DNA of 48,160 nucleotides. Source: Comamonas sp. SCN 65-56 (GTDB lineage Bacteria > Pseudomonadota > Gammaproteobacteria > Burkholderiales > Burkholderiaceae_C). Numbering within the stretch: the first letter of the stretch is position 1; each line of letters begins with the position of its first letter. The position numbers and the translations under genes were made by a program. This document shows, one piece after another, positions 1 to 48,160 of the stretch. The notes beneath the pieces are model-generated. The model was not told the origin of the DNA and made no database searches. It worked only from the letters and a program-made list of their open reading frames with translations. Location: assembly GCF_001724135.1 (NCBI RefSeq), contig NZ_MEDS01000014.1:1-48160 (forward strand), read 5' to 3'.

Positions 1-143
1 CACCGAACGACTGCTTGAACCCATCGGTAACATTCCACCAGTAGAAGCTGAAGCAAAATACTTCAGTAACTTGGCAATCAAACACGCTTCGGAAGAGGCG
101 GCCACTTTAACCACGTAGCCTCCTCGAAACCTGGGGCGATTCA
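1..143 (+). mobile_element. Right end of an IS3-family insertion sequence
   Basis: The window opens inside the transposase gene. About 25 bp after its stop codon the DNA ends in a GC-rich terminal repeat. Read on the minus strand from position 143 this repeat begins TGAATCGCCCCAGGTTT, the TG...CA style of IS3-family ends. The left end and any target duplication lie outside the window, so the boundary at 143 is inferred from the repeat alone. The element stops 13 bp before the stop codon of the AlpA-like gene, so it landed next to that gene without breaking it. Confidence 0.65.
2..118 (+). CDS. IS3-family transposase, C-terminal fragment (cut by window edge)
   Basis: An open frame enters from the left edge and stops at 116-118, giving 38 visible residues. 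It reads LLEPIGNIPPVEAEAKYF near its start, which resembles the extreme C-terminus of IS3-family OrfB DDE transposases (a conserved IGNIPP-AEAE segment after the integrase core). The catalytic domain is outside the window, so activity cannot be judged. The terminal repeat just downstream supports the call. Confidence 0.7.
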   Translation, partial: TERLLEPIGNIPPVEAEAKYFSNLAIKHASEEAATLTT

Positions 144-156
144 AAGCGGACTTACA

Positions 157-513
157 TCATGTGTTGGCGTTCAAACGCTGCAATCGCGCCTGCTGGCGGC
201 GCTGCTGACGCACCACCGGATTACTGTCAGCCAACATTATGGCGTCCGACCGTATTGCTGGCGAGACATCGGCTTCCGGCGCCGCTTGTCCAGGTACCAA
301 CTCACCATCAGGTGTGGTTAATTGGCCTTTACGAAAAGTCTTGTCCAGAAACTCCCGAAAGTCTGCCGGATGCCAATACTCGCGGCCGCCAAAACGCACC
401 GGTGCAGGCATGGTACCCGCGCGGATGTAGTTCTCGATCGTCTTCCTGCTGCAGCCGTCGAAGATACGGGCGGCATCCGCCATGGTGATCAGCTTGAAAT
501 CCGAGAGAGACAT
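157..513 (-). CDS. AlpA-like / excisionase-type DNA-binding protein
   Basis: A 118-residue protein. Its first ~60 residues form a MerR-like winged helix typical of AlpA and phage excisionases: a helix-turn-helix around ADAARIF and SRKTIENYIRAG, then a wing and the segment GGREYWHPADFREFL. The C-terminal half is low in complexity and ends in a basic, glutamine-rich tail. Such proteins usually regulate the integrase or assist excision of the island. It lies 44 bp downstream of the small ORF that follows the integrase, on the same strand, so co-transcription is likely. No strong ribosome binding site is visible before the ATG at 513. The IS3 element ends just past its stop codon. Confidence 0.7.
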   Translation of the reverse strand: MSLSDFKLITMADAARIFDGCSRKTIENYIRAGTMPAPVRFGGREYWHPADFREFLDKTFRKGQLTTPDGELVPGQAAPEADVSPAIRSDAIMLADSNPVVRQQRRQQARLQRLNANT

Positions 514-557
514 GAGATATCACAGAGAAGTTATGACGCCTCGTCTAGGTCGTGAAT

Positions 558-887
558 TTATCTTGCTCGAAGAATCTCCAATTTGCGCTCGCCGTTTGGC
601 ATGAAAGACGCGGCTTCCTCAGGTGAGTGGCGCACGACGCGCGATACTGGGAATGCAATGACGGCGGCCACGTCAGCCCGCCCAGCTGCGTCCCCAACAG
701 GGACTTCTGCCGCGCTCGCTACGTCAAGCGAAGCGTCGTCGACCGTGACCGAAGCGCTAACGAGCGCATGCGAATCTGCAGGGTCGCTACCCTCCACTAA
801 GCTGGATGCAGACACCTCGGCGGCCCTGTTCAAAAACTTGCGCCCCCGATGGATGCGATATTTTTTTTTCGTTCTTGAAGCACTCAT
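558..887 (-). CDS. Small ORF overlapping the integrase 3' end (hypothetical, or the integrase's own tail in another frame)
   Basis: A 109-residue frame starting inside the integrase gene and overlapping it by about 100 bp in a different frame. The N-terminus is strongly basic (SASRTKKKYRIHRGRKF) and the rest is rich in Ala, Ser and Val with no recognised domain. Both frames cross a run of nine A residues on the coding strand (861-869). Losing one A from that run would fuse the integrase directly to this frame after its Lys-rich tail. It may therefore be an independent gene, a slippage product, or a C-terminal tail separated by a frameshift mutation. I do not recognise a family. Confidence 0.45.
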   Translation of the reverse strand: MSASRTKKKYRIHRGRKFLNRAAEVSASSLVEGSDPADSHALVSASVTVDDASLDVASAAEVPVGDAAGRADVAAVIAFPVSRVVRHSPEEAASFMPNGERKLEILRAR

Positions 888-2253
888 CTATCTTCTTTGC
901 CACCCGCCCCGAGCACAGATGGGCATAGCGCATCAGCATCCGCAAGTCCCGGTGTCCACTAAAAACCTGCAACTCCGGCAACGTGAACTTACCGGTCTCC
1001 GCCAGACGCGACAACGCTTCGTGACGTGCGTCATGGATGTGCAGGTCGGTGATTTTTGCTATCTCACATCCCTTGCTCCAGGCGCCTACGAGATAGTCAA
1101 TCCCCAGGTCGAAAACCCGCTCGGTGTCGCGGGGTAGCTCGCGCACTAGCTGCACTAGATCTTCGCGCAGTGCCAGCTTGCGTGGACGCCCGTTTTTAGT
1201 CTTAGGAAGATAGGCCGTCTTCGCGACGAAATCGACGTGCTTCCACGGCAACCCGAGCGTCTCGCCCCGGCGTGCAGCGGTCATGACCTGGAACAGATAA
1301 AAAACCTGTAAATAGGGCACAGCCTCAGCCGTCTCCTGCGCCAGCGGGAGCAACTCAGTACGGACTTTCGCCAGCACCTTTTTGCGTGCGCTGACGCTCG
1401 TAAACACATGGTCGGCAAGAGCGGCGTCGGCAAGTTCGCTCAATCGAGCCTCAACGGCACGCTCGAAGTCCAGCGCGGCGAAGGCCTCCAGCAGGCGGCG
1501 CTCTTCGTCGTCCGCGATGCGGCGATCGCGCTCATTGAAGTACTTCGGCCGGCGGACCGCGTCCATGGGATTCTTCGCCAGCGGGTAGTCCCAGACAGAG
1601 ATGGCAATCTTGAAGAGAGCCTTCAGGCGGTCAATTTCGCGGTCGACCGTAGCCGGTGCGACGGCATCGATTCGCTCATTGATGAAATTCTCGACGTCCA
1701 CCGTCGTGATTTCCGACAGCGGCTTGTGAATCCAAGCCAGCTCGCCGCTGCTGCGGCGCATCTGAAACTTGCTCACCCGCGCGGCGAGACCGCGCCTGCG
1801 CCGCTCTTCGCGATATTTCTCGAGCAGTTCGAGGCCGACCGGCCCGCTATCGGCGAGCCAGCCCTCCAGCGAATAGGAGAGCACCTGATGGCTCTTGTGT
1901 TTTGGCGCTTCCTCGAGCAGGTAGCGCACCATCAGTTCAGCGAGGCTGACTTTGAGCGATGCCGTGTAGTCGACGAATAATCCGCGACTGCGCTCTTCCG
2001 TTGTCCGGGCGATGAAACCTTCGGCTTCCTTGCGCGTCTTGAACGTCGCGCTCAGCGGCTTGTGCCCTTTGTCGCGAATACGCACGAGCCAGCTTTCATC
2101 GAGCTGCTCGACACGCGGCTTCAAGCGTTGCGCGCGCAAACACGCCATGTAGCTTCCAACGTCATCGAGCCGGTTGAAGCTGAAGTGCCGGGTCAGGTCG
2201 TCGCGGTTCTTGACCGCGACACGAAAGCGCCCGCGGTTGGTGAGGTCAGCCAT
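787..2253 (-). CDS. Site-specific tyrosine recombinase (island integrase)
   Basis: A 488-residue phage-type integrase. The C-terminal catalytic domain carries the expected residues: Arg near 329 (TAARRGETLGL), Lys near 353 (TKNGRPRKL), His407-x-x-Arg410 (IHDAR), His434 (SGHRDLRM) and the nucleophile Tyr443 (MRYAHL). The region near 100-220 fits the SAM-like core-binding domain. Residues 1-90 probably hold an arm-binding domain. The gene starts about 170 bp beyond the 3' end of tRNA-Pro and reads away from it, which marks that tRNA as the insertion site. The last ~30 residues follow an A9 tract and do not look conserved. The start codon has a good GGAG ribosome binding site, but it is buried in a hairpin (see 2256-2281). 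Confidence 0.9.
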   Translation of the reverse strand: MADLTNRGRFRVAVKNRDDLTRHFSFNRLDDVGSYMACLRAQRLKPRVEQLDESWLVRIRDKGHKPLSATFKTRKEAEGFIARTTEERSRGLFVDYTASLKVSLAELMVRYLLEEAPKHKSHQVLSYSLEGWLADSGPVGLELLEKYREERRRRGLAARVSKFQMRRSSGELAWIHKPLSEITTVDVENFINERIDAVAPATVDREIDRLKALFKIAISVWDYPLAKNPMDAVRRPKYFNERDRRIADDEERRLLEAFAALDFERAVEARLSELADAALADHVFTSVSARKKVLAKVRTELLPLAQETAEAVPYLQVFYLFQVMTAARRGETLGLPWKHVDFVAKTAYLPKTKNGRPRKLALREDLVQLVRELPRDTERVFDLGIDYLVGAWSKGCEIAKITDLHIHDARHEALSRLAETGKFTLPELQVFSGHRDLRMLMRYAHLCSGRVAKKIDECFKNEKKISHPSGAQVFEQGRRGVCIQLSGG

Positions 2254-2255
2254 GT

Positions 2256-2281
2256 GAGTCTCCAGTTGACAAGGGAGACTC
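2256..2281 (-). promoter_or_regulatory. Hairpin covering the integrase ribosome binding site
   Basis: On the minus strand, GAGTCTCC and GGAGACTC form a perfect 8-bp inverted repeat around a 10-nt loop. The right arm contains the GGAG that sits six bases before the integrase ATG. If folded in the mRNA it would hide the ribosome binding site and hold integrase translation down. The same sequence could instead be a protein operator. The inverted repeat is seen directly; the regulatory role is inferred. Confidence 0.5.
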
Positions 2282-2368
2282 GTGAAGTGAATGGGTTTTA
2301 GCCTTGTCGAGTTTCTGTCCCACCCAACTCTGCTTTCGTGGAACAGATTTGGAACAGAACCTGTTAAA

Positions 2369-2395
2369 ACACAAAAGCCGCGGAGTTCGCGGCTT
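2369..2395 (-). terminator. Rho-independent terminator after tRNA-Pro
   Basis: AAGCCGCG and CGCGGCTT form a perfect 8-bp stem with a 5-nt loop. On the minus strand it is followed by TTTTGTGTTTTAAC. It lies about 27 bp downstream of the tRNA 3' end, between the tRNA and the integrase, and would stop tRNA read-through into the island. Confidence 0.75.
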
Positions 2396-2422
2396 GTATG
2401 TCCTTGATTGGCAAGGAAATTC

Positions 2423-2499
2423 TGGTCGGGGTGAGAGGATTCGAACCTCCGGCCTCTACGTCCCGAACGTAGCGCTCTACCAGGCTAAGCTACACCCCG
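2423..2499 (-). tRNA. tRNA-Pro (anticodon CGG)
   Basis: A full 77-nt cloverleaf on the minus strand: a CGGGGTG acceptor arm paired with CACCCCG, an anticodon stem CTACG/CGTAG around the loop TTCGGGA (anticodon CGG, decoding CCG), T loop TTCGAAT and an encoded 3' CCA. The island with its integrase begins beyond its 3' end, so the 3' half very likely serves as the attachment site. Confidence 0.95.
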
Positions 2500-2523
2500 A
2501 TGGCTCCGCATGATTCAGCGAGC

Positions 2524-3519
2524 TCACACTCGCCGCTCAAGCAACTGAGCCGCCAATTGTAGCAGCGCTTTGGTATGAGAATTGGCTGGAAGCACAGACA
2601 GCGCCTGCACTGCCAGCTGTGCCTGGGCCTGTGCTGCGGCCCGCGTGGCGCTCATGGCATCCGTCGCATGCACAACGCCCGCCACTGCGGCAAGTTCATC
2701 GGTCGATCCGGTCTCGATCACCCTGCGCAGCAGTGCACGCTGCTCCTCAGTACCACGCTGCATCGCGATGATAAGCGGCAACGTCATCTTGCCTTCGCGC
2801 AGGTCATCGCCAATGTTCTTGCCCATCTCGTGCACGTCGCCTTCGTAGTCCAGTGCGTCATCTATGACTTGGAACGCCGTGCCCAGCGCCTGCCCATAGG
2901 CTGCACAGGCCTGCTCCACCGAAGCGCTGCTTCCGGCAAGCACCGCCGCCAGGCGTGCACTGGCTTCAAACAACTTGGCTGTCTTGGAGCGAATCACTTC
3001 CAGATACCCGGCCTCTGTCAGGCTGGCATCGTGCGTATTGACCAGTTGCTGCACCTCGCCCTCGGCAATTACATTGGTCGCATCCGCGAGAATCTCCATC
3101 ACCCGCATGTCGCCCGTCTGCACCATCATCTGGAAGGCGCGCGAGTACAGGAAATCGCCGACGAGCACGCTGGCCGGGTTGCCAAAATTCTCATTGGCCG
3201 TCGCATGACCACGGCGCAAGGTTGACCCGTCTACAACATCATCGTGCAGCAGTGTCGCCGTATGAATGAACTCCACCACCGCCGCCAGGTTGTAACGGCG
3301 GACATCCAGGCATTCCAGCGCACCGCACATGAGCAGCAGCAGAGCAGGTCGCAAGCGCTTGCCGCCCGCCTGAATGATGTAATGCGCTACCTCACCGACC
3401 AGAGCCACTGAAGAGCTCAGCCGTGCGGCAATGACCTTGTCCACCTCGCGCATATCATCGGCGATCAGGGCCAAAGCGGCAGTTGTGCTGGATGCAGGGG
3501 CGCTCAAGGAGAGTCTCAC
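2524..3519 (-). CDS. ispB: Octaprenyl (polyprenyl) diphosphate synthase
   Basis: A trans-prenyltransferase that builds the long isoprenoid side chain of ubiquinone. Both aspartate-rich motifs are present: LLHDDVVDGSTLRRG (first DDxxD) and FQVIDDALDYEGD (second). The GGKRLRPALLLL substrate-binding segment is also present. Length (about 331 residues) fits the IspB family. The frame is open up to a TTG at 3573, but that codon lies in the -35 box of a good promoter whose -10 is at 3544-3549. The start must therefore be downstream: GTG at 3519, or TTG at 3507. Neither has a strong ribosome binding site. It diverges from rplU, the usual neighbour of ispB in proteobacteria. Confidence 0.92.
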   Translation of the reverse strand: MRLSLSAPASSTTAALALIADDMREVDKVIAARLSSSVALVGEVAHYIIQAGGKRLRPALLLLMCGALECLDVRRYNLAAVVEFIHTATLLHDDVVDGSTLRRGHATANENFGNPASVLVGDFLYSRAFQMMVQTGDMRVMEILADATNVIAEGEVQQLVNTHDASLTEAGYLEVIRSKTAKLFEASARLAAVLAGSSASVEQACAAYGQALGTAFQVIDDALDYEGDVHEMGKNIGDDLREGKMTLPLIIAMQRGTEEQRALLRRVIETGSTDELAAVAGVVHATDAMSATRAAAQAQAQLAVQALSVLPANSHTKALLQLAAQLLERRV

Positions 3520-3543
3520 GAAGTTGGTCGTCAAGTCCGGCGA

Positions 3544-3573
3544 ATTATATGAAGCACCGCCAATCCCCCTCAA
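3544..3573 (-). promoter_or_regulatory. Sigma-70 promoter of ispB
   Basis: On the minus strand, TTGAGG (3568-3573) and a perfect TATAAT (3544-3549) are 18 bp apart. Transcription should start near 3537. This rules out the longest reading of ispB and places it about 55 bp from the divergent rplU promoter. Confidence 0.65.
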
Positions 3574-3590
3574 CGACCCGGCAGCGCGAT

Positions 3591-3619
3591 TTGGTCAACG
3601 GCACAATATCCAGTACAAT
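3591..3619 (+). promoter_or_regulatory. Promoter of rplU-rpmA
   Basis: TTGGTC (3591-3596) and TACAAT (3614-3619) are separated by 17 bp, about 50 bp before the rplU start codon. The -35 match is partial. It diverges from the ispB promoter. Confidence 0.5.
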
Positions 3620-3669
3620 CAGCGGTTCTGCAAAAATTCGTTTGCAGATCTCACTACATAGAGGTTTAC

Positions 3670-3981
3670 ATGTACGCGGTCATAAAAACCGGCGGCAAGC
3701 AGTATCGCGTTGCCACCGGCGAAAAAATCAAGATAGAACAGATTGCTGCGGAAGTAGGCCAGGAGATCGTGCTGGATCAGGTACTGGCTGTCGGTAACGG
3801 CAGCGAGCTCAAGGTCGGTACACCCCTGGTGTCCGGAGCAAGCGTCAAAGCGACGGTGGTGGCCCACGGCCGTCACGACAAGGTTCGCATCTTCAAGATG
3901 CGCCGGCGCAAGCACTACCAGAAACGCCAAGGCCATCGCCAGCAGTTCACCGAACTGCAGATCGATGCGATTGCCGCTTGA
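3670..3981 (+). CDS. rplU: 50S ribosomal protein L21
   Basis: A 103-residue protein with the typical L21 start [14 protein letters not shown] and the conserved [21 protein letters not shown] segment that contacts 23S rRNA and protein L20. The length is standard for the family. GAGG lies 8 bases before the ATG. It is followed after 17 bp by rpmA and then obgE, the conserved bacterial L21-L27-Obg order. The two ribosomal genes share the promoter at 3591-3619. Confidence 0.98.
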
Positions 3982-3998
3982 ATACAGGGGATTGAACC

Positions 3999-4256
3999 AT
4001 GGCACACAAAAAAGGCGGCGGCTCGACGCGAAACGGGCGGGATTCCAAGCCCAAAATGCTCGGTGTGAAAGCTTACGGCGGTGAACTGGTGAACGCCGGC
4101 TCCATCATCGTGCGCCAACGCGGCACGCGCATGCACGCTGGCAGCAACGTCGGCATCGGCAAAGACCACACGCTGTTCGCTCTGGTCAGCGGTCACGTAT
4201 CCTTCAGCACCAAGGGTGCCTTGTCCAAGCACACGGTCAGCGTTACTCCTGCCTGA
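3999..4256 (+). CDS. rpmA: 50S ribosomal protein L27
   Basis: An 85-residue protein beginning [16 protein letters not shown]. This is the flexible N-terminal tail of L27, which reaches the peptidyl transferase centre. The family segment [23 protein letters not shown] follows in shortened form across residues 38-60. No Firmicutes-type cleaved N-terminal extension is present. It forms an operon with rplU and ends in a strong terminator 21 bp after its stop, which separates it from obgE. Confidence 0.98.
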
Positions 4257-4270
4257 TACTGGTACTTTGA

Positions 4271-5419
<1,149 letters not shown>

Positions 5420-5426
5420 AATATTA

Positions 5427-5475
5427 TTTTGATAGCTTAATGCGAATAACCAATAAGCGTTACAGCGATTTTAAT
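5427..5475 (+). repeat. Dispersed palindromic repeat, copy A
   Basis: Contains TTTTGATAGC at its left, then TGCG..., AATAAGCGTTACAGC and ATTTTAATG, in the same order as the other copies. It occupies almost the whole obgE-proB gap and ends in the proB start codon, so it supplies the proB leader. Confidence 0.6.
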
Positions 5476-6619
5476 GAAAAATTCAAGCTCTCCGCTGCGT
5501 GACGCGCACCGCATCGTCGTCAAGGTCGGCTCCAGCCTTGTGACCAACGAAGGGCGCGGACTGGATGCGCAGGCGATTGGCGAGTGGGCCCGCCAGCTCG
5601 CGGCCCTGGTGCGCGGAGATGCCGGCATTCCGCGCGAAGTCATCATGGTCTCCAGCGGCGCGATTGCCGAAGGCATGAAACGCCTGGGCTGGCGCACCCG
5701 CCCGAGTGAAGTGCGCGAGCTGCAGGCCGCGGCCGCTGTCGGGCAGATGGGCCTGGCACAGATGTACGAAACCAAGCTGAGCGAGCAGCACCTGCCCAGC
5801 GCGCAGGTGTTGCTCACGCATGCCGACCTCGCCGATCGCGAGCGCTATCTCAACGCCCGCTCTACCCTGCTGACCTTGCTGGAGCATGGCGTGGTGCCGG
5901 TCATCAACGAAAACGACACCGTGGTCACCGATGAGATCAAGGTGGGCGACAACGACACCTTGGGTGCGCTGGTCACCAACCTCGTCGAGGCCGATGCGCT
6001 CATCATCCTCACCGATCAGCAGGGTCTGTACGCCGCCGACCCGCGCCGTGTACCCGATGCCGCGTTCATCCACGAAGCCCAGGCTGGCGACCTGCAGCTC
6101 GAAGCCATGGCGGGCGGAGCGGGTTCATCGATCGGCAAGGGCGGGATGATCACCAAGATCATCGCTGCCAAGCGTGCCTCGGGCTCGGGCGCGGCCACCG
6201 TGATCGCATGGGGGCGCGAACCCGACGTGCTGCTGCGCCTGGCGCGGGGCGAATCCATTGGCACGCTGTTGACAGCGCATACCCACAAGCACCAGGCACG
6301 CAAGCAGTGGATGATGGACCACTTGCAATTGCGCGGCTCGGTCACCGTGGATGCCGGCGCCGCCGCAGTGCTGCGCGAGGCCGGCAAGAGCCTGCTGCCT
6401 ATCGGCATGGTGGCCGTCGAGGGGGAATTCGTGCGCGGCGACGTGATCGCGGTGCGCGACGCCGCCGGTTCCGAAATTGCCAGGGGCCTGGCCAATTACG
6501 CCAGCGCCGAAGCGCGCCTGCTGTGCCGCAAGCCGTCTTCCGAATTCGAACGCTTGCTCGGCTATGCGGCCGATCCGGAAATGGTGCACCGTGACAACAT
6601 GGTGCTCACTCAGGGCTGA
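5474..6619 (+). CDS. proB: Glutamate 5-kinase
   Basis: Catalyses ATP-dependent phosphorylation of glutamate, the first step of proline synthesis. The 381-residue protein has the amino-acid kinase domain ([11 protein letters not shown] near the start, [10 protein letters not shown] and [11 protein letters not shown] for substrate binding). A C-terminal PUA domain covers about 285-370. The full length matches the E. coli type with PUA. No clear ribosome binding site precedes the ATG; the leader consists of the dispersed repeat copy A. It converges on rppH with a 19-bp gap and no obvious terminator. Confidence 0.96.
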
Positions 6620-6638
6620 TGGCGCACCAGCTCGCGCC

Positions 6639-7301
6639 CTATTGAATCGGTGGGCGCACTTGTGGATTGTCCGCCTCCGGTTGGGGATCCGGATCAAAGC
6701 TGGCGCCTGGCGGGAGTTCCACACCCGGATGCACCAGCATGGAACCTGACCGATAGGCGCTGACATAGTCCGCTCCAGCGTGGTCGCGCCCGCGCATGCT
6801 GGAGCGCAGATAGCGATTGCGCTGCAAGGTGCGCGGCAGAAAGCGCGAAAGCTCGGTCAAGGCCAGTTCGTAGACTCCGCGCTTGAACTCCACCACGACA
6901 TCGAGTGGCACCCAGTAATCGTTCCAGCGCCAGGCATCAAACTCCGGGTGGTTGGTGGCGCGCAAGTTCAGATCCCAATCATTGCCCGTGAGCTGCAGCA
7001 AAAACCAGATCTGTTTTTGTCCCTTGTAGTGTCCGCGTGCATCCCGGCGGATATAACGGTCCGGCACCTCGTAGCGCAACCAGTCCCGCGTACGGGCAAC
7101 CACACGCACGTGGTGGGCCAAGAGCCCAACCTCTTCGTGCAGCTCCCGGAACATCGCCTCTTGAGGACTTTCGCCCCGATCGATGCCACCCTGCGGAAAC
7201 TGCCAACTGTGCGTACCTAAGCGTTTGCCCCAAAATACCTGGTTTCTCTGGTTGAGCAGAATGATGCCGACATTTGGCCTGAAGCCTTCCCTGTCGAGCA
7301 T
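6639..7301 (-). CDS. rppH: RNA pyrophosphohydrolase (Nudix)
   Basis: Removes pyrophosphate from the 5' end of mRNA and so triggers decay. The Nudix box is complete: [20 protein letters not shown] at residues ~38-57, then VGL. The family start [17 protein letters not shown] fixes the ATG at 7301, although the frame stays open upstream to 7766. The C-terminus is longer than in E. coli (220 against 176 residues), with a Pro-rich tail often seen in Burkholderiales. The gene diverges from proS with a 90-bp gap. Confidence 0.95.
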
Positions 7302-7391
7302 AATCGAACCCCAATTCTTGCAAATTGAGTCCATTATGCACGCTTGCATTCCTGCGGCAAGCGCTGTCACTGCGGACAGCAAAGTCACGCG

Positions 7392-9140
7392 ATGAAAGCC
7401 TCCCAGTTTTTTATTTCCACCCTCAAGGAAGCCCCCGCCGACGCCGAGATCGTCAGTCACCAGTTGATGATGCGCGCCGGCCTCATCAAGAAGCTCGGCG
7501 CGGGCATCTACAACTACATGCCGATGGGGCTGCGGGTGATCCGCAAGGTCGAAGCCATCGTGCGCGAAGAGATGAACCGCGCTGGCGCCGTGGAATGCAC
7601 CATGCCCGTGGTGCAGCCAGCCGAGCTGTGGCAGGAGACCGGGCGCTTTGAAAAAATGGGCCCCGAGCTGCTGCGCATCAAGGATCGCCACCAGCGCGAC
7701 TTCGTGATTCAGCCCACCAGCGAAGAGGTAGTGACCGACATCGCGCGCCAGGAGCTGCGCAGCCACAAGCAGTTACCGAAAAACTTCTACCAGATCCAGA
7801 CCAAGTTCCGCGACGAACGTCGCCCGCGCTTTGGCCTGATGCGCGGGCGCGAGTTCATCATGAAGGACGCCTATTCCTTCGACAAGAGCCGCGAAGCGGC
7901 GCAGATCAGCTACCAGTCCATGCGCGCGGCCTATGCGCGCATCTTTGATCGCTTCGGGCTCTCGTACCGCGCAGTGCGCGCTGATTCGGGCGCGATTGGT
8001 GGCGACCTGTCCGAGGAATTCCAGGTGATCGCCGCCACCGGCGAGGACGCCATCGTCTATTGCGCGGCCAGCGATTACGCCGCCAACATGGAGAAGGCCG
8101 AGAGTGCACCGCCCGGCGCCGCCCGCCCTGTCCCCGGGGAGGCGCAAACACTCACGCCCACGCCGGGCAAGAGCACCTGTGCGGCCGTGGCCGAGTTGCT
8201 CGGGCTGCCGCTTGAGCGCACAGTCAAATCGCTGGTGCTGGCGACGGATGAGAAAAACGAGGCCGGTGACATCGTGGGTGCCAGGGTCTGGCTGCTGCTG
8301 CTGCGCGGCGACCACGACATGAACGAAGTCAAGGTATCCAAGGTGGCGGGACTGGACGCGGGTTTCCGCTTTGCCACCGTGGCCGAGATCGAGGAGCACT
8401 TCGGCGCCAAACCAGGCTACCTCGGGCCCTTGAACCTGCTCAAGCCCGTCACCATCGTGGCCGACCGCGAAGTCGCGGTGATGGCCGACTGGGTCTGCGG
8501 CGCCAACCGCGAAGACTTTCACGTCACCGGCGTGAACTGGGGGCGCGACCTGCCCGAACCGGCGCTGGTGGCCGATCTGCGCAACGTGGTGGCGGGTGAC
8601 CCCTCGCCCGACGGCAAAGGCGAACTCACGATCGAGCGCGGCATCGAGATCGGCCACGTGTTCTACCTGGGCACCAAGTACTCGAAAGCGATGAACGCCA
8701 CCTTCCTCGGCGAGGATGGCAAGCCTGCATTCTTTGAAATGGGTTGCTATGGCATCGGTATTACGCGCCTGCCTGCCGCCGCGATCGAGCAGAATCACGA
8801 CGAGCGCGGCATCATCTGGCCCGATGCGATCGCGCCCTTCACCGTCGTGCTCTGCCCCATAGGCATGGATCGAAGCGAGGCGGTTCGCAACGCAGCGCAA
8901 AAGCTGCATGCGGATTTGATCGCAGCGGGCGTCGATGTCATACTGGACGACCGTGGCGAGCGCCCCGGCGCGATGTTTGCCGACTGGGAGCTGATCGGCG
9001 TGCCGCATCGCGTGGTGCTCTCGGACAGAGGCCTCAAGGAAGGCCAAGTGGAGTACCAGCACCGGCGCGCAAGCACAGCCACCCAGATGGATCTTGCAGA
9101 CGTCGCACACTACCTTTTGGATCACATCGGCAAGCAATGA
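7392..9140 (+). CDS. proS: Prolyl-tRNA synthetase (bacterial type, with editing domain)
   Basis: A class II synthetase of 582 residues. The start [15 protein letters not shown] matches the family, so the in-frame ATG at 7344 is too early. Motif 2 is seen in [17 protein letters not shown] and motif 3 in [17 protein letters not shown]. Between them, at about 225-405, lies the INS domain, which deacylates Ala-tRNA-Pro. The C-terminal anticodon-binding domain includes the segment [19 protein letters not shown]. The next gene overlaps the stop codon by 4 bases (ATGA), so the two are translationally coupled. ybaK, which clears Cys-tRNA-Pro, is also in this window. Confidence 0.97.
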
Positions 9141-9784
9141 AGGGATTGGAAACCACTCGCAGGCACTGGCTGCTGGCACTGGGTGCAGGCCCGGCCGGTT
9201 GGCTGGGTCTGCCTGCGGCAGCCCATGCAGGGGGGCAGATCGAGGAACCCCTGGCGGATTCGGTACGCAGCGCCCTAAGCGCTGCGGTTACTGATCTGGC
9301 GCCGCCCGAGCCGGTCTTTGCCAGCACCGAGGGGCGCATCACCTATCTTCGCTGGCTCGGAACGATGAGCGATCGGCTGCGCGCACGCAAAACCAGTTGG
9401 GAGCAGCGGCGCGATTTCCTTCAGACCGTCTGGTACGAATCCAAGCGCGCTGGCCTGGATGAATCACTGGTGTTGGGCCTGATCCAGGTGGAGAGCGCCT
9501 TCCGCAAGTTTGCCGTGTCTTCCGTCGGGGCGCGCGGCTACATGCAGGTGATGCCGTTCTGGTCGCGCCTCATCGGCGACAGCGATGTCGGCAAGCTGTT
9601 CCACCTGCAGACCAATCTGCGCTTTGGCTGCGTGATCCTGCGCCACTACCTGGACCGTGAAAACGGCGATCTGTACATGGCGCTGGGTCGCTACAACGGC
9701 AGCCGCGGCCGATCGCACTACCCCAACGCCGTTTTCGCCAACCAGCGGCACTGGAAATTTCAGGAATCGACGCGCAGCGCCTGA
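9137..9784 (+). CDS. Exported lytic murein transglycosylase (SLT domain)
   Basis: A 215-residue protein with a signal peptide whose [12 protein letters not shown] start fits a twin-arginine (Tat) leader, ending near AAHA. The soluble-lytic-transglycosylase fold follows: the catalytic Glu is in [21 protein letters not shown], then MQVMPFW and ALGRYNGS. It should cleave peptidoglycan in the periplasm to anhydromuropeptides. The start overlaps the proS stop codon (ATGA). The 3' end overlaps the convergent CorC-type gene by 25 bp. Confidence 0.88.
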
Positions 9785-11094
9785 GTTGCTTCAGCGGGCG
9801 GTTGGGCTGCAGGCAGCCGGGTGACCATGACTTGGTCGATGCGATAGCTGTCCACGTCCAGCACTTCAAACAGATAGCCACCGAATTTCACGCTGTCGGT
9901 GCGCCGCGGCACACGCCTGAGCATCACCATCAGAAAACCCGCCAGCGTCTCATATTCATCTGCGCTGGGAAGTTCGTCCAGCTGCAGTGCGTGCAGCACA
10001 TCCTCGATCGGCGCCACACCATCGATCAGCCACGAATTTTCATCACGGCGCACGATCTGCTCTTCATCGGCCGGGCCGATCAGCTCGCCCATGACCGTGC
10101 TCATCACGTCATTGAGCGTGACCACACCGACCACGCGGCTGTATTCATTGACCACCACCGCAAAATCCTCGTGCGCCTGGCGGAACTGCTCCAGCACATC
10201 GGCCAGGGTCAGCCGGTCGGGCACAACCAGCACCTTGCGCACCAGCGCGTCGTCGCGCAATGAAAGCGGCTGGTTGTTGAGCACACGCTGAAACAGATCC
10301 TTGGCATCCACATAGCCGACCACGTGGTCGATGTCGCCCTCGCACACCGGGTAGGTGGAAAACGGCTCGGCCGCGATGCGCAAGCGGATGACCTCGTCCG
10401 GATCGTCGCGCAAAAAATAGGCTACGCGCTCGCGCAGTGTCATCACCGAGGCCACCGCGCGCGAGTCGAGCTCGAACAGATTGGCAATCACCTGCTGCTC
10501 GCGCTCGGCCAAGACGCCCGCACGGGCCCCGGCCTCGGTCATCGCGAGGATGTCCTCGAAGGTGACGTGATCGTCGCGCTGGCCCGGCGCACCCAGCAGC
10601 CGCAGCAGCCCGTCGGCAGAACGGCTGTACAGCCACACCAGTGGTTTGAACACCAGCATGCATACGTGCATGGGCCGCACCACGCGCAGCGCGATGCGCT
10701 CGGGCTGCGCCATCCCGAGGCGCTTGGGCAGCAGGTCGGCGAACAGGATGAAGAGCGAGGTGACAAGCAGGAAGGACGCGACAAAACCCAGCGTCTGCGC
10801 GCTGGCAAGAGGCAGCCAGTGCGCCAGCCACGCGGTGAAATGGCTGCCCAACGCACCTTCGCCGACGATGCCGCCCAAAATGGCCACCGCATTCAGCCCC
10901 ACCTGCACCACGGTGAAGTAGTCGCCCGGCTGCTCCTGCACCGCCAGCACCTGCCTGGCACGCACGTCGCCGTCGTCGGCCATCTGGCGCAAGCGCAAAC
11001 GGCGCGACGCGGCCAGCGAAATCTCGGCCAGCGAGAAAAACGCGCTGGCAACAATCAGCAGTGCGATGAGCAAGAGGCTTTGGATCAGCGTCAT
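9760..11094 (-). CDS. CorC/HlyC-family membrane protein (DUF21-CBS-CorC)
   Basis: A 444-residue inner-membrane protein. The first ~190 residues form the DUF21/CNNM transmembrane domain (three to four hydrophobic segments, first at 5-20). Two CBS motifs follow (about 205-330), then a CorC_HlyC transporter-associated domain at about 340-425. The family is linked to magnesium and cobalt efflux and is often loosely called haemolysin. The substrate here is not known. Its 3' end overlaps the convergent transglycosylase gene. The ATG at 11094 is the natural start, as the first TM segment begins immediately after it. Confidence 0.88.
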   Translation of the reverse strand: MTLIQSLLLIALLIVASAFFSLAEISLAASRRLRLRQMADDGDVRARQVLAVQEQPGDYFTVVQVGLNAVAILGGIVGEGALGSHFTAWLAHWLPLASAQTLGFVASFLLVTSLFILFADLLPKRLGMAQPERIALRVVRPMHVCMLVFKPLVWLYSRSADGLLRLLGAPGQRDDHVTFEDILAMTEAGARAGVLAEREQQVIANLFELDSRAVASVMTLRERVAYFLRDDPDEVIRLRIAAEPFSTYPVCEGDIDHVVGYVDAKDLFQRVLNNQPLSLRDDALVRKVLVVPDRLTLADVLEQFRQAHEDFAVVVNEYSRVVGVVTLNDVMSTVMGELIGPADEEQIVRRDENSWLIDGVAPIEDVLHALQLDELPSADEYETLAGFLMVMLRRVPRRTDSVKFGGYLFEVLDVDSYRIDQVMVTRLPAAQPPAEATQALRVDS

Positions 11095-11172
11095 GGGCCA
11101 GGCAGAAGTGGCGGGGCGCCGCGTTCGGCAAACCAGTGTAACGGGCGGCCCGCGGGCGGTTCGGCGTGTAGA

Positions 11173-12078
11173 TCAGCTGCGCCGCGAAGTCACGACGATG
11201 CCGCCCACGATCAGCAGAAACGCCCAACCGTGATAGGCATGCGGCAATTCACCCAGAAACGCCGCCGACATCAGCGCCGCGAACAAGGGCGTGAGGTTGA
11301 GGAAAAACCCCGCCAGCACCGGCCCGCCCTGGCGCACGCCCTCACCCCAGAAACGATACGCCAGTACCGCCGGACCGAGCGCGATGAAGGCCAGCGCCGC
11401 TGCCAATGGCCAGCTCCAGCGAATCGCGTGGAAATCCCCCAAGGTCCACTCCACCCCGGCAAAAAAGCCGGACCAGCCCAGGCCGAAGATGAGCTGCGCC
11501 ATCAAGAACGCGCTCCAGTCGGCGCGCAACGCGCGCGGCTCGTCGGTGCGCTGCAGCAGCCAGCTGTAGAACGCCCAGGCAATGGTGGCCAAGACCATGT
11601 AGAGATCGCCCGGTACCAGCCGCAGCGCGACGAGTTGCTGCCAGTCGCCTCGACTCAAGACCAGCAACACTCCGGCAATCGACAGCAGCGCGCCCAGCGC
11701 CTGCCCACGCGCCACCGGTGCCTGAAAGAACAGCGCGCCCACCAACAGCATCCAGACCGGAAGGCCTGCGGCCACCAGCGTGACGTTGACGGGCGTTGAG
11801 GTTTGCAACGCCAGGTACTGCAGCGCGTTGTAGCTGCCTATGCCCAGCAGCCCCAGCATGGCGTAGCGCCGCCAGTGGCCCCATACGCTGCCCGAAGGCG
11901 CGAGCACGCGCCAAGCCAGCGGCAGCAGCACGATGAAGGCCAGCAGCCAGCGCAAAAAGTTCAGCATCGACGGACCAACCAATGCATGCACCATGCGCCC
12001 GACGACGGCATTGCCGGCCCACAGCAGTGGCGGAATCGCGAGCATCGCGATCGTGGAAGGAGAAATGCGGCCCAACAT
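11173..12078 (-). CDS. DMT-superfamily transporter (EamA)
   Basis: About 301 residues with ten predicted hydrophobic segments arranged as two EamA repeats, typical of drug/metabolite exporters. Early markers are PPLLWAGNAVVGR and NFLRWLLAF; the second half contains IAWAFYSWLLQR. The substrate cannot be read from sequence. The start is uncertain: GTG at 12105, ATG at 12078 or ATG at 12045. I chose 12078 because the GTG sits directly on its own GAGG. The family core begins at 12045. Confidence 0.85.
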   Translation of the reverse strand: MLGRISPSTIAMLAIPPLLWAGNAVVGRMVHALVGPSMLNFLRWLLAFIVLLPLAWRVLAPSGSVWGHWRRYAMLGLLGIGSYNALQYLALQTSTPVNVTLVAAGLPVWMLLVGALFFQAPVARGQALGALLSIAGVLLVLSRGDWQQLVALRLVPGDLYMVLATIAWAFYSWLLQRTDEPRALRADWSAFLMAQLIFGLGWSGFFAGVEWTLGDFHAIRWSWPLAAALAFIALGPAVLAYRFWGEGVRQGGPVLAGFFLNLTPLFAALMSAAFLGELPHAYHGWAFLLIVGGIVVTSRRS

Positions 12079-12182
12079 CAAGCCAGCGACTGTAACGGCT
12101 TGCACCCTCTTTGCTGCGTTGCAAGGTCAAACGTGGCACGATCGCTCCATCCCTTTTCATTTGATGACAGGAGTGTTGCCTC

Positions 12183-13166
12183 ATGGTTCGTGCCGTCCAG
12201 ATCCGCCAGCACGGCGGCCCCGAAGTCCTTGAACTCGTCGACCTGCCGGTGGGCGAGCCCGGCCCGGGCGAAATCCGCATTCGTCACCACGCCATCGGGC
12301 TCAACTTCATCGACGTGTACTTTCGCACCGGCCTGTACGCGGGCGCCTTGCCGATGGTGCCGGGCGGCGAAGGGGCAGGCGTCATCGAAGCCGTGGGCAT
12401 GGGCGTCACCCACCTGAAGGTGGGCGACCGCGCGGCCTACGCCGGGCCGCAGGGCAGCTATTGCGAGGCGCGCGTGCTGCCCGCCACCACCGTCTGCAAG
12501 CTGCCGGACGCCATACCCTTCGATACCGGCGCGGCGATGATGCTCAAGGGCCTGACGGCGCAATACCTCTTGAAAAAGTCGCGCCCTGTCGAGGGGCTGG
12601 AGCCGGGCGACTTCGTGCTTTTTCACGCCGCCGCCGGGGGCGTGGGCCTGATCGCCTGCCAGTGGGCACGCGCGCTTGGGTTCAAGCTCATCGGCACCGC
12701 AGGCAGTGATGAAAAATGCGCTCTGGCGCTTGCCAATGGTGCAGCATATGCTATCAATTACGCCAAGGAAGACTTCGCTGCGCGCGTGAAGGAGATCACC
12801 GGCGGCCAAGGGGTGAAGGTGGTCTACGACTCGGTTGGCAAGGACACATGGGAAGGCTCGCTCTCATGCCTGCGCCCCTTTGGCCTGATGGTGAGCTTTG
12901 GCAATGCCTCGGGGCCGGTGCCGCCGTTTGCGCCCGGCATCCTGGGCGCCAAGGGGTCGCTGTACGTCACGCGCCAAACGCTGTTCACCCACATGGCCAC
13001 GCGTGCCTCCACGCAGGCCATGGCAGACGACCTGTTTGACGTGGTCGCGAGCGGCAAGGTGGCCATCCACATCGGCCAGCGACACGCCCTCGCCGACGTG
13101 CAGCAGGCACACCGCGACCTGGAAGCGCGCAAGACGACGGGCTGCACCATCCTGACGCTGCCCTGA
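12183..13166 (+). CDS. NADPH:quinone oxidoreductase (zinc-free MDR family)
   Basis: A 327-residue medium-chain reductase of the QOR type. The N-terminal GroES-like fold (VRAVQIRQHGGPEVLELV) and the NADPH-binding Rossmann domain with AAAGGVGLIACQWA are present. The family segment GLNFIDVYFRTGLY is clear, and structural-zinc cysteines are lacking. It is likely to reduce quinones one electron at a time. Residues ~177-193 are encoded by DNA that matches the dispersed repeat family (copy C), yet still align with the family in frame and without length change. Confidence 0.9.
   Translation: MVRAVQIRQHGGPEVLELVDLPVGEPGPGEIRIRHHAIGLNFIDVYFRTGLYAGALPMVPGGEGAGVIEAVGMGVTHLKVGDRAAYAGPQGSYCEARVLPATTVCKLPDAIPFDTGAAMMLKGLTAQYLLKKSRPVEGLEPGDFVLFHAAAGGVGLIACQWARALGFKLIGTAGSDEKCALALANGAAYAINYAKEDFAARVKEITGGQGVKVVYDSVGKDTWEGSLSCLRPFGLMVSFGNASGPVPPFAPGILGAKGSLYVTRQTLFTHMATRASTQAMADDLFDVVASGKVAIHIGQRHALADVQQAHRDLEARKTTGCTILTLP
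12710..12759 (-). repeat. Dispersed palindromic repeat, copy C, inside the quinone oxidoreductase gene
   Basis: Read on the minus strand it begins TTGATAGC, continues through TGCTGC and ends CAAGCGCCAGAG then CGCATTTTTC. These are the elements shared by the other copies, in the same order and spacing. It lies wholly within coding sequence and keeps the frame. Confidence 0.6.
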
Positions 13167-13297
13167 GCGCCGCGCCAAAGCGTCTCACACGACGGCGTGC
13201 ACAAGCACGGCATCGTGCTGCGCTGCCATGCCGGCATACCAGCGAAAATACCCGCAAGCCGCCGGTGCCGCCCCAGGTCGGCATGCACGACCTAGAG

Positions 13298-13333
13298 CAA
13301 AAAACCCGCGTCCTTGTGACAGGAGCGGGTTTT
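13298..13333 (-). terminator. Rho-independent terminator after the tRNA cluster
   Basis: AAAACCCGC (13301-13309) pairs with GCGGGTTTT (13325-13333), with further inner pairing TCCT/AGGA. On the minus strand the stem is followed by a T run and then GCTC. It lies about 30 bp beyond tRNA-Ala and ends the Glu-Asp-Ala tRNA transcript. Confidence 0.8.
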
Positions 13334-13365
13334 GAGGTGTCATGGGGCTTTGTGAGACCCCGATT

Positions 13366-13441
<76 letters not shown>

Positions 13442-13447
13442 AAATGT

Positions 13448-13524
13448 TGGCGGAGTGGACGGGACTCGAACCCGCGACCCCCGGCGTGACAGGCCGGTAT
13501 TCTAACCAACTGAACTACCACTCC
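13448..13524 (-). tRNA. tRNA-Asp (anticodon GTC)
   Basis: A 77-nt cloverleaf on the minus strand: acceptor GGAGTGG, D arm AGTTCAGTTGGTTAGA, anticodon loop CTGTCAC (anticodon GTC), T loop TTCGAGT and encoded CCA. It is separated from tRNA-Ala by 6 bp. Confidence 0.95.
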
Positions 13525-13575
13525 AGCACAGCTTTTGTTGCTACGTTTACCGCAGCAACCAAGTGCCGTACAACT

Positions 13576-13651
13576 TGGCGACCCTACGGGGATTCGAACC
13601 CCGGTACTCACCGTGAAAGGGTGATGTCCTAGGCCTCTAGACGATAGGGTC
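13576..13651 (-). tRNA. tRNA-Glu (anticodon TTC)
   Basis: A 76-nt cloverleaf on the minus strand with the characteristic CGTCTAGAGGCC D-arm region, anticodon loop CTTTCAC (anticodon TTC), T loop TTCGAAT and encoded CCA. It is the first of three tandem tRNAs downstream of gltX, the gene for glutamyl-tRNA synthetase. Confidence 0.95.
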
Positions 13652-13700
13652 AAATTCCCAGGAACTTGCGTTCATCTTCCCTGAAGCGCTCTGATCTGCG

Positions 13701-13738
13701 TTACGATCTGATCGTAATCAGGAAAGACGCGCATTGTA
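13701..13738 (-). promoter_or_regulatory. Possible tRNA-cluster promoter and palindrome
   Basis: In the 97-bp gap between gltX and tRNA-Glu the minus strand has TACAAT (13733-13738) followed by a GCGCG stretch. This looks like a -10 box with a GC-rich discriminator, as in stable-RNA promoters; a good -35 is not visible. Just downstream is a perfect 7-bp palindrome, TTACGAT-CTG-ATCGTAA (13701-13717), in the tRNA leader. It may be an operator or a processing hairpin. Confidence 0.35.
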
Positions 13739-13748
13739 GCGTGGATTT

Positions 13749-15158
13749 TCAGCGCTTCTGGAGTCGCGCGAGGATTTTTTCACGGCCGAGCAATTCCAGC
13801 ACCGCATCGACCGACGGAGTGTGCGCCACGCCCATGGTGAGCACGCGCAGCGGCATCGCGAGCTGCGGCATCTTGATGCCCTGCGCCTTTAACACCGCTT
13901 TCAGCGCCGCGTTGATGGCCTCGCGCGTCCACTCCACGCTCTGAATCGCTTCAGCAAACGCGGCCAAGGGCGCGTCGGCGGCGGCGGTGAGCTGCTGCGC
14001 CACGTCCTCGGCATTGCGCTCGATGGTATCGACGTAAAACAGGCGCGCCCAGTTCGCCAGATCAACCAGCGTTTCGCAGCGGTCCTTGAACAGCGCGCAG
14101 ATGCGCGACAGGCGGTCGTCGGCATCGATTTGTGCGCCGCTCACGCCCGCGTTCAACATGAAGGGGCGCACCAGGCGCGCGAGTTCATCATCCGCCAGCG
14201 CCTTCAAGTGCTGCGCATTCACCCAGCGCAGCTTGGCTTCATCAAACTGACCGGCGCTCTTGCCCAGATGGTCGAGGTTGAACCACTCAAGAAACTGCGC
14301 GCGCGAGAAGATTTCATCATCGCCGTGGCTCCAGCCCAGGCGCGCAAGGTAGTTGACCATCGCGTCGGGCAGATAGCCCGCGTCGCGGTACCAGGTGACG
14401 GGTTTGGCGCCGCGGCGCTTGCTCATCTTCTCGCCGTCTTCGTTCAGCACCGTCGGCAGGTGGGCGAACACCGGCGGCTGCACGCCCAGCGCCTCGTAGA
14501 TGTGGATCTGGCGCGGGGTGTTGTTGACGTGGTCATCGCCGCGGATCACGTGGGTGATCGCCATGTCCATATCGTCGACGCAGACGCAGAAGTTGTAGGT
14601 GGGCGTACCGTCAGGACGGGCAATCACCAAGTCGTCGAGTTCGCTGTTCTGGAATTCGATGCGGCCCTTGCACTTGTCGTCCCAGCCAACAGTGCCGGTT
14701 TGCGGCGTCTTGAAGCGCAGCACCGGCTGCACGCCTGCAGGGATGGGGGGCAGCACCTTGCCTGGTTCGGGCCGCCAGGTGCCGTCGTAGCGCGGCTTTT
14801 CCTTGGCGGCGCTTTGGCGTTCGCGCAGCGCGTCGAGCTCCTGCACGCTCATGTAGCAGGGGTAAACGTGGCCGCTGGCCTTGAGCTGTTCAAGCACCGC
14901 CTTGTAGCGCTCCATGCGCTGCATTTGGTAGAACGGGCCCTCGTCGATGTCGAGCTGCAGCCACTGCATGCCTTCGAGAATCACGTCCACGGCCTCTTGC
15001 GTGGAGCGCTCCAGGTCGGTGTCCTCGATGCGCAGGATGAAGTCGCCGCCATTGGCACGGGCAAACGCCCACGGGTACAGCGCCGAGCGGATGTTGCCCA
15101 GGTGGATGAAGCCCGTCGGCGACGGGGCGAAGCGGGTACGTACTTTGTTTGTGCTCAT
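13749..15158 (-). CDS. gltX: Glutamyl-tRNA synthetase
   Basis: A class I synthetase of 469 residues that charges tRNA-Glu. The start [20 protein letters not shown] fixes the ATG at 15158. The HIGH signature appears as HLGN and the KMSKS signature as KMSKR in [10 protein letters not shown]. The C-terminal anticodon-binding helical domain is complete. Its ATG overlaps the metZ stop codon (ATGA), and the tRNA-Glu gene lies 97 bp downstream on the same strand, so enzyme and substrate are encoded together. Confidence 0.97.
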
Positions 15159-16375
15159 GCCAAGGTGTCCAGGCCGCGAAGCAAATCGGCCTTCAGATCG
15201 TCCATGTGTTCCAGGCCCACCGAGATGCGAATCAGGCCCTGTTTGACGCCCGCCGCCTGGCGCTGCTCTTCCGACAGGCGCCCGTGCGAGGTGCTGGCGG
15301 GGTGGGTGATGGTGGTCTTCACGTCGCCCAGGTTGGCGGTAACCGAGCACACGCGCGTGGCGTCGATCACGTGAAAGGCGTTGGCGCGCAGTTGCTCGGG
15401 CGTGGTGCCGACGACATCAAACGCCAGCACCGTGCCGCCCATGCCGCTTTGCTGGCGCATCGCCAGGTCATGCTGCGAGTGGCTCTTGAGGCCGGGATAG
15501 TGCACGGCGGCGACCTTGGGGTGACCCTCGAGCCAAGTCGCCAGCTCCAGCGCGGCGGCGCTCTCGGCCTTGACGCGCAGTGCCAGCGTTTCCAGCCCCT
15601 TCAAGACCACCCAGGCGTTGAACGGCGAGAGGTTCAGGCCGCCGCTGCGCAAGAAGGTGCCCATCACGCCATCGACCAATTTCTGCGTGCCGCAGACGGC
15701 GCCGGCCATCACCCGGCCCTGCCCGTCGAGCAGTTTGGTGCCCGAGTGCACGACGAGATCGGCGCCGAACTCGACCGGGCGTTGCAGCACCGGCGAGGCG
15801 AAGCTGTTGTCCACCGCCAGCAGCGCGTCCGCGCCGTGGGCGATGTCGGCAAGCTGTGCGATGTCGCACAGGTCGGTGAGCGGGTTGGTTGGCGTTTCGG
15901 CGAACAGCAAGCGGGTATTGGATTTGACGGCGGCGCGCCAGGCAACAACATCGGTTTGCGAGACGAAGGTGGTCTCGACGCCAAAGCGCGCCATCTCGAT
16001 GCCCAGCAGCTTCATGGTCGAACCGAACATCGACTGCGATGCGATCACGTGGTCGCCCGCCTTGAGCGTGGTCAGCGCCACCAGCAGGATGGCCGCCATG
16101 CCGGTGGTCGTCGCCACCGCGCATTCGGTGCCCTCCATCTTGGCAAGGCGCTGCTCGAAGCTCGCCACCGTCGGGTTGCCGGTACGAGTGTAGGTATAGC
16201 CCTCGTGCGGGTGAGCGAAGTGGCTGGCGGCGGTCTCGCAATCGTGCTGCACGAAGCTGCTGGTGAGGTACAGCGCTTCGCTGTGCTCGCCATAGCCGCT
16301 GCGCGCCGATGCTTGGCGCACCGCATAGGTTTCGGGATGCAATCCCTCGGGTAGTCCAATGGTTTCCTGGGTCAT
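15155..16375 (-). CDS. metZ: O-succinylhomoserine sulfhydrylase
   Basis: A 406-residue PLP enzyme of the Cys/Met metabolism family. It makes homocysteine directly from O-succinylhomoserine and sulfide. The PLP-binding lysine is in [13 protein letters not shown]. Other family segments are [22 protein letters not shown] and [10 protein letters not shown]. The purF-metZ pairing in the same orientation is common in proteobacteria and favours MetZ over MetB or MetC. It couples to gltX by a 4-bp overlap. Upstream, the gap to purF holds copy B of the dispersed repeat. Confidence 0.93.
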
Positions 16376-16386
16376 GATTTTTCTGA

Positions 16387-16434
16387 AACGATAGCTATTT
16401 GCGCTTTATCAAAGGCGCTTTTCAATCTATTTAT
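16387..16434 (+). repeat. Dispersed palindromic repeat, copy B
   Basis: ACGATAGCTATTTGCGCTTT, then ATCAAAGGCGCTTTTC, in the purF-metZ gap. The inner GCGCTTT...AAGGCGC can fold into a hairpin. It is the only repeated or structured element in this 100-bp gap. Confidence 0.65.
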
Positions 16435-16475
16435 CCATGAAACGCAGTACTGGCAGGCGCTGCGCGCTCACTTTT

Positions 16476-17981
16476 TCATGTGGTTTCCGCATTGGGCAGG
16501 GACAGCCGCGAAGCCGGCGCGTCGTCGCCCTCCTGCGCACCACCGCGCCCCGCACGCATGGCGGCCAGATCGGCATCAGTCAACCCGGTGACATAGCGGC
16601 CATCGAAGCATGAGGCTTCAAACCCCGCCACCTTCGGGTTGACCGCTTGAATCGCGCGCTTCATGGCCTCCAAGTCCTGGTAGATCAAGGCATCGCAGCC
16701 GATGTAGGCGCGGATTTCCTCGACCGTGCGGCCATTGGCAATCAGCTCTTCGCTCGTCGGCATGTCGATGCCGTAGACGTTGGGAAAGCGCACCGGCGGC
16801 GCTGCCGATGCGAGGTACACCTTGGTCGCGCCAGCGTCGCGCGCCATTTGCACGATCTCCCTGGACGTCGTGCCGCGCACGATGGAATCATCGACCAGCA
16901 GCACGCGCTTGCCCTTGAACTCGCTGACTATGGCGTTGAGCTTCTGACGCACGGATTTCTTGCGCGCGGACTGCCCCGGCATGATGAAGGTGCGGCCGAC
17001 GTAGCGGTTCTTCACGAAGCCCTCGCGGTACGGAATACCCAGCTTTTGCGCCAGCTGCATTGCGCTGGGGCGGCTGGATTCGGGCACCGGGATGATGGAG
17101 TCGATCTCGCTGGGCGGCACGGTGGAGACCACGCGCTTGGCCAGCGTTTCGCCCATGTTCAGCCGCGCCTGGTAGACCGAGATGCCGTCCATCACCGAGT
17201 CCGGGCGCGCCAGATAGACGTACTCAAAAATGCAGGGGTGCAGCTCGGCATGGTCGGCGCACGGGGCGGATTGAATCTCGCCGTCTTCGCGCACCAGCAC
17301 CGCTTCGCCGGGCGCAATATCGCGCACCAAATGCAGCGAAGTGCCCTCCAGCGCCACCGATTCACTGGCCACCATCACACTGCCATCATCGCCCTGCCCC
17401 AGGCACAGCGGCCGAATGCCGAACGGGTCACGAAACGCGAGCAACCCGAAACCCGCGATCAGCGCCACCACGGCGTAAGAGCCCTGCACGCGACCATGCA
17501 CCGCGCGCACGGCGGCAAACACCTCTTCGCTGCGCAGCTGTGCCCCCCGGGTGGCGCGCGCCAGCTCATGCGCCAGCACGTTGAGCAGCACCTCGGTATC
17601 GCTGCCGGTGTTGGTGTGGCGGTGGTCGTTCTCGAACAGCTCGCGCCGCAGCGCGTGCGCATTTGTCAGATTGCCGTTGTGCGCCAGCACGATGCCAAAC
17701 GGTGCATTGACGTAAAACGGCTGCGCCTCCTCTTCGCTGGCGGCGTTGCCCGCCGTCGGATAGCGCACCTGGCCCAGTCCGCGCGCACCCGGCAGTGCCC
17801 GCATGTTGCGCGTGCGAAACACGTCACGCACCATGCCCTTGGCCTTGTGCATGAAGAACTTGCGGTTCTGCTCGGTAACGATGCCGGTGGCATCCTGCCC
17901 ACGGTGCTGCAGCAGCAGCAAGGCGTCGTAAATCAGCTGATTGACGCTGCCCTGGCCGACGACTCCGACGATTCCGCACAT
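16476..17981 (-). CDS. purF: Amidophosphoribosyltransferase
   Basis: The first committed enzyme of purine synthesis, converting PRPP and glutamine to phosphoribosylamine. The N-terminal glutaminase is exposed directly (MCGIVGVVGQG, nucleophile Cys2, no propeptide), so this is the E. coli-like type without maturation. The PRPP-binding loop is VLLVDDSIVRGTTS. Length is 501 residues. A GGAGCGAG ribosome binding site precedes the ATG. It lies 27 bp after cvpA in the conserved folC-dedD-cvpA-purF order. Confidence 0.97.
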   Translation of the reverse strand: MCGIVGVVGQGSVNQLIYDALLLLQHRGQDATGIVTEQNRKFFMHKAKGMVRDVFRTRNMRALPGARGLGQVRYPTAGNAASEEEAQPFYVNAPFGIVLAHNGNLTNAHALRRELFENDHRHTNTGSDTEVLLNVLAHELARATRGAQLRSEEVFAAVRAVHGRVQGSYAVVALIAGFGLLAFRDPFGIRPLCLGQGDDGSVMVASESVALEGTSLHLVRDIAPGEAVLVREDGEIQSAPCADHAELHPCIFEYVYLARPDSVMDGISVYQARLNMGETLAKRVVSTVPPSEIDSIIPVPESSRPSAMQLAQKLGIPYREGFVKNRYVGRTFIMPGQSARKKSVRQKLNAIVSEFKGKRVLLVDDSIVRGTTSREIVQMARDAGATKVYLASAAPPVRFPNVYGIDMPTSEELIANGRTVEEIRAYIGCDALIYQDLEAMKRAIQAVNPKVAGFEASCFDGRYVTGLTDADLAAMRAGRGGAQEGDDAPASRLSLPNAETT

Positions 17982-18008
17982 GCTCTCGCTCCTTCAACGC
18001 AGACCGGC

Positions 18009-18497
18009 TTACACCGGCGCGGCAACGGCCCATGGCTGCGGCAGTACCGGCCCCAGACCCCTGAGCGTCTGCTGCAGCAGCGGCGCCACGCGCGAGGCCT
18101 GCCACCACGGCTCGGCCGGCAGCGGCGTGAAGCCAGCCGCCCAGACCGCCACCAACAGCAGCAAAGCGCCGCGCACCGCGCCAAAAATCGCACCCAAAGC
18201 CCGGTCCGCCGGCCGCAGCCCGGCGGCCGTGATCAACTTCTTTGCCAGCGCAGCCAGCAGGCCGCAGGCAAACACCACAACGATGAACAGCAGCACAAAC
18301 GCCACCACCGGGCGCCAGGGCACCTGCGCTTCGCCCCAGGGAAGCATGACGCCCAGGTCGCCCGCGAACCAGCGCGCCACGACAAAGGCCAGCACCCAGC
18401 CCGCCAGCGACAGCACCTCAAACACCAGCCCGCGCCAGGCGCCCAGCAGCATCGACAGCGCAAGCACCGCGAGCAAGCCCCAATCCAGCAGCGCCAT
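18009..18497 (-). CDS. cvpA: CvpA-family inner-membrane protein
   Basis: A 162-residue protein with four hydrophobic segments (about 5-25, 28-48, 65-90, 105-125). It has the family start WGLLAVLALSMLLGAWRGLV. CvpA was named for colicin V production in E. coli and has been linked to membrane homeostasis; its exact activity is not settled. It sits directly upstream of purF, as in many proteobacteria, and 6 bp after the SPOR protein gene. Confidence 0.92.
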   Translation of the reverse strand: MALLDWGLLAVLALSMLLGAWRGLVFEVLSLAGWVLAFVVARWFAGDLGVMLPWGEAQVPWRPVVAFVLLFIVVVFACGLLAALAKKLITAAGLRPADRALGAIFGAVRGALLLLVAVWAAGFTPLPAEPWWQASRVAPLLQQTLRGLGPVLPQPWAVAAPV

Positions 18498-18503
18498 ACA
18501 GGG

Positions 18504-19376
18504 CTACAGCGTCAAAATGGCGCCATCCAGCCCCAGGCCCTTGATGCGATCGAGCACCTTGGCTGCTTCAGCACGGTTGGCAAACGGGCCCAGGCGCACG
18601 CGCGTGGTGCGCACCCCTTCCTTGCCCTGGATGTCCTGCGCATAGGTCTTGAGGCCGGCGCGCTCCAGCCGGGCACGCACCTCGCGCACCTTGGCCTGAT
18701 CGGCGTAAGCGCCAACTTGCACGATGAAGCGCTCCGCCTGCGCAGTGGCAGCGGGCGTTGCAGCCACTGCACCCCCGTTTTTTCCTTCCAGCAAGGCGCG
18801 CGCCCGCGCGGCATCCGCATCGGAACTTGGCGCCGGGGTGGGCACAGGCGTGGGCGCCACGGCGTGTTTGGGCTCGGTCTTGGGCTCGGCTTTCGGCTCG
18901 GCCTTTGGCACGGGTTTCGGTTCCGGCCTGATGTCAAGCTTGGGCTCCGCCTTGGCCGGCGCCTTGGCTTCAGCGCTTTCAGCCGGGGCTGCCGGTGGCG
19001 ATGCTGCGGCGGGCGCCGCAGCAGCAACCGGTTTGGCCGGCACCTGCTCTTCGCCATCCGCCAGGCCGGCGCCCACCGCCTGCTTTGCGGCATCGGCCGT
19101 GGTGGCCGGGGCAGCGCCTATCACCAGCGCGCCAGCGGTGTTGCGATCGGGAATGTCGATAGCCACCTTGACCGGCACCGTGCGCGGCTGGGTATCGAAC
19201 ACCATGGGAAACACGATTACGCCGGCGAGCACCAGCACCACCGCGCCAATCAGTCGCTGGCGCGCCCGGCGGCGCAGCTCTTCGACGCTTTCGGCCTGTG
19301 CCGCGCGGCCCCGCCTGGAACTGCCCTTGTCTGGCGCTTGGGACTGATTGAACCAGGGGAATTTGAAAAATGCCAT
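18504..19376 (-). CDS. SPOR-domain cell-division protein (DedD-like)
   Basis: A 290-residue single-pass membrane protein. The cytoplasmic N-terminus contains RRRARQRLIGA, followed by one transmembrane helix at about 42-60. A long periplasmic linker at 110-200 is rich in Ala, Pro, Lys and Glu, with repeated EPKP/AEPK units. A C-terminal SPOR domain lies at about 212-288 (FIVQVGAYADQAKVREV ... VRLGPFANRAEA). SPOR domains bind denuded septal peptidoglycan. The position between folC and cvpA is that of dedD. The Lys/Pro linker is low in complexity and likely to vary between strains. Confidence 0.9.
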   Translation of the reverse strand: MAFFKFPWFNQSQAPDKGSSRRGRAAQAESVEELRRRARQRLIGAVVLVLAGVIVFPMVFDTQPRTVPVKVAIDIPDRNTAGALVIGAAPATTADAAKQAVGAGLADGEEQVPAKPVAAAAPAAASPPAAPAESAEAKAPAKAEPKLDIRPEPKPVPKAEPKAEPKTEPKHAVAPTPVPTPAPSSDADAARARALLEGKNGGAVAATPAATAQAERFIVQVGAYADQAKVREVRARLERAGLKTYAQDIQGKEGVRTTRVRLGPFANRAEAAKVLDRIKGLGLDGAILTL

Positions 19377-19396
19377 GAAACCAGTGGCTGAGCGGG

Positions 19397-20860
19397 CTAG
19401 GAATCGGAGTGCTTGCCGTGCATGTGCGGCACGCCATGCCTGAGGATGCCGCCGACCGTGTAGAACGATCCAAAGACGACGATTCTATCAGTCAGCCTGC
19501 TGGCCGCGACGGCCGCATCCAGCGCCGATTGCGGGTCGGAAAACACCTCGCTCTTGACGATGCGCCGCCCGCCACCGCCTTCGCCGCTGCTGCCACGGCG
19601 CGAGCGCGTGACCGACAGATGGGGCTGGTCGTCCTGCGCCTTGGCCGCTTGCGCCAGATCGACACGCGGCGCCTCGTCTGCCACCGCCACGGGCGACGCG
19701 TGCAAGGCCTCCTGCTGCGCATGAAAGTGCTCCCAGCGCTGTTGCAAATGCACTGCAGCCTCGGCGCGCGGTGTCGGCAGATCGGTGAAGTACCAGCGGT
19801 CGATCAGCGGCCCCATCTTCTCGAAAATGCCGGTGATGTCCTTGTCCGCCATTGCGCCAAACACCGCATGCGTCAGGCGAAAGTGCCCCATGGTGCCCAT
19901 GCTGGCCGCCAACGCGGCCACCGCGTGCGGGTTGTGGCCCACGTCCAGCACCACCACCGGCTGACCGGGCACCACTTCAAAGCGCCCGGGCAGCTCCACC
20001 AGCGCCAGGCCCGCGCGCACCGCCTGGGCGGAGATCGGCAATTGCTCTCGAATGGCCTCCAGCGCCGCCAGCGCGCCCGAGGCATTGAAGAGCTGGTTGG
20101 CCCCGCGCAGCGCCGGGTAGGACATGCCGGCATAGCGCCGTCCGCGTGCGGCCCAGCTCCACTGCAGCTTGTCGCCCGAGTAATTGAAATCGCGCCCGAA
20201 GAGCCACAGATCCGCGCCAATCTCCCCGGCGTGATCGATCACGCTCTGCGGCGGCACCGGGTCGCAGACCACCACCGGACGGCCGGCGCGCATGATGCCG
20301 GCCTTCTCGCGGCCTATGGTTTCGCGGTCAGGGCCAAGGTATTCGGCATGGTCCACATCGATGCTGGTGATCACCGCGCAGTCGGCGTCGATGATGTTCA
20401 CCGCATCCAACCGCCCGCCCATGCCCACCTCCAAAATCGCCACGTCCACCTTGGCCTGGCTGATCAGGCGCAGGATGGCGAGCGTGGTGAATTCGAAATA
20501 GGTGAGCTGAATTTCATCGTCATTTTGGACTCTAGCACTTTCTACGGCTGCGAAGTGCGCTATCAATTCATCAGGCTTGACGGTTTCGCCACCGATGCGG
20601 CAGCGCTCTTCGAAATGCACCAGATGCGGCGAGGTATAGACGCCGGGACGGTAACCCGCCTGCAGCGCCACCGCCTCGATCATGGCGCAGGTGGAGCCTT
20701 TGCCGTTGGTGCCGGCCACGGTGATCACCGGACAGTCAAAGTGCAGTCCAAGGCGCTCGGCCACCCGCGCCACGCGATCCAGGCCCATCTCTATGGTGTG
20801 CGGATGCAGGTGCTCGCAGTACTGCAGCCAGTCATCCAGAGTGTCAGGTAGTGTTTTCAT
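19397..20860 (-). CDS. folC: Bifunctional folylpolyglutamate / dihydrofolate synthase
   Basis: A Mur-ligase-like enzyme that adds glutamate to dihydropteroate and to folates. The ATP loop is TVAGTNGKGSTCAMIE; YTSPHLVHFEERCRI and the GMGGRLDAVN segment are typical. At 487 residues it is longer than E. coli FolC (422). Part of the excess is a basic, glycine-rich loop near residues 375-440 (SRRGSSGEGGGG). A second local difference, residues ~98-113, is encoded by copy D of the dispersed repeat. It heads the folC-dedD-cvpA-purF-metZ-gltX series. Confidence 0.95.
   Translation of the reverse strand: MKTLPDTLDDWLQYCEHLHPHTIEMGLDRVARVAERLGLHFDCPVITVAGTNGKGSTCAMIEAVALQAGYRPGVYTSPHLVHFEERCRIGGETVKPDELIAHFAAVESARVQNDDEIQLTYFEFTTLAILRLISQAKVDVAILEVGMGGRLDAVNIIDADCAVITSIDVDHAEYLGPDRETIGREKAGIMRAGRPVVVCDPVPPQSVIDHAGEIGADLWLFGRDFNYSGDKLQWSWAARGRRYAGMSYPALRGANQLFNASGALAALEAIREQLPISAQAVRAGLALVELPGRFEVVPGQPVVVLDVGHNPHAVAALAASMGTMGHFRLTHAVFGAMADKDITGIFEKMGPLIDRWYFTDLPTPRAEAAVHLQQRWEHFHAQQEALHASPVAVADEAPRVDLAQAAKAQDDQPHLSVTRSRRGSSGEGGGGRRIVKSEVFSDPQSALDAAVAASRLTDRIVVFGSFYTVGGILRHGVPHMHGKHSDS
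20521..20568 (-). repeat. Dispersed palindromic repeat, copy D, inside folC
   Basis: On the minus strand it reads GAATTGATAGCGCACTTCGC, then GTAGAAAGTGCTAGAG and TCCAAAATG. TTGATAGC, a GCGC/AGTGC-type stem, CTAGAG and CCAAAAT all appear in the family order. It is in frame with folC and encodes roughly HFAAVESARVQND. Confidence 0.7.
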
Positions 20861-20907
20861 GGAACCGGTGATTGTCCTGCACCGCCCGGCAAGCGATGAT
20901 CGGCCCC

Positions 20908-21303
20908 ATGAGTACCCCCAAGACCATCACCCTCTACGGCATCGTGAACTGCGATACCGTGAAAAAGGCCCGTGCCTGGCTGGCTGCCCAGGGCGTGACC
21001 TATGTCTTTCATGACTTCAAAAAAAGCGGCGTGAGCGCTGAACAACTCGTGCGCTGGTCACAAGCCGTCGGCTGGCAGGCGCTGCTCAACCGCCGTGGCA
21101 CGACCTGGCGTGGGCTCGATGCTGCCGCGCAGGTGGGCGCGCAGGACGAAGCCAGCGCCTGCGCGCTGATGCAAGAGCACACCAGCCTGATCAAGCGCCC
21201 GGTGGTCGAATGGGAGGCCGGCAGCGTAAGCGTCGGCTTCGACACCGCCGATTGGACCAAGCGCATCGCACCCTCTGCCGCCAGGCCCAGACACGGCGCA
21301 TGA
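20908..21303 (+). CDS. ArsC/Spx-family reductase-like protein (YffB type)
   Basis: A 131-residue thioredoxin-fold protein. TLYGIVNCDTVKKARAWL carries the single redox Cys of the ArsC family, and KRPVVEW matches the cis-Pro segment. The length and NCDTVKKA signature are those of the YffB/Spx group rather than of true arsenate reductases; no ars genes are nearby. The physiological substrate is unknown. I took MSTPKTITLYG at 20908 as start. The frame is open to 20872, with another ATG at 20896. It diverges from folC. Confidence 0.85.
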   Translation: MSTPKTITLYGIVNCDTVKKARAWLAAQGVTYVFHDFKKSGVSAEQLVRWSQAVGWQALLNRRGTTWRGLDAAAQVGAQDEASACALMQEHTSLIKRPVVEWEAGSVSVGFDTADWTKRIAPSAARPRHGA

Positions 21304-21472
21304 AAAAGCCAGACGCCGCGCGAAGATCACACAGCGTGGCCACGTGTTGCACCAGCGACAATCATGTTTACGCAGCTTTACGCCTCAGTCCGCCAGTATT
21401 GACGCATGCAAGCTAAACTTTTTCTCCAGGTCGAACGTTAAGCACGACAAGCCATCCGAAAGGAGTTTCACC

Positions 21473-22165
21473 ATGAACAAAATTGTCAGCTTTGCGCTGC
21501 TCGCCACTGCAGCCGCGCTTTCCCTGCAGGTGCAGGCACAGACTCCCGCTCAGGGCCGCGAAATGGGGCGCGTGCTGTCGGTCACACCGGTGTCGCAGCA
21601 AGTGGCCGTACCGCAGCAGATTTGCAACAACGAGACCGTCTACAGCGACGGGCGCCAGCCCAGCGGTGCGGGCGCCGTGCTTGGCGCGGTTGCCGGCGGC
21701 TTGCTGGGCAATGTGATCGGCGGCGGCTCCGGGCGCGCCGTGGCTACGGCCGCGGGCGTCTTTGGCGGCGCGATCCTGGGCAACCAGGTGGAAGGCGGCA
21801 ACAGCGCCGGCTACCAGAACGTGCAGCGCTGCAGCACGCAAACGCGCTACGACAACCAGTTCCTCGGCTATGACGTGGTGTATGAATATGGCGGGCGCCA
21901 GTACAGCACGCGCACGCAGCAAGACCCGGGTCAATGGATTCCCGTCACGGTGCAACCCGCCGTCGCACCGGCAGCACCGCCTTCCAGCTACCCGCAGGAC
22001 TATGGCTACAACTCCGTGCAACCCGGGGTGGTGGTGACGGAAACCCCTGTTTACACCACACCGGTCTATACCTCGCCGGTCTATGTGTCGCCGTCCTACG
22101 GCGCCACCATCGAATACCACCGCGGCGGCGGCTGGGACCACGGCTATCGCGGCCACTGGCGTTGA
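21473..22165 (+). CDS. Exported glycine-zipper protein (17-kDa surface antigen-like)
   Basis: A 230-residue secreted or outer-membrane-associated protein. A signal peptide (MNKIVSFALLATAAALSLQ, cleaved near AQA) is preceded by AGGAG eight bases before the ATG. A glycine-zipper 2TM segment lies at about 65-105 (AVLGAVAGGLLGNVIGGGSG). The C-terminal part is rich in Tyr and Pro, with short repeats PVYTTPVYTSPVYVSPSYG near 190-208, and ends in a Gly/His-rich tail. No lipobox Cys is evident. Function is not known; related proteins are structural envelope components. Confidence 0.8.
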   Translation: MNKIVSFALLATAAALSLQVQAQTPAQGREMGRVLSVTPVSQQVAVPQQICNNETVYSDGRQPSGAGAVLGAVAGGLLGNVIGGGSGRAVATAAGVFGGAILGNQVEGGNSAGYQNVQRCSTQTRYDNQFLGYDVVYEYGGRQYSTRTQQDPGQWIPVTVQPAVAPAAPPSSYPQDYGYNSVQPGVVVTETPVYTTPVYTSPVYVSPSYGATIEYHRGGGWDHGYRGHWR

Positions 22166-23593
<1,428 letters not shown>

Positions 23594-23599
23594 GCATCG

Positions 23600-23645
23600 A
23601 ATACGGCTCCAGCGCTTGATGGGAAAGCGCGAGCAGCTATCAAAA
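23600..23645 (-). repeat. Dispersed palindromic repeat, copy E
   Basis: On the minus strand: TTTTGATAGCTGCTCGCGCT, then TTCCCATCAAGCGCTGGAGCC. This is one of the cleanest copies, with the GCGCTT...AAGCGC hairpin intact. It fills the argG-queC gap directly before the terminator stem. Confidence 0.8.
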
Positions 23646-23672
23646 GCGTCAGCTATTGGCTGACGCTTTTTC
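23642..23672. terminator. Bidirectional terminator between argG and queC
   Basis: AAAAGCGTCAGC and GCTGACGCTTTT form a perfect 12-bp stem with a 5-nt loop, followed by TCTTTT on the plus strand. On the minus strand the A-rich start gives TTTTG. The stem overlaps the last codons and the stop of queC (23653-23655), so part of the terminator is coding sequence. Confidence 0.85.
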
Positions 23673-24363
23673 TTTTCCACTCGGCCCAGCCATGCGCGCG
23701 CAATTGGCAGGCCGGGCACTGGCCGCAGCCATGGCCCCAGTCGTGCAGCGCGCCGCGCTCACCGAGGTAACAAGTGTGCGAATCACGGCGAATCAGCTCG
23801 ACCAGCGCCTCTCCGCCCAGCGCCTGCGCCAGCGCCCAAGTCTGCGCCTTATCACGCCACATCAGCGGGGTTGCTATCACCAAGGGGCGCTCCACCCCCA
23901 GGCTGAGCGCCACCTGCAAGGCCTTGAGCGTGTTGTCGCGGCAATCGGGGTAGCCCGAGTAATCCGTCTCGCTCATGCCGCCGACGAGCACCGTGAGGCC
24001 GCGACGGTACGCCAGCGCCGCCGCCAGCGTGAAAAACAGCAGGTTGCGCCCGGGCACGAAGGTGTTGGGCAGGCCGTCCGCCTGCATCCTGATGGCCACC
24101 TCGTCCTGCATCGCGCTGCCACCCAGCTCGCGCAGCACGTCCACATGCAGCAGATGATCGTCGCCCAGCACGCCGGGCCAGTGCATTTGCAAGAGGCCAC
24201 GCCGCAGTTGCTCGCGGCAAGCGAGCTCGACGTGATGGCGCTGGCCGTAGTCAAAACCGATCGTCTCGACCACTGCATATCTGGAGAGCGCCCAAGCCAG
24301 GCAGGTCGCGGAATCCTGCCCGCCCGAGAACAGCACCAGCGCACGGCGCGAATCCAGCGTCAT
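23653..24363 (-). CDS. queC: 7-cyano-7-deazaguanine (preQ0) synthase
   Basis: Converts carboxy-deazaguanine to preQ0 in queuosine synthesis. The 236-residue protein has the PP-loop [18 protein letters not shown] near the start. The C-terminal zinc site is CYLGERG...[11 protein letters not shown] (four Cys). The true ATG is at 24363 and overlaps the stop of the yhhQ gene (ATGA). The two genes therefore form an operon: synthesis and uptake of queuosine precursors under one probable preQ1 riboswitch. Confidence 0.95.
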
Positions 24364-25031
24364 GGCGCAGCAACGACCGCTTGCAAGGGACGCTGCAGCC
24401 AGCGCTGGATCGCGGCCAGCAGCACGCCATACGCCGGCACGAAGAACGCCAGGCTCACGCCCAGCTTTATCGCGTAATCCACCCAGGCGATCTCGACCCA
24501 GTTGGCGGCCATGAAGGCGTCGCTGCTGTGCCAGAAGGCGATGGAAAAGAACGCCGCCGTGTCGAACCACTGCCCGACCACGGCTGATGCGGCCGGCGCC
24601 AGCCACCAGAGTGCGCTCTTCTGGCGGATGCGGTCGAACACCTGGATATCGAGCAACTGCCCGAGCACGTAGGCGGCGAAGCTGGCAAACGCGATGCGAA
24701 AGACAAAGGTGTTGAATTCACCCAAGGTGGCCCAGCCATTGAAGCCGCCGTCATGAAACAGCACGCCAACGACGTAAGAGGCCACCAGCGCGGGCAGCAT
24801 TGCCCGGCCGATGACCCGCCGCGCGCTCTGCTTGCCGATCAGGCGCACCGTGAGGTCGGTCGCCAGAAAGATGAAGGGAAAGCTGAACGCGCCCCAGGTG
24901 CTGTGAAAGCCGAAAAGCCGGATCGGCAGTTGCACCAGGTAGTTGCTGGCGATGACGATCGCGATGTGCAGCGCGACGAGGATGAAAAGGTAAAGCGGCA
25001 CGCGCGAAGCGGGTGCCAGGGACGAAGTCAT
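24360..25031 (-). CDS. yhhQ: Queuosine precursor (preQ0/preQ1) transporter
   Basis: A 223-residue membrane protein of the COG1738/YhhQ family with about six hydrophobic segments. Family markers are [20 protein letters not shown] and [15 protein letters not shown]. In E. coli YhhQ imports 7-deazaguanine precursors. Coupling to queC by a 4-bp overlap supports the same role. Its ribosome binding site AAGGA lies at the 3' edge of a preQ1-I-like aptamer (25037-25068), so translation is probably reduced when precursor is plentiful. Confidence 0.9.
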
Positions 25032-25036
25032 GCGAA

Positions 25037-25068
25037 TCCTTTTTGGATGGGGGCGAGGGAACCCAGGA
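25037..25068 (-). promoter_or_regulatory. Probable preQ1-I riboswitch before yhhQ-queC
   Basis: On the minus strand: TGGG (P1 5'), then TTCCCTCGCC, CCCA (P1 3'), TCC, AAAAA, GGA and the ATG six bases later. This follows the preQ1-I plan: a short P1 stem, a GGUUC-type loop, a C-rich 3' strand, then an A-run tail whose last bases (GGA) pair back to the loop (UCC) as a pseudoknot. The paired GGA is also the ribosome binding site, fitting translational control. The genes it precedes are exactly those expected. A covariance-model search would settle it. Confidence 0.65.
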
Positions 25069-25075
25069 GGGCACT

Positions 25076-25081
25076 ATTGTA
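25076..25081 (-). promoter_or_regulatory. -10 box of yhhQ-queC promoter
   Basis: TACAAT on the minus strand. It is placed so that transcription would begin only a few bases before the riboswitch aptamer. No convincing -35 is seen; a TTGACT at 25107-25112 is too far away (25 bp). Confidence 0.4.
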
Positions 25082-25107
25082 GCGGTGCCGCAAGCGCGAA
25101 AAAACCA

Positions 25108-25165
25108 GTCAAATCAAGGCATAGCGCTTGTAATGCATGCGTATGATGCTCCTTTTTTCATAGTA
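25108..25165 (-). repeat. Possible degenerate copy F of the dispersed repeat
   Basis: On the minus strand: ATCATACGCATGCATTACAA, then GCGCTATGCCTTGATTTG. It shares TGCATGCG, CAAGCGCTA and GCC...ATTTG with the family but lacks a clean TTGATAGC. It lies in the yhhQ-ppnP divergent gap. Confidence 0.35.
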
Positions 25166-25247
25166 TCATCGTATTCGTCCGAGTGGTTCCGGGCTCCGGG
25201 CAACGCAGCTACCATTGCCGCCTGTTTTTTCAAACCTCCCGCACGCC

Positions 25248-25568
25248 ATGTCCGCCACCACCCAGATCGCCAACGTCACCCTCAGCACCCAGGCCAATGT
25301 GTATTTCGGTGGCAAATGCGTATCGCACAGCTTCACGCTGGCCGATGGCACGCGCAAAAGCGCGGGCGTGGTGCTGGCGTCCGAGCTGACCTTCAGCACC
25401 GGCGCTGCGGAAATCATGGAGTGCGTGGCGGGCGCCTGCGAATACCGGCTCGCTGGCAGCGACGCATGGCAACAATCGGGGCCGGGCGAGCGCTTTACCA
25501 TCCCCGCGCAATCGTCGTTTGACATCCGCGTGGCCGAGGCCTACCACTACCTCTGTCACTACGCCTGA
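25248..25568 (+). CDS. ppnP: Pyrimidine/purine nucleoside phosphorylase
   Basis: A 106-residue single-domain cupin-like protein of the DUF1255 family. E. coli PpnP (YaiE) splits several nucleosides by phosphorolysis. Family segments NVYFGGKCVSHSF, GVVLASELTFSTGAAEIMEC and FTIPAQSSFDIRV are all present at normal length. I chose MSATTQIANVTLS as the start (ATG at 25248). An in-frame earlier codon at 25215 would add 11 residues not seen in the family. Confidence 0.93.
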   Translation: MSATTQIANVTLSTQANVYFGGKCVSHSFTLADGTRKSAGVVLASELTFSTGAAEIMECVAGACEYRLAGSDAWQQSGPGERFTIPAQSSFDIRVAEAYHYLCHYA

Positions 25569-25585
25569 ATCCGACCCAAGGCGCG

Positions 25586-26668
25586 CTACACCACCACCGG
25601 CTCCGGCTGCAGAAGAATGCCGAAGCGCTCATACACGCTGGTCTGGATCGCCTTGGCCAGCGTCATCACCTCGCCGCCCGTCACGCTCGTGTCCGGGCTG
25701 TGCCGATCGCCTCGGTTGACCAGCACCAGCGCCTGCTTCTCGTAGACGCCGGCACGCCCCACCGTCTTGCCGCGCCAGCCACAGGCGTCGATGAGCCAAC
25801 CCGCGGCCAGCTTGATGCTGCCGTCCGGCATGGGGTAATGCACGATCCTGGGCTCGCGCGCGATGATGTCGCGGCATTGTTCGGGCGAGACCGTCGGGTT
25901 CTTGAAGAAACTGCCGGCATTGCCCAACACGTCCGGGTCAGGCAGCTTGGCCTGGCGGATGGCACTGACCCAATCGAAAATCTGGCGCGCATCGGGTGCG
26001 GTCGTACCCGTCGCCTCGCACTTGCGCTGCAAATCCAGGTATTCCAGCTCGGGGCGCCAGGCCTTGGGCAGCGCCAGCCGAACGCTGGTGATCACCGCCC
26101 GGCCCGCTAGGCCCATGCCGCGCTGCCAGAGCGCGCCCTGCCCGGCCACGGGCGCCGCATGCTTGAAGACGGAATCGCGGTAGCCGAAGGCGCAGTGCGC
26201 GGCGTCCAGTTCAAACGCCTGACCGGTCAGGCAATCCACAGCCGACAGCGAATGAAAGCGGTCCTGCAGCTCGACGCCGTAGGCGCCGATGTTCTGCACC
26301 GGCGCAGCGCCCACGGTGCCCGGGATCAGCGCCAGATTTTCCAGTCCCGGCCAGCCCTGCTGCAAGGTCCACGCCACGAATTCGTGCCAGACAACGCCGG
26401 CACCCGCTTGCACGACCCAGTGCCTGGCGGTTTCCTGCACCAGAGCCATGCCCGGGATCTCCACCTTCAGCACCAGCGGTTGCACATCCCCGGTCAGCAC
26501 GATGTTGCTGCCGCCGCCAAGCACGAAAAACGGCTCGCGCGCCAGATCAAAGCGGGCGGCCGCCTCCTGCACCTCGGCCTGGCTGCACACGCGCACCAGC
26601 GCGCGTGCGCGCGCGGCAATGCCGAAGCTGTTGGCACTTTGCAGTGATGCATTTTTCTCGACTAACAT
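25586..26668 (-). CDS. murB: UDP-N-acetylenolpyruvoylglucosamine reductase
   Basis: A flavoenzyme that completes UDP-MurNAc in peptidoglycan synthesis. The 360-residue protein has the FAD-binding fold (PFFVLGGGSNIVLTGD, LIPGTVGAAPVQNIGAYGVE). The catalytic Ser is in AGSFFKNP. It is of the type I (E. coli-like) form with the longer C-terminal domain. It converges on ppnP (17-bp gap) and diverges from yajQ. Confidence 0.95.
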   Translation of the reverse strand: MLVEKNASLQSANSFGIAARARALVRVCSQAEVQEAAARFDLAREPFFVLGGGSNIVLTGDVQPLVLKVEIPGMALVQETARHWVVQAGAGVVWHEFVAWTLQQGWPGLENLALIPGTVGAAPVQNIGAYGVELQDRFHSLSAVDCLTGQAFELDAAHCAFGYRDSVFKHAAPVAGQGALWQRGMGLAGRAVITSVRLALPKAWRPELEYLDLQRKCEATGTTAPDARQIFDWVSAIRQAKLPDPDVLGNAGSFFKNPTVSPEQCRDIIAREPRIVHYPMPDGSIKLAAGWLIDACGWRGKTVGRAGVYEKQALVLVNRGDRHSPDTSVTGGEVMTLAKAIQTSVYERFGILLQPEPVVV

Positions 26669-26733
26669 CCCGGGAATTGTCGCACCCGCCCGCTGCGTGA
26701 GCGCCGGGCGCCGCTACCCGTCAGAGGAAAGCC

Positions 26734-27219
26734 ATGCCATCGTTTGATACCGTTTGCGAAGCCGATTTCGTCGAAGTGAAGAATGCCGTGGACAACGCCG
26801 CCAAAGAGGTGAGCACACGTTTTGATTTCAAGGGCACGTCAGCCGCGATCGAGCTCAAGGACAAGGAAATCCAGCTGACCGGGGACGCCGATTTCCAGTT
26901 GCAGCAGCTGCAGGACATCCTGCGCGCCAAGCTGACCAAGCGCAACGTGGATGTGCGCTTTCTGGATATCCAGAAGCCGCAAAAGGCAGGGGGTGACAAG
27001 CTCAAGCAGACCATCGTGGTGAAGAACGGCATCGACGCCGAGCAGGGCAAGAAAATCCAGAAGCTCGTCAAGGAGAGCAAGCTCAAGCTGCAGGCAGCCA
27101 TCCAGGATGGCAAGGTACGTGTCACCGGAGCCAAGCGCGACGACCTGCAGGCCGCGATGTCCCTGCTGCGCAAGGAGGTGGCCGATTTGCCGCTCACCTT
27201 CGACAATTTCCGCGACTGA
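26734..27219 (+). CDS. yajQ: YajQ-family nucleotide-binding protein
   Basis: A 161-residue DUF520 protein with two ferredoxin-like repeats, starting [34 protein letters not shown] and [13 protein letters not shown] are typical of the family. Homologues bind cyclic di-GMP in Xanthomonas and GTP or ATP elsewhere. A strong GAGGAAAG ribosome binding site is present. The next two genes follow at 15 and 2 bp, so all three probably form one operon. Confidence 0.93.
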
Positions 27220-27234
27220 ACACCACGCAGCGCC

Positions 27235-27867
27235 ATGCAACGCCACGCCCTCCTGCTGGCAGCACTGCTCGCGACAGCACCGCTGCACGCGCAGACGCTG
27301 CGGCTGGCGGGCATTCTGGGTGGCAAGGCACTGATGGTCTCGGGCAGCAGTGCGCCGCGCGCCGTGGCGCCGGGCGAATCCATAGACGGCGTGCGCGTGA
27401 TCTCCGTCAGTCGCGATGCCGTGGTCATAGAGAGCGTGGGCGGACGTGAAACCCTGCGCCTGGGCGCCGAGCCGGTGAGCGTCGGCACGCATGCCAGCGC
27501 GCCCCAGCAGCTCACGCTGTACGCCGATGCACGCGGGCATTTCGTCAGCAACGGGCAAATCAACGGCAGGCCGGTGCAGACCATGGTGGACACCGGCGCC
27601 AGCGCGGTTTCGATCGGCCGCGCCGAAGCCGAGCGCCTGGGCATTCGCGTGCAGCAAGGCCAGCCGGTGCGCATGCAGACGGCCAACGGCGTGGCCGAAG
27701 GCTGGCGCGTGCGACTGGATTCGGTGCGCATCGGCGCGCTGGAGCAGCGCAACGTCGAAGCCATCATCACCAACGAGCCCATGCCCTACGTGCTGCTGGG
27801 CAACAGCTTTCTGAAACCCTACGAGATGACGCGCAAGGGCAACGAGCTCCTGCTGCAAAAGCGCTGA
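27235..27867 (+). CDS. Exported retropepsin-like aspartic protease (clan AA)
   Basis: A 210-residue protein with an N-terminal signal peptide (MQRHALLLAALLATAPLHAQ). It has a single retropepsin-type domain at about 95-205 with the catalytic motif VDTGASAVSIG and the hydrophobic-hydrophobic-Gly partner in VLLGNSFLK. Such enzymes act as dimers, one aspartate per subunit. Periplasmic homologues are widespread in proteobacteria, mostly of unknown substrate. It stands in an apparent operon between yajQ and an HD-GYP-like gene. Confidence 0.85.
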   Translation: MQRHALLLAALLATAPLHAQTLRLAGILGGKALMVSGSSAPRAVAPGESIDGVRVISVSRDAVVIESVGGRETLRLGAEPVSVGTHASAPQQLTLYADARGHFVSNGQINGRPVQTMVDTGASAVSIGRAEAERLGIRVQQGQPVRMQTANGVAEGWRVRLDSVRIGALEQRNVEAIITNEPMPYVLLGNSFLKPYEMTRKGNELLLQKR

Positions 27868-27869
27868 CC

Positions 27870-28844
27870 ATGGCCCTTGCCAACGCCGACGACGAATACG
27901 AGGATTTGTTGAGCCAGTGGCTCGATCTGGAGGCGGCGCTGTCCATGCTGCTGCTGCACCCGGTGCTGGTGCCGGAGTTCAACGCCAAGCTGCGCCAGTG
28001 CGACCAATGGCTGCAGGAGATCGTCGGCCACGACACCGACGCCGCGCTGTACCTGATGTTCCAGCTCGCCAGCACCTCCACCGCGGGCTACAGCGCGTCG
28101 CACGCGCTGGTGTGCGCCACGCTGTGCCAGATCCTGGCGCAGGAGCTGCAGCTGCCGCGCCATGAACGCGAAAGCCTGGTGCGCGCCGCCATCACGATGA
28201 ACATCGCCATGACCGCGTTGCAAAACCAGCTGGCACTGCAGCACGAGCCCCTGAGCAGCGAGCAAAAGCGCGCCGTCGCCGCGCACCCCGAACAGGGTGT
28301 GGCGCAACTGGAAGACCTCAACATCCGGGACGATCTCTGGCTCGATGTGGTTGCCGCGCACCATGCCACGCCACCGGCGCGCACCACGCTGTCCAGCCTG
28401 CCGGCCGAAGCGCGCCTGACGCATATTCTGGCGACGGTGGACCGCTATGCCGCGATGATCTCGCCGCGCAAATCGCGCCCGGGGCGCACCGCCAGCGATT
28501 CGGTGCGCGCCATCGCCGGCCAGCCGGAGCAGCAGGACGATGACGTTGCCGTGGCGCTCATGCGCGCCGTCGGCCTGTGCCCGCCGGGCACCTTCGTGCA
28601 ACTGACCAATGGCGATACGGCGGTCGTTCTGCGCCGCAGCGAGCGCGTGAATTTCCCGCTGGTCGCCAGCGTCGCCGATGCCCATGGCGAAGCGCTGGAT
28701 GCGCCGGTGCTCTACCACACCGTGCGCGGCCAGCCCCAGGTTGCGGCGGCACTGGCGCGCTCGGCCGTGACCACGAATATCAACCACCACATGATGGTGC
28801 GCCTGGGCTTGTACGCGGCGCAGGTGGCCAGGCAGCCGCAGTAA
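27870..28844 (+). CDS. HD-GYP-like protein with degraded catalytic motif
   Basis: A 324-residue cytosolic protein. Its middle region (about 70-235) follows the HD-GYP plan: an early ASHALVCATLC helix, a hydrophobic ITMNIAMTALQ where active enzymes have HD(I/L)GM, AVAAHPEQGVAQLE, VVAAHHATP, and an ILATVDRYAAMISPRKSRPG helix like the family's ILAVADVYDAL. The metal-binding His-Asp pair is replaced by Met-Asn, so phosphodiesterase activity is doubtful. It may act as a binding or scaffolding protein. The start is 2 bp after the protease gene. Confidence 0.7.
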   Translation: MALANADDEYEDLLSQWLDLEAALSMLLLHPVLVPEFNAKLRQCDQWLQEIVGHDTDAALYLMFQLASTSTAGYSASHALVCATLCQILAQELQLPRHERESLVRAAITMNIAMTALQNQLALQHEPLSSEQKRAVAAHPEQGVAQLEDLNIRDDLWLDVVAAHHATPPARTTLSSLPAEARLTHILATVDRYAAMISPRKSRPGRTASDSVRAIAGQPEQQDDDVAVALMRAVGLCPPGTFVQLTNGDTAVVLRRSERVNFPLVASVADAHGEALDAPVLYHTVRGQPQVAAALARSAVTTNINHHMMVRLGLYAAQVARQPQ

Positions 28845-28878
28845 GCCACACTCGGCCGCGCGAGGCCGGCGGCGCCTT

Positions 28879-29511
28879 TCAGGGTTTCTTGCGTGCGCCC
28901 AGCTTGGGCTCGGTGCCCTTGATCAGGCGCCCGATATTGGCCGAGTGCCGCCAGGCCAGCAGGCCGGCCATCAGCGCAATCGCCAGCGCGATGCCGGGGT
29001 CCATCTCCCACAGCACGCCACCGGTCAGAACGTAGAAAAACGGTGCAAACGCCGCGGCGATGAGCGAGGCGAACGAGACCCAGCGAAAGAACGCTACGAT
29101 GATGACGAACGTCACCACCGTCGCCAGCGCCAGCCAGCCGCTGATGCCCAGCAATACGCCCAGTGCCGTGGCCACGCCCTTGCCGCCCTTGAAGCCGAAA
29201 AACACCGGCCACAGATGCCCGGCAAACGCCGCCAACCCCACCAGGGCCACGGTACCTTCCCCCAGCCCGAAATTCTGGCCCACGGTGCGTACCAGGAATA
29301 CCGGCAGCCAGCCTTTGGCGGCATCGAGCAGCAGCGTGACGATGGCCGCCGCCTTGGAGCCCGAGCGCAGCACGTTGGTGGCCCCCGGATTCTTGCTGCC
29401 GTAGCTGCGCGGGTCGGACAGGCCCATCACGCGACTGACGATGACGGCGAACGAAAGCGACCCCAGCAAATAGGCGGCCACTACGGCAATCAAGGGGTAA
29501 ACGGCGTTCAA
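28879..29511 (-). CDS. plsY: Glycerol-3-phosphate acyltransferase
   Basis: An inner-membrane enzyme that transfers acyl groups from acyl-phosphate to glycerol-3-phosphate. The 210-residue protein has the three conserved loops: GSKNPGATNVLRSG, GHLWPVFFGFKGGKGVAT and a C-terminal WRHSANIGRLIKGTEPK. There are about five membrane segments. The ATG at 29556 would add 15 unusual residues. I prefer TTG at 29511, preceded by AGGA at 8 bases and giving the usual start NAVYPLIAVVAAYLLGS. It converges on the HD-GYP-like gene. Confidence 0.93.
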   Translation of the reverse strand: MNAVYPLIAVVAAYLLGSLSFAVIVSRVMGLSDPRSYGSKNPGATNVLRSGSKAAAIVTLLLDAAKGWLPVFLVRTVGQNFGLGEGTVALVGLAAFAGHLWPVFFGFKGGKGVATALGVLLGISGWLALATVVTFVIIVAFFRWVSFASLIAAAFAPFFYVLTGGVLWEMDPGIALAIALMAGLLAWRHSANIGRLIKGTEPKLGARKKP

Positions 29512-29590
29512 TTGAGAGGTCCTTGCTGGCTCGGAGGGCACATGCAGGCGCTGCATTCACAACACGCGGCACGGGCAATCTCTGTCAAAA

Positions 29591-29757
29591 CGGCCTGATC
29601 AGACACATGCCTCAGGTGGCTGTTGTGCCCTCCCCTTCTGGGGGAGGGTTGGGGTGGGGGCCTGCAGCGCCGAAAATCGGCACTCGGCTGCGCAAGCCCT
29701 CATCCCGACCTTCCCCCAAAGGGGGAAGGCGTCTGAGACACGTCGCCCATCAGGCAA
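29591..29757. repeat. Compound inverted repeat (~165 bp, MITE-like)
   Basis: This element fills most of the 298-bp plsY-ybaK gap. Inner arms: 29628-29661 starts CCCTCCCCTTCTGGGGGAGG. The reverse complement of 29696-29729 starts CCTTCCCCCTTTGGGGGAAG and matches it over about 34 bp with a few changes. Each arm is itself a small C/G palindrome. Outside them, CTGAG-CA-GT-C-ATCAGGC can be read outward on both sides, extending the symmetry to about 29591 and 29757. No ORF lies inside. It looks like a non-coding mobile repeat; no target duplication is evident. Confidence 0.65.
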
Positions 29758-29809
29758 AACGGAGGTCATTGTGCCAGCCACGGCGCGCACCTGATGGCGG
29801 TCTGACCCA

Positions 29810-30316
29810 TCATCCCGGTTCCAGCAAGGCGCAATGCACCGGCTTTGCACCCAGCACCTGCACGCACACCTGCGCAGCAATCTGCACCAGATATCCGCGT
29901 CGCCCGCCATTGATCGCAATCCGGTCGAGCGCCAGGATGCTTTCCTCGATATACACCGGCATCGCCTTGCGCACGCCAAACGGCGAAGTGCCACCGACCT
30001 GATAGCCGCTGTGGCGCTGCGCCACCTCGGGCGCGCAGGGCTCGACCGACTTGGCGCCAATCTGCCGTGCCAGGTTCTTGGTAGACACCTTGCAGTCGCC
30101 GTGCATGAGCACGATCAGCGGCTTGCCGTCCTGGTCCTGCATCACCAGGGTCTTGACCACCCAGTGTTCCTCCAGCCCCAACTGGCGCGCCGATTCATGC
30201 GTGCCACCGTGCTCCACATAGTCGTAGACATGCTCGGTGAACGCCACCCCGTGGGCGCGCAACATCTGCGTTGCCGGGGTTTCACTCACGTGCTGCGACT
30301 TGTCTTTCTTTGCCAT
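29810..30316 (-). CDS. ybaK: Cys-tRNA(Pro) deacylase (YbaK/EbsC)
   Basis: A stand-alone editing domain of 168 residues that hydrolyses Cys-tRNA-Pro formed by prolyl-tRNA synthetase. Family segments are KTLVMQDQDGKPLIVLMHGD, VSTKNLARQIGAKSV and GYQVGGTSPFGVRKAMPV, the last with the substrate-contact GGTSP. It diverges from an alpha/beta hydrolase gene with a gap that contains copy G of the dispersed repeat. Confidence 0.94.
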   Translation of the reverse strand: MAKKDKSQHVSETPATQMLRAHGVAFTEHVYDYVEHGGTHESARQLGLEEHWVVKTLVMQDQDGKPLIVLMHGDCKVSTKNLARQIGAKSVEPCAPEVAQRHSGYQVGGTSPFGVRKAMPVYIEESILALDRIAINGGRRGYLVQIAAQVCVQVLGAKPVHCALLEPG

Positions 30317-30324
30317 GATTCATC

Positions 30325-30375
30325 AAATCGATAGCTGTCAACGATTGTCCACCAAGCGCAAAGACCGTATTTTGC
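30325..30375 (+). repeat. Dispersed palindromic repeat, copy G
   Basis: AAATCGATAGCTGTCAACGA, then TTGTCCACCAAGCGC and AAAGACCGTATTTTGC. It lies 9 bp before the ybaK start (minus strand) in the divergent promoter region, so it may affect expression of ybaK or the hydrolase. Confidence 0.7.
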
Positions 30376-30456
30376 TTGAACGTTTGCCGGGCAGCTCCGG
30401 CGCCTGCGGCACGCAAGGCCGCGCAGGGCTGCAGCGGCCTTGACCATAATCGGGCG

Positions 30457-31383
30457 ATGTACCAGGAACGCCTTCCCGCCCGCCACGAAACCTTCAACCT
30501 GCGCGGCCTGCCCTGCCATCTGCTGCACTGGGGCGGCGCCGACAGCACGCTGACGCCCCTGGTCTTGCTGCATGGCTGGATGGATGTGGCTGCCTCCTGG
30601 CAGTTTGCCGTCGACGCGTTCAGCGATGGCTTCACGCAGGCCAGGCAGATTGTTGCACTGGACTGGCGCGGCTTCGGGCGGTCCATGCCGCAGTCACCGG
30701 CGGATTGCTACCACTTCGTGGACTACCTGGCGGATCTGGACGCGCTGCTGGAGCGCTGTTTCGGCGACCTGCCTGTGGATCTGGTGGGCCACAGCATGGG
30801 CGGCAACGTGGCCATGATGTACGCCGGTGCACGCCCGGCGCGCATTCGCAGGCTCGTCAATCTGGAGGGCTTCGGATTGCCGGCCACCCAGCCCTCCCAG
30901 GCCCCCGGGCGCTTTGCGCAGTGGCTGGACGAGCTGCGCCAATTGCGCCAGGGCGGCATCACGCTCAAGAGCTACGACAGCCTGGCGGGCGTGGCCGAGC
31001 GTCTGATGAAGACCAATCCGCGCCTGGCGCCGGACAAGGCCACCTGGCTGGCGCAGCATTGGGCGCGGCCCGGTGACGATGGTCGCTGGCACATCCTGGG
31101 CGACGCGGCGCACAAGGTCACGAGCGCGCAGCTGTACCGCGTGGACGAGGCGCTGGCGCTTTACGCGGCGATCACCGCGCCGGTGCTCAGCGTCGAAGCA
31201 GACCACGACAGCCTGGCACTCTGGTGGAAGGAGCGCTTCACCCTGCGGGAATACCACGAGCGCATCGGCCATGTGCGCCAGTTGCGCAGCGCCACCATCC
31301 GCGACGCCGGACACATGCTGCACCACGACCAGCCCGAAGCAGTCGCCGGCGTGATCGAGCAGTTTCTTGAGCCCAAGCCCTGA
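30457..31383 (+). CDS. Alpha/beta-fold hydrolase
   Basis: A 308-residue cytosolic hydrolase with HGWMDVAASWQF as the oxyanion-side segment. The nucleophile elbow is VGHSMGGNVA, an acidic residue lies in SVEADHDSL, and the catalytic His is in RDAGHMLHHDQP. These are the complete Ser-Asp/Glu-His elements of the family. The substrate is not predictable. The start MYQERLPARHETFN at 30457 is preferred over 30376, which lies in repeat-derived DNA. It reads toward prfB, 101 bp upstream of it. Confidence 0.88.
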   Translation: MYQERLPARHETFNLRGLPCHLLHWGGADSTLTPLVLLHGWMDVAASWQFAVDAFSDGFTQARQIVALDWRGFGRSMPQSPADCYHFVDYLADLDALLERCFGDLPVDLVGHSMGGNVAMMYAGARPARIRRLVNLEGFGLPATQPSQAPGRFAQWLDELRQLRQGGITLKSYDSLAGVAERLMKTNPRLAPDKATWLAQHWARPGDDGRWHILGDAAHKVTSAQLYRVDEALALYAAITAPVLSVEADHDSLALWWKERFTLREYHERIGHVRQLRSATIRDAGHMLHHDQPEAVAGVIEQFLEPKP

Positions 31384-31418
31384 TTGCGCTTCCAGACAAG
31401 CGCCGGACGCTATCGAAG
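31381..31418 (-). repeat. Dispersed palindromic repeat, copy H
   Basis: On the minus strand: TTCGATAGCGTCCGGCGCTT, then GTCTGGAAGCGCAATCA. The GGCGCTT...AAGCGC hairpin is intact. It begins at the stop codon of the hydrolase gene. Confidence 0.7.
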
Positions 31419-31484
31419 ATGAAGCAAGCGGGTGCGTGAGAAAATTGCCAGCTATTTTGAACACCAGAACACGAGGATTTCCCC

Positions 31485-32589
31485 ATGGACGCAGAACACA
31501 TCAACCTGATTGGCACCACGCTTGAAGACCTCGGTGAGCGCACCGAGGACTTGCGGAGGTATCTTTGACTACGATGCCAAATACGAACGCCTGAGGACCG
31601 TCAACGCATCGCTGGAAGACCCCAGCGTCTGGAACGACCCGAAGAAAGCCCAGGAGCTGGGCAAGGAAAAAAAAATGCTCGATGGCGTGGTGCTCACGCT
31701 GCAAAAGCTCACGCAGGAGCTGGCCGACAACACCGAGCTCTACGAAATGAGCAAGGAGGAAGGCGACGAGGCAGGTCTTGCCACCATAGAGGCCGAAACC
31801 GACAAGCTCAAGCCGCTGATCGAGGAGCTGGAGTTTCGCCGCATGTTCAGCAAGGAGGCGGACCCGCTCAATTGCTACATCGACATCCAGGCCGGCGCCG
31901 GCGGCACCGAGGCCTGCGACTGGGCCGGCATGCTGCTGCGCCAGTACCTCAAGTACGCCGAGCGCAAGGGCTTCAAGGCCACGGTGGACGAGGAAACGCC
32001 GGGCGACGTGGCCGGCATCAAGGGTGCCACCATCCACATCGAGGGCGAATACGCCTACGGCCTGCTGCGCACCGAGACCGGCGTGCACCGCCTGGTGCGC
32101 AAGAGCCCGTTCGACAGCTCGGGCGGACGCCACACCTCGTTCGCCTCGCTCTTTGTCTACCCCGAAATCGACGACTCGATCGAAATCGACATCAACCCGT
32201 CGGACGTGCGCACCGACACCTTCCGCGCATCGGGCGCCGGCGGCCAGCACATCAACAAGACCGACTCGGCGGTGCGCCTGACCCACATCCCGACCGGTAT
32301 CGTGGTGCAGTGCCAGGATGGGCGGAGCCAACATTCCAACCGCGACGTCGCCTGGCAGCGGCTGCGCTCGCGCCTGTACGAGCACGAGATGCAAAAGCGC
32401 ATGGCCGAGCAGCAGGCGCTGGAAGACACCAAGAGCGACGTCGGCTGGGGCCATCAGATACGCTCGTACGTGCTGGACAACAGCCGCATCAAGGATTTGC
32501 GCACCAACGTCGAGGTCTCGGCCACCCAGAAGGTGCTTGATGGCGACCTGGATGTGTTCATCGAAGCCTCGCTCAAGCAAGGCGTCTAG
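31485..32589 (+). CDS. prfB: Peptide chain release factor 2 (programmed +1 frameshift)
   Basis: RF2 recognises UGA and UAA stop codons. Translation starts at 31485 ([20 protein letters not shown]) and meets an in-frame TGA at 31566-31568. It must shift +1 at CTT-TGA-C to continue as [10 protein letters not shown], giving 367 residues. The frameshift signal (GGAGGT upstream, TATCTTTGAC) is the classical autoregulatory site. Downstream, the [10 protein letters not shown] segment with the GGQ loop ([16 protein letters not shown]) and an SPF-type codon-recognition tripeptide ([13 protein letters not shown]) are present. The frame from 31567 is continuous to the TAG at 32587. Confidence 0.96.
31554..31569 (+). 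promoter_or_regulatory. RF2 frameshift site
   Basis: CGGAGGTATCTTTGAC: a Shine-Dalgarno-like GGAGG three bases before CTT, then the in-frame TGA followed by C. When RF2 is scarce, the ribosome pauses at TGA and slips +1, restoring RF2 synthesis. Confidence 0.95.
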
Positions 32590-32603
32590 GAAAGGACAAC
32601 CCC

Positions 32604-35318
32604 ATGATGAGAGAAGGCAACGCCGCGGCGGTGTATCGCCTGCAGTACGCCCCACCCGCGTTCTGGATCGAAAGCGTCGACCTCACGTTTGACCTCGACC
32701 CGGCCAAGACCCGCGTGCTCAGCAAGATGCGCGTGCGCCGCAACCCCGACGTCGCCCTCGAGCCGCTGCGCCTGCATGGCGAGGAGCTGAATCTGGCGCG
32801 CGTGATGGTCAACGGCGCGGGCACCAGCTTCAAGATCGAGGGCGAGCAACTGGTGCTCGAAAACCTGCCCGAAGGCAACGAGCCGTTTGATCTGGAAATC
32901 TTCAGCACCTGTGCTCCAGAGAAGAACACCCACCTGATGGGCCTGTACGTCAGCAACGACACCTTCTTCACGCAGTGCGAAGCGCAGGGTTTCAGGCGCA
33001 TCACCTATTTCCTCGACCGCCCGGACGTGATGGCGAGCTTCAGCGTGCTCTTGAGAGCCGACAAGAAACGCTATCCGGTGCTGCTCTCCAACGGCAATCT
33101 GGTGGAATCGGGCGATCTGGAGGGCGGGCGCCACTTCGCGCGCTGGGTCGATCCGCACAAGAAGCCCTGCTATCTGTTCGCCCTAGTCGCGGGCCAGCTC
33201 GTCGCACGCGAGCAGCAGATCGTGAGCCGCGCGGGCAAGAACCATCTGCTGCAAGTCTGGGTGCGCCCGGGCGATCTCGGCAAGACCGAGCACGCGATGA
33301 ACTCGCTGATGGCCGCGATCGCCTGGGACGAGACGCGCTTTGGCCTGAGTCTGGATCTTGACCGCTTCATGATCGTCGCCACCAGCGACTTCAACATGGG
33401 CGCGATGGAGAACAAGGGCCTAAACATCTTCAACACCAAATACGTTCTGGCCAGCCAATCCACGGCGACCGACGTGGACTACGCCAACATCGAAGGCGTG
33501 GTCGGCCATGAGTACTTCCACAACTGGACGGGCGACCGCGTCACCTGCCGTGACTGGTTCCAGCTCTCGCTCAAGGAAGGCCTGACGGTCTTTCGCGACC
33601 AGGAATTTTCGATGGACATGGCGGGCAGCGCATCGGCGCGGGCGACTCGCCGCATCGAAGACGTGCGCGTGCTGCGCACCGCCCAGTTCCCCGAGGACGC
33701 CGGCCCCATGGCGCACCCGGTGCGCCCCGACAGCTACGTCGAAATCAACAATTTCTACACCGTCACGGTGTATGAAAAAGGCGCGGAAGTCGTTCGCATG
33801 CAGCGCACGCTGGTCGGCGGACACGAAGGCTTTGCGCGCGGCATGAAGCTGTATTTCGAGCGCCACGACGGCCACGCCGTCACCTGCGACGACTTCGCGC
33901 AGGCGATCGCCGACGCCAACCCCGGCACCGCGCTGGCCCAGCACCTGGATCAGTTCAAGCGCTGGTACAGCCAGGCCGGCACGCCGCGCGTGAAAGCCGT
34001 GGGCAGCTACGACGCCGCTGCGCAAACCTGGACCCTCACGCTCTCGCAAAGCTGCCCGGCGACGCCCGGCCAGCCCGGCAAGCTGCCCTTCGTCATTCCG
34101 GTGGCGCTGGGCCTCGTCGCACAAGACGGCAGCGCCCTGCCCTTGCACCTGGAAGGTGAAGCGCAGACGAGCGGCACCGAACGCACGCTGGTGCTGCACG
34201 AGGCGAGCCAGACCTTCGTCTTCACGCACGTAGCGAGCGCGCCCGTGCCCTCCATCCTGCGCGGCTTCAGCGCGCCGGTGATCCTGGAGATGGTCTACAG
34301 CGACGCCGAGCTACTCACGCTGCTGGCGCACGACAGCGACCCCTTCAACCGCTGGGAAGCGGGGCAACGCCTGCTGCTGCACGTCGCTATCAATGCGATA
34401 GGGGCTGACGCAGACCAGGCGGACGCTACAGGCCAAAATGCCTTGATACCGGATGCAGTGATCGCGGCGCTGCGCGCGGTGCTGCGGCATCCGCAGCTCG
34501 ATGCCGCGTTCAAGGAGCTGGTGCTCACGCTCCCCTCCGAAGCCTACATCGCCGAACAGCTGGCCGTGGTCGATCCACAAAAAGTGCACGCGGTGCGCGA
34601 GGCGCTGCGCCTGCAGCTCGCGACCGCGCTGCAAGCCGATTGGCTCTGGGCCTGGGAACAGCACCAGACCAGCGGTGCCTACCACCCCGACGCGGCCAGC
34701 AGCGGGCGACGCGCACTCGCCGCTCTGGCCCTGGCCATGCTGTGCCTGGCGGCCACGCACGGCGGCGACCCCGTCTGGCCGGGCAAGGCGTATCAGCGCT
34801 TCAAGGATGCAGGCAACATGACCGATCGCCTGGGCGCGCTGGGCGCGCTGGTGCTGTGCGGCCATGAACTCGCGCAGCCGGCACTGGCACGCTTTCACGA
34901 GCGCTTCAAGGACGACGCGCTGGTGCTGGACAAATGGTTTGCCCTGCAAGCCGGGCGCTCAGATCGCGGCGGTGACGTGCTGCCCGCCGTCCAGGCGCTG
35001 ATGAAGCACCCGGATTTCAACCTGAAAAACCCGAATCGCGCGCGCAGCCTGATCTTCAGCTACTGCAGCGCCAACCCCGGGGCCTTCCACCGCACGGACG
35101 GCGCGGGCTACGCCTTCTGGGCCGATCAGGTGCTTCTGCTGGATGCCTTCAACCCGCAGGTCGCGGCGCGCCTGGCCCGCGCGCTCGACCGCTGGAAAAA
35201 GCTCGCCGAGCCCTACCGCGACAGCGCCCGCGCCGCGATCGAGCGCGTGGCCGCCGCGCCCAAGCTCTCCAACGACGTGCGCGAACTCGTCACCCACGCG
35301 CTTGCCGTTCACGAATGA
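32604..35318 (+). CDS. pepN: Aminopeptidase N
   Basis: A broad-specificity zinc aminopeptidase (M1 family) of 904 residues, close to the E. coli length. The exopeptidase motif MGAMENKGLNIF lies near 265-276. The zinc site is HEYFHNWTGDRVTCRDWF near 302-319 (HExxH plus the downstream Glu in SLKEGLTVFRDQEF). The C-terminal Ig-like and ARM-type domains are complete. Residues ~596-613 (NAIGADADQADATGQNA) are encoded by copy I of the dispersed repeat and look like an inserted acidic loop. AAAGGA precedes the start. The next ORF overlaps its stop codon (ATGA). Confidence 0.96.
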   Translation: MMREGNAAAVYRLQYAPPAFWIESVDLTFDLDPAKTRVLSKMRVRRNPDVALEPLRLHGEELNLARVMVNGAGTSFKIEGEQLVLENLPEGNEPFDLEIFSTCAPEKNTHLMGLYVSNDTFFTQCEAQGFRRITYFLDRPDVMASFSVLLRADKKRYPVLLSNGNLVESGDLEGGRHFARWVDPHKKPCYLFALVAGQLVAREQQIVSRAGKNHLLQVWVRPGDLGKTEHAMNSLMAAIAWDETRFGLSLDLDRFMIVATSDFNMGAMENKGLNIFNTKYVLASQSTATDVDYANIEGVVGHEYFHNWTGDRVTCRDWFQLSLKEGLTVFRDQEFSMDMAGSASARATRRIEDVRVLRTAQFPEDAGPMAHPVRPDSYVEINNFYTVTVYEKGAEVVRMQRTLVGGHEGFARGMKLYFERHDGHAVTCDDFAQAIADANPGTALAQHLDQFKRWYSQAGTPRVKAVGSYDAAAQTWTLTLSQSCPATPGQPGKLPFVIPVALGLVAQDGSALPLHLEGEAQTSGTERTLVLHEASQTFVFTHVASAPVPSILRGFSAPVILEMVYSDAELLTLLAHDSDPFNRWEAGQRLLLHVAINAIGADADQADATGQNALIPDAVIAALRAVLRHPQLDAAFKELVLTLPSEAYIAEQLAVVDPQKVHAVREALRLQLATALQADWLWAWEQHQTSGAYHPDAASSGRRALAALALAMLCLAATHGGDPVWPGKAYQRFKDAGNMTDRLGALGALVLCGHELAQPALARFHERFKDDALVLDKWFALQAGRSDRGGDVLPAVQALMKHPDFNLKNPNRARSLIFSYCSANPGAFHRTDGAGYAFWADQVLLLDAFNPQVAARLARALDRWKKLAEPYRDSARAAIERVAAAPKLSNDVRELVTHALAVHE
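34393..34440 (+). repeat. Dispersed palindromic repeat, copy I, inside pepN
   Basis: TGCGATAGGGGCTGACGCAG, then ACCAGGCGGACGCTACAGG and CCAAAATGCC. It shares GATAG, GACGC...GGCG, CGCTACAGGCC and AAAATG with other copies. It is in frame in pepN, in the linker between domains, and upstream GCTATCAA may be a second boundary. Confidence 0.6.
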
Positions 35319-35863
35319 TTACCTCCAACCCATCCCCATGGTTTGCCCTTATAGGAGTCGTTGTTGGTTTTCTGCTCGGTGAAGGGAGTCGCTATGTACG
35401 GTACCGATTTGAAATTCGTCGCAATAAACGCGTGATTCTAACCGAATTAAAGTCAATTTTAGCGCAAATCCCACAGAAGCAAGACATACTGAATCAGGCC
35501 ATCATAAACATGAAGCATGAGCGATTCATGCCACTCCTCTCTGTACGAATTATTTCATTCGGTTACTACTCCATGCTAGAGTCACTCTACCCTCACCTGA
35601 AACCAAAAGAAAGAACTTGCCTGCATGTTATCTTTGAACGGCTCCGCGTGGCGGACGAACAGATGGACAAAATGGAGGAAATTTTCACTAGTATTTTAAA
35701 AAATGGAACAATAACCAATCCTTGGGGAGTATTCATTGGTCGCTGTGAAGAACTACTCGCATCCTATAGAATCGTTATCGAACTCGCCATTTCGTATCTT
35801 TCCGGAAAACCAAATGATATATTTCCCATTGAAAACGCTCGCCAAATTGCAATCATGACCTAA
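35315..35863 (+). CDS. Hypothetical membrane-anchored protein (AT-rich insert)
   Basis: A 182-residue protein. One N-terminal transmembrane helix (about 8-24, WFALIGVVVGFLLGEGSR) is followed by a basic stretch (RYRFEIRRNKR). A mainly helical cytosolic part with a GYYSMLESLYPHLK segment and probable coiled regions follows. I do not recognise the family. The start overlaps the pepN stop (ATGA), yet base composition falls sharply from the GC-rich pepN to AT-rich DNA at this point, and codon use is unlike its neighbours. This indicates acquisition by transfer. No ribosome binding site is evident. Confidence 0.65.
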   Translation: MITSNPSPWFALIGVVVGFLLGEGSRYVRYRFEIRRNKRVILTELKSILAQIPQKQDILNQAIINMKHERFMPLLSVRIISFGYYSMLESLYPHLKPKERTCLHVIFERLRVADEQMDKMEEIFTSILKNGTITNPWGVFIGRCEELLASYRIVIELAISYLSGKPNDIFPIENARQIAIMT

Positions 35864-35922
35864 ACACCATAACCAAAATTATGCCAATTTTAATATAAAT
35901 AAATTTTATTATCTACATCTAT

Positions 35923-36267
35923 ATGAAAAAAATAAAATTTACAAAATCTGTTATTTGGCTATCGGCGATAATAATTGGAGTAATTTCATCTATAATATAT
36001 AGCTGGATAGTGCCATATTTAAATAATATTTATTCATGCGAATACAGCGGACTACATTGGGGATATGACATCCTAACCCATGGTTATAATGAAAAATGTA
36101 CATCGTTGCTTGGTATTCCAATTGATTTTGAATTTATCGGTTTTTCGGATAACAAGGGATATAGACATCTTGTGCCCGTAGCTCCTTTTTTTGGTGCTTT
36201 TTGTTCTTGCATTTGGTCACTCTTTATTATTATAAAATATCAAGATTCAGGACAATCTCAATTGTGA
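35923..36267 (+). CDS. Hypothetical small two-TM protein (AT-rich insert)
   Basis: A 114-residue protein with transmembrane helices near 10-33 (VIWLSAIIIGVISSIIYSW) and 84-105 (APFFGAFCSCIWSLFIIIK). The loop between them has Cys, Trp and His residues (CEYSGLHWGYDILTHGY). No family is recognised. The DNA is very AT-rich, more so than the preceding gene, and a 59-bp AT-rich gap separates the two. The start follows ATCTATATG with no clear ribosome binding site, so expression is uncertain. The high-GC chromosome resumes immediately after its stop. Confidence 0.55.
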   Translation: MKKIKFTKSVIWLSAIIIGVISSIIYSWIVPYLNNIYSCEYSGLHWGYDILTHGYNEKCTSLLGIPIDFEFIGFSDNKGYRHLVPVAPFFGAFCSCIWSLFIIIKYQDSGQSQL

Positions 36268-36335
36268 AATGTATCAGCCCACCGTGTACCAGGGGTTGTG
36301 TAGACCTTTGCTAACTGACTGAGAGGAGCCCCACC

Positions 36336-37343
36336 ATGGTCGACCACCGCATCAGCCTCACCCGCTACCTCGTCGAGCAGCAGCGCGTACACGGCCACAT
36401 CCCGTCCGAGCTGCGCCTGCTGCTGGAGGTGGTGGCGCGCGCCTGCAAGCGCATCAGCTTTGCCGTCAACAAGGGCGAGCTGGGCGACGTGATGGGCAGC
36501 GCCGGCACCGAGAACGTGCAGGGCGAGGTGCAGAAGAAGCTGGACATCATCGCCAACGAAACCCTGATCGAGGCCAACGAATGGGGCGGGCACCTCGCAG
36601 CAATGGCCAGCGAGGAGATGGAAGGCATCTACGTCGTGCCCAACCGCTACCCCCAGGGCGAGTACCTGCTGATGTTCGATCCGCTCGACGGCTCCAGCAA
36701 CATCGACGTCAACGTCAGCATAGGCACCATCTTCAGCGTGCTGAAAAAACCCGAAGGCCACCCCGGCGTGCACGACCAGGACTTTCTGCAACCGGGCCAC
36801 AAGCAGGTAGCGGCCGGCTACTGCGTCTACGGCCCGCAAACCACGCTGGTGCTCACCGTCGGCGACGGCGTGGCGATGTTCACACTCGACCGCGAACAGG
36901 GTTCATTCGTGCTGATCCGCGAGAACGTGCGCATCCCCGAGGACACGAAAGAGTTCGCGATCAACATGAGCAACATGCGCCACTGGGACGCGCCGGTGCG
37001 TCGCTACATCGATGAGTGCCTGGCCGGTGAAGAAGGCCCGCGCGGCAAGAACTTCAACATGCGCTGGATCGCCAGCATGGTGGCCGACGTGCACCGCATT
37101 CTGTGCCGTGGCGGCATCTTCATGTACCCCTGGGACCAGCGCGAGCCGAACAAACCCGGCAAGCTGCGCCTGATGTACGAGGCCAATCCCATGGGTTGGT
37201 TGATCGAACAGGCCGGCGGCGCGGCAACCAACGGTCACCAGCGCATCCTCGACATTCAACCCACCAAGCTGCACGAACGCGTGAGCGTGATCCTGGGCTC
37301 GAAAAACGAAGTCGATCGCGTCACGCGCTATCACCAGAGCTGA
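36336..37343 (+). CDS. fbp: Fructose-1,6-bisphosphatase class I
   Basis: A gluconeogenic (or Calvin-cycle) phosphatase of 335 residues. The metal and substrate site [20 protein letters not shown] is intact, along with [15 protein letters not shown] and the C-terminal [24 protein letters not shown] ribosome binding site is present. It lies directly downstream of the AT-rich insert and is followed by tRNA-Thr. No Rubisco or other Calvin genes are visible, so a gluconeogenic role is the simpler reading. Confidence 0.96.
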
Positions 37344-37369
37344 ACATCAAAACCGCCACCGCGATCCCC

Positions 37370-37375
37370 TATAAT
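37370..37375 (+). promoter_or_regulatory. -10 box of the tRNA-Thr promoter
   Basis: A perfect TATAAT 10 bp before the mature tRNA 5' end, followed by a GC-rich CGCTGGC discriminator. The -35 region (around 37347-37352) is weak. Confidence 0.6.
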
Positions 37376-37385
37376 CGCTGGCTTC

Positions 37386-37461
37386 GCCGGAGTAGCTCAG
37401 TCGGTAGAGCAGCTCATTCGTAATGAGAAGGTCGGGGGTTCGATTCCTCTCTCCGGCACCA
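37386..37461 (+). tRNA. tRNA-Thr (anticodon CGT)
   Basis: A 76-nt cloverleaf: acceptor GCCGGAG/CTCCGGC, D arm AGCTCAGTCGGTAGAGC, anticodon loop TTCGTAA (anticodon CGT, decoding ACG), T loop TTCGATT and encoded CCA. The top pair of the anticodon stem (G-A) is a mismatch. Confidence 0.95.
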
Positions 37462-37473
37462 TCACAGAAGACA

Positions 37474-37510
37474 AAAGCCTGCTGCATGAAAATGAGCAGG
37501 CTTTGTTTTT
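37474..37510 (+). terminator. Terminator of tRNA-Thr
   Basis: AAAGCCTGCT and AGCAGGCTTT form a perfect 10-bp stem with an 11-nt loop, followed by GTTTTT. It lies 13 bp after the tRNA and also faces the 3' end of the convergent VOC gene. Confidence 0.85.
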
Positions 37511-37535
37511 GCTGGCTTCGCAGCCCAGCCGCACC

Positions 37536-37997
37536 TTACCCCAAGGCAGCAATCACCTCAGGCGGCGCTTGAACCAGCTCCAGCAGCACTCCCTCTCCGC
37601 TGAGCGGAAATTGCTCGTTGCCCCTGGGGTGAATGAAGCACACGTCGTAACCAGCGGCGCCCTTGCGGATGCCTCCGGGCGCAAAGCGCATGCCTTGGAC
37701 GCTCAGCCACTGGACGGCGCTTGGCAAGTCATCAATCCAAAGACCGATGTGATTGAGCGGCGGGATGTGGACCGCCGGTTTCTTTGCCGGGTCCAGTGGC
37801 TGCATAAGGTCGATCTCCACCTTGGTCGCGCCGCGGCCCATCGCGAGGATGTCTTCGTCGACGTTCTCGCGTTCGCTCGCAAAGCTGTCGGTGTGCGCGA
37901 GGCCCAGGGTATCCACCCACAGGCGGCGCAGCGCTGCTTTATCAGTGCCACCGATGGCAACCTGCTGGATGCCCAGCACCTTGAAGGGGCGTGTCAT
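37536..37997 (-). CDS. VOC-family protein, probable methylmalonyl-CoA epimerase
   Basis: A 153-residue vicinal-oxygen-chelate protein with two beta-alpha-beta-beta-beta modules. Candidate metal ligands are Gln in IQQVAIGG, Glu in [11 protein letters not shown], His in [10 protein letters not shown] and Glu in [10 protein letters not shown]. The PL..P loop and [16 protein letters not shown] match methylmalonyl-CoA epimerase. As the last gene after mcm-meaB-pccB-pccA it would convert the (S) to the (R) isomer and complete the pathway. A glyoxalase-like activity cannot be excluded. The start [10 protein letters not shown] at 37997 has GAGGAG at 7 bases; the in-frame codon at 38012 overlaps that site. 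Confidence 0.75.
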
Positions 37998-38015
37998 GAA
38001 TTCACTCCTCAAAAA

Positions 38016-38054
38016 ACCGCTTGAAGCGCTTGTTTGGAAAGCGCTACAGCCTTC

Positions 38055-38066
<12 letters not shown>
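38016..38066 (+). repeat. Dispersed palindromic repeat, copy J
   Basis: AACCGCTTGAAGCGCTTGTT, then TGGAAAGCGCTACAGCC and TTCTCATTC. The AGCGCTT...AAGCGCT stem is intact. It covers the pccA stop codon and the gap to the VOC gene. Confidence 0.65.
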
Positions 38067-40095
<2,029 letters not shown>

Positions 40096-40103
<8 letters not shown>

Positions 40104-40218
40104 GGTGGTTCTCCGTGGCGAAATCGCCCGTGCCCGCTTCGCGTGCCATGCAATGTGCAGAAACGCCCACTCCGTGGCCGTTTTCGCCACGGTTGGCGAT
40201 CAGGATTTTTTCAAACAT
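40096..40218 (-). CDS. Possible 40-residue leader peptide upstream of pccA
   Basis: The upstream copy of the duplicated pccA start has its own ATG (40218) and AGGAG ribosome binding site. It reads MFEKILIANRGE, then diverges (NGHGVGVSAHCMAREAG...) and stops at 40096, just past the true pccA ATG at 40103 in another frame. Ribosomes that initiate here would end on top of the pccA start, which allows translational coupling. Whether it is made is unknown; it may simply be debris of the duplication. Confidence 0.35.
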
Positions 40219-40237
40219 GGTGGTTCTCCTCGCCTGC

Positions 40238-41770
40238 TCACAGCGGCATGTTGCCGTGCTTGCGCCACGGGTTTTCGAGTTGCTTGTTCTGCAGCATGCC
40301 CAGGGAGCGGCAGATGCGCTTGCGCGTCTCGTGCGGCTGGATCACGTCGTCGATGAAGCCGCGCGCACCTGCGACGAAGGGGTTGGCGAAGCGGGTCTTG
40401 TATTCGGCCTCGCGCGCGGCGAGCTTTTCCGGGTCGCCCTTGTCCTGGCGGAAGATGATCTCCACCGCGCCCTTGGCGCCCATGACGGCGATCTCGGCGT
40501 TGGGCCAGGCCAGGTTCACGTCGCCGCGCAGGTGCTTGGAGCTCATCACGTCGTACGCGCCGCCGTAGGCCTTGCGCGTGATCACCGTCACCTTGGGCAC
40601 CGTGGCTTCGGCGTAGGCGAACAAGAGTTTGGCACCATGGCGGATGATGCCGCCCCATTCCTGCGAGGTGCCGGGCATGAAGCCGGGCACGTCCACGAAA
40701 GTGATGATGGGAATGTTGAAGGCATCGCAAAAGCGCACGAAGCGCGCGGCCTTGATGGAGCTGCGAATGTCCAGGCAGCCGGCGAGCACCAGCGGCTGGT
40801 TGGCGACGATGCCCACGGGGTGGCCGTCCATGCGCCCGAACCCGATGACGATGTTCTTCGCGTAGTCGGGCTGCAGCTCGAAGAAGTCGCCGTCGTCCAC
40901 GGTCTTGAGGATCAGCTCCTTCATGTCGTAGGGCTGGTTGGGGTTGGCCGGCACCAGGGTATCGAGGCTCAGGTCGGCGCGGTCGATCGGATCCTTGCTC
41001 GGGCGCACCGGCGGTTTTTCGCGGTTGTTCAGCGGCAGGTAGTTGTACAGGCGACGCAGCATCAAAAGCGCCTCCACGTCGTTTTCGAACGCCATGTCGG
41101 CAACGCCGCTCCTTGTGGTGTGGGTGACGGCGCCGCCCAGCTCCTCGGACGTGACCTCTTCGTGCGTCACGGTCTTGACCACCTCGGGGCCGGTCACGAA
41201 CATGTAGCTGCTGTCCTTGACCATGAAGATGAAGTCGGTCATCGCAGGCGAATACACCGCGCCGCCCGCGCACGGGCCCATGATCATGCTGATCTGCGGC
41301 ACCACGCCGCTGGCGAGCACGTTGCGCTGGAACACCTCGGCGTAGCCACCCAGGGACGCCACGCCCTCCTGAATGCGCGCGCCACCGGAGTCGTTGAGGC
41401 CAATCACCGGCGCGCCCACCTTGATGGCCTGATCCATCACCTTGCAGATTTTCTCGGCGTGCGCCTCGGAAAGCGCGCCGCCAAACACGGTGAAGTCCTG
41501 GCTGAAGACGAAGACCAGGCGCCCGTTGATCATGCCGTAGCCCGTCACCACGCCGTCGCCCGGGATTTTGTTGTCCTGCATGCCGAAGTCGGCGCAGCGG
41601 TGTTCGACGAACATGTCCCACTCTTCAAACGTGCCTTCGTCCAGCAGGAGCTCGATGCGCTCGCGCGCGGTGAGCTTGCCCTTGGCGTGCTGCGCATCGA
41701 TGCGCTTTTGCCCGCCCCCCAGGCGCGCGAGTTCGCGCTTTTGCTCCAGTTGTTCCAGGATGGTCTGCAT
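40238..41770 (-). CDS. pccB: Propionyl-CoA carboxylase carboxyltransferase (beta) subunit
   Basis: A 510-residue carboxyltransferase. The first half has [20 protein letters not shown] and [18 protein letters not shown], the second half [21 protein letters not shown]. These are the acyl-CoA and biotin sites of the PccB/AccD5 family. The start [15 protein letters not shown] is the family's, so the longer frame to 41980 is rejected. It lies 32 bp after meaB and 134 bp before pccA, whose gap holds the duplication described above. Confidence 0.95.
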
Positions 41771-41799
41771 GCTTGCGTCCTTGGTTGAAATGGTTTGAC

Positions 41800-41856
41800 T
41801 CTTCAATCGATAGCTGCCAGCGCTTGTCCTGCTTGCGCTGAGAGCAGATTTCTTGC
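41800..41856 (+). repeat. Dispersed palindromic repeat, copy K, forming the meaB 3' end
   Basis: TTCAATCGATAGCTGCCAGC, then GCTTGTCCTGCTTGCGCT and GAGAGCAGATTTCTTG. It spans the meaB stop codon and encodes its last ~16 residues ([15 protein letters not shown]). The stop itself comes from the TCAATCGATAGC end of the repeat. Confidence 0.7.
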
Positions 41857-42828
41857 CGCAGTACTGGCGGCAATGCGCCCCGCGACGACGTCCGACTGCA
41901 TTTGCACCAGCAGCGCGGCGACGGCAGGATGGCTGCGAAACGCCGTGCGCAGCCCGGCGTCGATGCGCTCCCACATCCACGCCAGCGCCTGCTGCTGACG
42001 CCGCGCGGCGATCTCGCCATTGGCCGTTTGCAGCGCACGGTATTCACTCACCGCCGCCCAGAAATCCTGCACGCCCTCGCCCTTCAAGGCGCTGATCGTG
42101 ATCACCTTGGGGTGCCAGCGCTGCGGATCATTCTGCGCATGCGCCGGGTTGCCCTGCATCGCCATCAGGCGCAGGCTGGAGGTGATCTGCGTGCGCGTGC
42201 GAATCGCAGCCCTCGGGTCGATGTCGGCCTTGTTGACCACCACCAGGTCAGCGAGCTCCATCACGCCCTTCTTGATCGCCTGCAAATCGTCGCCTGCGTT
42301 GGGCAGTTGCAGCACGCAGAACATGTCGGTCATGCCGTGCGCCGCGGTCTCGCTCTGGCCCACGCCCACGGTCTCGACGATGACCACGTCGTAGCCCGCG
42401 GCCTCGCACACCAGCATGGCCTCGCGCGTTTTCTCGGCCACGCCGCCCAGCGTGCCGCTGCTGGGGCTGGGGCGGATGTAGGCGTTTTCCTCGCTGCAAA
42501 GCTGCTGCATGCGCGTCTTGTCGCCCAGGATGGAACCGCCCGAGACGGTGGAAGATGGATCAATCGCCAGCACCGCGACCTTGAGCCCCTGCGCGGTAAG
42601 ATACAGGCCGAGTGCCTCGATGAAGGTGGACTTGCCCACGCCCGGCACGCCGCTGATCCCCAGGCGCAGCGCACGACCCGTCTGCGGCAGCAAGGCGGTG
42701 AGCAACTCGTCGCCCTGCGCGCGGTGGTCGGCGCGGGTGGATTCCAGCAGCGTGATGGCCTTGGCCATGGCGCGGCGGCGCATGGGTATCGACGCCGCCA
42801 AGGCTTTCAGGATTTCCGAGTTGTTCAT
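41803..42828 (-). CDS. meaB: Methylmalonyl-CoA mutase chaperone GTPase (MeaB/ArgK)
   Basis: A 341-residue G3E GTPase that protects and reloads methylmalonyl-CoA mutase with adenosylcobalamin. The P-loop is GVPGVGKST at 60-68. [18 protein letters not shown] and the switch segment ETVGVGQSE follow, with NKAD for guanine binding. The start overlaps the stop of the Mrr-like gene (ATGA). The C-terminal residues are encoded by dispersed repeat copy K, which may have replaced the original end. Confidence 0.95.
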
Positions 42829-43712
42829 GTCCTGAAAAGCTCAAAAAAAGCCTCGTCGATGTCATGCACCGTGCGCGGCAGCAGTCCGAGTTCGTACTTC
42901 TTGAACATGCCGTAGAGCTTCTCGCCGTCAACCAATTCGACAGGGTCGGCACCCGCGCGCGTTGCCTCATCCTTGGCGCTTTTGGAAAAATGGCTCGTCG
43001 TCAGGAAAATCGCCTTATCGGCTCTCCCAGCCATCGCACCTCGCAGGTCTCGAACTTCCTTGGGAGGTACCGAATTCGCCCACTTCTTGCACTGAAATAC
43101 GACATTGAAGCTCACCAGATCATTGACCTGCAGCACGCCCACGCCATCGACGCCGCCATCATTGGAACGACCCGTCACTTCCAACCGGTCGAACCCCGCT
43201 TCTCTCAGCAGACGCAAACAGAGTCGCTCGAAGCCACTTGGCGAAAGTCCATGCAGTACCGCAAGAAAACGCCCGAGTTCGTTCTCTTCGTCCGACTGCT
43301 CGCTGTCCTCGTTTTCTACAGATTGAGGATCGGGTTGGGCACCGGAACTCGCACCCTTTTTCTGGGCCACGATTTGTTGCTGTCGCAGCCGATCGAAAAG
43401 GTTCAACGCCTCAGCGCTGTCCAGGTGTGTTTTCCAACCTTGGGACGTCAGCGCCCAAACCCCACGTTTTCCGCTCTCGATCAACCCCGCCCAGACCAGG
43501 TACTGTCGCGCCCAATAGACTTGATTGGCAAAGCGCTCCATCCCCGTCTTGAGTGTCTCTTCCCTCTGCTTTTCAGGCACAGAGCAAAGGCGAGCTACCA
43601 CATCAACCGCTTCTTTGGGCGTGGCTGACCCGCCAAGCTCTCTCAGCGCATCGAGCAGTGGCCCGAACCACTGCACGAACTTCGGGCCTTTTTTTTCTCG
43701 TGTCGTCGCCAT
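42825..43712 (-). CDS. Mrr-family restriction endonuclease
   Basis: A 295-residue protein. An N-terminal winged-helix domain (Mrr_N, about 10-95: ATPKEAVDVVARL, ANQVYWARQYLVWAGLIES) is followed by an acidic linker (130-145). The C-terminal Mrr_cat PD-(D/E)xK domain has Glu162 in GFERLCLRLLREAGF, Asp189 in GGVDGVG and the QCK motif (207-209) in VFQCKKW. Such enzymes often cut modified DNA. No partner methylase is visible, which suits a modification-dependent enzyme. The start at 43712 (MATTREKKGPKFVQWF) is chosen from the domain boundary. It overlaps meaB by 4 bp and sits inside the propionyl-CoA operon. Confidence 0.85.
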   Translation of the reverse strand: MATTREKKGPKFVQWFGPLLDALRELGGSATPKEAVDVVARLCSVPEKQREETLKTGMERFANQVYWARQYLVWAGLIESGKRGVWALTSQGWKTHLDSAEALNLFDRLRQQQIVAQKKGASSGAQPDPQSVENEDSEQSDEENELGRFLAVLHGLSPSGFERLCLRLLREAGFDRLEVTGRSNDGGVDGVGVLQVNDLVSFNVVFQCKKWANSVPPKEVRDLRGAMAGRADKAIFLTTSHFSKSAKDEATRAGADPVELVDGEKLYGMFKKYELGLLPRTVHDIDEAFFELFRT

Positions 43713-43752
43713 CCGCCTGTGTCCCTGGTCGCAATGAAATACGCTCAACGTA

Positions 43753-44172
43753 TCAAAGAATCTCGAAAGCCCGGCCATCTGGCAGGCGGTAGCGAGAAAA
43801 ATCGCGCACATCCTGAGTGAAAACGGTGCATACACCCGTCTGCGCCGCCAGCCAGACCAGCGATGCATCGGCCAGATCCATCTCGGTGCGTGGGGTTTCG
43901 GTGTATCGATCCATCAAGGGAATGAACTCCGTCAAATCAGCCTGTGAAAACGGAAACACCGACACTGCTGCCGCGCCTATCCATCGCAAAAAGGTATAGC
44001 GTTGTGGCGGCTGCAACAGATAACTGGCTTCGACCACGCAAGGCCAGGTGGTAGACAAGGCCCAGCGTTCAGCCGCAGCCAATTGAAACAACTCGGCGTA
44101 ATGCTGCGCACGCGCCTGGTGCATGCCAAACACGGCCACCATCGCACTCGCATCGACCAGTGCCGCAGCCAT
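43753..44172 (-). CDS. PIN-domain ribonuclease toxin (VapC-like)
   Basis: A 139-residue PIN-domain protein with all four acidic positions: Asp7 (ALVDASAMVA), Glu48 (CVVEASYLL), Asp99/Asp102 (MDLADASLVWLA) and Asp121 (VFTQDVRDFSRYRL). Its start overlaps the antitoxin stop by one base (TGATG), the usual VapBC arrangement. It probably cleaves tRNA or mRNA when free. It is followed after 40 bp by the Mrr-like gene. Confidence 0.87.
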   Translation of the reverse strand: MAAALVDASAMVAVFGMHQARAQHYAELFQLAAAERWALSTTWPCVVEASYLLQPPQRYTFLRWIGAAAVSVFPFSQADLTEFIPLMDRYTETPRTEMDLADASLVWLAAQTGVCTVFTQDVRDFSRYRLPDGRAFEIL

Positions 44173-44453
44173 CAGGCAATACCGTGCTTGGCTTTGAGCC
44201 GCGCGATCAAGGCCACCCGAGACCCTTCAGTGTCATAGGGCAACTCCCGGTCGGCAAAAGCACTGCCATCGGCCTGATAAGCCTTGGTGCGTTCCTCGGC
44301 CTTGAGCGCCACCATCAGCGCATACGGATCCTTGCTTCCCAGCGCACGCTCCACCGCATCGATGATGAACTGCGATTTGGTGATGCCTTTTTGCTGCGCC
44401 GCCAACTCAAGGCGTTTTTCCAGCAAAGGCTCCATGCGAACGGAAACAGCCAT
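44172..44453 (-). CDS. Antitoxin with ribbon-helix-helix domain (VapB-like)
   Basis: A 93-residue protein. The N-terminal half is a ribbon-helix-helix DNA-binding domain (MAVSVRMEPLLEKRLELAAQ, ITKSQFIIDAVERAL). The C-terminal half should wrap the PIN toxin. GGAGGG lies 8 bases before the ATG. A 17-bp palindrome sits in its promoter and is the likely autoregulatory operator. Confidence 0.83.
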   Translation of the reverse strand: MAVSVRMEPLLEKRLELAAQQKGITKSQFIIDAVERALGSKDPYALMVALKAEERTKAYQADGSAFADRELPYDTEGSRVALIARLKAKHGIA

Positions 44454-44472
44454 GATGCACCCTCCAGTTGAA

Positions 44473-44489
44473 ATACGGTATTACTGTAT
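44473..44489. promoter_or_regulatory. Palindromic operator of the toxin-antitoxin pair
   Basis: ATACGGTATTACTGTAT, an imperfect palindrome (ATAC...GTAT arms, inner GTA/TAC) in the 50-bp gap between mcm and the antitoxin. Ribbon-helix-helix antitoxins typically bind such sites to repress their own promoter. Confidence 0.5.
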
Positions 44490-44503
44490 CTCGAACGCGG
44501 ATA

Positions 44504-46660
<2,157 letters not shown>

Positions 46661-46753
46661 GGTGGCTGCTCGCTTGGCTGTGAAAATGTTCGGCCTCTGG
46701 CGCTCTGCCGGGCCTGAATGTACGAATGCCTCAAGTTTACCCGATTTGTAATT

Positions 46754-46766
46754 ATTAATTTTTAAT
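46754..46766. promoter_or_regulatory. AT-rich palindrome between mcm and the GntR regulator
   Basis: ATTAA-TTT-TTAAT, a perfect 5-bp inverted repeat inside a very AT-rich stretch (46747-46770) midway in the 129-bp divergent gap. It is a candidate operator for the GntR/FCD protein, and the stretch must also hold the promoters of both genes. Confidence 0.4.
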
Positions 46767-46789
46767 TCTTTTTGGGTTACAGTCGCCCC

Positions 46790-47425
46790 ATGTCCACCGC
46801 CACGCTTGCCCCGCGCGCGCTCTACGAACAGGTCGCAGAGCAGCTGCGCCTGCGCATCTTCCACCGCGAGCTGGAGCCCGGCAGTTGGATAGACGAGCTG
46901 AAAATCGCCGAGGAATTCGGCATCAGCCGCACGCCGCTGCGCGAGGCGCTCAAGGTGCTCGCCACCGAGGGGCTGGTCACGATGAAGCTGCGCCGCGGTG
47001 CCTACGTCACTGAAACCTCGGACAAGGACCTGCGCGACGTCTACCACCTGCTCTCGCTGCTGGAGAGCGACGCCGCAGCAGCAGTCGCGCGCGGCGCCAG
47101 CAGCGCCGACCTCGCCAGCCTTGAGGCGCTGCACGACGAACTTGAGCAGGCGACGGGCGAGCGCGAGCGCTTCTTCGCGCTCAACGAGCGCTTTCACATG
47201 CAGTTGCTGCAATTGGCCGACAACCGCTGGCGCGAGCAAATGGCCGCCGACCTGCGCAAGGTGATGAAGCTCAACCGCCACAATTCGCTGTTCAAGCGCG
47301 GGCGCATCGCCGACTCACTTGCCGAACACCGCGCGATCATGGCCGCGCTCAAGGCACGCCGGCCCGAGGCTGCCGCGCAGGCCATGCAGGCGCACTTCGC
47401 CAACGGTCTGGAAGCTGCCGCCTGA
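46790..47425 (+). CDS. GntR-family transcriptional regulator (FCD subfamily)
   Basis: A 211-residue regulator. The winged helix at 10-75 contains [21 protein letters not shown] and [21 protein letters not shown]. The FCD all-helical effector domain at 85-210 contains [27 protein letters not shown] and [20 protein letters not shown] domains bind carboxylic acids, often with a metal. Divergence from mcm suggests it controls the propionyl-CoA operon in response to a pathway acid or its CoA ester. The start at 46790 ([14 protein letters not shown]) follows the family; 46772 is possible. Confidence 0.9.
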
Positions 47426-47432
47426 TACTATT

Positions 47433-47482
47433 GTTTTCATAGCTTGTGGCGCTTTGTGATCAAGCGCTGCAGCATGAAAACG
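47433..47482 (+). repeat. Dispersed palindromic repeat, copy L
   Basis: TTTTCATAGCTTGTGGCGCT, then TTGTGATCAAGCGCTGCAG and CATGAAAACG. The GGCGCTT...AAGCGCT hairpin is intact. It lies 8 bp after the regulator's stop and supplies the start codon of the dusA fragment. Confidence 0.75.
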
Positions 47483-47587
47483 TTAGAATACGGCGTGCTC
47501 CAAACCAGCAAGACCCCTCACATCACCGCCGCCGGCCGCAATCCGTGGCGCCTTTGCGTGGCACCGATGATGGACAGTTGCGATTAA
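47474..47587 (+). pseudogene. dusA: dusA 5' fragment truncated by prophage integration
   Basis: From the ATG at 47474 the frame reads 37 codons to TAA. It includes NPWRLCVAPMMD, the conserved FMN-binding start of tRNA-dihydrouridine synthase A, which normally continues WTDRHCR. Here it turns into SCD and stops, with homology ending near 47575. The 5' end of dusA is a known integration target of DusA-specific phage integrases. The rest of dusA, possibly with a restored reading frame, should lie at the other end of the prophage. Confidence 0.75.
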
Positions 47588-47693
47588 CCAACATTCATGC
47601 GGGTTTGCGGGTAGGTCGTGTGCAAACTGTGTGCATCAGCTTTTCACATTATGATATTTTGATGTTACGGCAGTCTGCTTTTGCTGCCGATAG

Positions 47694-47713
47694 AAAAGGC
47701 GTTTGCACACGCC
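47694..47713 (-). terminator. Terminator after the phage head genes
   Basis: On the minus strand GGCGT and ACGCC flank a 6-nt loop and are followed by TTTTC, a few bases past the stop of the head-closure gene. The stem is short, so strength is uncertain. It overlaps an 11-bp inverted repeat shared with 47617-47627. Confidence 0.45.
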
Positions 47714-47717
47714 TGCC

Positions 47718-48035
47718 CTACCCCACGGCCTTGCACATCAGCACCAGCTCCCGATGACCTGAGCGAACGTCCACCAGGCTCACGATGTTGTAGGTCTTGC
47801 CACCGTGGATCACCCGATCCTGCGCCGTCATCCATGGCCTAAAGCGCATCCTTATCCGCGTCGTCACCTCAGACTGCAACGCCTGCGCCGCGATGTACTC
47901 CCGGCCCACCAGCGGCTCTACAGCCGCCCAGCAGGTGAACAGGGGTGCCCAGCTCTCGATAGGGGTTCCCCAGCCGTCCACTGTGCTGGTGAAGCGCTCC
48001 ACCGTCACGCGCTGCGTCAGATCCCCGGCCTTCAT
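47718..48035 (-). CDS. Phage head closure (head-tail joining) protein
   Basis: A 105-residue protein of the head-tail joining family (SPP1 gp16/HK97 gp10-like). It starts MKAGDLTQRVTVERFTSTVD, followed by GTPIESWAPLFTCWAAVEPL, GREYIAAQALQSEVTTRIRM, and a C-terminal GGKTYNIVSLVDVRSGHREL segment typical of the beta-barrel. It seals the portal after DNA packaging. Its start overlaps the stop of the upstream connector gene (ATGA), as is usual in the head morphogenesis module of siphovirus-type prophages. Confidence 0.85.
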   Translation of the reverse strand: MKAGDLTQRVTVERFTSTVDGWGTPIESWAPLFTCWAAVEPLVGREYIAAQALQSEVTTRIRMRFRPWMTAQDRVIHGGKTYNIVSLVDVRSGHRELVLMCKAVG

Positions 48036-48160
48036 GCGTACACCCGGTACGGTGCCAGCAGGCGTTCAAACGTCGGGTTCTTGGACAGCGGGCGCTCCAC
48101 CAGGGCTTCCCTGTTGGCGTACAGGTCGCCCACCAGCAGCAGCGCTGCGGCCTTCACCGG
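48032..48160 (-). CDS. Phage head-tail connector protein, C-terminal part (cut by window edge)
   Basis: The visible frame encodes 42 residues that include KAAALLLVGDLYANREALVE and NPTFERLLAPYRVYA. This is the conserved end of gp6-like head-tail connector proteins, which assemble on the portal as an adaptor ring. The rest of the gene is beyond the right edge. It overlaps the head-closure gene by 4 bp. Confidence 0.75.
   Translation of the reverse strand, partial: PVKAAALLLVGDLYANREALVERPLSKNPTFERLLAPYRVYA

Follow-up and report, generated by a model that had tools for sequence, protein, structure and literature searches.

The 48,160-nucleotide stretch of Comamonas sp. SCN 65-56 analysed here (contig NZ_MEDS01000014.1; hereafter the window) raises the question of what kind of element is represented by the imperfect palindromes that recur between and within its genes. 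A sequence-only reading had described them as a resident, REP-like chromosomal repeat of 45-55 bp without a name, and had offered three possible origins: an element mobilised by a RAYT transposase, a signal for RNA processing or termination, or a protein-binding site. The repeat family is real and non-random. Scored with a matrix built from 129 copies, all taken from other genomes, the window holds 13 matches of at least 0 bits, against one (3.96 bits) in 20 pooled order-2 Markov shuffles of the window. With the matrix reversed, the highest score in the window was -4.1, a 400-kb sample of the Comamonas genome likewise yielded nothing at 0 bits or above, and 2,385,181 bases (loci of at least 1500 bases) yielded no match of at least 10 bits. 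The 400-kb sample contains 40 matches of at least 10 bits to the matrix, and the genome-wide copy number in this Comamonadaceae-type genome is estimated at hundreds; whole-genome counts by covariance model R1 are lower bounds, 150 candidates having been scored per genome.

Ten of the twelve sites proposed earlier in the window were supported, whereas copy D is doubtful and copy C (12702) was rejected, its 3.5 bits being at the level of the lone shuffle match; two further copies were found (Table 1). Copy H is a decayed copy, because its own score is low and an orthologous copy occupies the same place in a relative. The unit proved longer than had been supposed, about 67 bp, with sharp edges and flanking sequence at background level. 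The proposed density of one copy per 4 kb is reached in the window only when weak copies are counted; across the 400-kb sample it drops to roughly one copy every 10 kb.

Table 1. Copies of the repeat in the window, with scores at the same place in related genomes (G numbers)
Copy	Position	Strand	Score (bits)	Context	Same place in relatives
A	5417..5484	+	38.3	between two tandem genes, over stop codon of upstream gene (distance -3)	no relative anchored
B	16376..16443	+	10.0 (weak)	intergenic	20-23 bits in G413, G415, G418, G419
D	20511..20578	-	14.5 (doubtful)	within called ORF	no relative reaches 0
E	23588..23655	-	54.4	fills gap of two convergent genes	58 bits in G413, 69 in G414
F	25100..25167	-	24.2	intergenic	19-79 bits (51 in G413, 79 in G418)
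G	30316..30383	+	36.2	abuts start of minus-strand gene 29810-30316	27-64 bits in four relatives
H	31362..31426	-	15.5 by R1, -1.9 by matrix		32 bits in G413
I	34383..34450	+	20.9	within pepN (peptidase M1 family, Pfam)	29-53 bits in seven genus relatives
J	38001..38068	+	20.7	intergenic	57 bits in G413
further	38463..38530	+	14.1 (weak)	within called ORF	4 bits in G413
K	41795..41862	+	39.3	over 3' end of minus-strand gene 41803-42828	31 bits in G413
further	45114..45181	+	38.9	within called ORF 44468-46717, no Pfam match	39 bits in G413
L	47424..47491	+	56.6	begins in stop codon of gene 46790-47425 (distance -2)	no relative anchored

Both orientations occur, as had been stated (25 plus and 25 minus among 50 copies), but counts of the strict pattern were uneven, 243 forward and 146 reverse. 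The preference for gene boundaries was likewise borne out, 30 of the 50 copies lying outside called ORFs though these occupy 89% of the sequence, but 20 overlap called ORFs by at least 60 bases; the gene calls come from a simple ORF caller with unsure starts, and some of these apparently internal copies actually cover ORF ends. The description of a resident chromosomal element without a name also agreed with what was found elsewhere. No match was present in 50,697 phage records and 5 were present in 72,556 plasmid records; no Rfam family was recognised in the window at gathering thresholds, nor did any overlap the repeat copies of four loci when E values up to 10 were admitted. Searches of the open-access literature of PubMed Central did not find the repeat described, and the sections available of the Rhodoferax literature mention CRISPR repeats as the sole repeats. 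Partial copies are present in two class 1 integrons, a hint that the cassettes concerned came from a Comamonadaceae-like donor.

The core of the site is a dyad, AGC...GCGCTTG-N5-CAAGCGC...GSC, set between A/T-rich arms. Its 7-bp stem, the 30 of 50 copies in intergenic gaps and the preference for stop codons would suit an RNA hairpin at mRNA 3' ends that acts in termination, processing or stability. Covariation on model-fitted rows is uninformative and was therefore recomputed with the stem columns masked; across 274 copies no compensatory change was detected at the four G-C stem pairs, the frequency of pairing equalling the product of the column frequencies (0.872/0.861, 0.916/0.916, 0.836/0.824 and 0.887/0.887), and the inner pairs showed a slight excess, largest at 28/38 (0.745/0.689). 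The columns are conserved singly and not as base pairs. Also against a transcript signal are the copies within ORFs, 10 of which run along the gene and 10 opposite to it, a separate hairpin with a T-run that adjoins copy E, and the lack of an Rfam match. We consider an RNA function, the second of the origins offered earlier, highly improbable.

The conservation of single columns was assessed in 47 copies from the genome itself, which are less biased than R1, whose training copies were picked by exact pattern so that the conservation of those bases is overstated. Columns 16-18, 25, 26, 39 and 41 are conserved in at least 95% of these copies, the mean consensus frequency is 61% and the variance of conservation among columns is 7.2 times binomial. 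Strand-swapped variants occur both at the centre (TGG/CCA, CAG/CTG) and in the A-tract (TTTT/AAAA). Mean pairwise identity is 32.9 of 68, and near-identical copies are lacking: the best pair among the 47 shares 47 of 68 positions (43-50 after column shuffling), and the best pair in an Ottowia bin shares 53 (48-55), no closer than shuffled. Nothing in these comparisons points to recent duplication of the unit. Two more specific features were tried and dropped. Phasing of A-tracts at 10.5 bp had a permutation p of 0.18 (0.40 for the band 9.5-11.5), and the consensus of IHF, WATCAANNNNTTR, was present in 2 of 157 copies on one strand and in 1 on the other.

Sharp ends that abut stop codons (of the 24 repeat ends facing a stop, 20 lie between 25 bases inside and 1 outside) and the scarcity of intermediate scores in the 400-kb sample (32 of 45 matches score at least 30 bits) could also be explained by an ancient REP- or MITE-like mobile element that had dispersed by the time the genera diverged and left relics, its targets deleted on insertion or trimmed later. 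The repeat resembles REP sequences with RAYTs in being a short, interspersed palindrome at gene ends in a genome that carries a RAYT gene, and RAYT-family genes were detected in 104 of 120 genomes of the family at E 0.001, 31 of them over the cut-off. It differs from them in the absence of linkage or co-occurrence, of recent copies and of insertion, and in its coding copies. RAYT genes over the cut-off showed no association with the strict pattern (they occur in 3 of the 13 genomes that have it and in 28 of the 107 that do not), a comparison that uses strict copies and misses genomes with looser ones; G389 has 12 strict copies and no RAYT match. In the 18 regions inspected, no RAYT-like gene is closely flanked by copies on its two sides; three regions (L179, L182, L188) have a weak match to one side, at most about 300 bp from the RAYT-like domain.

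Comparison of orthologous places also bears on the mobile-element explanation. The copy is present in both genomes in 53 of 62 anchored comparisons across the genus, and in the nine where it is absent the alignment never shows a clean gap of 67 bp. In purL, the gene of the CCA enzyme and pepN, the three places at which coding copies were compared with non-bearing genomes, the site coincides with native protein sequence, no 67-bp insertion is seen, and codons that suit the site are retained. PurL carries it in 19 of 30 orthologues (26-61 bits) with loops that match in length to a few residues. In the CCA enzyme (13 of 30 orthologues) the codons ATA GCT stand at the site in 13 of 13 bearing genes and in 0 of 17 others, while in the flanks of the bearing genes the usage is 0-0.14 for ATA and 0-0.12 for GCT. 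PepN bears the site in 13 of 26 parsed orthologues, and part-way sequences are found in G171, G305 and G314. These coding places nearly refute a mobile origin, and the columns, in addition, have decayed unequally. Mobilisation by a RAYT, with neither co-occurrence nor two-sided flanking, near-identical copies or a clean empty site, was not upheld, and we regard an ancient mobile element as unlikely.

The absence of insertion at three coding genes makes a docking site for a protein likelier than a jumping element. We favour, with moderate confidence, the interpretation of the repeat as a long recognition site in double-stranded DNA, neither a transposon nor an RNA hairpin; the third origin offered earlier is thereby supported as a class, the protein itself being putative. 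The best reading is that substitution both created the site and maintains it where it stands, as happens with DNA-uptake signals. A protein reading the dyad would give an advantage to DNA that bears the site, and site-like sequence would be pulled towards the consensus where constraint is low, at stop codons, in short gaps and in protein loops. Several observations count against substitution: loops of PurL and PepN that bear the site exceed the others by a mean of a few residues, G414 of the same genus is without the CCA and PepN copies, TAT CAA also stands in the PurL gene of the non-bearing genome G323, and few part-built sites were seen. Motifs of the left arm show no enrichment beyond the copies themselves (GATAGCT 13 against 19.8 expected), and drive on a short core was dropped as an explanation; TTGATAGC occurs there once against 5.6 expected. 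AGCGCTT (156 against 107), AAGCGCTG (71 against 52.5) and GCTGGAG (234 against 102) exceed the order-2 expectation outside copies, an excess that codon usage may explain.

The more specific role that we prefer for this recognition site, tentatively and by a narrow margin, is that of a signal for sequence-biased uptake or exchange of DNA, which would have spread by molecular drive like the USS of Pasteurellaceae and the DUS of Neisseriaceae. Those signals have a core of 9-10 bp and occur about once per kb (PMC1626085, as far as its text was available). By the same gap test neither they nor the present repeat are insertions; both occur in either orientation, prefer non-coding DNA with many coding copies, keep their places across relatives and, in the case of USS, have AT-rich flanking motifs (PMC1626085). 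The present site shares with them the origin by substitution (at three coding places), the two orientations and the non-coding preference. It departs from them in its length of about 67 bp with a dyad core, its density of about 1 per 10 kb in place of nearly one per kb, its loose consensus in place of a short strong core, and a spacing no more regular than random, with coefficients of variation of 1.15 and 0.75 against 0.94 for random places (P 0.88 and 0.13). Density, length, irregular spacing and loose consensus count against the uptake role, and because of the density, the spacing and the consensus the repeat is not filed as a USS or DUS. We know of no uptake receptor for the site.

Much the same traces would be left by a site for an intracellular protein with a part in organising, segregating or repairing the chromosome, a different form of DNA recognition site in which each copy is selected directly and no uptake is involved. 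A loose consensus around a dyad core is as seen for intracellular binding proteins, both orientations fit, and the listed copies are spread evenly along three complete contigs (KS p 0.95, 0.72 and 0.25). Such a role is at present without a candidate protein, and copies within housekeeping coding sequence would need strong selection on every site. Replication polarity, tested on 84, 46 and 20 places among the matches listed with the origin assumed or scanned, was absent in G314 and G369 and hinted at in G303 alone (p 0.083). We hold a chromosomal role to be possible and would not expect it.

Other described repeats are more distant. HIP1 of cyanobacteria is an iterated 8-bp palindromic site with thousands of copies in coding and non-coding DNA and without an agreed function; the present repeat is likewise an iterated palindromic site in both kinds of DNA, and differs from HIP1 in its length of about 67 bp and its hundreds of copies. 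The Betaproteobacterial repeat element (BRE), according to the sections available of PMC3110155, is 75-91 bp long with a mean of 69% GC, forms tandem arrays, reaches at most 29 copies, occurs also in Bordetella and has 1 copy in Acidovorax sp. JS42. Like BRE, the repeat is chromosomal, mostly intergenic and found in Comamonadaceae, and some copies overlap ORF ends or lie wholly within coding sequences; length, GC content and host range set the two apart by description (PMC3110155). We found no close parallel for so long a site forming by substitution at many places over conserved coding motifs.

The host range touches on the proposed uptake signal in one further respect. The strict pattern is present in 13 of 120 genomes of the family; five others (G301, G305, G311, G313 and G318) have no strict match yet carry the PurL copy at 27-61 bits, so that the strict pattern misses genomes and the family of repeats is spread more widely than this count. 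Acidovorax temperans (L077) and a genome of A. delafieldii (L093) bear the site. Sequence-specific transformation has been reported within the Comamonadaceae, and DNA of A. delafieldii gave no transformants of A. temperans (PMC4212676, in the part available). This failure, though an A. delafieldii genome bears the site, counts against uptake; a failure of recombination could explain it.

A repeat with crisp ends, then, need not be a mobile element. It is conceivable, although we put the chance well below even, that the Comamonadaceae possess an uptake or exchange signal of their own, independent of those of Neisseriaceae and Pasteurellaceae, in the form of a 67-bp dyad site that remodels core enzymes in their loops and synonymous codons. 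If so, such remodelling would have happened in place at hundreds of points in each genome, and the site could be the basis of the sequence-specific transformation that has been reported in Verminephrobacter. One more bacterial family would then have an uptake signal, and the protein that reads it and the reason for which the sites are gathered would become testable.

In the 3.60-Mb Comamonas genome (51 contigs, the window being contig 14), the pattern GATAGCT-N(2-8)-GCGCTT-N(3-14)-AAGCGC occurred 27 times and its reversed form not once. A covariance model of the site, built on the alignment of these 27 copies, revealed at least 149 matches at E <=1 among 150 candidates scored in this genome, and 40 in the window plus 402 kb. 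Unit boundaries were read from 157 distinct full-length copies (28 from this genome and 129 from 80 other loci), each extended by 60 bases in both directions; conservation begins and ends within a few bases and the flanks are background, giving a site of ~67 bp with the consensus ATTRCTAYNAWTTTGATAGCTGCTNGCGCTTGCYGGACAAGCGCTGGAGSCCGATTTGACTTNAAAAT. In 400 kb of the Comamonas genome, the matrix built from the 129 foreign copies found 45 matches at >=0 bits, 40 at >=10 and 32 at >=30, while the reversed matrix found none at >=0 bits; by extrapolation, the genome would carry some 360-400 copies. Of twelve window copies proposed by the sequence-only reading, the covariance model with filters off recovered A, B, D, E, G, H, J, K and L and failed to recover C, F and I.

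For placement, 448 kb of the Comamonas genome were analyzed; 89% of this sequence was called coding, and it held 50 copies of >=10 bits. Both properties first noticed in the window, occurrence in both orientations and preference for gene boundaries, were confirmed: a hand count gave 25 copies on each strand, and 30 of the 50 lay between genes or over gene ends despite the high coding fraction. The remaining 20 overlapped a called ORF by >=60 bases, ten along the gene direction and ten opposed to it. The 23 between-gene copies of >=25 bits have 24 ends that face a stop codon; at 20 of these, the stop lies no deeper than 25 bases within the copy and no farther than 1 base beyond it. When this genome was pooled with its genus relatives, which are not independent, 73.5% of 49 stop distances were <=10, compared with 14.6% under uniform gap placement. 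Other features of these sequences are listed in the table; at the spot of copy E, the hairpins of relatives differ from that of the window.

Features located in this analysis
Feature	Sequence	Positions	Strand
Clear RAYT gene (NF047646, 205 bits), running to contig end	L175 (Comamonas genome, G000:C42)	5957-6685	
Second, weak RAYT relative (28 bits)	Comamonas genome, G000:C18	55314-55637	
Three consecutive tRNA genes	window	13369-13651	minus
Separate terminator-type hairpin then T-run, adjoining copy E	window	23640-23675	
Cas3-type gene (Pfam Cas3_HD) containing a called copy (46.5 bits)	L045	10103-12751	
Three copies exactly 165 bp apart, apparently a tandem array	G314:C1	1018213-1018609	one strand
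Pfam DUF1010 match (77.7 bits)	G303:C1	156184-156336	
Strict copy overlapped by the DUF1010 match	G303:C1	156285-156314	
Partial site match, 83% identity	L302 (NZ_KY913898.1)	2501-2554	
Partial site match, 87% identity	L303 (NZ_CP067036.1)	2501-2538	
Partial site match, 79%	L304 (LC623924.1)	2501-2553	

The dyad core could be read as an RNA hairpin, for which compensatory stem changes had been proposed as a check. In 274 copies collected by a search that masked the stem columns (reversed control 0 versus 94 in the first 40 sources), such changes were not seen at the four G-C stem pairs, where pairing was no commoner than column frequencies predict; the inner pairs showed a small excess over expectation. 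The centre triplet occurs as TGG or CCA and as CAG or CTG, and the A-tract on the right as TTTT or AAAA, strand swaps that are expected if a symmetric binder sees both strands alike. Across 47 copies of the Comamonas genome, columns 16-18, 25, 26, 39 and 41 are conserved at >=95% and others down to 31%. These column patterns argue that the site acts as DNA and not as RNA.

Window-syntenic DNA was obtained from 8 genus relatives. For copies of >=30 bits, 62 comparisons could be anchored, and in 53 of them both genomes bore the copy. None of the nine absences was a clean ~67-bp empty site (length differences -26, -13, -10, -1, -1, 0, 0, +9 and +169), and at least one (G418 against G413) reflects failed anchoring, as the copy in question is present in G418. 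Identity in 47 orthologous pairs versus unrelated copies was 0.48 versus 0.31 at weak columns and 0.77 versus 0.69 at strong ones. No near-identical copies were found among the 47 of >=20 bits in the Comamonas genome, the best pair agreeing at 47/68 positions (43-50 after column shuffling). Thus, the places are old, their letters turn over and fresh copying has left no trace; the copies are not recent insertions. Mobilisation by a RAYT had been suggested as well, and this genome does carry one clear RAYT gene, but no covariance-model match lies within the 6.7 kb covered around it. RAYT presence does not track strict (exact-pattern) copies either: of 120 family genomes, 13 had strict copies, and RAYT genes over the cut-off occurred in 3 of these and in 28 of the remaining 107; in G389, where the strict pattern matched 12 times, no RAYT gene was seen at E 0.001. 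RAYT mobilisation is not supported.

Copies within genes bear on the question of insertion. In purL (Pfam; 58 of 60 genomes matched, 30 orthologues read), the copy runs antisense across a variable loop; 19 of the 30 bear it with scores of 26-61 bits, nine are without it and the remaining two reach 8 and 12, loop lengths varying by a few residues, not 22. The tyrosine codon is TAT in 18/19 bearing genes (0.10-0.58 in flanks) and the glutamine codon CAA in 17/17 bearing genes having glutamine (0.03-0.45 in flanks); purL of G323 lacks the site, yet also reads TAT CAA. In the CCA-adding enzyme, where 13 of 30 orthologues read bear the site, its left arm covers the conserved RRD-x-TIN-x-IA motif and its right arm reaches the DPY motif in most bearing genes; ATA GCT is used in 13/13 bearing genes and 0/17 others, and ACT in 12/13 bearing. 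For PepN, whose copy lies within the window, 53 of 60 genomes matched, 30 loci were read and 26 orthologues parsed; 13 bear the site, with loops of 64-69 residues versus 57-67 in the 13 without, and part-way sequences occur in G171, G305 and G314. The CCA and PepN copies are absent from G414, of the same genus. Bearing loops average a few residues longer than loops without the site. On these gene comparisons, the coding copies fit an origin by substitution in place and do not fit a 67-bp insertion.

Strict matches occurred in 13 of 120 sampled family genomes (up to 144 per genome; controls 0). This count is a minimum, as the PurL copy is also present in five genomes that the strict pattern missed. 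In the 13 strict-positive genomes, 243 matches were forward and 146 reverse, though contig strand is arbitrary; the skew is perhaps an artefact of searching the reverse strand with a variable-gap pattern. Of 300 genomes drawn across the order, nine belonged to the family, and three of these matched (the Comamonas genome, G093 and G204); among the 291 others one matched, a single time and with odd spacing. The named-genome scan matched at least 118 stretches; among the 80 matches listed, titles named Acidovorax, Ottowia, Comamonas, Giesbergeria, Simplicispira, Diaphorobacter, Polaromonas, Paracidovorax and Paenacidovorax, or just Comamonadaceae, Burkholderiales, Burkholderiaceae, Proteobacteria or Pseudomonadota. 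Five plasmid records and five IMG/VR contigs matched, and phage records gave 0 matches. DUF1010 was found in 15 of 40 genomes searched, and its overlap with a strict copy in G303 indicates that some DUF1010 proteins include the translated site. The partial matches in L302 and L303 fall in DUF1010 reading frames within class 1 integron cassettes, adjoining aminoglycoside- and beta-lactam-resistance genes, and may point to a Comamonadaceae-like origin for the cassettes; the L304 match shares its plasmid region with ere(A), blaIMP-1 and aac(6')-Ib, and the stretch covered there contains no integrase.

By its published description (PMC3110155), the Betaproteobacterial repeat element (BRE) is unlike the site in length, GC content and host range. 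With DNA-uptake sequences (USS/DUS), as described in PMC1626085, the site shares a no-gap origin, occurrence on both strands, presence in coding sequence and stable places. Density, regularity and consensus tightness, tested here, are unlike those of USS/DUS, and the site is therefore not filed as one. A drive of short oligonucleotides is the subject of PMC1939737, and PMC4212676 reports sequence-specific transformation in the family. By analogy, the site may work like a USS/DUS.
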